In this document: positions 1-64,000 of the stretch, piece after piece
How positions within the stretch are numbered: position 1 is the stretch's first letter
Layout: each line of letters opens with the position of its first letter
Source: Sarcina sp. DSM 11001
GTDB taxonomy: Bacteria; Bacillota; Clostridia; Lachnospirales; Lachnospiraceae
DNA: 64,000 nt
Direction: 5' to 3'
Assembly (NCBI RefSeq): GCF_900101015.1
Contig: NZ_FNFZ01000021.1
Coordinates: forward strand, 1 to 64,000
The notes under the pieces: generated by a model
The model's database searches: none
What the model was told of the DNA's origin: nothing
What the model saw: the letters and a program-made list of their open reading frames with translations, nothing else
Program-made: the position numbers and the translations under genes

Positions 1-3000
1 TACGCCTTTAGCGGCTGCACCGGGCTGCAATCAGTGCAGTTTAATTATAATGATGAAATCGTGATTACAGCCGGCAACATAAGACAGCCGTACAGCCTTA
101 CGATTGGAAGCTGCGCTTTCTCCAACTGCAGCAGCTTGTCCCATGTCGAACTGACGGAAAATGTGACGGAAATCCAAGACTATGCATTTTCCGACTGTTC
201 ATCCCTGACCTCTTTGACCCTGCCGGAAAGCATAACTGTGATAGGTTCATATTTCATCGAAGGAACCGGGATTAAGTCGATCACAATCCCGAAGAACGTC
301 ACAAGCTGCGCCTATTGCCTGACAGGATCCGTGGTGGAGGATGTGGTGTTCGAGGGAGGGATGACAAAGATCCCTAACAAAGCATGCATGCAGTATAATG
401 ATTCATTTATTAACTATGCAGCAAAAGTGCAGATCCCAGAGAGCGTAACGACTTTTGGCAGCTCCGCATTTGCGGGCTGCATCTATCTTACCGACATCTA
501 TTATGGCGCTGGAGAGGAAGACTGGAACCGGATCTCCGGGATTGATCAGATTTCGGATACCGTCACGATTCACTACAACTCTGCGGGCCTGACAGGGCTC
601 AGCATCAGCCCTCCCGATATCAAAGTTCAAGTCGGCAAAAAAATTACAGTTCAGGCATGTGGTAAGAACGGGCAGGATATCGCATCATCAGGTACTGCAA
701 GGTGGACGATAGAAAATTGTGAAACCGGAAAGGCGAAAATATCAAGACTCTCGGGGGTCAACGGAAGGTCTTTTTGTGAAATAACCGGAGTAGAATCAGG
801 AATCTGCAGTGTGACGGTCACCATGTCCGGAGGAAGGTCTGCGACAGCGGATATTACAGTTATTGATGAAGATAAGAATGTCGTCTCAGTTGGGGGGACA
901 CAGACCCATCTCAGCGGCAGCCAGAATTACACGCTTGAGGACTCTGAAAATGGTGAGCTTGATGTTACAGACCCGATCACTTCGACGGTGGAAATAAAAA
1001 GAATTTCAACCTATACAGCGAATAAGACAATCACCATAAAGAAAAACGGTATTCTGCACGTCAAGGGAATCCTCAATGCACAAAAGATCAACATCAAAGC
1101 CGGTGGGCAATTACATATAGATGGCGGAAGAGTCAATGCCACTGATGTAACTGCGGAAGGCGGCACCTGGTTTTCAGCAGACCCCGGAGGTAAAATCCGC
1201 GTGGAAAATGGCGCTTTGAAAGCCGAAAATATAAAGGTGAAAGGAGCTGGAAACTGTGAGATCGCAATGAATGATGATCAGATCATTGCGACAAACAGTT
1301 TTGTTTACAAGGGAGACAGTTATAACATTCTTCAAGGATACCTTTATATCGGAAAGTCTCTGGAAGTAAGTGAGAATTTCAGAGGGATCAGTCTGAAAAC
1401 GGTTTTTTACGGGGATACAACGAAAGGTAAATTTAAATTTGACAAGGAAAGCAATATCGGAACTGTATATGCAGAAGATTCGGATGCGTTTGATATGGTT
1501 GGAGCAGGTGATCAAAACTATGTCACTGCACTGCAGCACATGGGGGTAGTGCAGTCCGAAACAGAAAAATGGAGATTGAAACGTGAAAGCGTGCCGGAGA
1601 AGCTCAGCTCGGCATGGGCTGAAACCCTGGGGGCTTATTATAAGAATCTGATTCGAAATTCTCAGACAGCGGCACTGCTGTCTTACTATCCGGGATTTAC
1701 CAGTGAGGACTGTGAATTTGTAACCCGGCTTGCTCTTATCTGGGTGGGGAGCGTACAGCCGCAGATCAACAGAGGGTTGCTGGAAATCACAGAGCAGAAA
1801 TATGATATGTATTTTGAACTCCATGGGAAGAAATACAGGATACGATATAATCCGACTACCTATGGGAATTATGCAGTTTTTGGACAAGTTATACTGAGTG
1901 ATAAGGACGGTGATAATCCACAGATATTTGGCACAAAAGCGGGAGGAAGCACAGTCAATTTTCAGGCGCAGGCAGCCACGTATCTTGCAGAAACTTATGT
2001 GAAGGAATATTACAAGTTCGTGACAGGAGCTGTTCCTTCGAGAACCTACAATGAAGATACAATAAAGGGAATTATAAAAAAACACGCGGATAAATATGCG
2101 AAAACATATTTTGAGAAGATGATCAACAAGTATCTTTTCGGTACTATGTATGAGACAAAAACAAAAGAGATAAAAAGAATCGAGAATTCCTTCAAGCTTC
2201 AGAAAGTCCTTTGGGACGGGGATCTGAGTGGAATCTGGGGGGTTGTTTCAAACTCTATTAAAGAGAAGATGAAAGGAGCTGTAAAGAAAGGGGTATCCGG
2301 GTCTGTGATGCATGAAGAGGAGGAGTCTGAAGAGCTGCAGCCTGAGGAGCCGCAGTCTGGCATTGAGTCCGTTACGGAAACGCCTAAGTTTACAGAAGTC
2401 TCTGATACGGTCACGGATGAATTCCTGAAGGAGGCGCTGATCGAACTGCTGGGAAGCGACAGCAATGGAGAACCGGATTTTTCAAAAGAACATGAGGTGA
2501 CGTTCCTTGACCTCAGCGGACGGTTTATACAGAGACTGGATGGACTCCAGCATCTGAAGAGCCTGCAGACACTGATTCTGGACGATAACGAGATATCTGA
2601 TCTTTCTCCTCTTTCTTCTTTGACAAGACTCAAGTATCTGGATGTCAGTGGTCAGAATGTCGAGGATATTTTGGCACTTTCCGGACTAAGTGGTCTGGAG
2701 TACCTTGATATCAGCGACAATCCAGTATCTTCGCTTGCTGCCGTCAGCGGATTTGCGGCACTTAAGGAACTGGATATTACGGACACGGGAGTTACATCCC
2801 TGTCACCGCTCTCTTCGCTGGAGAGGCTGAAGAGCCTGCGTGCGGCGAATGCCCAGTTAAACGACAGTGACCTCAGCGCACTGAGCGGGATGAGCAGACT
2901 GGAAGAATTGGATCTGACTTCCTGCGGCATTCAGACACTGGAAGGTCTGAATGTTGAAAACCTGACAAGTCTCTACGTAAGAGATAATCAGCTGACAGAC

Positions 3001-5052
3001 ATGTCACAGCTTTCGACAGCTTCAAAGCTTGTCACATTGGATATTTCAGGGAACATGCTGGAAACAGTCCCCTCCCTGAAAGAGTGTACAGGCTTGAAAA
3101 CACTCAGCCTGTCCGGAAATATGCTGGTAAATATGGATGGACTGGCAGAGGCGGAAGCACTGACGGAACTGAATCTTTCCGCCTGTGAGCTTATGGATTC
3201 TGATCTTGCGATTCTTTCACAATTTCAGGCGCTCGAAACGCTGGATCTTTCTTTTAACAACATGTCGGACATCGCTGTGCTGTTTGAGAATACAGGCCTC
3301 AAAACAGTTGATATTTCGTACACAGATGTAGATGTAGCGGATTACAGCGATCTGCCGACGAAAATAACATTTACAGATTCCAGGATCGTAGATTCGGGCA
3401 CCTGCAGGGATGGTCTGCGCTGGATCATCAATGAGAGCGGAAGGCTCACAATCCTCGGAAAAGGGCAGATGCGCTCTTACGGGAACGATGACGTTCCCTG
3501 GCCGGAGGCAGAGACTGTACGTATCGGTGAGGGAATTACATCGATTGGCAGTTATGCTTTTATGGGAAGCGGCGCGCTGAGCCGCGTGATCCTGCCGTCT
3601 TCCCTCACTTCTATTGGAGAAGCAGCTTTCAGGGGCTGTTCAGAGTTGACCGATATCGTGATTCCATCCGGTGTCAGCAGTCTCGGCAGCAGGGCTTTGT
3701 ACAATGGAGAGATGACGATCGTCTTCCTTGGATCAGAGGAAACATGGAACAGTATTTCTGCAGGAAAAGGTCTGCAGTACGGCGAAGTCCTGTTCAGTAT
3801 GTACAACCTTCCTGAGGATTTCACGCTTTCAAAGACATCCTACACGTACACAGGGAAAAAATGCACACCGGAAGTCACGGTAACCCGGAATGGGGAAACG
3901 CTGACAGAAGGAAATGATTACACAGTTGCCTATGATAATAACCTGAATGCCGGGACGGCTGCAGTGACTGTTACGGGCACAGGCCTTTATGTCGGCTTGG
4001 TAACAAAGACATTCACAATAAGCAAAGCTGCCCAGTCGATAACGGCTTCTGATATGTCCCTGACGTATCTGAAGAGCGGAACAATATCCGCATCCGGAAA
4101 TAAAGGAAAGCTGACTTATAAGTCCGATAACACAGCTGTTGCCGCTGTAGATTCTGCCGGCAAGGTGACAGCAAAGGGCGCGGGCACTGCAAAGATTACG
4201 ATTACGGCGGCAGCGACAAGTAATTATAAATCGGCAACAAAGAAGATTACTGTGAAAATTGCAAAAGCCACCCAGTCCATCACAGCCAAAATTGGAGCCT
4301 CATCTGTTGCAGTCGGCAAGACAACGACTGTCTCTGTCACGGGAGTTAAGGGTTCCAAATCTTATAAGTCCTCTGACACCACCATCGCCACAGTAACATC
4401 TGCCGGTAAAGTCACTGCGAAGAAGGTCGGCACAGTCAAGATTACAGCAACATCTGCCGCGACAGCAAATTACAATGCTGCATCCAAGATCGTCACTGTG
4501 AAGGTGGTTCCTGCAGCAACCGCATGGATTTCGACAACCAATCAGGCCAAGGGCATCAAGCTTACCTGGAAGAAGGTCACAGGCGCGACAGGATTCCTTG
4601 TCTATCGCGGCAGCACAAAGATTGCCACGATCAAGAGCGGATCCACGGTCACATATACGGACAGCAAGGCCAACACCAACGGTACGAAGTATATTTACAA
4701 GATCATACCGACCGCCTTGACCGGGAATGGCCCGGCAAAGTACGTGACCACCTACTGCGTGGCAAGACCCGCGATCAGCTCGGTGACCAATAGTGCGTCG
4801 AAGAGGATGACCGTCAAGTGGGGTAAGAACGCGAAAGCGTCCGGCTACCAGATCCACTATTGCACGGACAAAACATTTAAGTCCGGTAACAAATCTGTGA
4901 ACATTAAGGGCGCAGGTACTGTGGCAAAGGCTATCGCGAGCCTCACGAAGGGCAAGACCTACTATGTGCGAATCCGGACATACAAGACAGTCGGAAGCAC
5001 CAAGTGCTTCTCGGGTTGGAGTGCTGTTAAGAGTGTAAAGATTAGTAAGTGA
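1..5052 (+). CDS. Large BspA/SDS22-type leucine-rich-repeat surface protein, 5' end outside window
   Basis: The reading frame is open from base 1 (YAFSGCTGLQS...), so the GTG at 34 is not the start and the N-terminus with any signal peptide lies outside. About 1683 residues are visible. In order: BspA-type leucine-rich repeats (about 1-190), an Ig-like segment (about 197-290), a repetitive beta-rich stretch (about 295-430), an unrecognised region (about 430-810), SDS22-like repeats of the form LxxLxxLDIS (about 815-1110), another BspA block (about 1134-1265), a YTYTGK-type repeat domain, two Ig-like Big_2 domains, and two Fn3-like domains at the end. No LPXTG sorting signal is present. The last ~175 residues closely match the C-terminus of the protein at 6248, so this may be a shared anchoring or binding module. 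Likely an adhesin or cell-surface protein; ligand unknown. Confidence 0.85.
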   Translation, partial: YAFSGCTGLQSVQFNYNDEIVITAGNIRQPYSLTIGSCAFSNCSSLSHVELTENVTEIQDYAFSDCSSLTSLTLPESITVIGSYFIEGTGIKSITIPKNVTSCAYCLTGSVVEDVVFEGGMTKIPNKACMQYNDSFINYAAKVQIPESVTTFGSSAFAGCIYLTDIYYGAGEEDWNRISGIDQISDTVTIHYNSAGLTGLSISPPDIKVQVGKKITVQACGKNGQDIASSGTARWTIENCETGKAKISRLSGVNGRSFCEITGVESGICSVTVTMSGGRSATADITVIDEDKNVVSVGGTQTHLSGSQNYTLEDSENGELDVTDPITSTVEIKRISTYTANKTITIKKNGILHVKGILNAQKINIKAGGQLHIDGGRVNATDVTAEGGTWFSADPGGKIRVENGALKAENIKVKGAGNCEIAMNDDQIIATNSFVYKGDSYNILQGYLYIGKSLEVSENFRGISLKTVFYGDTTKGKFKFDKESNIGTVYAEDSDAFDMVGAGDQNYVTALQHMGVVQSETEKWRLKRESVPEKLSSAWAETLGAYYKNLIRNSQTAALLSYYPGFTSEDCEFVTRLALIWVGSVQPQINRGLLEITEQKYDMYFELHGKKYRIRYNPTTYGNYAVFGQVILSDKDGDNPQIFGTKAGGSTVNFQAQAATYLAETYVKEYYKFVTGAVPSRTYNEDTIKGIIKKHADKYAKTYFEKMINKYLFGTMYETKTKEIKRIENSFKLQKVLWDGDLSGIWGVVSNSIKEKMKGAVKKGVSGSVMHEEEESEELQPEEPQSGIESVTETPKFTEVSDTVTDEFLKEALIELLGSDSNGEPDFSKEHEVTFLDLSGRFIQRLDGLQHLKSLQTLILDDNEISDLSPLSSLTRLKYLDVSGQNVEDILALSGLSGLEYLDISDNPVSSLAAVSGFAALKELDITDTGVTSLSPLSSLERLKSLRAANAQLNDSDLSALSGMSRLEELDLTSCGIQTLEGLNVENLTSLYVRDNQLTDMSQLSTASKLVTLDISGNMLETVPSLKECTGLKTLSLSGNMLVNMDGLAEAEALTELNLSACELMDSDLAILSQFQALETLDLSFNNMSDIAVLFENTGLKTVDISYTDVDVADYSDLPTKITFTDSRIVDSGTCRDGLRWIINESGRLTILGKGQMRSYGNDDVPWPEAETVRIGEGITSIGSYAFMGSGALSRVILPSSLTSIGEAAFRGCSELTDIVIPSGVSSLGSRALYNGEMTIVFLGSEETWNSISAGKGLQYGEVLFSMYNLPEDFTLSKTSYTYTGKKCTPEVTVTRNGETLTEGNDYTVAYDNNLNAGTAAVTVTGTGLYVGLVTKTFTISKAAQSITASDMSLTYLKSGTISASGNKGKLTYKSDNTAVAAVDSAGKVTAKGAGTAKITITAAATSNYKSATKKITVKIAKATQSITAKIGASSVAVGKTTTVSVTGVKGSKSYKSSDTTIATVTSAGKVTAKKVGTVKITATSAATANYNAASKIVTVKVVPAATAWISTTNQAKGIKLTWKKVTGATGFLVYRGSTKIATIKSGSTVTYTDSKANTNGTKYIYKIIPTALTGNGPAKYVTTYCVARPAISSVTNSASKRMTVKWGKNAKASGYQIHYCTDKTFKSGNKSVNIKGAGTVAKAIASLTKGKTYYVRIRTYKTVGSTKCFSGWSAVKSVKISK

Positions 5053-5105
5053 AGAACGTAGGATGTCACGGATCAAGGAGGCGGTCTGTGACATGATAAT
5101 AAAAA

Positions 5106-5139
5106 CCTCCGGTTGCCATAACAGCAGCCGGAGGCTTTT
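5106..5139 (+). terminator. Intrinsic terminator after the LRR surface protein
   Basis: Seven-base inverted repeat CCTCCGG (5106-5112) / CCGGAGG (5128-5134), followed by CTTTTG. It is preceded by AAAAA, so it could also work for the minus-strand remnant downstream. Confidence 0.75.
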
Positions 5140-5142
5140 GCA

Positions 5143-5463
5143 TTAAGGGCTGCAGTTTTTGCACGGATCGTATCCAGCGGAGATTGCAGCCGATCTGGAA
5201 TTAAACCCGACTTTGTTAGACTCATTCATTTTGCCGACGGAAGAGCAGCTGGACTTATGAATTTTCTTTGTATTCTTATTTCCAATATAGGCAGCAGTGA
5301 CATTGGTCCCTGATTCGTCTGCGTGACCGGGAGCCAGAGAAAACAGACTAAGCGATTGCTTGCTCAGAGTGAAGCCTTCAGTCGGAATTTTAAGAAAATC
5401 ATAAGGAGAAATGAACAGAATGAACGTAAACTTTAAAACCAAAAGTCCATTGGTGTTGTACAT
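5143..5463 (-). pseudogene. Possible remnant of a protein with a Cys-rich zinc-type C-terminal motif
   Basis: A 106-residue minus-strand frame. Its C-terminal half (YIGNKNTKKIHKSSC ... SAGYDPCKNCSP) resembles the Ada-like Cys/His motif found at the C-terminus of many secreted Firmicutes nucleases and MBL-fold proteins: the tryptic-looking YIGNxxxKxxHxxxC pattern followed by GYxPCxxC. No ribosome binding site is evident, and the 5' part overlaps the start and SD of the plus-strand hydrolase gene. A truncated gene fragment is more likely than an intact gene. A short functional exported peptide starting further in cannot be excluded. Confidence 0.4.
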
Positions 5464-6061
5464 CCACGGTAAAGGCGGGAACGCCGCGGAGTGCGACCAT
5501 TACAGACCCTTGTTTCCCGGACACGAAGTGATCGGGTTGGATTATCAGACCTTTACTCCCTGGGAGGCGGGGGAGGAGATTCACGAAGAAGTGGAAAGAA
5601 TAAAAATAGAATATGAAGGCATCACTCTTATCGCCAACAGTATCGGCGCGTTTTTTTGCATGAATGCAGAAATCGACAGGCTGATCAGCAAGGCATATTT
5701 TATTTCCCCTGTCGTCGATATGGAACGGCTGATCTGTGAAGTTATGGGATTTGTCAATGTCACGGAGGAGCAATTGAAAGCGGAGGGCGTAATCCCAACT
5801 GTCTCCGGCGAGGATCTGTCATGGGACTATTTGTGTTATGTGCGGGAGCATCCAATCAAATGGAGTGCTCCGACTGAAATCTTGTATGGGGAAAACGATA
5901 ATCTTACCTCATCGGAAACAATCGCATCCTTTGCAAGAGAGCACAATGCAAAACTTACGGTGATGGAAGGCGGCGAACATTGGTTTCACACAGAGGATCA
6001 GATGCGGTTTCTGGACGAATGGATCAGAAAATGTGAGGCTTCTGCCTTACTTTTACCATGA
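5420..6061 (+). CDS. Alpha/beta hydrolase
   Basis: About 213 residues with an alpha/beta hydrolase fold. Visible features are an HGKGG oxyanion-type motif near the N-terminus, a nucleophile elbow ANSIG with Ser74, an acid region GENDN, and a late His (H187 in GGEHWFH). The elbow reads A-x-S-x-G instead of G-x-S-x-G, as in many small cytosolic members. An AAGGAG at 5403-5408 fits ATG 5420 (spacing 11) better than ATG 5411 (spacing 2). There is no signal peptide, so it is probably cytoplasmic. The substrate cannot be inferred. It sits alone between two surface-protein genes. Confidence 0.8.
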   Translation: MNVNFKTKSPLVLYIHGKGGNAAECDHYRPLFPGHEVIGLDYQTFTPWEAGEEIHEEVERIKIEYEGITLIANSIGAFFCMNAEIDRLISKAYFISPVVDMERLICEVMGFVNVTEEQLKAEGVIPTVSGEDLSWDYLCYVREHPIKWSAPTEILYGENDNLTSSETIASFAREHNAKLTVMEGGEHWFHTEDQMRFLDEWIRKCEASALLLP

Positions 6062-6112
6062 CTGAGATCATCCTGTAAGCCAGGCAGAACCATATGGGTC
6101 ACGTATATTTGT

Positions 6113-6142
6113 TTGACAGTGAACAATCCGCAATTTTATAAT
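6113..6142 (+). promoter_or_regulatory. Promoter of the acidic-repeat surface protein
   Basis: TTGACA at 6113-6118 and TATAAT at 6137-6142, both perfect consensus hexamers, with an 18-base spacer. It lies about 105 bases upstream of the start codon at 6248, leaving an untranslated leader of about 100 nt. Confidence 0.8.
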
Positions 6143-6247
6143 GGTGTAAAGAAAAAGCGATTTAATGTTGTGAGAATGAAACTGAATCATAGAGCTTTCA
6201 GACGATCCCTACCAAAGGAGCCACCATAATAACTGAGGGTCACGAAA

Positions 6248-8569
6248 ATGAGTTTACGTACAAATTTCGCAAAAAGAATAACGGCGATGCTGCTGTCCGG
6301 CATGTTGGTTATTGGACTAGCTTCAGGGAGTGTTTTTGCTTTAGAAATTGATGTTGATCCCAGCCAGAGCTCCGAGATTGTGGAAGAGGAACTGGCTGTA
6401 GAAGAGACATCTAATACTTCCGAAGCATTGTTAGACTTTGGTCAGACCTCCGAGATCTCTGAAGAGGAACTGGCAGAAGAAGAGACGGCTGAAGCTTCCG
6501 AAGCCCTGGCAGATTCTGGCCAGACCTCCGAGATCTCGGAAGAGGCGCTGGCAGAAGAAGAGGCGGCTGAAGCTTTCGAAGTACCGGAAAATACAGACCA
6601 GACCTTCGAGATCGCGGAAGAGGAACTGGCTGAAGAAACGGCAGATGAAGCTGATCAGGAGATTAGCGAGGTATCATCTGACGCATCTACAGCAAGCGGT
6701 GAAATAGAATCCGACAAGGAAACTCTTGCTCCCTTTGACGAAGCTCCGGTCATTGACGAAGCTACAGCCGGCGACGAAGCTCCGGTCATTGACGAAGCTA
6801 CAGCCGACGACGAAGCTCCGGTCATTGACGAAGCTACATCCGACGACGAAATTCCGGTCATCGACGAAGCTACAGCCGGCGACGAAGCTCCGGTCATTGA
6901 CGAAGCTACATCCGACGACGAAATTCCGGTCATCGACGAAGCTACAGCCGGCGACGAAGCTCCGGTCATCGACGAAGCTAAGAACGGTGGAACAGAACCT
7001 AACGAGGGGCCTTTTGTCCCCTTCGAGGAGGCTGTAGGCGGCAACAAAGCTACGGGCGGTGACGAGGATACGGGCAGTGAGCCGGATCCCAACGAGGGAC
7101 CTCTCACGCCTTTTGACGAAGTTGCCAGCGGGACGTGTGGAAATAATCTGACCTGGACGCTGGATGATGAAGGTACCCTTATCATTTCCGGGACAGGTCA
7201 AATGACCGGCAATTCGTGGTGTGATGGGCATTCTGCTCAAATCAGAAAAGTTACTGTCGAAAATGGCGTGACGAACATAGTAGATAGAGCATTTGACCGA
7301 TGTAGCAATCTTACTGAAGTAACGATTCCTGAAAGCGTGACGAGAATTGGAAGGCTTGCCTTTTGTGACTGCACCAGTTTGGCAGCGATTTCTCTTCCGT
7401 CAAGTATTGCCAATATCGGGAGTTCTGCATTTGACAATTGCAATAGTTTAGCAGACGTTTATTATGCTGGCTCAAAAAGAGACTGGAACAGAATATCGAT
7501 GAGCGGGGCTAATGAATATCTCAGAAATGCAGTTCTTCATTGTGCGCATATTATCAATTTAAATGAGGCAGCACTGTCTAAGATTCAGTCTGTGACCTAT
7601 AACGGCAGGGCGCATAAACCTGAACCTGCAGTGAAATTAGATGATATAGCGCTTACGGTAGGCGTCGATTATAAGGTCTCCTATGCCAACAATACACATG
7701 TTGGGACTGCGACAGTGACAGTCAGAGGAATCAACAACTTTAGTGGAACTAAAAAGACAACCTTTACAATTAATAAGGCTGAGCAGCCTGTTACAGTGAA
7801 GATATCTGCTTCCAGTATATCAGTCGGTGATACAGCAGCCATACAGGTCAGAGGAGCAAAGGGTGAAGTGACTTACAAGACCTCCTCAAAGAGCATTGCG
7901 ACTGTCAACAGCAATGGAACGGTCAAGGGAGTCAAGGTCGGTAAAGCCCGGATTACAGTTAATTTTGCGGAGACTTCTGATTTCAATCCCTGCTCAAAAA
8001 CTGTCGACATCAAAATTGTCCCTGCCGCCACAGCTGGTTTCACGGCAGCCAATCAACCTACAGGCATCAGGCTTACCTGGAAGGAGGTCGCCGGAGCGAA
8101 CGCCTATTTCATCTATCGCGACGGCACGCAGATCGCGGCTGTCAGAGACGGGTCCGTCGTCACCTACACGGACAAAAAAGCAAATACTAACGGGACAAAA
8201 TATGTTTACAAGATCATCGCCAGCGCCTCTGTTACCGGCAGAAGCACGCACTCAAAGAGCGTTACGGCCTACCGGGTGGACAGGCCGGCGATCAGTTCTC
8301 TGACCAACAGCGAAGCAAATAAGATGACGGTCAAATGGGGCAAAAACGCCAAAGCGACCGGCTATCAGGTCCAGTATTGTCCGGACAAGACCTTTAAGAC
8401 CGGGAACAAGTCAGTGACCGTTTCGGGCGCTTCCACAGTGTCCAGAGCGATTACCGGCCTCGTGAAAGGCAAGACTTATTACGTCAGGATCCGCACATTC
8501 AAGACAGTGGGCAGCACCAAATACTTCTCCGGCTGGAGCCCGGTGAATAGCGTGAAGATCACTAAGTGA
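6248..8569 (+). CDS. Secreted acidic-repeat / BspA / Ig / Fn3 surface protein
   Basis: A 773-residue exported protein. There is a signal peptide at about 1-31 (basic N-terminus, hydrophobic core, cleavage near VFA-LE). Next comes a very acidic low-complexity region (about 40-245) built from two repeat families: a ~27-residue SEISEEELAEEE-type unit, then a 12-residue EAPVIDEATAGD-type unit in about seven copies. A short BspA-type leucine-rich block follows (about 332-425, including the AFDNCNSL type), then a YNGR-type domain, one Big_2-like Ig domain and two Fn3-like domains (about 591-773). The C-terminal ~175 residues are paralogous to the protein ending at 5052. No LPXTG motif. Start chosen at ATG 6248 with GAGGG about 10 bases upstream. 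Likely a cell-surface adhesin with an extended acidic stalk. Confidence 0.88.
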   Translation: MSLRTNFAKRITAMLLSGMLVIGLASGSVFALEIDVDPSQSSEIVEEELAVEETSNTSEALLDFGQTSEISEEELAEEETAEASEALADSGQTSEISEEALAEEEAAEAFEVPENTDQTFEIAEEELAEETADEADQEISEVSSDASTASGEIESDKETLAPFDEAPVIDEATAGDEAPVIDEATADDEAPVIDEATSDDEIPVIDEATAGDEAPVIDEATSDDEIPVIDEATAGDEAPVIDEAKNGGTEPNEGPFVPFEEAVGGNKATGGDEDTGSEPDPNEGPLTPFDEVASGTCGNNLTWTLDDEGTLIISGTGQMTGNSWCDGHSAQIRKVTVENGVTNIVDRAFDRCSNLTEVTIPESVTRIGRLAFCDCTSLAAISLPSSIANIGSSAFDNCNSLADVYYAGSKRDWNRISMSGANEYLRNAVLHCAHIINLNEAALSKIQSVTYNGRAHKPEPAVKLDDIALTVGVDYKVSYANNTHVGTATVTVRGINNFSGTKKTTFTINKAEQPVTVKISASSISVGDTAAIQVRGAKGEVTYKTSSKSIATVNSNGTVKGVKVGKARITVNFAETSDFNPCSKTVDIKIVPAATAGFTAANQPTGIRLTWKEVAGANAYFIYRDGTQIAAVRDGSVVTYTDKKANTNGTKYVYKIIASASVTGRSTHSKSVTAYRVDRPAISSLTNSEANKMTVKWGKNAKATGYQVQYCPDKTFKTGNKSVTVSGASTVSRAITGLVKGKTYYVRIRTFKTVGSTKYFSGWSPVNSVKITK
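6735..6985 (+). repeat. In-frame 36-bp tandem repeats in the acidic stalk
   Basis: About seven copies of a 36-base unit encoding EAPVIDEATAGD, with variants such as EIPVIDEATSDD. Copies are nearly identical at the nucleotide level, which points to recent slippage or unequal recombination. The copy number is likely variable between strains. Confidence 0.9.
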
Positions 8570-8684
8570 CCTTGCCGGAAAGTATACGATGTTTCTGCAG
8601 GGCTTAAGAGAGAGATTCCCTGACATTGCTGCGGGAATAGTTGTATGTGTTCAAGTCCATGTGAGCATAAATTATACAGAATAG

Positions 8685-8727
8685 ACCTCCGGTGCCGTGA
8701 TTCATTCACGGTCCCGGAGGTTTTTTT
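8685..8727 (+). terminator. Intrinsic terminator after the surface protein
   Basis: A GC-rich hairpin with arms ACCTCCGG...GCCGTGA and TCACGG...CCGGAGGT, followed by a run of seven T (8721-8727). Confidence 0.88.
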
Positions 8728-8807
8728 GGAGTTCAGTCTGAAAAACCGCAGCGATGCTCTGGTAATTTGTTATATGAATATTTGTGCAAAAGAATGAAGC
8801 ATAGTTA

Positions 8808-8921
8808 TTTTCAGACCGGCACGAAATTCGAGACCCTTTTCACGAAAATCCCGAGTTTACGGCGAAAATCCCATCGCACAGCGCTGACAAATCTTCGCAT
8901 TGTTGGAATGGTTTTTTCGCA
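8808..8921 (+). repeat. Dispersed upstream element, copy A
   Basis: About 114 bases that match, in opposite orientation, 20844-20969. A 25-base block (8808-8832) and a 19-base block (8893-8911) are identical between copies, with a well-conserved middle. Both copies point toward the downstream gene (here the transporter at 9129). Differences fall at all codon positions, which argues against the short frame inside it being a gene. The rest of the 8570-9128 gap holds the terminator at 8685 and short repeats of an AGAGAATAYACATAT-like unit (9021-9095). Confidence 0.75.
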
Positions 8922-9020
8922 ATATAATAAATTCAGGAAGTCTTGTTTTTCCATGAAAATATATGTTTACGGGTACTTGCCCATAGCTGTAAATATGAAT
9001 ACAGCGATTATATACACAGG

Positions 9021-9095
9021 GTGTATGCATATTGAGAATATACTTGCAGAGAATGCATACATAGAGAATATACATATAGGGAATACACATGCAGA
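9021..9095 (+). repeat. Short diverged direct repeats upstream of the transporter
   Basis: Three to four copies of a 15-19 base unit around AGAGAATATACATAT. They end about 30 bases before the transporter start codon. Confidence 0.5.
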
Positions 9096-9128
9096 AAGCA
9101 GAAAATATAGATCAGGAGCAGACTGCGT

Positions 9129-10154
9129 ATGAACATCTTAAAAAACACATCGAAATTTGTTACCAGGTATATGGCGGCGATCGTTATTGCAGTGACGGTC
9201 TTTGCTTATCTGGTGGACAATAGCTTTACCAGCTGGGTGGCCAACCCGGGCTTTCTAAATGGCTTTATCAACACCAGCCATCTCTTGATGCTGATCATGT
9301 TTGGCATGGGGCTGACCCTGAAGCTCTCTGATTTCAAGGTGGTGTTTTCACAGCCCGGGGATATTCTGACGGGTGAAGCAGCCCAGTATTTGATCATGCC
9401 CCTGGCGGGGCTTGTTTTATGCAGACTGTTCAACCTGCCGGCGGAACTGGCGGTCGGTGTCATTCTTGTGGGATGCTGTCCGGGAGGAACCTCCTCCAAT
9501 GTCATGACTTTCATGGCCGGTGGTGACGTTGCGCTGTCCGTGGGTATGACGGCGGTTTCTACCATTCTGGCGCCGTTTCTGACGCCGCTTCTCTGCACAG
9601 CCTGCGTGAAGCTGTATACCGGTATGGGCGCCGAACAGGCGGTTCAGGTGGATGCCATGGGCATGTTTGTGCAGATCATTCAGATCGTCATTCTGCCTAT
9701 CGCGCTCGGCCTGATCCTGAACAGGTTTTTCAGCAATATCACGCAGAAAATTGAGGAGATCCTGCCCTTGATCTCCTGCATCGGTATCTGCCTGATCGTG
9801 GGTTATGTGATCGATGCCAACAGTGCAAAGCTTTTTGCGAACGGCTTTGTGATCATCTTCGTCGTTGTTCTTCACAATATAATCGGTTATCTCCTGGGAT
9901 TCCTGATCGGGACTGTTTTTAAAATGCCTCCGGCTAAGCGTAATGCCATTTCCATTGAGGTCGGGATGCAGAATTCCGGCATGGCCTCCACGCTTGCGGC
10001 CTCCTGCTTTCCGTCCCTTGCTCTGGCAACGGTTCCGGGCGCGATTTTCAGCGCCTGGCATAATATCTCCGGAGCGATCGCTGCCAATCTAATGAGGCAG
10101 GCTGCAACAAACGCACCAAAAGAGGAGAAAACTGAGCACACCACTGCGAAGTGA
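9129..10154 (+). CDS. Bile acid:sodium symporter family (BASS) transporter
   Basis: A 341-residue integral membrane protein with about nine to ten hydrophobic segments. It carries the BASS hallmarks GCCPGGTSSNVMTF near residue 118 (the crossing-helix motif with PGG..SN) and EVGMQNSGMAS near residue 278. Family members are sodium-coupled importers of organic anions such as bile acids, pantoate or keto acids. The substrate here is unknown; in a gut or rumen anaerobe it is not necessarily a bile acid. AGGAG at 9114-9118 supports ATG 9129. It appears to be monocistronic. Confidence 0.88.
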   Translation: MNILKNTSKFVTRYMAAIVIAVTVFAYLVDNSFTSWVANPGFLNGFINTSHLLMLIMFGMGLTLKLSDFKVVFSQPGDILTGEAAQYLIMPLAGLVLCRLFNLPAELAVGVILVGCCPGGTSSNVMTFMAGGDVALSVGMTAVSTILAPFLTPLLCTACVKLYTGMGAEQAVQVDAMGMFVQIIQIVILPIALGLILNRFFSNITQKIEEILPLISCIGICLIVGYVIDANSAKLFANGFVIIFVVVLHNIIGYLLGFLIGTVFKMPPAKRNAISIEVGMQNSGMASTLAASCFPSLALATVPGAIFSAWHNISGAIAANLMRQAATNAPKEEKTEHTTAK

Positions 10155-10572
10155 CAGGATTGATAATCCGGGTAAATACTAAGGACAAATATTCCCGGGG
10201 AAATGCGGGTAAATATTCCTGGCATAATACCGGGGAACTATTTTAGTTGAAACATCGGGTTTGGAGAATATCCCGGGAAATGATAAGCCTCTAATCTCAT
10301 TCTCATGAAAGAAGGATAGGATATTTATGGGAACCTGTCGGACGGCTGATCAGATGCATGCCTGCAATTCATCTGTATCTGTAAAGGTATCAGTAAAGGC
10401 GGCGCAAAACCGCTTTTAAACCGGTTTAGAAGAAAGATGAATCATGCAGTGTGACCGCTGTATACCGGCAGGAAAGGCTGTCAAAAACCTTTTAATGACT
10501 TTAAAAGAAGGTATATATAGAAAATGATTTGTAATTCTGTAATAAAGCAGATCAGAACGAGGAGGGAACAGG
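10155..10572. other. 418-bp intergenic region upstream of the two-component system
   Basis: No gene is seen. It contains two diverged copies of GGTAAATATTCC (10168-10222), an AAACCGGTTT palindrome near 10418, and an inverted repeat CTTTTAA-N5-TTAAAAG (10489-10507) just before an A/T-rich TATATA. That last repeat is a plausible binding site for the response regulator, but this is only inferred. Confidence 0.4.
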
Positions 10573-11244
10573 ATGAGGATTTTGCTGGCGGAAGATGAAA
10601 TGGATCTGAATGATATCCTGACAATGAAGCTTTCGGACGCGGGTTACAGCGTCGACAGCTGTCTGGACGGGGAAGAGGCCCTCTTATACCTGTCCTCGGC
10701 AGCCTATGATGTAGTGATCCTTGATATCATGATGCCGAAAAGGGACGGCATTTCGGTCCTGGAGACGATGAGGAAAAAGGGCATGAACACACCTGTCCTG
10801 TTTCTGACTGCGCGGGACGCAATAGAGGATCGTGTCCGGGGACTCGACGCGGGAGCGAACGACTATCTGGTCAAGCCATTTTCCCTGGATGAGCTCATGG
10901 CGAGGGTGCGAGTCCTCACCCGGGCCTTCCATGGCAGCAGCGGAAATGTCCTCACTGCGGATGACCTGACGATGGACATCGCTTCCCACGAGGTGAAACG
11001 GGGCGGTAAACAGATCCCGCTGTCTGCCAAGGAATACCAGCTGCTGGAATATCTTCTTCACAATAAGGGGATCGTCCTGAGCCGGGAAAAGATTGAAAAC
11101 CATATCTGGAATTTTGATTATGAAGGCGGCACTAATGTTGTAGATGTCTACATCAGCTATCTTCGAAAAAAAATTGACGGAAAAGGGCAGAAAAAGCTCA
11201 TCCACACCGTGCGGGGAGCAGGCTATGTGCTCCGCGAAGGCTGA
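10573..11244 (+). CDS. OmpR/PhoB-family response regulator
   Basis: 223 residues. The receiver domain (about 1-115) has acidic residues at E7/D8, phospho-acceptor D51 (VVILDIMMP), T79 and K101 (NDYLVKPF). A winged-helix DNA-binding domain follows (about 128-222), ending with the typical VRGAGYVLR. A strong AGGAGGG SD lies 7 bases before the ATG. The sensor kinase gene follows 55 bases downstream in the same direction, so the two form an operon. The PepSY-like gene after them is a likely target or modulator of the pair. Confidence 0.95.
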   Translation: MRILLAEDEMDLNDILTMKLSDAGYSVDSCLDGEEALLYLSSAAYDVVILDIMMPKRDGISVLETMRKKGMNTPVLFLTARDAIEDRVRGLDAGANDYLVKPFSLDELMARVRVLTRAFHGSSGNVLTADDLTMDIASHEVKRGGKQIPLSAKEYQLLEYLLHNKGIVLSREKIENHIWNFDYEGGTNVVDVYISYLRKKIDGKGQKKLIHTVRGAGYVLREG

Positions 11245-11299
11245 ATGTCAGGGAGCGCACATCGGCTGTGCTTTGCGCGAAATATGAACAGAAGAGGGT

Positions 11300-12826
11300 A
11301 TGAGTTTGAAAGTAAAAATCAGAAATTCCATCACATTCCGGATCACGGGCTGGCTCTTTCTCGTGATGACAGTCCTCATGATCCTGACCTTTGCTGTTTT
11401 CCGGCTGGTCAGCGGTTCTATCCTGCAGAAAACCATACGAGGCTACCTGCTTAGTTCCGTGAATGAAAATACTAATAAAATCGCCTTCTATCAGGACAGG
11501 GAGCAGGCGGATGACAACGACCTGAACGATGTCTATATCCGCTACAAGGACGGGTGGCTGGAGATCGACGATGACTTTCTTGATGAGATCAACGATGTGC
11601 AGAGCGCCCTGTACACGTCGGACGGAACGATGCTTTACGGCAAGAATCCAATCGCCAGACTCATGGAGAAGGAAGCGTTTACCGCTTCCCGGGTCTACCG
11701 CTATATGGCGGGAGGCGGGGACCGCTATTTTGTCTATGACAGAAAACTGAATGGTACAGCAATGGAAGATCTGTGGATCCGCGGCGTGGTTCCTCTGTGG
11801 TCGGAGGAGCGGCAGATCGAGGATATTTTCCGGACATCGATTTTCTTTGTGCCGGTGCTGCTGCTGGCAGGCATTGCCGGGACATATGTGACGGTCAGAC
11901 AGTCCCTGATGCCGGTCAAAAGAATTGAACAGACGGCGTCTGAAATATCCAGGGGGACTGATCTTGCCAGGAGGATCGAGATCGGAGAGGTCGACGCGGA
12001 ACTCTGTGACCTTGCGGAGGCCTTTAACGGCATGCTGGACCGTCTGGAGCGCTCCTTTGAAGCGGAACAGAGGTTTACTTCCGACGCTTCCCATGAGCTG
12101 CGGACACCCATGACTGTCATCCTCACCCAGACTGAACTCGCCCTGGAAAAAGAAAGACAGCCGGAAGAATACCGGCGCTCGCTTTCCGTGATCCTGCGTC
12201 AGGGCCGACGGATGCATGCCCTTATCGCTTCCATGCTGGACTACACCAGAATAGAGATGCGGCCTGAAAACTATCCGCTCACAGATATAGATCTATCAGA
12301 GCTTGCGGATTCCACCGCCCGCGACATGGCGCTCATCCGCACCCAGAACATTACCGTGACTGCTCAAATACAGCCCGGCGTGCGGATCCGCGGAAACCAG
12401 CTCCTGCTGGAACGCGCCCTGCAGAATCTGATCGACAATGCCTATAAATACGGAAAAGAAGAGGGACATATCCTTGTCCGGCTTGAGAGCAAGGGATGTG
12501 ACAAGGGAAGTGACAAGGACAGTGACAAGGAAAGGAACTGGGGAAGTGACAGGAAAAATGACAAGGACAAAAACCAAGGGGTGATCCTGTCTGTCACCGA
12601 TGACGGGATCGGAATTCCCGCAGAAGACCAGTCCCGCATTTTTGAACGCTTTTACCGGGCGGACAGCTCCCGCAGCTCCCGGAATGTTTTCGGCGCAGGT
12701 CTGGGTCTCTCCATGGTCAGAAAGATCATGGAGATCCACGGAGGAACTGTCAGTGTAGAGAGCCTTCCCCTGCAGGGCAGTACCTTCTGTCTGGTCTTTC
12801 CTGCTGAAAGCTGCCTTCATAAATAA
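11300..12826 (+). CDS. Membrane sensor histidine kinase
   Basis: 508 residues. TM1 is at about 15-37, followed by an extracytoplasmic sensor loop of about 140 residues, TM2 at about 179-200, HAMP, and HisKA with phospho-acceptor H265 (SHELRTPM). The HATPase_c domain has an N box (NLIDNAYKYG), a G1 box (DDGIGIP), an F box and a G2 box (GAGLGLSMV). Between the N and G1 boxes sits an unusual lysine/aspartate/serine-rich insert encoded by 12488-12584 (GSDKDSDKE-type repeats). It appears to be a coding tandem-repeat expansion placed on the ATP-lid side of the domain. The kinase is paired with the response regulator immediately upstream. Confidence 0.93.
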   Translation: MSLKVKIRNSITFRITGWLFLVMTVLMILTFAVFRLVSGSILQKTIRGYLLSSVNENTNKIAFYQDREQADDNDLNDVYIRYKDGWLEIDDDFLDEINDVQSALYTSDGTMLYGKNPIARLMEKEAFTASRVYRYMAGGGDRYFVYDRKLNGTAMEDLWIRGVVPLWSEERQIEDIFRTSIFFVPVLLLAGIAGTYVTVRQSLMPVKRIEQTASEISRGTDLARRIEIGEVDAELCDLAEAFNGMLDRLERSFEAEQRFTSDASHELRTPMTVILTQTELALEKERQPEEYRRSLSVILRQGRRMHALIASMLDYTRIEMRPENYPLTDIDLSELADSTARDMALIRTQNITVTAQIQPGVRIRGNQLLLERALQNLIDNAYKYGKEEGHILVRLESKGCDKGSDKDSDKERNWGSDRKNDKDKNQGVILSVTDDGIGIPAEDQSRIFERFYRADSSRSSRNVFGAGLGLSMVRKIMEIHGGTVSVESLPLQGSTFCLVFPAESCLHK

Positions 12827-12965
12827 ATTTAAAAAATGGTTTTTAAAAGATTTGCAATATTTTTTCTTTTTCTTTTTTCTCTAAGAATACTCTAATCTTT
12901 CCAATGTATCATTGCATCATCAAATGAAACAAGAAAAACAAACGAGAAAAGAAAGGAGAGAATGC

Positions 12966-13715
12966 ATGAGAAAGATCAGCACACTGGCACTGGCAAAGAC
13001 AATGGCGGGACTGCTCCTCGTCTCTGCATTGGGTGGAGGAACCGCATATGCCGCCTCCACGGTGGCCAACAACGGTCTTCTGGATCAGCAGGAAGCGGAA
13101 ACCTTTGCCTTTATGGATGCAGACGTTAAAGAGGATGAAGTCACGAACCTCCGGACACATCTGGAAAAGGATGACGGTGTTTACGTATACGATATAGAAT
13201 TCTATGTCGGCAATATCGAATACGAATACGAGATCCGCGCTGAAGACGGTGTAGTCCTGGACAGGGACAAGGAAGACAGAACACCGAAAGTCAGGACCGA
13301 TGCGGCCGCAAATAAGAACAGTCAGACAGCTTCCGACGATGCCGCCGTGCAGGAAGAGATCACACCTGAAGCCGCGGCTCAGATCGGAGAGGACGCACCG
13401 GAGCCTGCAAAAGAGCAGCCGGCACAGACGAGCGAAGCTGCTCCTGCAGCTGCAGAGACTGGCGCAAATGCCGCAGATAAGGAAGAACCGGCAGCAGACA
13501 ACAAATATATCAGCGTGGACCGCGCCAAGCAGATCGCTCTGGAGCATGCGGGCCTAAAGGAAGATGAAGTAAAATTCACGACTGCGAAATTCGAGGATGA
13601 TGGCGGCAGGAAAGAATATGACGTTGAATTTTACCGCGGTAATCTTGAATATGAATATGAGATCGACGCAGTGACCGGCCGGATTCTCGACTCTGAAGTC
13701 GAAACCGACGACTGA
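12966..13715 (+). CDS. Exported PepSY-like protein
   Basis: 249 residues. The start is set at ATG 12966 because AAAGGAGA lies at 12951-12958 and a signal peptide follows directly (MRKISTLALAK... cleaved near AYA-AS). Two PepSY-like modules of similar sequence (VYDIEFYVGNIEYEYEI and EYDVEFYRGNLEYEYEID) flank an Ala/Glu-rich linker (about 105-170). PepSY domains are often tied to inhibition of extracytoplasmic proteases or to sensing by adjacent two-component systems. The gene lies 140 bases after the kinase, so it is probably part of, or controlled by, that system. Confidence 0.85.
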   Translation: MRKISTLALAKTMAGLLLVSALGGGTAYAASTVANNGLLDQQEAETFAFMDADVKEDEVTNLRTHLEKDDGVYVYDIEFYVGNIEYEYEIRAEDGVVLDRDKEDRTPKVRTDAAANKNSQTASDDAAVQEEITPEAAAQIGEDAPEPAKEQPAQTSEAAPAAAETGANAADKEEPAADNKYISVDRAKQIALEHAGLKEDEVKFTTAKFEDDGGRKEYDVEFYRGNLEYEYEIDAVTGRILDSEVETDD

Positions 13716-13755
13716 AAGCGGTGAAGCGGAAATAGTCCGGATAGTAAAAATCCAA

Positions 13756-13869
13756 GTAAAAAATCCATATCGAAACAGTAATACCTGAGAAGAGTAAAAG
13801 TCCATATCGAGAACAGTAATACCTGAGAAGAGTAAAAGTCTATATCGAAACAGTAATGGCTGAGAAAGG
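13756..13869 (+). repeat. Three tandem ~38-bp repeats ending in a ribosome binding site
   Basis: The unit GTAAAAGTCCATATCGA... (37-38 bases) occurs three times between the PepSY gene and the next gene. The final copy merges into the AAAGGA that serves the gene at 13878. Confidence 0.8.
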
Positions 13870-13877
13870 AAATGCTT

Positions 13878-14513
13878 ATGAAGAAAAGAATTAGAAGACT
13901 GGTCTGCACCCTGATGGTTATGATGTTTGTGATGGCAGCGGCTATCCCGGCGCTGGCATCCCCGAAGATCCGCGAAGCGGAGTACGAAGGCAGCGGACGT
14001 GTCGATGTCGAATTCAAGACAGATGTCAAATATAAGAACGTCAAGGTCAAAGTCACTGATACCAAAGGTAAAGCCTACAGCACAGTGATCCGGAGCAAGG
14101 ATGAAGATGACCTTACCTTTGAGATCAAGAGCTACAAAAAGGGCGTGACCTATAAATATACCATCACCGGTGTCAAGCAGAAAAACGAGAAGAACTACGG
14201 CCAGGTAAGCGGCAAGGTCACCATCCCTGCGACCACTTCGGCACCCAAAGCCAAAAAGGTTGAGTACGACCGTCATGATAACGAAGTTGACTTCGATTTC
14301 ACCACTGCTGTTCAGTGGAAAGCCCCTAAGGTCACCATTTCCGACGGAAAGAAAAACTATGTGGTCAAGATCCTTGAGAAAGACAACGACGGCATTGAGG
14401 TCAGAGTGAAGACCCTTAAAAAGGGCGCAAGATACACCTACAAGATCACCGGCGTCCGCGTGAAAGGAAACCAGACCTACAAGACTGTTACCGGAACATT
14501 TATCGCCAAATAA
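13878..14513 (+). CDS. Small exported two-repeat (Fn3-like) protein
   Basis: 211 residues from ATG 13878; AAAGGA at 13865-13870 gives a better spacing than ATG 13872. A signal peptide (MKKRIRRLVCTL... cleaved near ALA-SP) is followed by two homologous beta-sandwich-like repeats of about 90 residues, each ending in a Y-Y-KITGV motif (KYTITGVKQK and TYKITGVRVK). The protein is highly basic and probably secreted or wall-associated. No catalytic residues are recognisable. The last codons and stop are duplicated downstream as a 19-bp tandem repeat. Confidence 0.75.
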   Translation: MKKRIRRLVCTLMVMMFVMAAAIPALASPKIREAEYEGSGRVDVEFKTDVKYKNVKVKVTDTKGKAYSTVIRSKDEDDLTFEIKSYKKGVTYKYTITGVKQKNEKNYGQVSGKVTIPATTSAPKAKKVEYDRHDNEVDFDFTTAVQWKAPKVTISDGKKNYVVKILEKDNDGIEVRVKTLKKGARYTYKITGVRVKGNQTYKTVTGTFIAK

Positions 14514-14539
14514 TAAAAATATCGCCAAATAATAAAAAA
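14502..14539 (+). repeat. 19-bp tandem duplication spanning a stop codon
   Basis: Two near-identical units, ATCGCCAAATAATAAAAAT (14502-14520) and its copy at 14521-14539. The first unit holds the last codons (Ile-Ala-Lys) and TAA of the preceding gene. Confidence 0.9.
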
Positions 14540-14575
14540 AGTATAGAGTATTTAGTTCCTGAGCGGATAAAAACA

Positions 14576-14634
14576 CGGGAGCTGCAGCATCGGCTGAGAA
14601 TAGAAATTCCAGCTGTGCAGCAGCTCCCGCTTTT
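14576..14634 (+). terminator. Intrinsic terminator after the Fn3-like gene
   Basis: Perfect 10-base arms CGGGAGCTGC (14576-14585) and GCAGCTCCCG (14620-14629), then CTTTTC. It lies between convergent genes and may serve both. Confidence 0.8.
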
Positions 14635-14648
14635 CATGTTTTTGATGT

Positions 14649-14741
14649 GATGTTTATCGCATTGCGATAATTATGTTGTGATGTTCATTACCTCACGGTA
14701 ATTATGCTGTGGCGCCCGTCACTTCACGGTGATCTTGATCG
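14649..14741 (-). repeat. 31-bp tandem triplication covering the 3' end of the giant surface gene
   Basis: Three units of exactly 31 bases (14649-14679, 14680-14710, 14711-14741). The third encodes the last residues and stop of the minus-strand gene. Each unit contains a small inverted repeat such as TTATCGC/GCGATAA, so the array could also fold as tandem hairpins. Confidence 0.8.
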
Positions 14742-17700
14742 CCTTTACGGCTGAGGCTGAGCTGAAGTTTTCAGTGCCTGCTATAGCTACTTTAACTTTG
14801 ATCGTGTAGGTGCCCTTTTTCAGTCCTTTAGCGACTGTGATCGTTCCTGCCTTGCTGACTTTGATCGATTTGGTTCCGGAACTCTTTGCGTAGGTGACTT
14901 TGCCTTTTCCGACGATCGTAGTCTTGATCTTGACAGTCTGTGCGGCTTTTTTCAGCTTTGAAGCGGATACGGTCGCATTGGCCGTGATGGTCTTGACCTT
15001 CTGGGCAGCCTTTTTGATAACGAGCTTAGCCGCGTTGCTGGTGGCGGCTTTGTAGTTTTTGTCCGCCTTGACATCTGCTTTTACATAATATGTTCCCGCC
15101 TTGGAATGCCCCTTGACAGCCTTTTTGCACTTGGAGTCCGAATAGAACCTATAGGTGATTTTGCCCTTGCTGCCGGTCACAGTCGGCCTGGCCGGGTCGA
15201 TCGTTTTCCCGTTATAGGTCACTGTTTTGTTTTTCAGGGTGGCCTTGGTGGCTGCTTTAGAGATGGTCAGTTTGACGGCTTTACTGGAAGCGCTCTTGTA
15301 GTTTTTGTCTGCCGCCACGAAAGCCTTTGCATAATAGGTACCGGCATTCACCGCTGATTTGACCTGTGCGGCGCACTTGGAATCACTGTAGTATTTATAG
15401 GTGATCTTTCCGGTGCTTCCCTTTACGGACGCTTTTCCGATCGCGGCCGCCTTCCCGTTGTATGTCACGGTTTTGGCTTTCAATGTGACACTGCTGGCGG
15501 CTTTTGCGACATTGACGGTCACGGTGACATTTTCGGCTGCGCTGTACTGCGTGTTGGCTGCGGCGCTGATGGTGATCTTTGCGGTTCCCGCGTTACCCAC
15601 GGTCACCTTGCCGTTTGCATTTACAGCTGCGACGGATGCGTTGTCGGATACATAAGTAAGGGCTGTCTTTGCCTTTGCGCCGATGTTGAAGGGTTTGTCG
15701 CCGTAGGTCACATCAAAGACGGGTGAGGAGACGGTGATTTCCTGAGTCCCGGGTGTGAACCGGACGGCACCGTCGATCACGGCCCAGCGGGCAAGATCGG
15801 AACCGTCTCCGGTGTAGTAGAGCGCGTGCCTCTCGAGATCCAGTCCCTGTCTGACTTCGTCGAGGAGCTGGGAAATGCCTGCGGCATTGGTGTTGAGTAG
15901 CTGCGCGAACTCTTCACCGGTGATCTCCGCATAGGTCTTAGGGAAGGCTTCATCGGTCACATTGGAATAATTGGCTCCGCTTGCCTTCATCTCTGCCGGA
16001 CTGCCTGCCGCAGTGAGTGTGCTGTCACTGTTGTAATAGCAGGCTTTGTTCAGGCTGATGCCGCCCACGAGGCCGTTGATGGCGCCGATCCCGGATGTCG
16101 CTTTGCTTGAAGTAATGTTTCCTGAAGAATAGCAGTTGAGGTGGACGCCGCCTTCCATGCCGTCAATACCGCCGAGGAAGGTCATGTTGCTGCTGGAGGA
16201 GCCGCCGTATACATCACCCAGTGAATAGACATTTACGATTGTCAGGCGGTTGGAGGTTGCCACGATGCCTGCGCCGTATGCCCTGCCGGTATCGGTATAG
16301 GCGTTGACGGTCACATCTGTCCAGCTGTTGGTGATCCTGCCGCGGAGCCCGCTGGCGATCAGGCCGCCTGCGCGGCAGTGGCTGTCCGCTGTCACACCCT
16401 GGACGAATCCTGTGGCGTCGCAGTTGTCGATTTCGACACCGTACTGGCAGGTTCCCGCGAGGGTGCCCGCGTAGAGCTGGTAACGGACATCCGCGTAGAC
16501 CGCGGCATCTCTGAGGTGGATATCCTTCAGAACGACGCGGCGCACATCGTCTGTCGGAGCTTCGTTCGTCGTGTACTCCCCGGAGGTCAGTCCAAAGAGG
16601 GCGGCTGTCATCAGTCCGGAAGGAGCTTCGGCAGAACCGACGGTCAGGCCGCTGATGGTATAGCCGCCGCCGTCAAAGCAGCCGCAGAAAGGATAAGCGC
16701 AGACAGTTTCCTCCTGGTTGTTGATCTCCGCTTCCAGCGCCCAGCCGATCGGGATCCAGTCGATGCCCTCGAGGGAGATGTCTGCGGTCTGTCTGAACCA
16801 GACACCTTCCCAGTCCGTGTCTTCATTGATGGACCAGGCGAGGTACTGGAGCTGTTCAGCGTTTTTGATCAGATAAGGGGAACCCTGGGTTCCTTTGCCG
16901 CCTCCGAACCTGGAGGGATCTGCCGCTTCATAGTGGCTGAAGTCACCATAGGTTCCTTTTGTTTTTGCGGTTTCCAGGGCGGCCTCATAGGCTTCCCCTG
17001 ATCCGGCGCCGCTGAGCACTTCTGTTTCTGTCACAGCGCCTTCGGCGACAGTGATCCTGACAACGGTCGTCTTGTCCTGATCACGTCCATACCAGACTCC
17101 GTCCCGGAGTGCGGCTTCCGGCTTCACATACTGTTCGGCTGCCGGCTGGACATAGGTCACAGCCTGTTTCTCACCGGAGAAGGTGACTGTCTGATCTGTA
17201 TAGACCCACTTGCTGAGGGCGTCCGCGGGAATACCATACTGCGTGATCTCAATCGGATATGCGGTAAATTTATTATTCAGCGCATCCGCAACGGAGGCAT
17301 AGGTCTGGGCTGTATAGCCCTTGAGGTCATCCACGACGCCGCCGGAATAGACCATTTCATCTTCGGATACACCTGCCGGGACCTTCGTGCCGATGGTTTC
17401 GGGAGGATTGATATTCGACCCGTTGACAGTCATGACCGATTCGCTGTTATACCAGCAGCTGTACGCCTTGCCGATACCCGTGACCCAGCCGGATACCATG
17501 CCCGCGTAGTTGGAGAATTCTTTTGTCGTGTTGTCTCCGGAGCCGTAGCAGCCGACGACGTCGCCTGCATCCACTGCGACCAGGGAGCTGACCACTGCCA
17601 TGCCCTCCAGGTCGTTTTCACGGTTTCCACTGCCGTAGACATTGCACAGCGCATAGCTGTTGGCCACAAGCCCTCTGTTGACGAGAGCGGCGATTCCGCC

Positions 17701-20700
17701 GACCTCAGCCAGGGCTTCGCCCAGTACCGTTCCGGACAGATCCATGTCCGTACTGCAGTTTGTGATCGCGCCCTTGTACTGATAAGCGGCGATGCCGCCG
17801 ATAAACAGGTTTCCATTGTCCTGGACAGTCGTGATCTGCCCGCTGACATGGCAGTTGTCGATCCAGGCGCCGGCGCGGGAATCGTCCTGCACGCTCGCCA
17901 TGTAGCCCGCGATACCGGCCACATAGGAGGAGGCCGGCCATGAGGCATTGACAAAAACTTCTGTCAGATTCACATTTTTGACGACAGCCGTGCGTTCCAG
18001 CACGCCGAACAGGGCAAAATAGGGTTGATCTGCGCCCTTGCTGGCGGGTGTTTCGGCGGTTCCCAGATGCATGCCTCTGATCGTATATCCTCTTCCGTCA
18101 AAGGTGCCGGCGAAACCGTATTCGCCCAGACCGACAGGGGTCCAGTCCGCTCCGGAGAGATCGATGTCCGCGCCCAGCGCGATGAAGTAACCGTCGTAAT
18201 TGAGCTTTTCCCCGAGGGATGCGGCAAATGCCAACATCTGGTCTGCTGTCTCAATGATATAAGGATCATTTTCTGTGCCCGTTCCCGACGCAAACACTCC
18301 GGTATCGGGCTGGTCGTTGTACCAGAAATCACCCGCAGGGACGACCCTTCCGTCGGAGACCACCCAGGTCCTGAGTGTAAAGACGTCTGCCAGGCTCGCA
18401 TCTCTCATCTGATTAAAGACACTCTGCATATTTGCGTTGAGCGTATCCGCGAAGGAATCGCCGGTCATTTCCGCGAGGGGGAATGTGCCCGCGGGCTCAA
18501 TGGTCAGGAAGCTTGTGTTCTTTGTGGAGCTTCCTGATGCGCCGGTCAGTGCCTGTGTCGTATAAGAGTCTCCTTCCCAGGCTTCCAGCGTGATGGCGCT
18601 GTCGAGGGCGTGATAGACGTGATCCGCGGATGCTTTTGTCGTCATCTGTCCCGCCAGCGCGCCTGTCCAGGTGTGCAGGCTGGAGGCGAGGCGGTCATAG
18701 GTGACATCGCCGGTCGCATAGCTGTTCCACAGCCTGCCGGGATACATGCCGACAAGGCCGCCCGCGTAGCCGACGAGAGAGTCGCCCTGAGGAGTGCTGC
18801 CCCATACCTGTCCGAACGCGGCTGCGTTGACGATCGCCATGTTATTGCCGCCCATACCGACAAGGCCGCCTGCATAGACGCTCGGATAACCGGCCCCCTT
18901 CGCTTCCGCCGTGACGGAAACATCCGTCCAGCTGTTGCTGATGACGGCGCCCGCCATCGCACGGCCGAACAGACCGCCCGCAAAGAGCATGGAATCATTA
19001 TCCGCCTGGACATTGACCATTCCCTTTGCGGAGACGGAATCCACGACTACACCGATCCCGCTGCTATTGCCCAGAGTATCGCCCGCCAGGGCGCCTGCCC
19101 GCATGGTCGCGTCCGTGGAGACCGCGATGCCGAAATCCGCCAGCGCGAGATCATGGACGTTAGCGGAGATATTGAGCGTGGAGAAAAGGCCTATATTTTC
19201 CCACTCCGCGTGCGGTCCCGTAATGGAAAGACCGGAAACAGTGTGTCCCGCCCCGTCAAAATCGCCGTTAAAGAGCTTGTCTTTGCAGGTGGAGGGTTTG
19301 CTCTCGTCACCGATCGGGTTCCAGGTCTCGATGGCGGAAAGGTCGATATCCGATCCCAGACGGATATACTGGCCTTCATAGGTTGTACCTTCGTCAACGG
19401 AGACCGCAAAGGCGGCCAGCTGGTCTGCTGTCATGATGATAAAAGGATTGGATTCTGTGCCGCTCCCGGATTCGAAAGCCTCGGCATTTTCAGGCACCAG
19501 TGCTTTGTCCAGCGCATTTCTTACCGCCTGAAGGATGCCTTCCGAGGATCTGGTCGCGCCGGTGACCATATCGACATCCGCCGTCTGGGCTTCGATCATG
19601 GCATCCGTCATTTTGACAGCTTCGTTCCAGTACTCATCGGTTTCATTCTGGGAGACCGCTTCGATCTTTGCGATCCTGCCCTCTTCGATGGTGACTGCCA
19701 TGACGATCACGCCGTTGCGTCCGTTTCCTGATCCCTCATATGTTCCGTCACGATACTGGACCTCAGGCGTGGAAAGAAGAGAGGAAGCTCCCTCAGCTCC
19801 ATCTGCCGCCGCCTGTGCTTCAGCGGCAGTCTCTTCCTGTCCTGCCGCATCCGGAACAACTGATCCGTCAGCCGGCAGGAGTGACGGGTTTCCCGCCTCC
19901 GAAGGTTCGGAAGAAACATCCGTGTCCCCTGCCTCCTCAGGGAGCCCGGTTTCCCGGGAACCGCCTTCCGCTGCAGCGTCTACATCTGCGGCGTCTTCCT
20001 CTGAGGTGGCTTCCGCTGCGGCATCTTCCTCTGTGGCGTATTCCTCTGTGGCAGGAGTGCCTTCTGCAGGCTCGGACAGGATGCTCTCGTCCCCTTCCTC
20101 TCCGGAACCATCCCCGGAGAGCGGGTCAACAAAGGACCCGTCATCATCCGCAGTCACTGCGTCTTCTGAAGCTTCAGAAGGAAGGTCTGCATTTCCTTCC
20201 TCTCCGGAACCATCTCCGGAGAGCGGGTCAACAAAGGACCCGCCATCATCTGCAGTCACTGCATCTTCTGAAACTTCAGAAGGAAGGTCTGCATTTCCTT
20301 CCTCTCCGGAACCATCTTCGGAGAGCGGGTCAACAAAGGACCCGTCATCATCCGCAGTCACTGCGTCTTCTGAAACTTCAGAAGGAAGGTCTGCATCCCC
20401 TTCCTCTGCAGGTATTACCTCATCGTAAGAGGTCTCTCCCGCGGAAGAAGAATCCTGCTCCGGATCCGCTTCGAGGATATCCCCTTCATCTGCCGTCTGT
20501 ACCTGAGACTGTCCGGCATCAAGGCTGTCATACTCTTCTCCTGATGAGTATGACTCCGCGGACTCCGAACCAAGCCCCGGTTCGTATACTTCCTCAAACT
20601 GCGCAGGGACACCATCCATACTGCCCGGTTCACCTGCGTAAACAGCTGCCTGCGGGATGGCCAGCCCTATGGCAAGGGCAAATGCCAGAAGCCAGGACAC

Positions 20701-20736
20701 TGGTTTCCGGAGGCACGCTTTGCGTTTCCTTTTCAT
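14719..20736 (-). CDS. Giant exported FMN_bind / GLUG beta-helix surface protein
   Basis: About 2005 residues. The start is at 20736 because AAAGGAG lies just upstream and a signal peptide (MKRKRKACLRKP... to AVYA-GE) begins there. The order is: an acidic region with three 34-residue repeats (about 111-214); an FMN_bind domain (about 325-408) with the flavinylation-type motif DMVTGATRSS, whose Thr395 would carry FMN; long GLUG/beta-helix regions with GSGTESNPFII-type starts and GGLVGM turns (about 425-1200); a second FMN_bind-like segment (about 1208-1280) without the T-G-A-T motif; more GLUG; and C-terminal Ig-like and YNGK repeat domains (about 1670-2005). Flavin would be attached by an ApbE enzyme, which is not in this window. 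It is probably an extracytoplasmic electron carrier or a surface redox protein. Confidence 0.88.
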   Translation of the reverse strand: MKRKRKACLRKPVSWLLAFALAIGLAIPQAAVYAGEPGSMDGVPAQFEEVYEPGLGSESAESYSSGEEYDSLDAGQSQVQTADEGDILEADPEQDSSSAGETSYDEVIPAEEGDADLPSEVSEDAVTADDDGSFVDPLSEDGSGEEGNADLPSEVSEDAVTADDGGSFVDPLSGDGSGEEGNADLPSEASEDAVTADDDGSFVDPLSGDGSGEEGDESILSEPAEGTPATEEYATEEDAAAEATSEEDAADVDAAAEGGSRETGLPEEAGDTDVSSEPSEAGNPSLLPADGSVVPDAAGQEETAAEAQAAADGAEGASSLLSTPEVQYRDGTYEGSGNGRNGVIVMAVTIEEGRIAKIEAVSQNETDEYWNEAVKMTDAMIEAQTADVDMVTGATRSSEGILQAVRNALDKALVPENAEAFESGSGTESNPFIIMTADQLAAFAVSVDEGTTYEGQYIRLGSDIDLSAIETWNPIGDESKPSTCKDKLFNGDFDGAGHTVSGLSITGPHAEWENIGLFSTLNISANVHDLALADFGIAVSTDATMRAGALAGDTLGNSSGIGVVVDSVSAKGMVNVQADNDSMLFAGGLFGRAMAGAVISNSWTDVSVTAEAKGAGYPSVYAGGLVGMGGNNMAIVNAAAFGQVWGSTPQGDSLVGYAGGLVGMYPGRLWNSYATGDVTYDRLASSLHTWTGALAGQMTTKASADHVYHALDSAITLEAWEGDSYTTQALTGASGSSTKNTSFLTIEPAGTFPLAEMTGDSFADTLNANMQSVFNQMRDASLADVFTLRTWVVSDGRVVPAGDFWYNDQPDTGVFASGTGTENDPYIIETADQMLAFAASLGEKLNYDGYFIALGADIDLSGADWTPVGLGEYGFAGTFDGRGYTIRGMHLGTAETPASKGADQPYFALFGVLERTAVVKNVNLTEVFVNASWPASSYVAGIAGYMASVQDDSRAGAWIDNCHVSGQITTVQDNGNLFIGGIAAYQYKGAITNCSTDMDLSGTVLGEALAEVGGIAALVNRGLVANSYALCNVYGSGNRENDLEGMAVVSSLVAVDAGDVVGCYGSGDNTTKEFSNYAGMVSGWVTGIGKAYSCWYNSESVMTVNGSNINPPETIGTKVPAGVSEDEMVYSGGVVDDLKGYTAQTYASVADALNNKFTAYPIEITQYGIPADALSKWVYTDQTVTFSGEKQAVTYVQPAAEQYVKPEAALRDGVWYGRDQDKTTVVRITVAEGAVTETEVLSGAGSGEAYEAALETAKTKGTYGDFSHYEAADPSRFGGGKGTQGSPYLIKNAEQLQYLAWSINEDTDWEGVWFRQTADISLEGIDWIPIGWALEAEINNQEETVCAYPFCGCFDGGGYTISGLTVGSAEAPSGLMTAALFGLTSGEYTTNEAPTDDVRRVVLKDIHLRDAAVYADVRYQLYAGTLAGTCQYGVEIDNCDATGFVQGVTADSHCRAGGLIASGLRGRITNSWTDVTVNAYTDTGRAYGAGIVATSNRLTIVNVYSLGDVYGGSSSSNMTFLGGIDGMEGGVHLNCYSSGNITSSKATSGIGAINGLVGGISLNKACYYNSDSTLTAAGSPAEMKASGANYSNVTDEAFPKTYAEITGEEFAQLLNTNAAGISQLLDEVRQGLDLERHALYYTGDGSDLARWAVIDGAVRFTPGTQEITVSSPVFDVTYGDKPFNIGAKAKTALTYVSDNASVAAVNANGKVTVGNAGTAKITISAAANTQYSAAENVTVTVNVAKAASSVTLKAKTVTYNGKAAAIGKASVKGSTGKITYKYYSDSKCAAQVKSAVNAGTYYAKAFVAADKNYKSASSKAVKLTISKAATKATLKNKTVTYNGKTIDPARPTVTGSKGKITYRFYSDSKCKKAVKGHSKAGTYYVKADVKADKNYKAATSNAAKLVIKKAAQKVKTITANATVSASKLKKAAQTVKIKTTIVGKGKVTYAKSSGTKSIKVSKAGTITVAKGLKKGTYTIKVKVAIAGTENFSSASAVKAIKITVK
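20096..20403 (-). repeat. In-frame 102-bp tandem repeats in the giant surface protein
   Basis: Three 34-residue copies (EEGNADLPSEVSEDAVTADD plus GSFVDPLSGDGSG) with few nucleotide differences. The repeat forms an acidic spacer between the signal peptide and the FMN_bind domain. Confidence 0.88.
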
Positions 20737-20843
20737 AACTTCTCCTTTCTGCATGTCACCTGGTGGTTAAAGAGTGAAGCGCTGGCCCGGCTTCATGAAG
20801 GTTTACGTTACTCCACGCCCTACCGTGGGCGTGTAGAGATAAC

Positions 20844-20969
20844 GTGCGAAAACCCATTCCAACAATGCGAAGCTTTGTTATCGTTGCGAGATGGGATTTT
20901 CGTCGTAAAACTCGGGCTTTTCGCGAAAAGCGCGCGAAAAACACCTCGAATTTCGTGCCGGTCTGAAAA
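20844..20969 (-). repeat. Dispersed upstream element, copy B
   Basis: The counterpart of 8808-8921. The identical blocks are 20945-20969 and 20854-20872. Read on the minus strand it points at the giant surface gene, about 110 bases from its start codon, which is the same relative orientation as copy A. It contains a hairpin CGCTTTT-CGCG-AAAAGCG-like segment. Nearer the gene lies a CGCCC-N6-GGGCG hairpin (20816-20831). Confidence 0.75.
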
Positions 20970-21060
20970 GTAACAGGTTTACTCCACGAGGCCCAACCTT
21001 CAAAAAATGCGCATTGACGGTTTCCTGAACACCGCTTACTCTTCGTATAAAAGTATCTTC

Positions 21061-21098
21061 TAATAGTTAGTAATTGCTAACTATTAGACTAGACTAAT
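21061..21098. promoter_or_regulatory. Two overlapping palindromic operator-like sites (O1, O2)
   Basis: O1 is a perfect inverted repeat TAATAGTTAG-N6-CTAACTATTA (21061-21086). O2 is ATTAG-N6-CTAAT (21083-21098) and shares the end of O1. Both have the core TTAG-N6-CTAA also found at 24131, 28353, 28430 and 30573. The sites lie midway between the divergent giant surface gene and dus, so either could be the target. No regulator of known specificity for this motif is in the window. Confidence 0.65.
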
Positions 21099-21141
21099 AT
21101 ATCTCTGTGGCCTTTTTATGTCAATCGGAAAACGTTTCCGG

Positions 21142-21330
21142 GTTAAAAAGGCTGGGCGGAGAAGCCTGGGTTAAAAAGCCCGGGTGAAAAAGCCCGGATG
21201 GAGAAAGCCGGGTTAAAAAAGCCAGGTGAAAAAGGCCGCGCGGAGTAGACCGGGCAAAGAGCCGGGCGAATTCGCAGTGTATTATTCACAGCGTATTAAT
21301 ATGCAGTGTATTAATTCGCTGTGTATTAAA
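21142..21330 (+). repeat. Two adjacent minisatellites in the giant-gene/dus intergenic region
   Basis: 21142-21256 is built from a diverged ~14-base unit, GGTTAAAAAGCCCG, in about seven copies. 21271-21330 is built from a GCAGTGTATTAAT-like unit in about four copies. No gene is seen in this 650-base region apart from the repeats and operators. Confidence 0.65.
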
Positions 21331-21383
21331 AGGAAACAATGTAATATAATTGTCTAAAAATGAAGTGCATGAAAAGGAAAAAT

Positions 21384-22415
21384 ATGACAAGTATTTATTT
21401 TGCTCCTCTGGAAGGGATCACCGGTTTTGCTTTTAGAAATACCCACTATGCCGCCTTTGCGTCAGTGGAGAAATATTATACTCCCTTTACGGCTCCCAAC
21501 TACACTCACCATTGGAAGACCCGTGACCGGGAGGATGTCGACCCTGCCCATAACAAGGATATTCCTCTGATTCCGCAGATCCTGACAAACCGGGCAGATG
21601 ATTTCCTGTGGGCCGCCGGAGAACTGGTTGAGATGGGGTACAGAGAGATCAATCTGAACCTGGGGTGCCCCATGCCGACTGTCGTCAAAAAACACCGCGG
21701 TTCCGGACAGCTCGAAGACCTCGATGCTCTGGATCTTTTTCTGGAACAGATTTGTACCGGCATGGAAAAATACGGTTTGTCTGATGAAAAAGGAAACATC
21801 AGAACAGGAAATGATGAAAAAACCTGTTCAGAAGGAAAACTGCGGTTTTCCATCAAGACCCGTATCGGTCTGCGCACCGCGGAAAACGCCGCGGAACTTC
21901 TGAAGATCTACAACAGGTATCCGCTCTGTGAATTGATCGTGCATCCGCGCACTCAGACAGATCTCTATAAAGGGACTCCGGACCTGGAGACTTTTGAGAT
22001 GATCCTGGAGGACAGCGCGCACCCGGTCGTATATAACGGAGATATTTTTACTATAGAGGATTACACAGAGCTTATTACACGCTTTCCTGAGTGCCCTGCG
22101 GTCATGATCGGACGCGGCCTGATCGCTAATCCTGCGCTTGCCAGGGAGATCCGCGGCGGAGCGCCGCTGGAAAAAGAGGAACTGCGCCGATACCATGATT
22201 CACTCTATATGGCTCTGCGCCAGACCCTGCCCGGGGCTGCACCCCTGATCGGAAAAATGAAGGAACTCTGGTTTTACATGGGCAGGAATTTCGCTGATTC
22301 TGACCGTTTTCTCAAAGAAATCCGCAAGGCCAGGGACCTGGTCCGGTATGAGGCGGCGGTGCGTACCCTGTTTGCACAGGGTAAGTTTTTACCGGGAAAG
22401 AACTTCACTTTTTAA
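21384..22415 (+). CDS. dus: tRNA-dihydrouridine synthase family protein
   Basis: About 343 residues from ATG 21384, preferred because AAGGAAA sits 4-10 bases upstream; in-frame ATGs at 21360 and 21369 are possible. FMN-dependent TIM-barrel enzymes of this family reduce uridines in tRNA D-loops. Visible features are the N-terminal APLEGITG motif, NLGCP with catalytic Cys95 (family MxLNxGCP), KTRIGLR, ELIVHPRTQ and VMIGRGLIANP phosphate-binding residues. It is closer to clostridial Dus relatives than to a clear DusA/B/C. The 3' end, including the stop codon, is part of a tandem duplication. Confidence 0.88.
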   Translation: MTSIYFAPLEGITGFAFRNTHYAAFASVEKYYTPFTAPNYTHHWKTRDREDVDPAHNKDIPLIPQILTNRADDFLWAAGELVEMGYREINLNLGCPMPTVVKKHRGSGQLEDLDALDLFLEQICTGMEKYGLSDEKGNIRTGNDEKTCSEGKLRFSIKTRIGLRTAENAAELLKIYNRYPLCELIVHPRTQTDLYKGTPDLETFEMILEDSAHPVVYNGDIFTIEDYTELITRFPECPAVMIGRGLIANPALAREIRGGAPLEKEELRRYHDSLYMALRQTLPGAAPLIGKMKELWFYMGRNFADSDRFLKEIRKARDLVRYEAAVRTLFAQGKFLPGKNFTF

Positions 22416-22527
22416 AAAATCAACAGTGAGGGTGGGCATTTGCCCGGCTGCGGGTCTTTACCGGGAAAGAACATTTTTTTAAATATAATCAACAGAGAGG
22501 GCTGGCATTTGCCCGGCTGCGGGTTAT
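22390..22527 (+). repeat. ~69-bp tandem duplication spanning the dus stop codon
   Basis: Unit 1 (22390-22458) contains the last codons (PGKNFTF) and TAA of dus. Unit 2 (22459-22527) repeats it with few changes. Both contain GGGCATTTGCCC or GGCATTTGCCC inverted repeats. Confidence 0.88.
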
Positions 22528-22550
22528 AAATCGTGGGAATGGAGATCATT

Positions 22551-23729
22551 ATGTCAGTAGACGAGCGGACCAATTTGCGTTTAAAAGAAACTTTAAAAGA
22601 AACAGAAGCAGCGGCGGGAGCGGAGCCGCAGGTGATCCGCATCGTGCTTACGGGCGGCCCCTGCGCAGGGAAAACGACGGCGCTCAGCTGGATCAAAAAT
22701 GAATTCGGCAGGAGGGGGTACCGGGTCCTGATCGTGCCGGAGACCGCGACCGAGCTCCTCACGGGCGGAGTGGCTCCCTGGACCTGTTCATCGAACCTGC
22801 AGTACCAGGTCTTTCAAATGCATTTGCAGCTGGAGAAGGAACGAATCTTTACGGAGGCCTCTTCAGGCATGAAGGCGGACAAGGTCCTGATTATCTGCGA
22901 CCGGGGCGCCCTGGACAATAAAGCCTACATGGATGATCAGGAATTTGAGATCGTCCTGAACAAGCTTGGGCTCAGTGAAGTCGAGCTTCGGGATACCTAT
23001 GACGCGGTCTTCCATTTGGTCACAGCAGCCAAGGGTGCGGAAGAAGCCTACACCACCTCGAATAACCAGGCGAGGACAGAAACAGTGGAGGAGGCTGTCC
23101 GAATTGATGAGAGGATCGTCGCGGCCTGGACAGGTCATCCCCATCTGCGCATAATCGATAATTCCACTGGATTTGAAGCTAAACTCAGAAGGCTGCTCTC
23201 AGAGATCACCGCCTTCCTGGGCGAGCCGGTATCGATGCAGATCCAGCGCAAATATCTGATCCGATTCCCCGACCTGGCATGGCTGGAACAGCAGGAAAGC
23301 TGCAAGCGGGTCGAGATCATTCAGACCTATCTGTATTCGGCGGACGATGAAGAGATCCGGGTCCGCCAGCGAGGGGTCGACGGCCATTTTGTCTATTACG
23401 AGACCAAGAAGAGAAAGATCAACGGCGTCAAAAGATATATCATCGAACGCCGCCTGTCTTATGAAGAATACCTCACCTGCCTGCTCGATGCCGACGTTCA
23501 AAGACGCCCTGTGCGCAAGACAAGATACTGCCTGACCTGGGAAAACCAATACTATGAGATCGATGTCTATCCCTTCTGGAAAGACCGGGCGGTCCTGGAA
23601 ATCGAGCTTCAGCAGGAGGATCAGGAGATCCGCATCCCCGACCAGCTGCACGTGATCCGTGAGATCACCGATGAAGACGCCTATAAAAATGCTGCCATTT
23701 CGATAAAAATACCGGAAGAAGAAATCTGA
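22551..23729 (+). CDS. AAA_28-type ATPase fused to a CYTH-like domain
   Basis: 392 residues from ATG 22551 (GGAG six bases upstream; an upstream GTG at 22533 is less likely). The N-terminal P-loop NTPase has Walker A GGPCAGKTT (35-43) and a later VLIICDRG Walker-B-like strand. The C-terminal CYTH/triphosphate-tunnel-like domain runs from about 225 to 392, ending with YYEIDVYPFW and AVLEIELQ strands. The CYTH entry signature, normally ExExK, reads QIQRK, so both acidic residues are replaced by Gln. The family resembles AAA plus CYTH proteins, including the eukaryotic TTD14 type, thought to bind nucleotides or polyphosphate/phosphoinositide. The exact role is unknown. Confidence 0.82.
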   Translation: MSVDERTNLRLKETLKETEAAAGAEPQVIRIVLTGGPCAGKTTALSWIKNEFGRRGYRVLIVPETATELLTGGVAPWTCSSNLQYQVFQMHLQLEKERIFTEASSGMKADKVLIICDRGALDNKAYMDDQEFEIVLNKLGLSEVELRDTYDAVFHLVTAAKGAEEAYTTSNNQARTETVEEAVRIDERIVAAWTGHPHLRIIDNSTGFEAKLRRLLSEITAFLGEPVSMQIQRKYLIRFPDLAWLEQQESCKRVEIIQTYLYSADDEEIRVRQRGVDGHFVYYETKKRKINGVKRYIIERRLSYEEYLTCLLDADVQRRPVRKTRYCLTWENQYYEIDVYPFWKDRAVLEIELQQEDQEIRIPDQLHVIREITDEDAYKNAAISIKIPEEEI

Positions 23730-24061
23730 GGATTCCTTACAAGGTGTGGACCAGGGAACGGTCCCTTAGTCCGGGCTCGAGTGAACCGGGACAAGGTGAC
23801 GGTTAAATATCTCTCTAAATCCATACGTCATCCATGCTTCCAAAAAGGAGCTGATCCCATTTCTGGACCAGCTCCTTTTGCTGTCTATGCAAAATGATTC
23901 TCCGTTGCCTCCATAACAGTATTCCTGCCTTATCTATACCGGCTTCAGCGAACTTTAAACTCTGCGTACAGGCTCTCTATATATTTCTTATCCGTTGTAG
24001 CCCTTTGGCCATCATCGCTTTTTTTCATTATATTTAGAGTTTGCTTAACATAACTTTTTGA
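23730..24061. other. Intergenic region after the AAA/CYTH gene
   Basis: No gene is seen. It holds the terminator at 23845-23880 and otherwise A/T-rich unstructured sequence leading to the promoter/operator region at 24062. Confidence 0.5.
23845..23880 (+). terminator. Intrinsic terminator after the AAA/CYTH gene
   Basis: Nine-base arms AAGGAGCTG (23845-23853) and CAGCTCCTT (23869-23877), followed by T-rich sequence and preceded by AAAA. Confidence 0.8.
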
Positions 24062-24090
24062 TTGACAGTTATAGTTAGAAGTATTAAACT
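24062..24090 (+). promoter_or_regulatory. Promoter upstream of the AraC-type gene
   Basis: TTGACA (24062-24067), a 17-base spacer, and TAAACT (24085-24090). The palindrome O3 at 24071-24092 covers the spacer and -10 element, which is the classic position for a repressor site. A start point near 24097 would fall inside the hairpin at 24094. Confidence 0.6.
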
Positions 24091-24147
24091 AGAAGTGCTG
24101 GGTTAGCCAGCACTATTTTTTGCCCTTCTGGTTAGAAGATACTAATA
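24071..24147. promoter_or_regulatory. Operator-like sites O3 and O4 flanking a hairpin
   Basis: O3 is ATAGTTAG-N6-TAAACTAG (24071-24092, imperfect). O4 is GGTTAG-N6-CTAATA (24130-24147, perfect TTAG-N6-CTAA core). A terminator-like hairpin lies between them. The same operator-hairpin-operator order recurs at 28353-28447. Confidence 0.55.
24094..24122 (+). terminator. Terminator-like hairpin between O3 and O4
   Basis: AGTGCTGG (24094-24101), loop GTTAG, CCAGCACT (24107-24114), then A and six T. Its left arm begins four bases after the -10 element. Confidence 0.7.
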
Positions 24148-24331
24148 AATTCAGGCCTTCAGGATTAAGGAAAAATATGACGAAGGGAAAATATGACGGT
24201 TTTCGGCCGGGGGGGGGATGATGATGACTTTTAGTACGGCGGGAATATCGGCAGCTGGATTTGATGTATAGAAAACTGCCGGTTTTCATTTTTCTAATTA
24301 TTTTTCAAACTTCAAAAGGGTAGATTGAGAT

Positions 24332-24832
24332 ATGAGTACGGAGATAAAGGGCAGCAGATGTGTTGAGCAGGCAGGAACTTATCCGTCGGAAAGCAGTCTT
24401 GCCGGAACAGCTTGTTCAGCCAGTAATCGTTCAGATGCTGAGCAGAATAGTTATTCGTCTGAGCAGAAAAGCTTTTCTGCTGAGCAGAAAGAAGTGGCAG
24501 ACAAGACTTATCAGCTGATTATGTGCAATCTGGAGAGGCATCTTACAATCGTGGAAATGGCAAGAAATCTGCATGTTTCCCCTACTCAGGTCAAAGTGTG
24601 CTTTCGTAAAGTATATGGAGTTCCGGTGTTTACTTTTGCCCGGAAGCGCAGAATGGAAATGGCTGCGAAACTGCTCGCCGAGACGGATGAATCTATTCTG
24701 GAAATCGCTGGACGGATCGGGTACGAGAACGGAAGCAAGTTCGCAAGGGCTTTTCGGGATGTCATGGGTATTTCACCGGGCAGATACAGGCGGATAATGC
24801 TTATGCAAAAAGAAGAGTCGGAAGCGGTCTGA
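24332..24832 (+). CDS. AraC-type helix-turn-helix protein lacking a sensor domain
   Basis: 166 residues. The first ~55 are Ser/Gln/Glu-rich with short internal repeats (SSEQKSFSAEQK) and no recognisable ligand domain. The rest is an AraC/XylS double HTH (LTIVEMARNLHVSPTQVKVCF ... ILEIAGRIGYENGSKFARAF, closing with GISPGRYRR). It is half the usual AraC length, so it probably binds DNA without a small-molecule domain. It is first in a row with the DUF6110 and P-type ATPase genes, consistent with local control of the metal locus. Weak SD AAAAGGG 11 bases upstream. Confidence 0.83.
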   Translation: MSTEIKGSRCVEQAGTYPSESSLAGTACSASNRSDAEQNSYSSEQKSFSAEQKEVADKTYQLIMCNLERHLTIVEMARNLHVSPTQVKVCFRKVYGVPVFTFARKRRMEMAAKLLAETDESILEIAGRIGYENGSKFARAFRDVMGISPGRYRRIMLMQKEESEAV

Positions 24833-24886
24833 GCAGATCAGATAGGGCAATTCATCTCCTGCGCCTGTGGGCAGATTTGTCTAATT

Positions 24887-25078
24887 GGAGCCAAAAGAGC
24901 CAGAACTAACCTGCCCTGTGCCTTTTTGGGGGCTGAAAGAGACAGAACTAACCCGGTCTGTGTCTTTTTGGAGCCAAAGGAGAGAAAACTAACCTGTCCT
25001 GTGCCTTTTTGGAGCCAAAAGAGTCTGGACTAACCTCTGTCCGGTGCCTTTTTGGAGTCGAAGAAATTAAAACTAACT
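24887..25078 (+). repeat. 41-43 bp tandem repeats between the AraC-type and DUF6110 genes
   Basis: Four full units and a partial one, of the form GGAGCCAAAAGAG...AACTAACC...TTTTT. Each carries an ACTAACC string (the half-site sequence of the palindromes nearby) and ends in five T. No gene is seen between 24833 and 25181. Confidence 0.8.
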
Positions 25079-25181
25079 CATTATCATGATTTTGTGGTCG
25101 ACAGGGAGCCTGTGATCGATAGGCAAATGACCTGGACAGACACGATTTCATAATTAGAGAACAGAATCAGGAGGTATTGAG

Positions 25182-25496
25182 ATGTTTTTTGATTTTAAGT
25201 GGAAAAACTGCAGATGGCTCGGAGCTGGTGTGCTCCTCGGAACCTACGGAGTGAAGCTCCTTACCAGCAGGGATATGAAGAAACTGTATACCCAGGGAAC
25301 AGCAGCAGTCCTGAGGATGAAAGATGAAGTGCTCAAAGACGTGACCCTGCTCCGCGAAAACTGTGAGGACATCGCAGCAGATGCGAAGGAAATTAATGAG
25401 CAGCGCCAGGCGGAATATGATGCTCAGCAGATTGAGGACGCAAAGGCTCTTCTGGCTTCAGCAGAAGCGGAGACAGCAGCGGCTGCAGAGGCGTAA
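25182..25496 (+). CDS. DUF6110-like membrane-anchored small protein
   Basis: 104 residues with one hydrophobic N-terminal segment (about 12-28, LGAGVLLGTYGVKLL) and a long charged helix predicted as coiled coil, ending in an Ala/Glu-rich tail. This matches the DUF6110 pattern known beside P-type ATPases in Clostridia. The strong SD AGGAGG at about 25171-25176 supports ATG 25182. It probably acts with the ATPase downstream, perhaps as a small subunit or metal-handling partner. The function is not established. Confidence 0.75.
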   Translation: MFFDFKWKNCRWLGAGVLLGTYGVKLLTSRDMKKLYTQGTAAVLRMKDEVLKDVTLLRENCEDIAADAKEINEQRQAEYDAQQIEDAKALLASAEAETAAAAEA

Positions 25497-25523
25497 AACG
25501 AGATGTAAACCCATAACCCGGAC

Positions 25524-25643
25524 TTAGCCCTGAGTGAATGTGCCCTGAGGGACTAAGCCCTGAGGGAATGTTCCTTGAGGGACTAAATCCTGGGGAAATG
25601 TTCCTTGAGAGACTAGGCCCTGAGGGAATGTGCTTTGACGGAG
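25524..25643 (+). repeat. Four tandem 30-bp repeats between DUF6110 and the P-type ATPase
   Basis: Units of exactly 30 bases (25524, 25554, 25584, 25614) with consensus TAAGCCCTGAGGGAATGTTC plus CTTGAGGGAC. They are noncoding and unrelated to the array at 24887. Confidence 0.85.
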
Positions 25644-25723
25644 TGCGCCTTGAGGGGTTGGCCGGATAAGGAAAAAAGAGACAGCGCCTGTGACAGGGGC
25701 GTAAAACTGGTAAAAGAAAAAGA

Positions 25724-27799
25724 ATGAAATGCAGAATATTACATGAGTCCAGAGGGAGGATGCGGGTGCGTATGCTGCAGCGCCGTATGACCGGTGCTCA
25801 GGCGGACATGCTGCACTATTTCCTGCTCTCTTTGGACGGCGTTACAAAAGTGACAGTTTCAGAGCGTACGGCGGACGCGACGATTTTGTACAATGAAAAA
25901 TCCTGCGGCCGTGAAAAACTCATTGCGGAGCTGTCCGGTTTTGGATATGAGCGCACAGAAGTAGCCGTTCCGGAGCATACGGGACGGGAACTCAACCGTG
26001 TCTATGAGGAAAAACTATTCTTTATGGTTTTGGGCCGGGCGGTGCGTGAGCTTATTTTGCCGAACCCGCTGAGGCGGGCTTACTGCCTGTGCAGAGCGGC
26101 TCATTATCTGCGGGCAGGCCTCCAATGTCTGCTCAGAGGAAGGCTGGAAGTGCCTGTGCTGGATGCGACTACGATCGCTGTCTCACTCCTGAGGGAGGAT
26201 TACGGCACAGCGGGTTCAGTCATGTTTCTCCTGGATGCCGGAGGACTTCTGGAGGAGTGGACCCATAAGAAATCCGTGGACGATCTGGCCAGGCGGATGT
26301 ACCTCAATGTGGACAAGACCTGGATCAGGACGCCGGAGGGCGAAGTCCTGGTTTCCGTCCGTGATGTGGAGCCTGGAGACTGCATCGTGGTCAGGACAGG
26401 AAACGTGATTCCTCTTGACGGATCCGTGATGAGCGGAGAGGGAAGCGTGAACCAGGCTTCAATGACTGGAGAATCCCTTCCTGTCCGCAAGGCGGAGGGC
26501 GCGTATGTCTATGCGGGCACAGTCCTCGAGGAGGGCGAACTGGAGATCCGGGTCGACAAGGCTCTGGGCAGCGGCCGCTATGACAAGATCGTAAATATGA
26601 TCGAAGACTCTGAGAAACTGAAGTCCGCGACAGAGAGCCGCGCATCCCACCTGGCGGACTCCCTCGTGCCTTGGTCCCTGGGAGGCACAGCCCTGACCTG
26701 GCTGCTCACCCGCAATGTCACGAGGGCGCTTTCCTTCCTGATGGTGGATTTCTCCTGCGCGCTGAAGCTGGCAATGCCGATCTGTGTCCTCTCTGCCATG
26801 AGGGAGTGCAGTGACCATCATATCAACGTCAAAGGCGGTAAGTTCCTGGAGGCAGTTGCTCAGGCCGATACGATCGTCTTTGACAAAACCGGAACCCTGA
26901 CCTACGCCACACCGAGTGTGCGCGAGATCATTTCCTTTGGGGATCATGATGAGAATGAGCTTCTGCGCCTTGCGGCCTGCCTGGAGGAACATTTCCCCCA
27001 CTCGATCGCCAATGCGGTCGTCAGGGAGGCTGCGGAGAGAGGCCTGATTCACGAGGAGCGGCACACGAAGGTGGAATATGTCGTGGCACACGGGATCGCC
27101 AGTTCCATCAATGGAGTCCGGGCGCTGATCGGAAGCTGGCATTTTATTTTTGAGGATGAAAAATGTACGCTCCCCGAGGGCACACAGGAAAAATATGATG
27201 CCCTTCCCGACGACTGCTCGCTGCTTTATCTTGCTCTGGACAACAAACTGGCGGCAGTGATCTGTATCGAGGATCCGATCCGGGAAGAGGCGAAGAGCGT
27301 TGTGGAAGCCCTCCACGGCGCAGGCTTCTCGAGAGTGGTCATGATGACAGGAGACAGCCGCAGGACCGCCGAGGCTGTCGCCGGCCGCCTCGGAATGGAT
27401 GAATTCTATGCGGAAGTCCTCCCGGAGGATAAGGCTGCCTTTGTCAAAAAAGAACACGAGGCGGGACGTAAGGTCGTGATGATCGGAGACGGGATCAACG
27501 ATTCCCCGGCCCTCTCGGAGGCAGACGCAGGAATCGCTATTTCGGCCGGAGCTGCGATTGCAAGAGAGATCGCCGACATCACGATCTCTGCAGAAGACCT
27601 GCGGGAGCTTGTCGTACTCAGACGCCTGAGCAATGCCCTGATGGACAGGATCAACGGAAATTACCGGAGGATCATGACCTTTAACGGCCTGCTGATCGCC
27701 CTGGGCCTCCTGGGCTACATGCCCTCTGCCCGCGCGGCTCTGCTGCATAATCTTTCCACCATCTATTTCAGCGTGGACAGCATGAAAGACCTGCTCTGA
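25724..27799 (+). CDS. P1B-type heavy-metal-transporting ATPase, non-CPC subtype
   Basis: 691 residues. A degenerate HMA-like N-terminal domain without CxxC (about 1-75) is followed by transmembrane helices, an actuator with TGESLP, phosphorylation site D387 (FDKTGTLTY), MTGDS, and the hinge GDGINDSPALSEA. The metal-site helix reads DFSCALKLAMP, with a lone Cys instead of CPC, and the nucleotide-site motif is FPHSIANAV where most P1B pumps have H-P. Both are typical of a poorly characterised clostridial subgroup. An exporter of a transition metal such as iron, manganese or zinc is likely, but the specificity cannot be read. The 3' end is tandemly duplicated. Confidence 0.88.
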   Translation: MKCRILHESRGRMRVRMLQRRMTGAQADMLHYFLLSLDGVTKVTVSERTADATILYNEKSCGREKLIAELSGFGYERTEVAVPEHTGRELNRVYEEKLFFMVLGRAVRELILPNPLRRAYCLCRAAHYLRAGLQCLLRGRLEVPVLDATTIAVSLLREDYGTAGSVMFLLDAGGLLEEWTHKKSVDDLARRMYLNVDKTWIRTPEGEVLVSVRDVEPGDCIVVRTGNVIPLDGSVMSGEGSVNQASMTGESLPVRKAEGAYVYAGTVLEEGELEIRVDKALGSGRYDKIVNMIEDSEKLKSATESRASHLADSLVPWSLGGTALTWLLTRNVTRALSFLMVDFSCALKLAMPICVLSAMRECSDHHINVKGGKFLEAVAQADTIVFDKTGTLTYATPSVREIISFGDHDENELLRLAACLEEHFPHSIANAVVREAAERGLIHEERHTKVEYVVAHGIASSINGVRALIGSWHFIFEDEKCTLPEGTQEKYDALPDDCSLLYLALDNKLAAVICIEDPIREEAKSVVEALHGAGFSRVVMMTGDSRRTAEAVAGRLGMDEFYAEVLPEDKAAFVKKEHEAGRKVVMIGDGINDSPALSEADAGIAISAGAAIAREIADITISAEDLRELVVLRRLSNALMDRINGNYRRIMTFNGLLIALGLLGYMPSARAALLHNLSTIYFSVDSMKDLL

Positions 27800-27885
27800 A
27801 ACAGAGTATCTCGGTGTGGACAACATGAAGAATCTGCTCTGAAACAGAGTATCTCGGTGTGGATAGCATGTAGGACCTGCTTTTC
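27771..27885 (+). repeat. 43-bp tandem repeat spanning the P-type ATPase stop codon
   Basis: Units at 27771-27813 and 27814-27856, with a partial third to about 27885. The first encodes SVDSMKDLL and the stop. The later copies lie in noncoding sequence. Confidence 0.9.
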
Positions 27886-27895
27886 TTCATCGCGG

Positions 27896-28268
27896 GATTG
27901 TACCCATGATGATTGTACCCATGATGATTGTACTCATGATGAAGCTAGTTTCCCTTTTGCGCGTGTTACCCATGTTTGAAGACGTGGGTATTACGTGATA
28001 AAGACAATTAATTTTCGGATTTTTGCCTTTGGGAAAAAGGAATGTGAAACAGGGTTGTTGCATTAGCTGAAAGCTCAGCCAGGCAACAACCCTTTAAATT
28101 GCTCTTTTGAAGTGACCTTGGGCCTCCAGATCCGAAATATCGCTTTACTATTTCGGGTCATGGGTGACCTCGGGCTTGCGAATCCGAAATATCGAATTTA
28201 CTTTTTCACAACATAGGTGACCTCATGCCACCGGCCCCGAAAGATCTCTTTACTTTTTTGTAGTATGG
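27896..28268 (+). repeat. Two minisatellites downstream of the ATPase gene
   Basis: 27896-27942 holds three copies of a 15-base unit, GATTGTACCCATGAT. 28113-28268 holds three copies of a ~53-base unit starting TGACCTCGGGC and containing ATCCGAAATATCG. A hairpin TACCCATG/CGTGGGTA lies at 27967-27991. No gene is seen between 27800 and 28641. Confidence 0.8.
28051..28097 (+). terminator. Intrinsic terminator downstream of the ATPase gene
   Basis: Eleven-base perfect arms AGGGTTGTTGC (28051-28061) and GCAACAACCCT (28083-28093), followed by TTAAA. Its T-run is short. Confidence 0.65.
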
Positions 28269-28336
28269 AACATTCAAAAGCAAGGACTGTTACCTGGGGA
28301 TTTTTTCAACGTTAGAGTAAATGAGTCTTTTTGGAG

Positions 28337-28447
28337 TTGTTTTGCCAGTAATGGTTAGCTATACTTAACCCAACGATTAGAGCAGATACAGACAGAGGCG
28401 CCTTGCAAGGCGCTTTATTCAGGGGAATAGGTTAGACAATTCTAACC
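28337..28447. promoter_or_regulatory. Promoter with operators O5 and O6 around a terminator
   Basis: A weak promoter TTGTTT (28337-28342), 17 bases, TATACT (28360-28365) overlaps O5 GGTTAG-N6-TTAACC (28353-28370). After a hairpin at 28398 comes O6, a perfect GGTTAG-N6-CTAACC (28430-28447). The order operator-hairpin-operator copies that at 24071-24147. It probably controls the DUF2325, DUF3793 and flavodoxin genes. Confidence 0.55.
28398..28417 (+). terminator. Hairpin between O5 and O6
   Basis: The self-complementary 16-mer GCGCCTTGCAAGGCGC (28398-28413), followed by TTTATT. It lies about 30 bases downstream of the -10 element, so it could act as an attenuator. Confidence 0.6.
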
Positions 28448-28504
28448 ATCCTGTAAAGAAACATAACCCAGATAAAAGGAATAACCTGAACCGGGTCTGG
28501 CTAA

Positions 28505-28625
28505 ACCAGGACTGAACGAAAAAAGGACTGAAATAAACCAGGACTGACTATACCAGGAATAAACTACAGCAGAAATAAACTACACCAGAAATAAATTAAA
28601 GCAAGAATAAACTAAACCAGGAATT
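28505..28625 (+). repeat. ~16-bp minisatellite before the DUF2325 gene
   Basis: About eight diverged copies of an AATAAACTACACCAGA-like unit. They run up to the SD of the DUF2325 gene. Confidence 0.7.
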
Positions 28626-28641
28626 AATAAAGAGGTGGAAG

Positions 28642-28935
28642 ATGAGCGTGATTATCCTTGGCGGAAATGAATGTATGGAGCGCCAGTACAAAGATCTCTG
28701 TAAAGAGTACAAGTGCCGGGCTAAGGTTTTTATCAAACCTTCCGGGAGCCTTAGAAACAAGCTGGGGAATCCTGATCTGATGATTTGTTTCACCGGAGCC
28801 CTGTCCCATAAAGTTTTGAAATGCGCCCAGAGCGAGATTAAGGGAAAAAACACAATGGTAGAGCATTCCAGGACCGCATCTATCGCGGCTCTGCGCAGCA
28901 TTCTTGAGAAACACACCCTCCAACAGGGAGCATGA
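28642..28935 (+). CDS. DUF2325 family protein
   Basis: 97 residues, beginning MSVIILGGNE and containing a Rossmann-like beta-alpha pattern (DLMICFTGALSHKVL). This matches the DUF2325 family, commonly found next to FeoA/B, DUF3793 and flavodoxin genes in Clostridia. An N-terminal GGNE motif and conserved His/Cys residues are visible. Biochemical function is unknown; its gene company suggests a role in iron or redox homeostasis. SD AGAGGTGG upstream. The coding 3' end is partly duplicated further downstream. Confidence 0.82.
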   Translation: MSVIILGGNECMERQYKDLCKEYKCRAKVFIKPSGSLRNKLGNPDLMICFTGALSHKVLKCAQSEIKGKNTMVEHSRTASIAALRSILEKHTLQQGA

Positions 28936-28998
28936 CTTAAACGCCGCATCGTCGTTGCAGAACAATATAAAACACACCCTTCAGCAGGGAGCATGACA
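28905..28998 (+). repeat. Imperfect duplication spanning the DUF2325 stop codon
   Basis: A 27-base block AAACACACCCT...AGGGAGCATGAC occurs at 28910-28936 (with the last codons and stop) and again at 28970-28997. Weaker similarity extends about 30 bases further upstream of each copy. Confidence 0.75.
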
Positions 28999-29040
28999 GA
29001 CATGTAGATTGCGACTAATAACGGAGCCGGAGGAATACAG

Positions 29041-29604
29041 ATGTCAGATGAAATGCTTGTGCAAAACGGTTCACCGACATTGGCGGGAATCAAGACCGGG
29101 AATCTGTTCACATGTCCATATACGGACAGACGGCAGACAATGCATGAACTGCAGCAGCTGAACAAGAGACTCGTGCCGAAAGGACTGCGGATCCTGCCCC
29201 TGCGTTACTCAGCGGAAAGGGTACTTGTATATCTCTATCGGTCGTCCCGCCTGGAAAAGGATCTGTCGGAGAAGGAAGCCGTAGAGTTGTTGGAAAACGC
29301 AGGTTACCGCCATGAGAACGCGAATCAGTGTGTCATAGAGCTGATTCGTCGTATCAATGACGTGGACACTGAATTTCCGCACGAGATCGGTCTGTTTCTC
29401 AGTTATCCCCCGGAAGATGTGCGTGGATTTATTTCTCACAGAGAAAACAGGTCAGTCGGCTGCAAGCTGGTGGGAACCTGGCGCGTTTACGGTGATGTTC
29501 AGAAAGCCAGAAAGACTTTTGAGGAATACCGGAAATGCACCGAAAATTACTGCAGACAGTGGTCCAGCGGAGTACCGCTGTCAAGGCTCGTTGTTGCCGT
29601 GTAA
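29041..29604 (+). CDS. DUF3793 family protein
   Basis: 187 residues with the DUF3793 pattern: an N-terminal region GIKTGNLFTCPY, a central LRILPLRYSAERVLVYLYR, and a conserved FPHEIGLFLSYPPEDVRGFI followed by a Cys-containing segment (CKLVGTWRVYGD). The family regularly accompanies DUF2325 and flavodoxin in anaerobic Firmicutes and is often regulated with iron genes. Its molecular role is not known. GGAGGA upstream supports ATG 29041. It lies 105 bases after the DUF2325 gene in the same direction, so co-transcription is likely. Confidence 0.83.
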   Translation: MSDEMLVQNGSPTLAGIKTGNLFTCPYTDRRQTMHELQQLNKRLVPKGLRILPLRYSAERVLVYLYRSSRLEKDLSEKEAVELLENAGYRHENANQCVIELIRRINDVDTEFPHEIGLFLSYPPEDVRGFISHRENRSVGCKLVGTWRVYGDVQKARKTFEEYRKCTENYCRQWSSGVPLSRLVVAV

Positions 29605-29871
29605 AACATCTCGGCCGGGTACTTCTGAATCCAGTCCCAGAGCTGTACCAGGGTTAACTTCCCCGTGAGTAGACACAGAGTTTTCCAGCGTATCCTCTGT
29701 CACCTGCCGGGGCCTGCCCTCCCCGTGAAGAGACAGAGAAGCGTCCCTTGTCTCCTGTCAGTTCGGGCAGTCTCAGGAATTGTTTCCTGATCCGACCTTA
29801 TGATGTTTACGGATATGCAGATTTTGGCAAAGTAAAAAAGTGACAAAACAAAAAGAAAGGAAATCGAAAGA

Positions 29872-30294
29872 ATGAGTAAAATTGCAGTTGTGTTCTGGAG
29901 CGGTACAGGCAATACAGAGGCTATGGCGAATGCTGTAGCGGCGGGCGCGCAGGAAAAGGGGGCGGAAGTGACCGTCATGGGTCCTTCCGATTTCGGCGCG
30001 GCTGCAGTGGCCGGTTATGACGGAATTGCCTTTGGATGCCCCTCAATGGGCGTAGAGCAGCTCGAGGAAGCTGACTTCCAGCCGATGTGGGATGAGGTAA
30101 AGGGAGAGCTCTCCGGTAAAAAGGTCGTCCTTTTTGGCTCCTATGGCTGGGGAGACGGCGAGTGGATGCGCACCTGGGAAGACGAAGCAAAAGGCGCAGG
30201 TGCAGTCCTGGCAGCCGACTGCGTGATCGTCAACGGCGCTCCGGATGATGAGGGTGAAGCAAACTGCAAGGCGCTCGGAGCTGCGCTGATATAA
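29872..30294 (+). CDS. Flavodoxin
   Basis: 140 residues. The FMN phosphate-binding loop is WSGTGNTEAMA (about 9-19). The isoalloxazine loops are GCPSMGVEQLEE and GSYGWGDGEWM, and the C-terminal strand is typical of short-chain clostridial flavodoxins. It is a low-potential one-electron carrier that replaces ferredoxin when iron is scarce. This fits its place behind DUF2325/DUF3793 and the operator-containing leader. SD AAAGGAAA about 10 bases upstream. Confidence 0.93.
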   Translation: MSKIAVVFWSGTGNTEAMANAVAAGAQEKGAEVTVMGPSDFGAAAVAGYDGIAFGCPSMGVEQLEEADFQPMWDEVKGELSGKKVVLFGSYGWGDGEWMRTWEDEAKGAGAVLAADCVIVNGAPDDEGEANCKALGAALI

Positions 30295-30441
30295 GGAATG
30301 GGTCCATTTCCGGTTTCTGCTGCTTTGCTTCTCCGTTCATACAGTCTGCAGTTGCCATGATTAACCCCGTATAATCACTGCAGCAGTTCCTTCTTACACA
30401 AAGCTGATCAGAATATGAATACTGCCGGTATGGATTCACAT

Positions 30442-30473
30442 GCCTCCTGCCTGAAACGGCAGGAGGCCTTTTT
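30442..30473 (+). terminator. Intrinsic terminator after flavodoxin
   Basis: Perfect ten-base arms GCCTCCTGCC (30442-30451) and GGCAGGAGGC (30458-30467), six-base loop, then C and five T. Confidence 0.92.
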
Positions 30474-30567
30474 GGCTCTTTAATTTTTCTTTTTTAACTA
30501 TTTTCAATCTTCCTTTTTTTCTATCTTCGACTTCGTCGGAGAAGGTGTAAAAAAAGAAAAAGTGCGT

Positions 30568-30592
30568 TATAATAGTTAATGCAAGCTAACCA
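30568..30592 (+). promoter_or_regulatory. -10 element with operator-like site O7 upstream of the ABC exporter
   Basis: TATAAT (30568-30573) directly abuts TAGTTAA-N6-CTAACCA (30573-30592). It has the same six-base spacer as the other sites and shares the flank CTAACCATCCTG with O6. No good -35 is visible. The rest of 30295-30788 has the flavodoxin terminator and a duplicated CAGCAGACAATYG motif near 30668 and 30749. Confidence 0.55.
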
Positions 30593-30788
30593 TCCTGCCT
30601 GAAGCGTGCCCGCACCGGAAATAACAGGCAGGTAATGATCGGTGGACGATCATCGCAATGCTGGGGACAGCAGACAATCGTCGTTATACAGAGGTCATCA
30701 GGCAGCAATGGAAGACATCAAAGACATCAGACATGGAACAGTCGGCAGCAGACAATTGACTGAAAAAACCGGGGAATCTGGAAAAACC

Positions 30789-31499
30789 ATGGAAACCACA
30801 GTGCTATTGGAATTAAGGGATATCCGTAAAGCTTTTGGAAAAGGGGAAAACCGTGTGGAAGTGCTGCGCGGAATCAGTCTCGATGTAAAAAAAGGAGAGT
30901 TCTGTGTTTTGCTTGGACCTTCCGGTTCCGGCAAGTCAACGCTCCTCAATATTATCGGGGGGATCGACAGTACGGACAGCGGGGAGATTCTGATCGGCGG
31001 AGAACGGATGAGCGCGATGGGAGAGAAGGAACTGACCCGTTACCGGCGACGTCACCTGGGATATATTTTTCAGATGTACAACCTGATCCCTAATCTGACT
31101 GTCAGGGAGAATATCGAAGTCGGGGCTTATCTGGGCAGGGATCCGCTGGATGTCGACGAAATCCTGCATACGCTCGGGCTGTACGAGCACCGCAGAAAGC
31201 TTCCCAACCAGCTTTCGGGAGGCCAGCAGCAGAGGACGAGCATAGGCAGGGCAATCATCAAGAATCCCGATATCCTGCTTTGCGACGAGCCGACAGGAGC
31301 GCTGGACTACAATACGTCCAGAGAGATCCTGCGTCTCATTGAAAAAATCAGCCTGCAGTATGGGACCACGATCATCATGGTCACCCACAATGAGGCGATA
31401 GGGGCTATGGCGGACACGGTGATCCGGCTGAGAGACGGCTCGATCCGCGACCGCACGGTAAACGTTACCAGGATGCCGGCAGACCAGTTGGAATGGTAA
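30789..31499 (+). CDS. MacB/LolD-type ABC transporter ATP-binding protein
   Basis: 236 residues from ATG 30789, where similarity to the family begins. In-frame starts at 30642 and 30708 would add a low-complexity extension encoded by a repeat-containing region. Walker A is GPSGSGKST (43-51), then a Q-loop (IFQMYNL), signature LSGGQQQR, Walker B ILLCDEPTG and H-loop VTHN. It pairs with the FtsX-type permease at 31728. Such exporters act in lipoprotein, peptide or antimicrobial efflux. The 3' end and stop lie in a 65-bp tandem duplication. Confidence 0.92.
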   Translation: METTVLLELRDIRKAFGKGENRVEVLRGISLDVKKGEFCVLLGPSGSGKSTLLNIIGGIDSTDSGEILIGGERMSAMGEKELTRYRRRHLGYIFQMYNLIPNLTVRENIEVGAYLGRDPLDVDEILHTLGLYEHRRKLPNQLSGGQQQRTSIGRAIIKNPDILLCDEPTGALDYNTSREILRLIEKISLQYGTTIIMVTHNEAIGAMADTVIRLRDGSIRDRTVNVTRMPADQLEW

Positions 31500-31572
31500 T
31501 TGTGATTATCCGCGACCGCACGGTAAATGTTACCAGGATGCCGGCAGACCAGTCGGAATGGTCATTATGTCA
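31443..31572 (+). repeat. 65-bp tandem duplication spanning the ABC ATPase stop codon
   Basis: Units 31443-31507 and 31508-31572 differ at only a few positions. Unit 1 encodes the last ~18 residues (SIRDRTVNVTRMPADQLEW) and the stop. A further short duplication, ATTATCTGAAGTYAAGGGT, follows at 31613-31652. Confidence 0.93.
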
Positions 31573-31727
31573 TATGTGAATACTTAATACTCGCACGCGG
31601 GTATCCCACAACTATTATCTGAAGTCAAGGGTTATTATCTGAAGTTAAGGGTACAGCGCGCTGAAGAATAAACAGGCTGTAAAATTATGATGCGGGTGAG
31701 CCTGCAGGATGGACAGAGAGAACGGGC

Positions 31728-34061
31728 ATGAAGAAAAACAGGCAGAATCCCCTGCGGAAACGGTACCTGCGGGAGCTGAGAGGAGATTTCGGGAAATATC
31801 TGGTCATTTTTATCCTTCTGGTCTTTACGATCGGTCTGATCTCCGGGTTTCTGGTGGCCGACGGGAGTATGATCATTGCTTATAATGAGAGCTTTGAGAA
31901 GTACCGGATCGAGGATGGAAATTTCCAGACAGATGATGAGATCTCCAGGGCAAACCGGAGAAAGATCGAGAAGTCCGGGGTCATCCTTTATGATAATTTC
32001 TATATTGAAAAAAAGCTGAAGGATGGGAATACACTGCGCATTTTTAAAAACAGGGAGGAGATCAATCTCCTGTGCCTGATGGAAGGAAGATTTCCGGAAA
32101 AAAGAGGAGATCTGGTCATCGACCGGATGTATGCGGACAACAATGGCATTCATGTCGGAGATGAGCTGCAATTCGGGAAGTCGATTTTTGTCGTGACCGG
32201 GCTTGTGGCTTTTCCGGATTACAGCGCCCTTTTTCAGAACAACAGCGACGCGATGTTCGATGCAGTCAAATTCGGGATTGGCGCAGTGGGAAGGGAGGAC
32301 TTTGACAGCTTCGCGTCGGATGAGCTGACCTGGTGCTACAGTTGGAAATATGCGGATCCGCCCGGGTCGAAGGAGGAGGAAAAAAAGGTTTCGGACCGCC
32401 TGATGGAGGACGTGGCGGATATCATCTATCTGGAGGATTTTATCCCCCGATATATGAACCAGGCGATCCAGTTTACCGGGGAGGATATGGGCGGCGACCG
32501 GGCCATGATGCTGATGCTTTTGTATATCATCATAGTCATCGTGGCTTTCGTATTTATGATCACGGTGCGGGACACGATCGCCCGGGAGGCGTCAGTGATC
32601 GGCACCCTGCGCGCCTCGGGCTTTACAAAGGGCGAACTGGTCCGGCATTATATGACTCTCCCGGTCCTGGTGACGCTGGCGGCCGCGATAGTCGGAAATG
32701 TCCTCGGCTATACGGCGCTCAAGGAGGTCTGCGCCGGTCTGTATTACGCGAGCTACAGCCTGCCGACTTATGTCACTGTCTGGAACGGAGAAGCTTTTGT
32801 GCTTACCACAGTGGTGCCCGTTCTGATCATGCTGGCAGTGACCTTTCTGACCCTGCAGCGCCGACTGCGGCTCTCACCCCTCCAGTTTCTGAGGAAGGAA
32901 CTGAGCCGCCGCAGCAGGGACCGCGCCCTGTTTCTCCCTTCCCGGCTCCCTTTTCTGCTGAGATTCCGCCTGAGGATCTTTTTTCAGAATATGGGAAATT
33001 ATGCGGTCCTGCTGATCGGGATCCTGTTCGCGAACCTCCTTCTCCTGTTCGGTCTGGCCCTGCCGGCGGTTCTGGACCGCTATCAGGAGTCCATGAAGGA
33101 CAACATGCTCTGCGACTATCAGTATTATCTGAAGATCCCGGCTTACAGGATGGACAGGGATTATGAATTTGACAAGATCCTGTCCTTCTCTTTTCTGCGA
33201 ACAGCTACGATGACTTCCAACAAGGACGCGGAGCCTTTCGCCTCCTACACCCTGCGCATTCCGGAAGGGGAGGCTCTGCGGGTTGAGGACATCAATGTCT
33301 ACGGGATCAAAAAGAACAGCCGCTATATCCATATCCCGATCCGCCGGGGTGAAATATGGGTCTCATCAGCCTATGCGGACAAGTGCAGGATCTCCGAAGG
33401 AGATACGATCCGGCTCAGAGAGCCTTACGAGGACCGGACCTATGAATTCCATGTGGACGGCATATACGACTACATGGGAGGTCTGTGTATGTTTATGCGA
33501 ATGGAAGACCTCTGTGAGCGTTTCGGCCTCTTTGAGGACTACCGGTCGGGATACTTTTCGGACAGCAGAATCACGGACGTCAGCAGAGACCTGATCGCCT
33601 CTGTCATAGATTACGATGCCCTCATCAAGATCAGCAGGCAGCTGGACGTCTCCATGGGAGGCATGATGGTCGTGGTCGACGGCTTTTCCGTTGTCCTCTT
33701 CATGATCCTGATCTACCTCCTCTCCAGGATCGTGATCGAAAAGAACGCCCATGCCATTTCGATGACAAAGATCCTGGGCTATACCGACGGGGAGATTGCC
33801 GGACTCTATATATGGACGACCAGTGTAGTGACGGTCCTGCTGCTTCTGGTGACGATTCCGGCAGTCAATGCCATCATGGAGCTGATCTTCCGCAACTATC
33901 TCGCCGCAAGGATGACGGGATGGATCACTTACGACATCCCCCGGTCCGTTTTTTACAAAATGTTTTTGATCGGCACTGTGACCTATGCTGCGGTCGCAGC
34001 TTTCGAGATCCGCAAGATTCGCGCGATCCCCATGACCGATGCCCTCAAGGACGTGATGTAG
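31728..34061 (+). CDS. FtsX/MacB-type ABC transporter permease
   Basis: 777 residues. An N-terminal TM (about 24-46) is followed by a large extracytoplasmic domain, three TM helices of a first FtsX domain (about 260-385), a linker, a TM near 425-450, a second extracytoplasmic domain (about 455-635), and the last three TM helices of a second FtsX domain. This 4+4 helix layout with two FtsX domains is typical of clostridial single-permease exporters. It is in an operon with the ATPase upstream. The substrate is unknown; the operator O7 upstream suggests shared control with the metal/redox genes. Confidence 0.9.
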   Translation: MKKNRQNPLRKRYLRELRGDFGKYLVIFILLVFTIGLISGFLVADGSMIIAYNESFEKYRIEDGNFQTDDEISRANRRKIEKSGVILYDNFYIEKKLKDGNTLRIFKNREEINLLCLMEGRFPEKRGDLVIDRMYADNNGIHVGDELQFGKSIFVVTGLVAFPDYSALFQNNSDAMFDAVKFGIGAVGREDFDSFASDELTWCYSWKYADPPGSKEEEKKVSDRLMEDVADIIYLEDFIPRYMNQAIQFTGEDMGGDRAMMLMLLYIIIVIVAFVFMITVRDTIAREASVIGTLRASGFTKGELVRHYMTLPVLVTLAAAIVGNVLGYTALKEVCAGLYYASYSLPTYVTVWNGEAFVLTTVVPVLIMLAVTFLTLQRRLRLSPLQFLRKELSRRSRDRALFLPSRLPFLLRFRLRIFFQNMGNYAVLLIGILFANLLLLFGLALPAVLDRYQESMKDNMLCDYQYYLKIPAYRMDRDYEFDKILSFSFLRTATMTSNKDAEPFASYTLRIPEGEALRVEDINVYGIKKNSRYIHIPIRRGEIWVSSAYADKCRISEGDTIRLREPYEDRTYEFHVDGIYDYMGGLCMFMRMEDLCERFGLFEDYRSGYFSDSRITDVSRDLIASVIDYDALIKISRQLDVSMGGMMVVVDGFSVVLFMILIYLLSRIVIEKNAHAISMTKILGYTDGEIAGLYIWTTSVVTVLLLLVTIPAVNAIMELIFRNYLAARMTGWITYDIPRSVFYKMFLIGTVTYAAVAAFEIRKIRAIPMTDALKDVM

Positions 34062-34111
34062 CTTCCCATGGTCCACTCTCTGGCCTGCTGACGGCTGTTA
34101 GATGCTTCTGT

Positions 34112-34222
34112 GCTGAAAAAATAAGCCGCTGAAAAATGGGCACTGAAAATAGGCCGCTGAAAAAAAGAGCCCTGAAAAAGATCCCTGAAAACAGCCCCTG
34201 AAAAAATGGGCCTGAAAAATGG
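34112..34222 (+). repeat. GCCGCTGAAAAA-type minisatellite before the tRNA
   Basis: About seven diverged 14-17 base units of the form GGGCCTGAAAAAT or GCCGCTGAAAAA. They lie between the permease stop codon and the tRNA promoter. Confidence 0.7.
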
Positions 34223-34245
34223 CAAATATTTTATGAAAAAAGTAC

Positions 34246-34274
34246 TTGCAATTTTGTTGGATAGGGGTTAATAT
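34246..34274 (+). promoter_or_regulatory. Promoter of the tRNA-Pro gene
   Basis: TTGCAA (34246-34251), a 17-base spacer and TAATAT (34269-34274), about 50 bases upstream of the tRNA. Confidence 0.65.
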
Positions 34275-34323
34275 ACTACTTGCGTGTTGCGGAGCAACGC
34301 GGCATGCTTCTGTTTTAACAGAT

Positions 34324-34397
34324 CGGGGTGTAGCGCAGCTGGCTAGCGCACTTCGTTAGGGACGAAGGGGTCGTGGGTTCGAATCCCGTCACTCCGA
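34324..34397 (+). tRNA. tRNA-Pro, anticodon AGG
   Basis: A 74-base cloverleaf: acceptor CGGGGTG/CACTCCG, D-arm GCGC/GCGC, anticodon stem CTTCG/CGAAG with loop TTAGGGA (anticodon AGG at 34358-34360), and a T-loop TTCGAAT. The discriminator base is A and CCA is not encoded. Overall it matches bacterial tRNA-Pro. A34 in tRNA-Pro is uncommon in bacteria, where the usual isoacceptors are UGG and GGG. Confidence 0.93.
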
Positions 34398-34408
34398 GAA
34401 AACGTGGA

Positions 34409-34443
34409 AAAGAGCCGTGAACAGTTTGTTCACGGCTCTTTTC
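34409..34443 (+). terminator. Intrinsic terminator after tRNA-Pro
   Basis: Perfect arms of 14 bases, AAAGAGCCGTGAAC (34409-34422) and GTTCACGGCTCTTT (34428-34441), five-base loop, and a T-rich end. It lies before the dxs start and separates the two units. Confidence 0.92.
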
Positions 34444-34515
34444 GCACACACACATTTTTTCGCACACACACAATATAAAAGCGAATCCGCTTTGTTTGTG
34501 AAAGGAGAAATGCCG

Positions 34516-36432
34516 ATGGCACTGCTCGATCGGATTCAAAAACCAAACGATATCAAAAAGATACCGGCGGCGGAATATGATCATCTGGCAGAGGAGATCC
34601 GGCAGTTTCTGGTTGAAAAGGTAAGTGTGACGGGGGGCCATCTTTCCAGTAATCTGGGAGCGGTCGAATTGACGATGGCGCTTCATCTCTCACTGGATCT
34701 GCCAAAAGACAGGATCATCTGGGATGTTGGTCATCAGTCCTACACGCATAAGCTTCTGACCGGACGAAAGGAGGGCTTTGACAGCCTTCGCCTTTATGGC
34801 GGTATGAGCGGATTTCCGAAACGGAATGAGAGCAGCTGTGATTCTTATGACACAGGGCACAGCTCGACTTCGATCAGTGCGGCGCTGGGTCTGGCCCGCG
34901 CGAGGGATCTCTGTCGTCAGGATGGTTTCGTTGTGGCGGTGATCGGAGACGGTGCGATGACGGGGGGCCTTGCCTATGAGGCGCTGAACAATATGGCCCG
35001 TCTGAATTCCAACCTGATCATCATCCTCAATGATAACGACATGTCGATTTCCAAGAATGTCGGCGGACTTTCCAAGTATCTGGGCAGTATCCGTACCTCC
35101 AACAGCTATATACAGCTGCGGGACAGGATCCATGATTCCCTCAATGACACAATGCCGAAGGTGGTCAAGGGTATCAGCCGGGCGAAACAGTCTCTGAAGT
35201 CATTCATGCTCCCGGGAATGTTTTTTGAGGAGATGGGGATCACTTACCTGGGACCGGTCGACGGGCATAACGTCCGGGATATGGTGAGGGCAATTGAGGA
35301 CGCCAAAAGGGTGAACAAAGCAGTCCTGATCCATGCCTGTACGAAAAAGGGAAAGGGTTACGGCCCTGCGGAAAAGAACCCCTCCCGTTTTCACGGCACG
35401 CCGCCTTTTGACATCAGGACGGGAGAACCCTTACAGCCGCCGAAGGGAACTTCTTACACGGGTGTCTTTTCAAAGGCAATGCTTCGCCTGGCCAAGGAGG
35501 AACCGCGTCTGGTGAGTGTTACGGCAGCCATGGAGGACGGCGTGGGGCTCAAGGAATTTCACCGCCGCTATCCCCGCCGCTTTTTTGACGTCGGGATCGC
35601 GGAGCAGCATGCAGTGGTCTTCGCCGCGGGAATGGCTGCGGGAGGCATGAAGCCGGTCGTTGCGGTCTATTCAACGTTTTTGCAGCGCGCTTATGACCAG
35701 ATCGTGGAGGATGTCTGCCTGCAGCAGCTTCCGGTGGTCTTTGCCATTGACCGGGCCGGGATCGTAGGTGCGGACGGAGAGACCCATCAGGGGATCTTTG
35801 ATCTTTCCTGGCTGTCCTCTATCCCCGGGCTGACCGTCATGGCCCCCAAGAACGGCCAGGAGCTCACGGATATGCTCCGCTTTGCACTCACTCTGGGCCG
35901 GCCAGCCGCGATCCGCTATCCCCGCGGAACCGCCTATGACGGCCTCGCCGAACACCGCGCTCCTCTGGAGGAGGGACGCGCAGAGATGATCTATGAGGAG
36001 AAAAAAGGCAGCGTCCTGCTGCTCGCTGTGGGAAGTATGGTAAAAACGGCGGAAAAGACCAGGGAGATACTTGCCTCCAGGGGGATTGCCTGCTCCATTG
36101 CAAACGCCCGTTTTGTATGTCCGATGGACACAGACCTGCTTCGGACTGCCCCGGAAAAATATTCCCTGATCGTGACAATGGAAGAAAATGTCCGCAGAGG
36201 AGGCTTCGGCGAACATGTCGACGCATGGTATTCGGAAAACGAGATCCGGATGCCTCTTCTGAACATTTCCATACCTGACCGCTTCCTGCCTCACGGATCT
36301 CCCGATGAACTAAGCAGAGCCTCCGGCATCGATGCGGTTTCCATTTCCCGTAAAATCCAGGAACGGCTGGAAGGGCAGCCGGACGGAACTCCGGACGGCA
36401 CCCCCTGCGACAGTTCATGGGACGCAGAATGA
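34516..36432 (+). CDS. dxs: 1-deoxy-D-xylulose-5-phosphate synthase
   Basis: 638 residues from ATG 34516 (AAAGGAG at 34501-34507, spacing 8). The open frame extends upstream through the tRNA terminator, which cannot be coding. It condenses pyruvate and glyceraldehyde-3-phosphate with TPP, the first step of the MEP isoprenoid pathway. Visible features are the TPP-binding GDGAMTGGLAYEALNN with a later NDN, the LGPVDGHN segment, the transketolase pyrimidine domain with DVGIAEQHAV, and the C-terminal domain. A PDGTPDGTP repeat ends the protein. The next pathway gene, dxr, is convergent 380 bases downstream. Confidence 0.96.
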   Translation: MALLDRIQKPNDIKKIPAAEYDHLAEEIRQFLVEKVSVTGGHLSSNLGAVELTMALHLSLDLPKDRIIWDVGHQSYTHKLLTGRKEGFDSLRLYGGMSGFPKRNESSCDSYDTGHSSTSISAALGLARARDLCRQDGFVVAVIGDGAMTGGLAYEALNNMARLNSNLIIILNDNDMSISKNVGGLSKYLGSIRTSNSYIQLRDRIHDSLNDTMPKVVKGISRAKQSLKSFMLPGMFFEEMGITYLGPVDGHNVRDMVRAIEDAKRVNKAVLIHACTKKGKGYGPAEKNPSRFHGTPPFDIRTGEPLQPPKGTSYTGVFSKAMLRLAKEEPRLVSVTAAMEDGVGLKEFHRRYPRRFFDVGIAEQHAVVFAAGMAAGGMKPVVAVYSTFLQRAYDQIVEDVCLQQLPVVFAIDRAGIVGADGETHQGIFDLSWLSSIPGLTVMAPKNGQELTDMLRFALTLGRPAAIRYPRGTAYDGLAEHRAPLEEGRAEMIYEEKKGSVLLLAVGSMVKTAEKTREILASRGIACSIANARFVCPMDTDLLRTAPEKYSLIVTMEENVRRGGFGEHVDAWYSENEIRMPLLNISIPDRFLPHGSPDELSRASGIDAVSISRKIQERLEGQPDGTPDGTPCDSSWDAE

Positions 36433-36528
36433 GAATAATAAAGATGGTGCATAAGGACGGCTTTCTGTCAAAAAAGTTGTCATAACTGCTGTAAAACAGT
36501 TATAAATGATATAAATGGTATAAATAGC

Positions 36529-36580
36529 AAAGGACCTGCCGGTCTCCAGTGATGGAAGGAAGACCGGCAGGTCCTTTTTT
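36529..36580. terminator. Bidirectional terminator between dxs and dxr
   Basis: Arms AAGGACCTGCCGGTCT (about 36530-36545) and AGACCGGCAGGTCCTT (36561-36576) continue into T6. The A-rich upstream side allows use from both strands. Confidence 0.92.
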
Positions 36581-36582
36581 AG

Positions 36583-36740
36583 TTTAAAATAGCCGTTAGT
36601 AAAATAGCCGTTAGTAAAATAGTCGCAGGTCGTTGTTTGACCAATCTTTTTCGATCAATCTGTTTAAGCGCTCTTTAATCGATCTTTGATCGATCTTTGA
36701 TCATTTTTTGACTGCACACTTTGACTGTACACTTTCATGC
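36583..36740 (+). repeat. Short minisatellites downstream of dxr
   Basis: Three copies of AAAATAGCCGTTAGT (about 36583-36627), then repeats of ATCGATCTTTG (36675-36704) and GACTGYACACTTT (36709-36735). Confidence 0.75.
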
Positions 36741-36814
36741 ATTCAACAGTTTTCTAAAAGTGAAGTGAACGGCAGATGATCCGCAGCTGTCAGACTGGAA
36801 AAGAAAGGATTTTT

Positions 36815-37960
36815 TTATCTCTTCCAAGTCGAGAGGAGCTCCCCGACCTCCTGCTCTGTCGCAAAGACTTCGTCGAGGGTAGGGGCCGGGAGGAAGCGGC
36901 ATTTTTCCATGCAGTACTGGATCATATCGGCGATTTCAGGGAAGGCGATCTTTCTGTCCAGAAACTGCTGAACAGCAAGTTCATCTGCGGCGTTAAAAGC
37001 AGTCGGCAGGTTTCCGCCTTTTTCAATCGCTTCATAGGCGAGCCGGAGAGCGGGGAAGGTCTCCATGTCGGGCCGTTCGAAGGTGATCTGTCCAAGAGAG
37101 TAAAAATCCATCCGTTCTCCCTGGAGCGGGCGGCGCTCCGGGTAATAGAGGGCATACTGGATCGGGAGCCGCATGTCCGGGACGCCGAGCTGGGCGATGA
37201 TGCCGCCGTCTTCATATTCCACCATGGAGTGGATGACGCTCTGGGGATGGACGAGGACATTGATCTGCGACGGGGCAACATCGAAGAGCCATTTGGCCTC
37301 CATCACCTCGAGCCCCTTGTTGACCAGGGTGGAGGAATCGATGGTGATCTTCCGGCCCATGGCCCAGGTGGGGTGTTTGAGAGCGTCTTCCGGGCGTACG
37401 TCCCTGAGACTCTCTGCCGTCCGGCCCCGGAACGGCCCGCCGGAGGCTGTGAGCCAGATCTTGTCTATGCGGTTGCCCGCCTCGCCGTTCAGGGACTGGA
37501 AGATGGCACTGTGTTCGCTGTCCACGGGGAGGATCGGGACGCCCTTTGACGCGGCCAGGGGCATGATGATGTGTCCCGCTGTCACCAGTGTCTCCTTGTT
37601 GGCGAGCGCGATCTTTTTACCGCTTTCAATCGCGGCGACTGTGGGCCGGACGCCGACCATGCCCATGATGGCAGTGACGAAATATTCAAATCCGTCCATG
37701 GAGGCCACTTCCAGAAGCCCGTCCATGCCGGTCAGGACCCGCACATCCAGATCCCGTACCCGCTCGCGCAGATCCTTCGCGGCCGCTTCGTCCCACATGA
37801 CTGCCACGCCCGGGCGGAACTCGCGGATCTGCTCCTCCATCAGGCCGACGCTCTGCCTGGCGCAGAGCGCAGTGACCTCTATGTCTCCCTGTTGTCTTGC
37901 AACATCCAGCGTCTGCCGGCCGATGGAGCCGGTAGAACCCAAAATCGCTATTTTTTTCAC
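36815..37960 (-). CDS. dxr: 1-deoxy-D-xylulose-5-phosphate reductoisomerase
   Basis: 381 residues from GTG 37960, chosen because GGAGG sits five bases upstream; the TTG at 37972 overlaps that SD. It converts DXP to MEP with NADPH and a divalent metal. Visible features are the NADPH loop GSTGSIG, ALANKETLV, metal-binding VDSEHSAIFQ, the TASGGPFR flexible loop, PTWAMGRKITIDSSTLVNKGLE, VHPQSVIHSMVE, and the late NAADELAV. Length and motifs are normal for fosmidomycin-sensitive DXR. It converges on dxs, so the two first steps of the pathway are neighbours but not co-transcribed. Confidence 0.96.
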   Translation of the reverse strand: MKKIAILGSTGSIGRQTLDVARQQGDIEVTALCARQSVGLMEEQIREFRPGVAVMWDEAAAKDLRERVRDLDVRVLTGMDGLLEVASMDGFEYFVTAIMGMVGVRPTVAAIESGKKIALANKETLVTAGHIIMPLAASKGVPILPVDSEHSAIFQSLNGEAGNRIDKIWLTASGGPFRGRTAESLRDVRPEDALKHPTWAMGRKITIDSSTLVNKGLEVMEAKWLFDVAPSQINVLVHPQSVIHSMVEYEDGGIIAQLGVPDMRLPIQYALYYPERRPLQGERMDFYSLGQITFERPDMETFPALRLAYEAIEKGGNLPTAFNAADELAVQQFLDRKIAFPEIADMIQYCMEKCRFLPAPTLDEVFATEQEVGELLSTWKR

Positions 37961-37984
37961 GAGAACCTCCAAATCGAAACATTG

Positions 37985-38240
37985 AAAATGTAGTTATTAC
38001 GTATTAGAAAATGCAGCTGTTAAGCATTACAAAATCCAGATATTAAGCAGTCAGAAAAACCACTCCCGGGCCGGTCAATATAAAGCGACACCGGATATCT
38101 GAAGTATAGCACAGGGGGGAGGAAAAAGACAGCGAAGTCCCCGGCTGCAGGCTTTTTGACAGAGCATCCTTTGACAGAGCATCACCGCGCTGGCAGGACT
38201 GATGTCATTAAAAAGACAGCGCAGTCCCTGACTGGCAGTT
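37985..38240 (+). repeat. Diverged repeats in the dxr/pta intergenic region
   Basis: Three copies of an AAAATGCAGCTGTTAAGCAT-like unit (37985-38060), and a duplicated AAAAGACAGCGMAGTCCC block at about 38126 and 38212 with TTTGACAGAGCATC twice between. No gene is seen between 37961 and 38410. Confidence 0.6.
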
Positions 38241-38332
38241 TTTGGCCGGTCATCGGAGGTATTAATGTATACAATTCTGTGCATGGGCTGTAAAAAAAAG
38301 ACTGAAAACAGTGGTGCAGTTTGGCAAATCCA

Positions 38333-38341
38333 TGGTACAAT
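38333..38341 (+). promoter_or_regulatory. Possible extended -10 promoter of pta
   Basis: TGGTACAAT is an extended -10 element (TGnTATAAT-like) about 70 bases upstream of the pta start. No clear -35 is visible. Confidence 0.4.
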
Positions 38342-38410
38342 AGCATCTAAGGGTAATACTTGACTACTCACTGATGAATCTGATTAATTGTATGTAAAGG
38401 GAGGTTTCAT

Positions 38411-39394
38411 ATGTACAGTTTTGACTCCATGGTTAAAAAGCTGAAAAAAAACCCGAAGACAATCGTCTTTACTGAAGGCTCTGATCCCCGTATTCTGGAA
38501 GCTGCTTCCAAACTTCTGGCCAGCAATTTCCTGACCCCCATCCTTCTGGGCGATCCGGATGAGATCACCCGCGTGGCCGAGGAAGACGGCGACAACATCC
38601 GCGGAGCGGTCATCATCGACCCCAAGAATTATGAAAAGATGGATGATGTCGTGAATGCATTCTGCGAGATCAGAAAGAGCAAAGGAATGACTCCCGAGCA
38701 GGCACTTCCGATCGTTTCCCAGGGCAACTATTTCGGCACCATGCTGGTGCAGATGGGCATCGCAGACTGCCTGCTGGGCGGCGCGACCTATTCGACCGCG
38801 GACACAGTCCGTCCCGCACTTCAGATCATCAAGACCAAGCCCGGCAACAGCATCGTATCCTCCTGCTTCATCCTGGTCCGTACTGCAGCGACCGGCGGCA
38901 ATGAAGTCGTGGCGATGGGCGACTGCGCCATCAACATTCATCCCAACGAGGACGAGCTGGTTGAGATCTGCCATGAGACAGCAGAGTGCGCAAAGGTCTT
39001 CGGCGTAGAACCCAAGGTTGCGTTCCTTTCCTTCTCCACCAACGGTTCCGCAAAGGATCCCGATGTCACAAAGATGCGCAATGCGGCTCAGAAGGCCAAA
39101 CAGGCATATCCCGATCTGCCGATCGACGGCGAGCTGCAGTTCGACGCTGCTGTTTCCCCTGTTGTCGCACGCACCAAGGTTCCGGACTGGAAGGTCGCAG
39201 GCCATGCCAACACCTTCATCTTCCCTGACATCAACGCAGGCAACATCGGCTACAAGATCGCTCAGCGTTTCGGTAACTTCGACGCTTACGGCCCCATCCT
39301 TCTGGGTCTGAACGCTCCGATCAACGACCTGTCCCGCGGCTGCAACGCTTCGGAAGTTTATTCCATGGCAATCGTTACCGCAGCTCTGGCTTGA
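38411..39394 (+). CDS. pta: Phosphate acetyltransferase
   Basis: 327 residues, the compact (~330 aa) Pta form without the N-terminal DRTGG region. It interconverts acetyl-CoA and acetyl phosphate in acetate formation. Visible features are FTEGSDPRILEAA near the N-terminus, GIADCLLGGATYSTADTVRPALQII, the SFSTNGSAK segment, and ELQFDAAVSP with PDINAGNIGYK near the C-terminus. AGGGAGGT upstream fixes ATG 38411. Acetate kinase (ackA), often adjacent in Clostridia, is not found downstream; the next gene is on the other strand. Confidence 0.96.
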   Translation: MYSFDSMVKKLKKNPKTIVFTEGSDPRILEAASKLLASNFLTPILLGDPDEITRVAEEDGDNIRGAVIIDPKNYEKMDDVVNAFCEIRKSKGMTPEQALPIVSQGNYFGTMLVQMGIADCLLGGATYSTADTVRPALQIIKTKPGNSIVSSCFILVRTAATGGNEVVAMGDCAINIHPNEDELVEICHETAECAKVFGVEPKVAFLSFSTNGSAKDPDVTKMRNAAQKAKQAYPDLPIDGELQFDAAVSPVVARTKVPDWKVAGHANTFIFPDINAGNIGYKIAQRFGNFDAYGPILLGLNAPINDLSRGCNASEVYSMAIVTAALA

Positions 39395-39590
39395 TCAGGA
39401 AGCGCAGGCGCTATAAGACGGCACGATCGGAATCAATACGATCGCTGACCAGGAAATGGGAAACAAGAAGAATAAATACTGATAAATAATGATCAGGACA
39501 TTTCAGTGAATAGTGCTCAATAAAAATAGTGTTATTAAAAAATAGTGTTATTAAACTGGTATAACACATATAAAAACACATTAAGAAATT

Positions 39591-39643
39591 AAAAAACGCC
39601 TCAGCTGCCGGTTATGCAACGGTTGTCAGCTGAGGCGTTTTTT
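39591..39643. terminator. Bidirectional terminator between pta and the DUF5011-like gene
   Basis: Perfect arms AAAAAACGCCTCAGCTG (39591-39607) and CAGCTGAGGCGTTTTTT (39627-39643). A duplicated AAATAGTGTTATTAAA lies just upstream (39523-39556). Confidence 0.93.
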
Positions 39644-40183
39644 CTATTTAGATTCCGACCTGGTGCCGTCTTCGCTGCTGGAGGCAGCACCGGACTGCTC
39701 AGACCGTTCGGATGATTTGGAGGCTTTCTGATCCTTCACGTCCTTATCACTCTGGCCGCCTGCCCCTCTTCTGATCAGGTCCCATTCCTCCTGGTCGTTC
39801 AAAAGGGACCGGTCCGCGTAGGGGATCCTGCGGAAGCGGACAGTGATATTGCCGGCTTCATCCATGACCCGGTAACGGACCATATCTCCGTTGATGGAGG
39901 ATTCTACTTTTTTGGTCAGGTCGCCGTCGCGGTCGTCGTAGGCCGCGTAGCCTTCCTCCTCGTACTGTTCTCCCGGCATGACAAAATAGTTTTTGTCCCT
40001 GGTGAGATGGATCGTGGGAGGCTCCCGGTCCGGGGGCTGGGGCTCTTCTCTGTGTCTGCGTTTTCCTGCCCTGGAGGTAAAGAACAGGGTGGCGGCGATC
40101 AGGATGGGGAGGAGGATCAGCAGAATGTTCTGAATCCGTTGCTTCCTGCGGGTCTCGTTTTCATTTTCAGAGTCGTTTTTCAA
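39644..40183 (-). CDS. Membrane-anchored DUF5011-like protein
   Basis: 179 residues, probably starting at TTG 40183 with AGGAG nine bases upstream. A short charged cytoplasmic N-terminus is followed by one TM helix (about 19-36, ILLILLPILIAATLFFTS) and an extracytoplasmic Ig-like domain of DUF5011 type (PPTIHLTRDKNYFVMPGEQY ... DRDGDLTKKV ... YRVMDEAGNITVRFRRI). A disordered Ser/Glu/Lys tail ends the protein. Such domains occur in surface and peptidoglycan-associated proteins. No enzymatic residues are seen. It is monocistronic and convergent with pta. Confidence 0.8.
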   Translation of the reverse strand: MKNDSENENETRRKQRIQNILLILLPILIAATLFFTSRAGKRRHREEPQPPDREPPTIHLTRDKNYFVMPGEQYEEEGYAAYDDRDGDLTKKVESSINGDMVRYRVMDEAGNITVRFRRIPYADRSLLNDQEEWDLIRRGAGGQSDKDVKDQKASKSSERSEQSGAASSSEDGTRSESK

Positions 40184-40252
40184 TTGCTTTTACTCCTGTT
40201 TATGAGCTTCTGTCTTGCCTTGTTTTTCTGTGATTGATGCAATGCCCACCGT

Positions 40253-40420
40253 TGCGGCCCGGCGTTTGTGTATATGCCTGCAAATGCGGCCGGTGTTTGT
40301 GTATATACCCGCTATTGCGGCCCTGCGTTTGTGTATATGCCTGCAAATGCGGCCGGCGTTTGCGTATGTGCCTGCCATTGCGGCCGGTTTTTGTATATTT
40401 GTCTGCTTTTTTGCGCTGTG
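40253..40420 (+). repeat. Five tandem ~31-bp repeats upstream of rpmG
   Basis: The unit TGCGGCCGGCGTTTGTGTAT plus ATGCCTGCAAA occurs about five times (31-32 base period, diverging at the end). Open frames through the array are repeat artefacts. The 40184-40628 gap otherwise holds nothing recognised. Confidence 0.85.
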
Positions 40421-40628
40421 CTCTGGTTGTTTTTGTGATTGATTTTGTGATTGACGAACAGAATCATCTGTGGTAATGTATATCAAAGGTTGCAAAAGGT
40501 CTTTTTTTTTTGCGCGAAATCGCAGGGCCGCCTGCCCCGGGAGCCGGATTAGGGCTGTGTCTGCGCGCGGAAATAAAAATATCTATAAGGTAACAACGTA
40601 TTAACTTTTGTAAAGTTGGAGGTTCGGC

Positions 40629-40778
40629 ATGCGTACAAGGATTACATTGTCATGCACTGAGTGCAAGCAGAGAAATTATAACACAACCAAGGATAAGAAA
40701 ACACATCCTGAGCGTCTCGAGATGAAAAAATACTGCAGATTCTGCAGGAAGCACACAGTTCATAAAGAGACTAAATAA
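40629..40778 (+). CDS. rpmG: 50S ribosomal protein L33
   Basis: 49 residues ([20 protein letters not shown]...). The zinc-ribbon cysteines C9/C12 and C37/C40 are all present, so this is the zinc-binding C+ form. AGTTGGAGG lies upstream. Position directly before secE and nusG is the standard arrangement in Firmicutes. Confidence 0.95.
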
Positions 40779-40790
40779 AGGAGTGACTTT

Positions 40791-41015
40791 ATGGCAGCAA
40801 ACGAGAAAGGCAATGCGAAGCAGTCGGGACTGGGCCTTTTTTTCAAGGGCGTCAGGACTGAGTTTGGCAAGATCATCTGGCCCGGCCGTGAGACTATGGT
40901 CAAACAGCTGATCGCAGTGGTCTGCGTGACAGTGGTCGCGGGACTGCTGATCGCGGTTCTTGATTTCGGGGCGCAGAACCTGATCGATCTACTCGTGCAG
41001 ATTAATGCCGCCTGA
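40791..41015 (+). CDS. secE: Preprotein translocase subunit SecE
   Basis: 74 residues. The amphipathic segment FFKGVRTEFGKIIWPGRETM is followed by one TM helix (about 39-60). This is the single-TM SecE of Gram-positive bacteria, which clamps SecY in the SecYEG channel. It starts 12 bases after rpmG; AAAGGAG overlaps the rpmG stop codon. The next gene, nusG, follows 34 bases later. Confidence 0.95.
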   Translation: MAANEKGNAKQSGLGLFFKGVRTEFGKIIWPGRETMVKQLIAVVCVTVVAGLLIAVLDFGAQNLIDLLVQINAA

Positions 41016-41049
41016 CGGCGGTAAGCCGATTGTTTGATGAGGTAGATGA

Positions 41050-41850
41050 ATGGCAGAGAACAGCTTCGATGCAAAGCCCGTTAAGGCAAAGCTCAAACCG
41101 GGTGTACTTCCCGGAGTACGCCAGATCAGGCGGCCTGATTTTTCCAAAAGCGCTGCAGATATAGAGAAGACAGAGGAAGCCAGGCAGCAGGCTCTGATCC
41201 AGGAGGAAAACGGGGCTCCGGAAGATGCCGCCTTCGCCGTCGAAGACGCGCAGGAAGCCGCCGCGGTAGCCGCTTCCCTTGCCGCCCAGGAGGGCGCTCC
41301 GGAAGAGGAGAAGCTCGACGAGAGCGCGATCACGGATGAGCCGAAGTGGTATGTGGCACACACATATTCGGGCTATGAGAATAAGGTAAAGATCAACATA
41401 GAAAAGACGATCCAGAACCGTCATCTGGAGAACCAGATCTTTGAAGTGCGTGTTCCCATGCACGATGCCGTAGAAGTCAAGGACGGCAAAAAGAAAAATG
41501 TCTCCAGGAAAATGTTCCCGGGTTATGTCCTGGTGCGCATGATCATGAATGACGACACGTGGTATGTCGTGCGCAACACCAGGGGCGTCACAGGCTTTGT
41601 GGGTCCGGGCAGCAAGCCGGTCCCGCTGACAGAGGCAGAGATGAAGCCTCTCGGCATCCGGGTCAAAAATATTTCTGTCGATTTCGAGGTCGGCGACACG
41701 GTCTCCGTAGTTGCCGGAATCTGGAAGGGCCAGATCGGGGTCGTTCAGAAAATGGATTATGGAAAGCAGTCCGCCAGGATCAACCTGGAGATCTTCGGGC
41801 GCGAAACACCCGTTGAGATCGGATTTGCGGAGATCCGCAAGTATTCCTGA
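41050..41850 (+). CDS. nusG: Transcription termination/antitermination protein NusG with long N-terminal extension
   Basis: 266 residues, about 85 longer than usual. The NGN domain begins near residue 98 (PKWYVAHTYSGYENKV) and includes FPGYVLVRM and VVRNTRGVTGFVG. The KOW domain is at about 210-266 (GDTVSVVAGIWKGQIG). The extra ~97 residues are basic at first (KPVKAKLKPGVLPGVRQIRR) and then an acidic Ala/Glu-rich stretch, probably disordered. NusG binds the RNA polymerase clamp and tunes pausing. The extension is of unknown role; a start inside it would need an SD that is not evident. Confidence 0.93.
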   Translation: MAENSFDAKPVKAKLKPGVLPGVRQIRRPDFSKSAADIEKTEEARQQALIQEENGAPEDAAFAVEDAQEAAAVAASLAAQEGAPEEEKLDESAITDEPKWYVAHTYSGYENKVKINIEKTIQNRHLENQIFEVRVPMHDAVEVKDGKKKNVSRKMFPGYVLVRMIMNDDTWYVVRNTRGVTGFVGPGSKPVPLTEAEMKPLGIRVKNISVDFEVGDTVSVVAGIWKGQIGVVQKMDYGKQSARINLEIFGRETPVEIGFAEIRKYS

Positions 41851-41939
41851 GAACCTGACCGTTTTCAGCGATCGCTGCGGGCAACATATAGTTTCGTGGG
41901 AGCAGCAGCCATGCTGCGGTTACCACAAAGGAGGAAAAA

Positions 41940-42365
41940 ATGGCTAAGAAAGTAACTGGGTACATCAAATTGCAGATTCCTGCCGGCAAAGCAACCCCCG
42001 CTCCCCCGGTAGGCCCTGCCCTTGGTCAGCACGGTGTCAACATCGTCCAGTTCACCAAGGAATTCAACGCAAGGACTGCTGACAAGGGCGATCTGATCAT
42101 CCCCGTTGTCATCACGGTTTACGCGGACAGAAGCTTCAGCTTCATTACCAAGACTCCCCCGGCACCCGTTCTGCTGAAGAAGGCTGCAGGTCTCCAGAAG
42201 GCCTCCGGTGTTCCGAACAAGGAAAAGGTCGGTTCGGTCACCAAGGACCAGATCAAAGAGATCGCCGAGCTGAAGATGCCCGATCTGAACGCCGCAAGCC
42301 TTGAAGCTGCCATGAGCATGATCGAAGGCACAGCAAGAAGCATGGGTATCACTGTTAAAGAATGA
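41940..42365 (+). CDS. rplK: 50S ribosomal protein L11
   Basis: 141 residues of normal length: [26 protein letters not shown] at the N-terminus and the C-terminal RNA-binding domain ([26 protein letters not shown]). It forms the GTPase-associated stalk base with 23S rRNA. Strong AAAGGAGG. It forms the L11-L1 pair with rplA, 26 bases downstream. Confidence 0.97.
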
Positions 42366-42391
42366 GTAATCGCCGATAGGAGGAAACAGAA

Positions 42392-43081
42392 ATGAAACAT
42401 GGTAAGAAGTACACTGAAGCGGCGAAACTCGTCGACCGCGCAGTCGTTTATGAGCCGGCAGATGCTATCGCTCTTGTGAAAAAGACCGCAACTGCCAAAT
42501 TTGATGAGACCGTAGAGATCAATATCCGTACAAGCTGCGACGGACGTCATGCAGACCAGCAGGTCCGCGGCGCTGTCGTTCTTCCTGCCGGCACCGGCAA
42601 GAAGGTCCGCGTTCTCGTGTTCGCAAAGGGCGCGAAGCTGGATGAGGCCCAGGCAGCAGGCGCTGATTTCGTCGGCGGCCAGGAGCTCCTTCCCCGCATC
42701 CAGAATGAAGGCTGGCTGGACTTTGATGTTGTCGTTGCTACCCCTGATATGATGAGCGTTGTCGGCCGCCTCGGCCGTATCCTCGGACCTAAAGGCCTGA
42801 TGCCGAACCCCAAGGCCGGTACTGTCACGATGGATGTTACCAAGGCAATCAACGATATCAAAGCAGGTAAGATCGAGTACAGGCTCGACAAGTCCAACAT
42901 CATCCACTGCCCTATCGGCAAGGCTTCCTTCTCTGAGGAGCAGCTGCTGACCAACTACAACGCCCTGATCGATGCTATCGTCAAGGCCAGACCCGCTGCA
43001 GTCAAGGGCCAGTACATCAAGAGCATCTCTCTTGCAACCACCATGGGCCCCGGCGTCAAGGTCGTCTGCAACAGATATTGA
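42392..43081 (+). CDS. rplA: 50S ribosomal protein L1
   Basis: 229 residues ([16 protein letters not shown]...). The L1 core is visible ([54 protein letters not shown]). It binds 23S rRNA in the mobile L1 stalk and in many bacteria represses its own operon. AGGAGG lies just upstream. Confidence 0.97.
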
Positions 43082-43170
43082 TAAATTTCCTCATTGCGCG
43101 GGATCCGCGGCCTGGTCTGCGGGTTCAGCGCGCTGAATATGATCCTGTGACAGGATCATAAAATTTCCTC

Positions 43171-43204
43171 TTGACAGAGGAAAACACTGGTGTTAATTTA
43201 TAAT
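43171..43204 (+). promoter_or_regulatory. Likely rplJL promoter region
   Basis: TTGACA (43171-43176) with TAATTT at 17 bases and a perfect TATAAT (43199-43204) at 22 bases. Which -10 is used cannot be decided. The position before the L10 leader is right. Confidence 0.5.
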
Positions 43205-43412
43205 ATGTTTTCACCCACCGAAGACAGCAGGTGCGCGCGGAAGCCGCTGGCAGCCGTGTGCGTAAAGGAATGGAAGCATTCCGCCCGCCGAGGATGAGTA
43301 ATGATCTGGACAAGATCCGCCGGAAATCCCCGCTCCCGGATGATACTGGAGAGGGCGCGGCGGTGAAGCATGGATTTTTCAGCTCTCTGTCTTCGCGGCA
43401 GAGAGCTTTTAT
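43205..43412 (+). ncRNA. Ribosomal protein L10 leader
   Basis: A structured GC-rich leader between rplA and rplJ, at the position where the L10(L12)4 complex binds its mRNA in Firmicutes. It ends in a terminator hairpin AGCTCTCTG (43381-43389) / CAGAGAGCT (43399-43407) followed by TTTTATT. This arrangement is consistent with autoregulated attenuation of rplJL. The assignment rests on position and the terminator, not on a covariance match. Confidence 0.65.
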
Positions 43413-43479
43413 TACTCTCCGCCTGAAAAATGCGGGGGAGCCTGTATCCCCTGCAAAAAATCTGTAAGGAGGTAAGATA

Positions 43480-43989
43480 ATGGCAAAAGTTGAATTGAAG
43501 CAGCCGGTCGTCCAGGAAATTTCCGAGAAGATCGACGGCGCCCAGTCTCTGGTTCTCGTAGACCACAGAGGACTGACGGTTCAGCAGGATACGGAACTCC
43601 GCAAACAGCTCCGTGAGGCCGGTGTGTTCTACAAGGTTTACAAGAACACCATGATGAATTTCGCGTTCAAGGGAACCGAGTTCGAAGGCCTTTCTGATCT
43701 GCTCAACGGCCCGAGCGCGATTGCGGTCTCCAAGGAAGATGCGACTGCTCCCGCAAGGATCATCTATGAGTTTGCAAAAACTGCAAAGAACCTCGAGGTC
43801 AAGGGCGGCGTAGTCGAGGGCAGAGTTCTCGACATCAAAGCTCTTGAAGAGGTCTCCCAGATCCCTTCCAGAGACATCCTGCTCGGCAGACTGTTCGGCA
43901 GCATGCAGTCCCCTGTTGCCAACCTGGCACGCGTCATCCAGCAGATCGCCGACAAGGATGGCGAAGGCGCTGCAGCAGTAGAGGCTTAA
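43480..43989 (+). CDS. rplJ: 50S ribosomal protein L10
   Basis: 169 residues (QPVVQEISEKIDGAQSLVLVDHRGLTVQQ ... FYKVYKNTMMNFAFKGTEFEGL). It carries the L7/L12 dimers on the ribosomal stalk. GGAGG upstream. It follows the putative L10 leader and is paired with rplL, 160 bases downstream. Confidence 0.97.
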   Translation: MAKVELKQPVVQEISEKIDGAQSLVLVDHRGLTVQQDTELRKQLREAGVFYKVYKNTMMNFAFKGTEFEGLSDLLNGPSAIAVSKEDATAPARIIYEFAKTAKNLEVKGGVVEGRVLDIKALEEVSQIPSRDILLGRLFGSMQSPVANLARVIQQIADKDGEGAAAVEA

Positions 43990-44150
43990 TGGCCTCAGGC
44001 CGGCGGTGTGAAAGAGATATCTGTTCTGTTATCCGGCACAGGTCCGGGAACATCGCACGGCTCTCAAGAAACTGCGAACAGCATTTTTCTTTATGAAACA
44101 GCATTCTGGTTTGATTATTTTTATGTGATTTGATTTAAGGAGGTCATACA

Positions 44151-44522
44151 ATGGCTAAACTTACTACTGCTGAATTTATCGAAGCGATCAAAGAGCTGTC
44201 CGTTATGGAACTGAACGAGCTCGTCAAGGCCTGCGAAGCGGAATTTGGTGTTTCCGCAGCAGCCGGTGTTGTTGTTGCAGCCGGCCCCGCAGCCGCCGCT
44301 GAGGAAGAGAAGACCGAGTTTGACGTCGAGCTGACCAGCTTCGGCGATCAGAAGATCAAGGTTATCAAGGTTGTCCGTGAGATCACCGGCCTGGGCCTGA
44401 AAGAAGCTAAGGAACTCGTTGAGAGCGCTCCCAAGAACATCAAGGAAGGCGTCTCCAAGGAAGAGGCAGAGGCAATCAAGGCAAAGGTCGAAGAAGTCGG
44501 CGCAAAGATCACCCTCAAGTAA
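44151..44522 (+). CDS. rplL: 50S ribosomal protein L7/L12
   Basis: 123 residues: N-terminal dimerisation domain, Ala-rich hinge ([15 protein letters not shown]), and C-terminal factor-binding domain ([20 protein letters not shown]). It recruits and stimulates translational GTPases such as EF-G and EF-Tu. AGGAGG supports the ATG. Confidence 0.97.
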
Positions 44523-44557
44523 TCTTTCCTCACTTTTCGATTTTGGATTTGATCCCG

Positions 44558-44600
44558 CAGCGGCAGGCCATGTGGCCCGCCGCTGTCTTTGTTTTTCTTT
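44558..44600 (+). terminator. Intrinsic terminator after rplL
   Basis: Arms CAGCGGC-GGCCA and TGGCC-GCCGCTG (44558-44586, with small bulges), then a T-rich tail. It separates rplJL from rpoBC. Confidence 0.8.
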
Positions 44601-44633
44601 TTCTCCTTTTTCTTCTTGTTTTTAAAATAATTG

Positions 44634-44662
44634 TTGACGAAAGTATACTGTGGTAGTACAAT
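44634..44662 (+). promoter_or_regulatory. rpoBC promoter
   Basis: TTGACG (44634-44639), exactly 17 bases, TACAAT (44657-44662), directly after the rplL terminator. It leaves a ~220-nt untranslated leader before rpoB. Confidence 0.75.
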
Positions 44663-44891
44663 GTTATTCGCATCTTTTTTGCGTGTTATTTTGATGCCTT
44701 TTTTTTCAGAGTGCAGGATTGTACTTTGAATGGAACATTTCCTTATCTTTCCGTAAAAATCATGGAAAGTTCTGTGAATGTGGCCGGGAAAAGCTGCATC
44801 AATGATCAAAGGCCTGAGGATCTGTGTACAGTTAATTTATGCACAGCTCCCAAGCAGCCGCCGACAACGTTGATTTAACGGGGTAAATTTG

Positions 44892-48827
<3,936 letters not shown>

Positions 48828-48967
48828 GAAGCTGTAAACATGTTAATGTGAACATTTTATTATGCGGGCACTGCTGGCAGTGCCCGGAGCTTCTGCCGAT
48901 GCTTTGGGAACCGGTCCCTGCTGTTTGCGGGCGGTTCCTCACAGCCATCTGATTTAAGGAGAAAAAC

Positions 48968-51900
48968 ATGCCGAATACGAAGCAGCAGAGTTATCAGCCG
49001 GTCACATTTGATTCCATCAAAATCGGCCTCGCTTCCCCTGAAAAAATAGAAGAGTGGTCCTACGGTGAAGTGACAAAGCCGGAGACTATCAATTACAGGA
49101 CTCTCAAGCCTGAGCGGGACGGCCTTTTCTGCGAAAAGATTTTCGGACCTACCAAAGACTGGGAATGCCATTGCGGCAAATACAAGAAGATCAGATATAA
49201 GGGCGTCATCTGTGACCGCTGCGGCGTCGAGGTCACGAAGTCCAGCGTGCGCCGCGAGCGTATGGGACATATCAAGCTCGCAGCTCCTGTCTCCCACATC
49301 TGGTATTTCAAGGGAATCCCCAGCCGCATGGGTCTGATCCTTGAGATGTCTCCCAAGAATCTGGAGAAGGTCCTCTATTTTGCCTCCTACATCGTGCTGG
49401 ATGACGGCAAGGGAAACGGCAGGAACAAGGAAGCCGGGTTTGAGGAGATCGACAAGGATCTCGAGAAGGACTATCCGAAATACAAGCAGGTCCTCTCCGA
49501 GAGGGAATATCAGGAAGCCAGAGAAAAATACGGCAATAAATTCCGCGTCGGAATGGGGGCTGAAGCCATTAAGGAGCTTCTCCTCAATATCGATGTCGAA
49601 GAAGAATACAAAGAGCTGTCTGAACAGATGGTGGAAGCCACCGGCCAGAAGCGCGCGCGCATCATCAAGCGCATCGAAGTCATCGAGGCTTTCCGCGAGT
49701 CCGGCAACTCTCCCGCATGGATGATCCTGGACCGCATTCCGGTCATCCCTCCGGATCTGCGTCCCATGGTCCAGCTCGACGGCGGCCGTTTTGCCACGTC
49801 TGACCTGAACGACCTCTACCGCAGGATCATCAACAGAAACAACCGCCTGAAACGGCTGATCGATCTCTCCGCGCCGGATATCATTGTCCGCAACGAGAAG
49901 CGCATGCTCCAGGAGGCGGTCGACGCCCTCATTGACAACGGCCGCAGAGGCCGCCCGGTCACAGGACCCGGCAACCGCGCCCTCAAGTCGCTCTCCGATA
50001 TGCTCAAGGGTAAATCCGGACGTTTCCGTCAGAACCTTCTGGGCAAACGTGTCGACTATTCGGGCCGAAGCGTTATCGTCGTCGGGCCGGAGCTCAAGAT
50101 CTATCAGTGCGGTGTTCCGAAAGAGATGGCCCTGGAGCTGTTCAAGCCCTTCGTCATGAAGGAGCTGGAGAGCAGAGGAATCTCCCAGAATATCAAAAAC
50201 GCCAAGAAGCTGGTGGAAAAGGTGGACGCCCAGGTCTGGGATATCCTGGAGGACGTAATCAAAGAGCATCCCGTCATGCTCAACCGTGCGCCTACCCTGC
50301 ACAGGCTGGGCATCCAGGCGTTTGAGCCGATCCTTGTCGAAGGCAAGGCCATCAAGCTCCACCCCCTGGTCTGTACTGCTTTCAACGCCGACTTCGACGG
50401 TGACCAGATGGCTATCCATCTTCCCCTCTCTGTTGAGGCGCAGGCGGAGTGCAGATTCCTGCTTCTTTCTCCCAATAACCTCCTCAAGCCCTCCGACGGC
50501 GGACCGGTGGCGGTCCCTTCTCAGGATATGGTGCTCGGTATCTACTACCTGACCCAGGAGCGTGAGGGAGAGATCGGGGAAGGCAAGTACTTCCGCAATA
50601 TGAACGAGGCGATCCTCGCCTACGAAAACCATTACATCACCCTGCACACCAAGATCCATGTCCGCACTTCCAAAAAGAATGCGGAGGGAGAGACTGTCAC
50701 CGGTGTGATCTCCACGACACTGGGAAGGCTTCTCTTCAATGAGATCCTGCCTCAGGACCTGGGCTTTGTCGACAGATCCAAACCGGAGAATTTCCTCAAG
50801 CCCGAGATCGACTTCCTGGTCAAGAAGGGTGATCTGAAAAAGATCCTGCAGCGGATTATCGACACTCACGGAACCTTCGCGACGGCGGAAGTCCTGGACC
50901 TTTTCAAGGCCATGGGATACAAGTACTCCACTATCGCGGCCATGACAGTTTCCATCGCGGACATCACTGTTCCCGCGCAGAAACAGCAGCTGCTGGACGA
51001 AGCCCAGCACACTGTCGACAGGATCTTCAAGAACTTCCGCCGCGGCCTGATCACGGAGGAAGAGAGATACAGAGCGGTCAAGCAGACCTGGGACGAGATC
51101 GATGAGAGACTGACCAAGGCCCTGCTGGAAAGCCTTGACAAGTACAACAATATCTTCATGATGGCCGATTCCGGCGCCCGAGGCAGCAACCAGCAGATCA
51201 AACAGCTGGCGGGCATGCGCGGACTGATGTCAGATACCACGGGCCGTGCCATCGAGCTGCCGATCAAGTCCAATTTCCGCGAAGGTCTGGACGTTCTGGA
51301 ATACTTCATGTCTGCCCACGGCGCCCGTAAGGGACTTTCCGATACAGCCCTGCGTACCGCGGACTCCGGTTACCTGACCAGACGTATGGTAGACGTCTCC
51401 CAGGAACTGATCATCCGCGAGATTGATTGCTGTGAGGGTAAAGAGGCTGTTCCGGGAATGTCCGTCAAGGCATTCATGGACGGCAGGGAGACGATCGAAG
51501 GCCTGCAGGACCGTATTACCGGCCGTGTCTCCTGTGAAGATATTTATGATAATGACGGCAGTCTGATCGTCAAAAAGAACCACATGATCACTCCCAAGCG
51601 CGCCTCCAGGATCATTGCCAAGGGCGCGACCAGGGTCAAGATCCGCACGATCCTGACCTGCCGTTCCCACTCCGGCATCTGCGCCAAGTGCTACGGCGCC
51701 AACATGGCGACCGGAGAGATGGTCCAGGTCGGTGAAGCGGTCGGCATCATTGCCGCCCAGTCGATCGGTGAGCCTGGTACACAGCTGACCATGAGAACCT
51801 TCCATACCGGCGGTGTTGCGGGCGGCGATATCACACAGGGTCTTCCCCGTGTCGAAGAGCTGTTCGAAGCCAGAAGACCCAAGGGTCTGGCCATCATCTC

Positions 51901-52852
51901 CGAGTTTGGCGGCACCGTGACTGTCCGCGACAATAAGAAGAGCCGCGAAGTTATCGTCACAGATGATGAGACCGGCGAATCCAAGGAGTACCCGATCCCC
52001 TACGGTTCCCGAATCAAGGTTATCGACGGCACAAGCATTGAGGCCGGTGATGAGCTGACTGAGGGAAGCATCAATCCCCACGACCTTCTCAAGATCAAGG
52101 GGATCCGCGCGGTGCAGAACTACCTGCTCCAGGAGGTCCAGAAGGTCTACCGCCTCCAGGGCGTTGACATCTGCGACAAGCACATCGAGGTGATCGTGCG
52201 CCAGATGCTCAAAAAGATCCGGATCGAGAACAGCGGAGATACGAGTTTCCTGCCCGGCAGCCTTGTGGATGTCCTTGATTTCGAGGAAGAAAACGAGCGC
52301 CTGACCCAGCAGGCCCTTGTCCCTGCTGAGGGCAAGCAGGTCATCCTGGGAATCACAAAAGCAGCTCTGGCAACGAATTCCTTCCTGTCCGCGGCTTCTT
52401 TCCAGGAGACGACCAAGGTCCTTACGGATGCGGCGATCCACGGAAGGGTCGACCCTCTGATCGGTCTGAAGGAGAATGTCATCATCGGTAAGCTGATCCC
52501 TGCCGGCACCGGCATGAAACGCTACCGCACGACACGCCTGAGCACGGATGCCAGGGTCAGGGCAAACGCCGCGAAGAGAGAACAGAACGATGAGAACAAT
52601 CAGCCGCTGACCAAGGAAGAGATCGCTTCCATGGTAGCCTCTCAGAACGCTGTTCCTTACGAAGAGCCGGAGACAGGCTTTGAACAGTCTGAAGGACCTG
52701 AAGATTCCCTTTTCGAGGAATTCAAGGAGGAATTCGGCATCGACGCTCCCGGATCCCCGGCTGAGCAGGAAAAGGAGACCAGCCTGGATGATGTGGATCT
52801 TTCCGGGTCTGATGTACTTGAACCTGTACCTGAATCGGAAGAAGAGAAATAA
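48968..52852 (+). CDS. rpoC: DNA-directed RNA polymerase subunit beta'
   Basis: 1294 residues. Zinc site 1 is [20 protein letters not shown]. The catalytic Mg motif is [12 protein letters not shown], preceded by [14 protein letters not shown]. The trigger loop/bridge helix region includes [26 protein letters not shown]. Zinc site 2 is [13 protein letters not shown]. The C-terminus ends in an acidic tail (about 1240-1294). AAGGAG upstream. Terminated by the hairpin at 52893, which overlaps the rpsL promoter. Confidence 0.97.
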
Positions 52853-52861
52853 AAATTTTTA

Positions 52862-52890
52862 TTGACAAGCGGTATGCTTGTACGTATAAT
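52862..52890 (+). promoter_or_regulatory. Perfect-consensus promoter for the rpsL-rpsG-fusA unit
   Basis: TTGACA (52862-52867), 17 bases, TATAAT (52885-52890): all twelve consensus bases match. The expected start near 52897 lies inside the left arm of the following hairpin. Confidence 0.9.
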
Positions 52891-52892
52891 CC

Positions 52893-52920
52893 AAGGGTGT
52901 GGCTCTGGCCACACCCTTTT
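52893..52920 (+). terminator. rpoC terminator overlapping the rpsL transcription start
   Basis: Eleven-base perfect arms AAGGGTGTGGC (52893-52903) and GCCACACCCTT (52908-52918) with a TTTT end. Read-through from rpoC forms the full stem. Transcripts from the rpsL promoter would lack the first four or so bases of the left arm. Confidence 0.85.
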
Positions 52921-52986
52921 CAAATGCTGTCATGACTGCTCCGTCAGCAACAGACAGCGAAAAATCTTACAAGGAGGTGAAATAGA

Positions 52987-53409
52987 ATGCCAACATTTAA
53001 CCAGCTAGTTAGAAAGGGTCGCGAGACTTCTGTCAAGAAGTCCACAGCGCCGGCACTGCAGAGAGGCTTTAACTCTCTCCGCAAGCGTTCCATCGATGTC
53101 AGCGCCCCGCAGAAGCGCGGTGTCTGCACGGCCGTCAAGACAGCTACTCCCAAGAAGCCTAACTCAGCGCTTCGTAAAATTGCCAGAGTACGTCTTTCCA
53201 ACGGCATCGAAGTTACATCTTATATCCCCGGCGAAGGGCACAATCTGCAGGAGCACAGCGTGGTTCTGATCAGAGGCGGAAGAGTTAAAGATCTGCCCGG
53301 TACCAGATATCACATCATTCGCGGTACATTGGATACAGCCGGTGTTGCAAACCGCAAACAGGCTCGCTCCAAATATGGCGCGAAGAGGCCCAAAGCTGCT
53401 AAGAAGTGA
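52987..53409 (+). CDS. rpsL: 30S ribosomal protein S12
   Basis: 140 residues ([13 protein letters not shown]...). It keeps the decoding-site loops [11 protein letters not shown] and [28 protein letters not shown], with the lysines whose mutation gives streptomycin resistance in wild-type form. Strong AAGGAGGTG. First gene of the str cluster. Confidence 0.97.
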
Positions 53410-53711
53410 GGTACAGTCCGCTGCCTGATCCATGGCAGCAGAACAGGCTCTGAGAATGTGAGAGCCCCCCGCTTTCCGGCAGTACGGATGCCGGCGGCAT
53501 GACGGGGACCTCTCCCCAGAGTCAGACTAATCACAAGTAATGTTAGTGTTGGAGTTCTATGAGAATACAGCTGTCCCGGTTTTAACGGGACAGACACTGC
53601 ACGGCGTCGCCCGGCATGACCTGTAATATTAATAGAAGAGACAGCACGGACACGAATCTGCGTATTAGTGAGTACCTGTGATTTATCAAAATTGATAAGG
53701 AGGGAAGTAAC
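53410..53711. other. 302-bp rpsL-rpsG spacer
   Basis: Unusually long for this pair. No gene is seen. It contains a hairpin TGTCCCG-N6-CGGGACA-like (53572-53592) and ends in AAGGAGGG. It may be an untranslated regulatory segment; S7 is a known autoregulator in other bacteria, but no binding structure could be recognised. Confidence 0.35.
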
Positions 53712-54182
53712 GTGCCGCGTAAAGGACATGTTCAGAAAAGAGATGTACTGGCAGATCCCTTATACAACAACAAAGTGGTCACCAAGCTGATCAACGCTAT
53801 CATGCTTGACGGCAAGAAGGGTGTCGCACAGAAGATTGTGTATGGTGCATTTGCCAAGATGGAAGAAAAGACCGGCAAGCCGGCAGTAGAAGTTTTTGAA
53901 GGTGCAATGAACAATATCATGCCTGTGCTCGAAGTCAAGGCCAGACGTATCGGTGGTGCCACCTATCAGGTTCCGATCGAAGTCCGTCCCGACAGGCGCC
54001 AGGCCCTCGCGCTCCGCTGGATCGTTATGTTCTCCCGCAAGAGAGGCGAGAAGAAAATGGAAGATAAGCTTGCAGGCGAGCTGCTGGATGCCTTTAACAA
54101 CACCGGCGCATCTGTCAAGAGAAAAGAAGACATGCACAAGATGGCAGACGCCAACAGAGCATTTTCTCACTACAGATTCTGA
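53712..54182 (+). CDS. rpsG: 30S ribosomal protein S7
   Basis: 156 residues starting with GTG (53712) or read as [20 protein letters not shown]. It shows the conserved [32 protein letters not shown] and [20 protein letters not shown]-type end. It nucleates assembly of the 30S head and contacts the E site. SD AAGGAGGG. Confidence 0.97.
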
Positions 54183-54349
54183 TCAGCAGCCCGAGGACAC
54201 TAAGGCTGCAGCATGAGATGATCTGACAGAAAAGGAACCGGTCATGCCCCGTCCATCCGGATCAGGACGGTTTTTAAAAAAGGGAGTTCAGGGTGATCAG
54301 CCCGAGGTTCTCCCGGGTGACGAATGTTGGTTCCGCAGGAGGAAAGGCA

Positions 54350-56461
54350 GTGTCAGCAAGAGAGTACCCCCTGGAAAGAACCAGGAATATCGGTATTATG
54401 GCCCACATCGATGCGGGCAAAACTACGCTCACAGAGCGGATCCTGTATTATACAGGCGTTAATTATAAGATTGGTGAGACCCACGAGGGTACCGCGACCA
54501 TGGACTGGATGGAACAGGAACAGGAACGCGGTATCACCATCACGTCTGCGGCGACAACCTGTCACTGGACGCTGCACGACCACATGAAAGTCAAACCGGG
54601 AGAAAAGGAATGCCGTATCAACATTATCGACACTCCCGGACACGTTGATTTCACAGTGGAAGTCGAGCGTTCGCTCCGCGTCCTTGACGGCGCGATCGGC
54701 GTATTCAGTGCCAAGGGCGGCGTAGAACCGCAGTCAGAGAACGTATGGCGTCAGGCGGACACCTATAATGTCCCGCGCATGGCGTTCATCAATAAAATGG
54801 ACGTGATCGGCGCGGATTATTTCGGCAGTGTCGAACAGATCCGGAATCGTCTGGGCAAAAACGCGATCATGATCCAGATCCCGATCGGGGCTGAGGAGAC
54901 CTTCCGCGGGCTCGTTGACCTGTTCGAGATGGAAGCTTATATCTATAATGACGACAAGGGCGATGATATTTCGGTCTGCCCGATCCCTGATGAAGTCATG
55001 GAACAGGCAGAGCTCTACAGGGCAGAGCTTGTCGAAAAGATCTGTGAGCTGGATGACGACCTGACTGAGAAATTCCTCGAAGGCGAGGAGCCTTCCAAGG
55101 AGGAGCTCAAGGCAGTCCTGCGCAGGGCGACCTGCGATTGTACTGCTGTTCCGGTCTGCTGCGGCAGCGCCTACAGGAACAAGGGTGTTCAGAAGCTGAT
55201 CGATGCAGTGGTCGAGTTCATGCCCGCCCCCACGGATATCCCGTCCATCAAGGGCACGGATCTGCAGGGCAATGAGGTGGAGCGCCACTCCTCCGATGAG
55301 GAGCCTTTCTCCGCACTTGCCTTCAAGATCATGACCGATCCCTTTGTCGGTAAACTTGCCTTTTTCCGCGTGTATTCAGGCGTAGCCCACGCCGGCTCTT
55401 ATGTCCTGAATGCCACGAAGGATAAAAAGGAGCGCCTCGGCCGCATCCTGCAGATGCACGCCAACAAGCGTGCCGAGCTGGAGCAGGTCTACTCGGGCGA
55501 CATCGCTGCGGCGGTCGGCCTGAAGTTCACCACGACCGGCGACACCATCTGCGATGAGAGCCACCCTGTGATCCTTGAGTCCATGGAGTTCCCGGAACCG
55601 GTTATCGAGCTGGCGATCGAACCCAGGACAAAGGCAGGACAGACCAAGATGGCCGAAGCCCTGGCAAAGCTTGCGGAGGAGGATCCCACCTTCCGCCAGC
55701 ATACCAATAAGGAAACCGGCCAGACGATCATCGCGGGTATGGGCGAGCTTCACCTTGAGATCATCGTTGACAGACTTCTGCGCGAGTTCAAGGTGGAAGC
55801 AAATGTAGGCGCACCTCAGGTCGCCTATAAAGAGACCTTTACAAAGAGCGTCGAAGCGGAATACAAGTACGCAAAGCAGTCCGGCGGACGCGGCCAGTAC
55901 GGCCACTGCAAAGTACGTTTCGAGCCCATGGATGCCAACGGCGAGGAGCTCTTCAAGTATGACTCCGAGGTCGTCGGCGGCAGTATTCCCAAGGAATATA
56001 TCGCGCCTGTCGGCGCGGGCATCGAAGAGGCAATGCGCGCAGGTTCCCTCGGCGGCTTCCCGGTCGTCGGGATCCATGCGACAGTCTTTGACGGATCCTA
56101 TCATGAGGTCGACTCCTCGGAAATGGCCTTCCACATTGCAGGTTCGCTCTGCTTCAAGGAAGCCATGAAGAAAGCGGAGCCTGTGCTCCTCGAGCCGATC
56201 ATGCGCGTTGAAGTCACCATGCCGGAAGAGTATATGGGCGACGTCATCGGAGATATCAACTCCAGGCGCGGCCGCATCAGCGGTATGGATGAGATCGGCG
56301 GCGGACGCATGGTCACAGGATTCGTTCCGCTCTCCGAGATGTTCGGATATGCGACGGACCTCCGTTCAAAGACCCAGGGACGCGGAAATTACTCCATGTT
56401 TTTTGAAAAATATGAGCCCGTTCCCAAAAATGTTGCGGACAAGGTCCTGAACATCAAATAA
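54350..56461 (+). CDS. fusA: Elongation factor G
   Basis: 703 residues from GTG 54350: AGGAGG at 54337-54342 lies seven bases upstream and the product [23 protein letters not shown] has the normal N-terminus. A GTG at 54293 would add 19 residues. G1 is AHIDAGKT, G2 [12 protein letters not shown]3 DTPGHVDFT and G4 NKMD. Domains III-V are complete ([25 protein letters not shown]). GTPase that drives translocation. Length is normal. Confidence 0.96.
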
Positions 56462-56489
56462 AATTTTGCGTTTCCGCACAAAATCCCTG

Positions 56490-56518
56490 TTGAAATATAC
56501 AGGTGAGTTTATTATAAT
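56490..56518 (+). promoter_or_regulatory. tuf promoter
   Basis: TTGAAA (56490-56495), 17 bases, TATAAT (56513-56518), about 100 bases before the tuf start. tuf can thus be transcribed independently of fusA. Confidence 0.8.
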
Positions 56519-56620
56519 GTTGTGCAGTGACTGTTAAAAATTGCCTTAAATATGAACAGTCATCTGCAGCTTAATAGTTTTAAAGGTTGTAACCCAATTA
56601 TTTAAGGAGGAAATTAGACA

Positions 56621-57811
56621 ATGGCAAAAGCGCATTTTGACAGAACAAAACCGCACTGCAACATCGGCACCATCGGCCACGTTGACCACGGCAAAACCAC
56701 TCTGACCGCTGCTATCACCAGCGTTCTCGCAGTCCGCCAGGGCGGCACAGCAGTTGCTTTCGATCAGATCGACAAGGCTCCCGAAGAGAAAGAGCGTGGT
56801 ATCACCATCAACTCCGCTCACGTCGAGTATGAGACTGCCAAGAGGCACTATGCACACGTAGACTGCCCCGGACATGCTGACTATGTCAAGAACATGATCA
56901 CCGGCGCTGCTCAGATGGACGGCTCCATCCTCGTTGTTGCCGCTACTGACGGTGTTATGGCTCAGACCAGAGAGCACGTTCTGCTGGCCCGCCAGGTCGG
57001 TGTTCCCTATATCGTAGTATTCATGAACAAGTGCGACGCAGTTGATGACGAAGAGCTCCTCGACCTGGTCGAGATGGAAGTTCGTGATCTGCTGACCGAG
57101 TATGAGTTCCCGGGCGATGACCTTCCCGTTATCCGCGGCTCTGCTCTGAAGGCTCTCGAGGATCCGAACAGCAAGTGGGCTGACAACATCATGGAGCTCA
57201 TGGATGCTGTTGATGAGTATATCCCCAACCCTCAGCGTGAGAACGACAAGCCTTTCCTTATGCCCATCGAGGACGTCTTCACAATCTCCGGTCGTGGTAC
57301 TGTTGCTACCGGCCGTGTCGAGCGTGGTATGCTGAAGGCTATGGAGCCCGTTGAGATCCTTGGTATCAAGGAAGAGACAATGAAGTCCGTCTGCACCGGT
57401 ATCGAGATGTTCCGCAAGACTCTGGATTACGCAGAGGCAGGCGACAACGTAGGCCTTCTTCTTCGTGGTATTGAGAGAACCGCTATCGAGCGTGGCCAGG
57501 TTATTGCAAAGCCCGGCACCGTTACCTGCCACAAGAAATTCACCGCTCAGGTCTACGTCCTGACCAAAGATGAAGGCGGCCGTCATACCCCTTTCTTCAA
57601 CAACTATCGTCCTCAGTTCTATTTCAGAACAACTGACGTTACCGGTGTTATCTCCCTTCCCGAGGGAACTGAGATGTGCATGCCTGGCGATCACGTCGAG
57701 ATGACCATCGAGCTCATCCACCCCATCGCTATGGAGCAGGGTCTTACCTTCGCTATCCGTGAAGGCGGCCGCACTGTCGGTTCCGGCCGTGTTGCTTCCG
57801 TTCTGGACTAA
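56621..57811 (+). CDS. tuf: Elongation factor Tu
   Basis: 396 residues. G1 is GHVDHGKT, switch [16 protein letters not shown]3 DCPGHADY, G4 NKCD and G5 SALK, followed by domains II and III ([31 protein letters not shown]). It delivers aminoacyl-tRNA to the ribosome. AAGGAGG precedes the ATG. Codon use is strongly biased, as expected for a very highly expressed gene. Confidence 0.97.
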
Positions 57812-57890
57812 TATCAGGACTGATTCTGTAATACGGTCATTCTGAAGGATGACAGGCACCGGCGCAGGCCGGCGCAAATAAGATGATTAT

Positions 57891-57922
57891 GCCCCGCCGC
57901 GAACCCTCACGGCGGGGCTTAT
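57891..57922 (+). terminator. Intrinsic terminator after tuf
   Basis: GCCCCGCC (57891-57898) and GGCGGGGC (57911-57918) followed by TTATTA. The T-run is interrupted but the stem is very GC-rich. Confidence 0.75.
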
Positions 57923-57972
57923 TACATCCCGGACAGACATACACAAGACATAAAAACCATCATCTGGAATGC

Positions 57973-58109
57973 AGCGTAAACAGCAGTACAGCGTGAACAG
58001 CAGTACAGCGTGAACAGCAGTACAGCAAAAACAGCAGTACAGCAAAAACAGCAGTACAGCATGAACAGCAGTACAGCATGAACAGCGGTACAAGCATAAA
58101 CAGCAATAC
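57973..58109 (+). repeat. Eight tandem 17-bp repeats upstream of the SGNH gene
   Basis: Eight uninterrupted copies of AGCGTGAACAGCAGTAC with variants AGCAAAA... and AGCATGA..., ending about 25 bases before the SGNH start codon. The period is not a multiple of three, and no frame through it looks genic. Confidence 0.92.
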
Positions 58110-58136
58110 TGCTGTACGTTGCAGTTATGGAGTGGA

Positions 58137-59648
58137 ATGAAAGACACAAAACTCTCGGGCGGGAGATTCCGCCGGTTTATATTGCAGGCAGCGGCCGCTT
58201 TGCTGATCGCTGCTTCTATTCAGCCTGCACAGATCAGCTGTGCGGCACCGGGATCAGGGGATCAGGGCTCCATGATTTTATACGCCTCTTCAGAAAAGAA
58301 GAAGGATACCTCCAAGGACACCGCTTCGGAAAAGAAGAAGGATACCTCCAAGGACACCGCTTCGGAAAAGAAGAAGGAGCCCTCCAAGGACACCGCTTCG
58401 GAAAAGAAGAAAGATACCTCCAAGGACACCTCTTCAGAAAAGAAGGAAGACAGCTCCAAGGATGCTTCTTCGGAAAAGAAGAAGGATACCTCCAAGGACA
58501 CCGCTTCGGAAAAGAAGAAAGATACCTCCAAGGACGCTGCTGCGGATAAAAAGAGCACAGAAGCTGCTCCTGCTGAAAAAGAAGCCGAAAAGGCGGGGAA
58601 GACGGAAACTGCAGAAGCTGCAGCCACAACTGCGGCAGCAGTTCCTGCTGAGACTGCGGAGACCGCAGAGGCTGCCGCTCCAGCCCGGACGAAGACAGAA
58701 TCCGCGACAGGACAGGCGACAGACCAGACGGCAGAACCATCTGCCGGGGAGACTGCTTCCGGGGACCCGGAAAAAGAAACAGAAGCAGAACCTGCAGCTG
58801 AATCCGGAGAGAATTCTGAGCCTGAAGAAGCCGGGGCTTCCGGTACGCAGACAGAACCTGCTGCTGAAGGAGAAGAAAAAGAAGCCGGCAAAGATGGCGG
58901 AGCTGCGGAATCCCAGGTCCATACAGTTACTGAACTGGAACTGGGGAGACAGTATCTGAGATATCTCGATGAGAGGACAGCCGCGGAGATGCAGGTCCGG
59001 GTCGACGAAGCCAGGGCTGCTTTTCAGCTGGAAAAAAAGAAAAAAGCCTACGCGGTAGAAAGGGATGCTTATCACAAAAAACTGTCCGGGGATAAAGTCT
59101 GGTCCAGCTTTAAAGATTACGTTTTTCTGGGAGACTCCCGGGTCGTCGGTTTCGATGTCTACGGTTTTCTGGATTCTGACAGGATCCTGGCGGATGCCGG
59201 TGATACGATTCTGGCAATTGACGACAGGGTCGAAGCCATGGAAGAGCTTTCCCCCCGCTATATTTTTATCAGTTACGGCATCAATGACGTCAATCTCGGC
59301 CTGTGGCCTACTGCCCAGGAGTACGCCAGGGACTTTGGCGCCAGGATCGATGAACTGCGCAAAAGCTTTCCGGAAGCGGAGATTTACGTCAATTCGATCC
59401 TCCCTGCGACGGACGATGCCATAGAGCAGCATCCTCTCTGGGAGAACCTGCCGGAATACAGTGAAGCAGTGCGCCAGATGTGTGAGCAGAAGGAGATCTG
59501 CTTTATCGACAATACATCCATCGTAGAGGATCACAAGGACCTGTATGCCATGGATGGAGTGCATATAGCCCCGGATTTCTATCATTACTGGGCTGAAAAT
59601 CAGCTCCTGGGGGTCTATGACCTCAAACACGGGTTCCTGTCCTTTTAA
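58137..59648 (+). CDS. Exported SGNH/GDSL-family hydrolase with Lys/Asp-rich repeat linker
   Basis: 503 residues from ATG 58137 (GGAG a few bases upstream). An N-terminal signal or membrane segment (FILQAAAALLIAASIQPAQ) precedes seven 12-residue repeats EKKKDTSKDTAS (about 52-138), an Ala/Glu-rich linker (to about 255), a charged helix, and a C-terminal SGNH domain (about 320-503). Block I is FLGDSRVVG with Ser334, block III SYGINDVN, and block V DGVHIAPDF with D473 and H476, so the catalytic residues look intact. Family members are esterases or acetyl transferases/hydrolases acting on wall glycans. The DHHW-like gene follows immediately. Confidence 0.87.
   Translation: MKDTKLSGGRFRRFILQAAAALLIAASIQPAQISCAAPGSGDQGSMILYASSEKKKDTSKDTASEKKKDTSKDTASEKKKEPSKDTASEKKKDTSKDTSSEKKEDSSKDASSEKKKDTSKDTASEKKKDTSKDAAADKKSTEAAPAEKEAEKAGKTETAEAAATTAAAVPAETAETAEAAAPARTKTESATGQATDQTAEPSAGETASGDPEKETEAEPAAESGENSEPEEAGASGTQTEPAAEGEEKEAGKDGGAAESQVHTVTELELGRQYLRYLDERTAAEMQVRVDEARAAFQLEKKKKAYAVERDAYHKKLSGDKVWSSFKDYVFLGDSRVVGFDVYGFLDSDRILADAGDTILAIDDRVEAMEELSPRYIFISYGINDVNLGLWPTAQEYARDFGARIDELRKSFPEAEIYVNSILPATDDAIEQHPLWENLPEYSEAVRQMCEQKEICFIDNTSIVEDHKDLYAMDGVHIAPDFYHYWAENQLLGVYDLKHGFLSF
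58290..58545 (+). repeat. In-frame 36-bp tandem repeats in the SGNH linker
   Basis: Seven copies encoding EKKKDTSKDTAS with variants EPSKDTAS and DSSKDASS. The first copies are nearly identical at the DNA level, implying recent expansion. Confidence 0.9.
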
Positions 59649-59725
59649 ATCAGATTCCCGTAATAATCAACTCATTCAACCTGCAGTCTGTTTTATGCGG
59701 TCTATTATATTGCGGTATATTATAT

Positions 59726-60745
59726 ATGGAAGAAAGAAGATCCCCGGGCCGTATGTCCCGGCGTAAAAAGAAGAACTCTGCCGGCCGTGCGGTAATAGTG
59801 GTTCTGTGTATCCTCCTGATCGGCGCCTGCGCTGTGCTGATGTTCAAAGATCAGAAACGGGATTTCCGGCACGGTGTATATCGGTGCAAAGACGGAAGAC
59901 TGATGGAGGAACCCGCTGTTCCCGATCAGGAGATCATTGACGGGGTCAGGGAAGGGACGGAGCTGCTGGCAAAAGCACATCCGGAGATCAGGCAGTACAT
60001 GATGCTTGTCCCTTCAGCGGCCTGTATTCAGTCGGAGTATCTTCCTGAAAACGCGGGAAAGGTGCGTGATCAGGCGCAGGACCTCGCGCAGATCCAGAGT
60101 GTTCTGCAGCAGAACCTGGAATGGGTGGATCTGATCAGCTTGTTTAATGACCATGAAGGAGAGAAGCTTTTTTACGCCACTGCGCCTTATCTGACCGGAT
60201 GGGGCAGCCGGTATGCGGCGAAGGCTGCTGTCGGCGCGATGGGAGCGGAGTTTTCCAAATCCAGAGAAACCTGCTACCTGCTCTCTGATACTTATCAGGG
60301 AAATCTGGCCAGTGACCGGACTCTGATGCAGAAATACGGGGAGCATCCCGGAGAACGTCTCGAAATCTATGTTCCGGAGGATGAACCGGCATATTATCGC
60401 ATTGATGAGGCGAGCGGGGTCTGGTACGGAACCCTCTATGATTCCTCCAGCCTGGACTCGGAAGATCCCTTTAATGTCTTCTTCGGAGGCGACAGACCGC
60501 TTACTGAGATCTATTCGGCAGCGATCAACGGAGAAACACTTCTTGTCATCGGAGACCGGACAGCGAACAGCATTGTTCCTCTTTTTGTCTCCTCTTTTGA
60601 AAAGATCATACTGGTGCACCCGTCTGAGAGCACGAGATCCCTTATGTCCCTGGCTGAAAAGTACCAGCCGACAAAGATCCTTTATCTGTACGGTGCAAAC
60701 ACCTTCATGAAAGATCGCTCATTGCTGCGGATCGCGTCGCAATGA
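59726..60745 (+). CDS. DHHW-family-like membrane-anchored protein with degenerate motif
   Basis: 339 residues. A basic N-terminus and one TM helix (about 21-40) are followed by an extracytoplasmic domain with the layout of DHHW/AlgX-like proteins (HPEIRQYMMLVPSAACIQSEYLP, then the late GDRTANSIVPLF and YLYGANTF). The defining DHHW segment is replaced by ATAPYLTGWGSRYAA near residue 153, so the usual Asp-His-His are missing. Such proteins work with MBOAT acyltransferases and SGNH enzymes in cell-surface O-acetylation. Here the SGNH gene is upstream but no MBOAT is in the window. SD is weak. Confidence 0.7.
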   Translation: MEERRSPGRMSRRKKKNSAGRAVIVVLCILLIGACAVLMFKDQKRDFRHGVYRCKDGRLMEEPAVPDQEIIDGVREGTELLAKAHPEIRQYMMLVPSAACIQSEYLPENAGKVRDQAQDLAQIQSVLQQNLEWVDLISLFNDHEGEKLFYATAPYLTGWGSRYAAKAAVGAMGAEFSKSRETCYLLSDTYQGNLASDRTLMQKYGEHPGERLEIYVPEDEPAYYRIDEASGVWYGTLYDSSSLDSEDPFNVFFGGDRPLTEIYSAAINGETLLVIGDRTANSIVPLFVSSFEKIILVHPSESTRSLMSLAEKYQPTKILYLYGANTFMKDRSLLRIASQ

Positions 60746-60844
60746 ACGATGATAACGACAAAAGCATATATCGGCGAGGCTTTTTGACAGCCTGTTATCG
60801 GTAACGGTTAGAGATAATAAGCCCTGGCCTTGGAGGAAGAAGCA

Positions 60845-61948
60845 GTGACGGAAACCACAGGAAAAAAAGATTTTATGGAAACACAGGATCCGGCTGCTGT
60901 CCGTGCTGGAATGAAGACGGAGACCGGGGAGAAGACAGCCAGCTCAGGGCGGAATACTGCCAGGGCGGCTGGCAGGGGACATGAGGAAGCAGAGGACAGA
61001 GCTCCTGAGAATACTGTCTCCTCAGAGACTCCCGCGATAAACTCCGCTCAGGCACCCGCCGCCACTCCTGCAGGGGATCCCGTTCCGGCTTTTGCCCCGG
61101 CTCCTGCAGTGGACCCCGGTTCGATTCACACCCAGGCTGCAATGGGTGACCGCAGCGAGTATATCCCGGGCAATAGGACCGGCCGGGAGAACCATGAGGA
61201 GGAGAAGGGGGAGATCAATCCCTTTGACTATCCCGGGACAGAGCGTGTGAGGATCCGGCATCTGGAGATGCGCCAGATCTCCCAGGAGGACATCGACCGT
61301 GTCCTCCAGCTCACAGGGCAGCTCGAAGCCTTCGAGGTCCTCATGATGTACTATGACTGCGCTCTTGCCGAGGTCAGGACCAAGCTCGATGTCCTGAACA
61401 AAGAGGTGACCCTCAAAAAGAACCGCAACCCCTTTGAATCAATCAAAAGCCGGCTTAAAAAGCCCGTGAGCATCTATGAAAAACTGAAGCTCCGCCGGAT
61501 CCCTTTTTCTGTCGAGAACATCGAAAAGTACCTCACTGATGTTGCGGGCCTGCGCGTGATCTGCTCCTTCATCGATGATATTTACAATATCAGGGACAGC
61601 CTGGCTGCCCAGGATGATGTCAGGATCATCCAGGAAAAAGATTATATCGCACATCCTAAACCGAACGGCTACAGAAGCCTGCACCTGATCCTGGAGATAC
61701 CGATCTTTTTGATGCAGGAAAAAAAGTATATGCATGTGGAACTTCAGTTCCGCACTATCGCTATGGACTTCTGGGCAAGCGTAGAGCATACGATGAAATA
61801 TAAAAAGGAAGTCAAGAACGAGGAGTCGATCGTAGAAGAGCTCAGATACAGCGCGGACCTGATCAACCAGCTTGACCGCCGGATGCTCCAGATCAGAGAC
61901 CGGATCGAGATGAATGAAAGTACCGGTGAGAGATCACAGTGGGTATAA
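60845..61948 (+). CDS. Small alarmone synthetase (RelA/SpoT-domain GTP pyrophosphokinase)
   Basis: 367 residues from GTG 60845 (GGAGG at 60832-60836, spacing 8). A Pro/Ala/Glu-rich, probably disordered N-terminal extension (about 1-135) precedes a RelQ/RelP-like synthetase domain. Visible features are PVSIYEKLKLRRIPF, DVAGLRVICSFIDDIY, the G-loop region EKDYIAHPKPNGYRSLH, and VELQFRTIAMDFWASVEH. There is no HD hydrolase, TGS or ACT domain. It transfers pyrophosphate from ATP to GDP or GTP to make (p)ppGpp under stress. Typical members have ~210 residues; the long extension is unusual. Confidence 0.9.
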   Translation: MTETTGKKDFMETQDPAAVRAGMKTETGEKTASSGRNTARAAGRGHEEAEDRAPENTVSSETPAINSAQAPAATPAGDPVPAFAPAPAVDPGSIHTQAAMGDRSEYIPGNRTGRENHEEEKGEINPFDYPGTERVRIRHLEMRQISQEDIDRVLQLTGQLEAFEVLMMYYDCALAEVRTKLDVLNKEVTLKKNRNPFESIKSRLKKPVSIYEKLKLRRIPFSVENIEKYLTDVAGLRVICSFIDDIYNIRDSLAAQDDVRIIQEKDYIAHPKPNGYRSLHLILEIPIFLMQEKKYMHVELQFRTIAMDFWASVEHTMKYKKEVKNEESIVEELRYSADLINQLDRRMLQIRDRIEMNESTGERSQWV

Positions 61949-61999
61949 GTGACAGACAGCTGTTTCCGCCCTTTTCCATAGGGCAGACAGTCTGCAAAA

Positions 62000-62065
62000 A
62001 AGAGACAGGGGATAGTTCTGAGTCTCCTCCTTGGAGGAGACTCAGAACTATCCCCTGTCTTTTTT
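62000..62065. terminator. Very long perfect hairpin (27-bp arms) with T-run
   Basis: Arms 62004-62030 and 62033-62059 are perfect complements with only two bases between, extended outward by A/T pairs into T6. It sits between convergent genes. It is far longer than the other terminators here, so it may also be a mobile palindromic (REP/MITE-like) element. Confidence 0.85.
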
Positions 62066-62074
62066 CAGAGCAGA

Positions 62075-62194
62075 GCCGGAATTCCGGGAGCAGAATTACA
62101 ATTCCGGGAGCAGAGCCGGAATTCCGGGAGCAGAGCCAATATTCCGGGAGTTTAGTCAAAAGCTCGAGAGCAGAGTCAAAGGTCCAGAAGCTGT
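62075..62194 (+). repeat. Six tandem 20-bp repeats downstream of the alarmone synthetase
   Basis: The unit GCCGGAATTCCGGGAGCAGA occurs six times with increasing divergence. Copies 1 and 3 contain the 12-base palindrome CCGGAATTCCGG. Confidence 0.9.
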
Positions 62195-62214
62195 GTCCGG
62201 TGTTTAGCACAGGG

Positions 62215-63087
62215 TCATTGCCCTGCTGACCATCTTCCGGCGGCGCCGCAGGGAAGGACAAGGCCGTTTCCGGTGACAGGAAGGCCGATCTCCTGTGATT
62301 CCACTGTTCCTTTATGCAGCGGGTCGAGGACGGTGTGGAGCATGTAGCTCAGTACGGCGGGCTGCAGGCCGGTCGTGTAGGAGTTGACCAGCACGAAGAG
62401 GGGATGGTCGGAGAGCAGGAGGGCTGTTCTCTGCAGGAAGGGATAAATGCTTTCCTCGATCTTCCAGATTTCGCCCTTTGGTCCTCTGCCGTAGGAGGGG
62501 GGGTCCATGATGATGGCGTCGTAATGGTTTCCCCTGCGGATCTCACGCTCTACAAATTTGCCGCAGTCATCCACCAGCCATCGGATGGGAGCTTCCCCGA
62601 GGCCGGACAGCTGGGCATTTTCTTTTGCCCAGGAGACCATTCCTTTTGATGCGTCCACATGTGTCACGCTGGCCCCAGCCGCTGCCGCTACAGCGGTGGC
62701 TCCGCCTGTATAGGCAAAGAGGTTCAGGACGCGGACGGGACGGCCGGATCTGATGCGGCCGCGGATCAGCGAGGAAAACCAGTCCCAGTTGACGGCCTGT
62801 TCAGGGAAAAGGCCTGTGTGCTTGAAGCTGAAGGGTTTGAGGCGGAAGGTGAGGCTGCCGTACCGGATGCACCAGTCGTCCGGGAGATCAAAGAATTCCC
62901 ATTCACCGCCGCCTTTTTTACTGCGGTGGTAGTGGGCGTTGGGTTTTCGCCACTCCCTGCCGCGGGGGGTATTCCAGATGACCTGGGGATCAGGACGGAT
63001 GAGGCGGTACTGTCCCCAGCGCTCCAGCTTTTCCCCCATGGAGGTATCTATTACTTCATAATCGGTCCATTGATCAGCGATCCACAT
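62215..63087 (-). CDS. Class I SAM-dependent (rRNA-type) methyltransferase
   Basis: 290 residues from ATG 63087 (AAAGGA eight bases upstream); a further upstream ATG at 63159 has no SD. SAM-binding motif I is VLNLFAYTGGATAVAAAAGA with VTHVDASKGM; motif IV is IMDPPSYGRGPKGE, a D-P-P-S form typical of RlmI/RlmK-like 5-methylcytosine methyltransferases of 23S rRNA. The N-terminal PUA-like domain of RlmI is missing, as in clostridial short forms. It converges on the alarmone synthetase gene. Confidence 0.87.
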   Translation of the reverse strand: MWIADQWTDYEVIDTSMGEKLERWGQYRLIRPDPQVIWNTPRGREWRKPNAHYHRSKKGGGEWEFFDLPDDWCIRYGSLTFRLKPFSFKHTGLFPEQAVNWDWFSSLIRGRIRSGRPVRVLNLFAYTGGATAVAAAAGASVTHVDASKGMVSWAKENAQLSGLGEAPIRWLVDDCGKFVEREIRRGNHYDAIIMDPPSYGRGPKGEIWKIEESIYPFLQRTALLLSDHPLFVLVNSYTTGLQPAVLSYMLHTVLDPLHKGTVESQEIGLPVTGNGLVLPCGAAGRWSAGQ

Positions 63088-63494
63088 GGTGCCAGTCCTT
63101 TCTGCCGCAGAATGTAGAAGTGACCGGCGATGGGTCCTTTTGACCCGGGGGGTTCTCATTCATGATCAATGCCGCATCGTTTTTTTCAGGAAACGAAAAA
63201 AGCACCCCGGGGGCCGGTCAAAGAGGGCAAGTCTATAATATTTGCAATAATTATCAAATCAGTGCGTAAAATCCCGGCCGGCGCAGGGCGTCGTCCGCGG
63301 GTACATCACCAGTATTAATAGTCTACCTGCAGCTTTTAAAAAAGTAAATATGTGACTTTTCATTAAAATTAACTTGTGGTAAGATATTGTGGTTATCGTT
63401 TTATCGTTTTGACGTTTTGACGTTTTGATGTGTTAAAGCGCGGAACTTTAAACGGAATCAGTACAATTTTAGAAACTATTGGAGAGGAGAGAGT
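63088..63494. other. Intergenic region upstream of the symporter
   Basis: No gene is seen. The main feature is a run of five GTTTTGACG/ATCGTTTT-like 9-10 base units at 63394-63432. The rest is A/T-rich sequence without a clear promoter. Confidence 0.45.
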
Positions 63495-64000
63495 ATGACA
63501 ACAGCACAAATAATCATTATTGCGACGATCGTGGTCTACCTGTTCGGCATGATGTTGGTCGGTGTCATCTTTAACAAAGCTGGCGCTGCGGATACGTCGG
63601 ACGGTTTCTATATCGGCGGAAGAAAGCTCGGCCCCCTGGTCACCGCCATGAGCGCGGAGGCGTCGGACATGAGCAGCTGGCTGCTGATGGGTCTTCCCGG
63701 CCTGGCTTATCTGGCCGGTGTGGCTGAGGTCGGCTGGACCGCCATTGGCCTGGCTGTCGGCACTTACCTGAACTTCCTGCTCGTAGCGCGGATCCTGCGC
63801 CGCTATTCAGAGAGGATCGGAGCATTTACCATCCCCGATTTCTTTTCCCGCCGCTATGCGGATCAGGAAAATACACTGTCAGTCGTGGCAGCTCTGATCA
63901 TCATTATATTCTTCGTTCCTTACACAGCGTCCGGATTCAAGGCTGTCGGCACTCTTTTCAACAGCCTGTTCGGGATCGAGTATCATGTTTCCATGATATT
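63495..64000 (+). CDS. putP: Sodium/solute symporter, PutP (sodium/proline) type, 3' end outside window
   Basis: 168 residues are visible, starting MTTAQIIIIATIVVYLFGMM after GGAGAGGAGA. The SSS-family fold is recognisable: TM1, then YIGGRKLGPLVTAMSAEASDMSSWLLMGLPG, whose SAEASDMSSW and GLPG match the PutP sodium- and proline-binding helix; then ERIGAFTIPDFFSRRY and FFVPYTASGFKAVG. A sodium-coupled proline importer is most likely; a related substrate remains possible because most of the protein is missing. Confidence 0.85.
   Translation, partial: MTTAQIIIIATIVVYLFGMMLVGVIFNKAGAADTSDGFYIGGRKLGPLVTAMSAEASDMSSWLLMGLPGLAYLAGVAEVGWTAIGLAVGTYLNFLLVARILRRYSERIGAFTIPDFFSRRYADQENTLSVVAALIIIIFFVPYTASGFKAVGTLFNSLFGIEYHVSMI

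Follow-up and report, generated by a model that had tools for sequence, protein, structure and literature searches.

It is probable (roughly 0.8) that the window, by which we mean the whole stretch of 64,000 nucleotides that was analysed, comes from a clade in which short tandem duplication is frequent and is filtered by selection, and that the gene-tail echoes in it are the share of these duplications that falls across stop codons. On the best reading of the data, a process directed at gene ends is not needed. According to this model, the related species group would often copy short stretches (unit of 12 to about 110 bp) head to tail, and selection would decide which copies stay. Inside genes, just units of whole codons would survive. 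A copy across a start codon would add a second start and ribosome site and would mostly be lost. When the copied stretch includes a stop codon, the gene would remain intact in the first copy, so that the duplication would be harmless and the second copy would be a decaying tail echo.

Results

Six gene tails are duplicated in the window

Six loci, at which an earlier note had described gene 3' ends duplicated across the stop codon, were inspected directly and by Tandem Repeats Finder. On the plus strand, two copies of a 19-bp unit (14501-14538, 100% identical) lie across the stop at 14513 of the gene at 13872-14513, two copies of a 69-bp unit (22388-22524, 87% matches) lie across the stop at 22415 of a gene of the Dus (dihydrouridine synthase) family, a 43-bp unit is present 2.5 times (27773-27881) across the stop at 27799 of a P-type (E1-E2) ATPase gene, and a 65-bp unit is present 1.9 times (31443-31566, 94%) across the stop at 31499 of an ABC-transporter ATPase gene. 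The 28-bp tail of a DUF2325 gene, also on the plus strand (28909-28936, stop at 28935), is repeated once after a spacer (28970-28997). On the minus strand, three degenerate 31-bp copies (14643-14733) run into the 3' end of an FMN_bind-domain gene (14719-20754, stop at 14719).

Five of these repeats are obvious. The 31-bp set, which is absent from the Tandem Repeats Finder list at a minimum score of 30, is degenerate yet significant: its best 60-base stretch, compared with itself at an offset of 31, has 43 matches in 60, a value reached in none of 1000 local shuffles. The DUF2325 copies are identical at 26 of 28 positions, with starts 61 bp apart, and their score was reached in 0 of 1000 shuffles. 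The copies are adjacent and head to tail, as in a minisatellite or a tandem duplication, with the exception of this pair at 28905, which is spaced and therefore not adjacent. All six stop-end repeats are real, and the view that the duplications are recurrent and mutually unrelated in sequence was confirmed.

Pfam domains above the cut-off were found for five of the six genes (FMN_bind, Dus, E1-E2 ATPase, DUF2325 and ABC_tran), which supports the tail-duplicated genes as real genes; the gene at 13872-14513 matches just fn3 and CopC, both under the curated cut-off. Each degenerate copy at 14643-14733 has a short inverted repeat, which is most perfect in the copy farthest from the gene.

Duplications are common elsewhere in the window and the genome

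Counts were made with a gene caller and an ungapped tandem-array detector of our own. The scan of the window gave 30 arrays at a score of 14, against 0 in one shuffle; eight are inside genes, 19 are intergenic and three span stops (14501, 27773 and 31443). This ungapped scan files the array at 22388 as intergenic and omits those at 14649 and 28905, which are degenerate or spaced, so that three of the six loci are missed as stop-spanning. Duplication of the same kind is seen at 24878-25057, a purely intergenic 83/41-bp array away from any stop. The arrays at 28112-28224 (52 bp) and 40245-40406 (31/63 bp) are also purely intergenic, and a 102-bp unit repeated 3.1 times in frame inside a minus-strand gene (20093-20407) is the coding counterpart. 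Other long in-frame arrays inside genes lie at 6363-6637 (78 bp), 6737-6980 (36 bp) and 58288-58554 (36 bp). About eight copies of a 17-bp unit (57972-58109) lie in the gap that precedes the called gene at 58272. The near absence of such repeats from the translation cluster, which had been thought to deserve explanation, is unremarkable: intergenic DNA in the region 41050-57811 amounts to 2026 bp, in which a density of 1.32 per kb predicts about 2.7 arrays and 0 were found.

For this gut bacterium the assembly is a draft of 4.15 Mb in 76 contigs, and the window lies on contig C24. A sample of 1,288,799 bases (31% of the genome, 894 genes) was scanned with one detector, gene starts being taken from our simple caller and not from a standard annotation. 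It contains 463 arrays, of which 168 lie within genes and 259 between them, 31 cross a stop and 5 cross a start. Arrays make up 10.0% of the intergenic DNA in this sample, and the extra copies 6.3%. The unit is divisible by three in 167 of the 168 arrays inside genes, and in 11 of the 31 that span stops, which is the share expected by chance; a filter on frame thus acts almost completely within genes and not at all across stops. Among 112 exact arrays with a unit of at least 12, the overlap at the junction is 0-3 bases in 69, and it is 4 or more in 38% of them against 4% of simulated random duplications, partial third copies being counted as overlap.

Stops are crossed far more often than starts

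The contrast between the 31 stop-spanning and 5 start-spanning arrays was also seen by gapped local alignment, in which 21 of 842 gene tails are echoed downstream (cross-gene control 0) and 4 of 838 gene heads are echoed upstream (control 0.3; tail versus head, P = 8e-4). Duplications thus cross stops far oftener than starts. For a null expectation, arrays were re-placed at random within the same intergenic regions, to which 281 of the 295 non-inside arrays could be assigned, 14 being dropped. On this basis 30 stop-spanning arrays compare with 24.3 expected (P = 0.13), and 5 start-spanning arrays with 19.2 expected (0 of 1000), a strong depletion. For arrays with a score of at least 18, the values are 24 against 18.9 expected at stops and 5 against 14.4 at starts; for units of at least 18, they are 22 against 19.4 and 4 against 15.5. 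When nine relatives and 80 rpoC loci are pooled with the sample, stops stand at 41 against 33.6 (P = 0.12), a 1.2-fold excess that is not significant, and starts at 7 against 27.9 (P = 2.6e-6). Placement over all noncoding DNA gives an expectation of 16.6 for the 30 stop-spanning arrays (0 of 1000 permutations); compared with average intergenic DNA, stops are therefore enriched in arrays. The earlier note had named a rate equal to random placement as the result that would speak against it, and such equality is found within the same regions but not over all noncoding DNA.

Array edges are about as dense in the final 25 coding bases (1.80 per kb) as in the 25 bases that follow them (2.02), whereas at the start their density falls from 1.74 per kb outside the gene to 0.15 inside it. 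Regions flanked by two stops have the highest density (1.74 per kb), those between a start and a stop a lower one (1.25), and those flanked by two starts the lowest (0.96). In bins of 8 bases, the three that cover -16 to +7 relative to the stop hold 15, 15 and 16 array edges, and the five that cover +8 to +47 hold 8 to 11 each; this bump was noticed post hoc.

Tail copies compared with orthologous gene ends

The P-type ATPase gene has the same end residues in six relatives, none of which has the echo (0/6). Since these relatives end alike without it, the gene copy is the original and the echo derived. Among the listed orthologs, stop-spanning arrays were found in 0 of 14 for the ATPase, 0 of 5 for DUF2325, 0 of 2 for Dus and 2 of 10 for the ABC-ATPase, in a pool limited to matches of at least 45% identity that reach the C-terminus, where spaced echoes may be missed. 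No orthologs of the first two genes (13872-14513 and the FMN_bind gene) were found in this pool. The tail unit of the ABC-ATPase gene is 65 bp in the window, 35 bp in about five copies in the relative G010 and 83 bp in G018; each echo matches its own species' tail, so that the three events were independent. In the sequences compared, the tail copies are derived and species-specific. For stop-spanning genes of the window's genome with a reciprocal best match, recurrence at the orthologous end was seen in one of two in G010, one of two in G018 and none of five in G008, the ABC gene alone being common.

From the ABC-ATPase stop to the next ATG there are 5 bases in G011 and 8 bases in G001, and the gap between the ATPase and permease genes is, by our own gene calls, 228 in the window, 154 in G010 and 76 in G018. 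Because a very short gap can grow only by copying across a stop or a start, and starts are closed to such copying, this suggests how operon gaps open.

A high load is a trait of the clade

In the window's genome, which is of the Lachnospiraceae, each kb of intergenic DNA carries 1.32 short tandem duplications on average, against 0.14 in 80 rpoC loci of the family. The relatives were represented by samples of 71 to 200 kb each. Per 100 kb, non-inside arrays are dense in the window's genome (22.9), G010 (32.1), G018 (12.6) and G008 (11.0), and sparse in G015 (5.3), G016 (3.1), G020 (0.9) and G017 (0); two outgroups from the order have 2.3 (G025) and 3.0 (G037). The samples of G009 (4 non-inside arrays in 1214 intergenic bases) and G014 (0 in 351) are too small to be placed. 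Of 1131 genes in the four dense genomes, 29 have a tail echo, and of 319 genes in the four genus members with sparse arrays, none has one. Among the best 80 rpoC matches listed, the nearest relative is a Lachnospiraceae MAG from goat jejunum, at 85% identity. A phage search with an rpoC piece gave one weak match.

The presence or absence of the repair genes searched for does not explain the load. The MutS domain was found in 25 of 25 genomes searched, the C-terminal domain of MutL in 38 of 41 and the large subunit of exonuclease VII in 39 of 41 (38 above the cut-off), and all three are present in the window's genome; Ku was found in 1 of 25 and is absent from it. The MutL_C profile match is split in six of the 41 genomes (G000, G008, G009, G010, G014 and G018), including the four sampled genomes of high density (G000, G008, G010 and G018). 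In the MutL proteins inspected, which were those of five of the six (not G018) and the unsplit one of G015, the split corresponds to a loop insertion in the C-terminal domain. Judged by its motifs, MutL looks otherwise complete. Since the loop lies in a complete-looking protein, the split is better taken as a marker of the clade.

Discussion

Gene tails might be copied when replication slips or DNA breaks at sites of transcription termination or of collision between transcription and replication. A process targeted in this way to gene ends would agree with the difference between stops and starts, with the enrichment over placement in all noncoding DNA, with the bump of array edges around the stop, and with the three independent tail duplications of one ABC-ATPase gene. 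However, the number of stop-spanning arrays is near that expected within the same regions, the first 60 bases past the stop are echoed downstream more often (63/839) than the last 60 coding bases (21/842), and 259 of the 295 arrays outside genes do not touch a stop. Such a process is unlikely, and initiation at gene ends, as proposed in the earlier note, is unsupported. The same note had also suggested that the echo is retained because it serves as a spare terminator or stop codon or as part of the 3' UTR. The inverted repeats inside the 14643-14733 copies and the tolerance of tail echoes at many genes would fit such a recruited function. Against it, the next in-frame stop is no nearer than usual, as it would be in a backup for read-through: the median distance is 36 bases after the 31 stop-spanning genes and 36 at all 864 stops (P = 0.74). 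Nor was the stable hairpin of a tandem terminator found in the unit, whose folding energy is that of the same interval at other stops (mean z 0.08 over 30 of 31 units, the T-run not being part of the score). The coding part of the unit is kept no better than the rest, 683 of 768 positions (0.889) being identical in the former and 848 of 966 (0.878) in the noncoding part, and the tested orthologs of the ATPase, DUF2325 and Dus genes have no stop-spanning array. We therefore regard a spare role of the echo as very unlikely.

Even less probable is that the duplications are driven by insertion of a dispersed element near gene ends. A palindromic, REP-like intergenic family is present, and both of its copies in the window (27953-28004 and 31637-31673) are downstream of tail-duplicated genes. 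A profile search with 17 seed copies gave 29 matches in 1.29 Mb of the genome (23 per Mb); among the dense relatives there were 5 in G010 (140 kb), 1 in G008 (200 kb) and 0 in G018 (71 kb), and the sparse genomes had 1 in 423 kb. The element is present in 21 intergenic regions, of which 19 are next to a stop. However, other arrays occur in 8 of these 21 regions against 7.4 expected for like length, and stop-spanning arrays in 2 against 0.7 (P = 0.14), so that an association was rejected. Two of the six tail units were searched for at other places in the genome, since a REP or MITE unit would be found at many: the stretch 14620-14730 matches only itself, and 31300-31800 matches itself and four stretches of 35-48 bp, which are outside the 31443 duplication and within the REP-like element. 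Assembly artefact is the remotest of these explanations, even though the assembly is a draft in 76 contigs. Substitutions distinguish the copies (median identity outside genes 0.92), and the reading frame kept by all but one of the arrays inside genes would not be respected by an assembler, which excludes assembly error as a general cause.

We therefore favour frequent short duplication that is filtered by selection. The copying itself may be due to polymerase slippage or template switching, and the depletion at starts is presumably caused by selection. What seemed to be a device of gene ends becomes a measured neutral pattern, in which the stop is transparent to short duplications, the start is not, and coding sequence lets whole codons pass only. 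It is also conceivable, though we hold this tentatively, that short tandem duplication is a main source of new intergenic DNA in the clade, under a clade-specific rise of the duplication rate. In tight operons the gene tail would then be the sole safe template, and gaps of a few bases would first grow by copying across the upstream stop, ratcheting open from the tails. Intergenic duplications are roughly ten times as dense in this species group as in the sample of the family, and the group offers a natural setting for studying the growth of bacterial intergenic DNA and the control of short tandem duplication.

Literature searches, which reached few subscription papers, yielded no earlier report of tandem duplication of gene tails. 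Two surveys, one of satellites (PMC6749651) and one of close direct repeats (PMC4060949) in prokaryotes, describe in their accessible parts arrays that are unique, unit lengths that are multiples of three, and an excess of repeats in intergenic DNA. The nearest case among the unique short satellites and minisatellites of prokaryotes covered there is Clostridioides difficile (PMC6749651). Compared with those minisatellites, the arrays described here are mostly intergenic with two to three copies, and their position relative to stops and starts was measured; gene ends are not treated in the part of that paper available to us. The survey of close direct repeats, as far as its accessible part goes, gives a general statistic without the contrast between stops and starts (PMC4060949). 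The TAACTGA direct repeats of marine Beggiatoaceae are intergenic, as here, and stop-overlapping cases have been reported; the accessible text describes one fixed heptamer, mostly just upstream of starts, for which a regulatory role was proposed (PMC4679880). Unlike the TAACTGA repeats, the units found here differ from locus to locus and avoid starts. The kind of repeat is already known, and what is new is the load carried by this clade and the contrast between its stops and starts.
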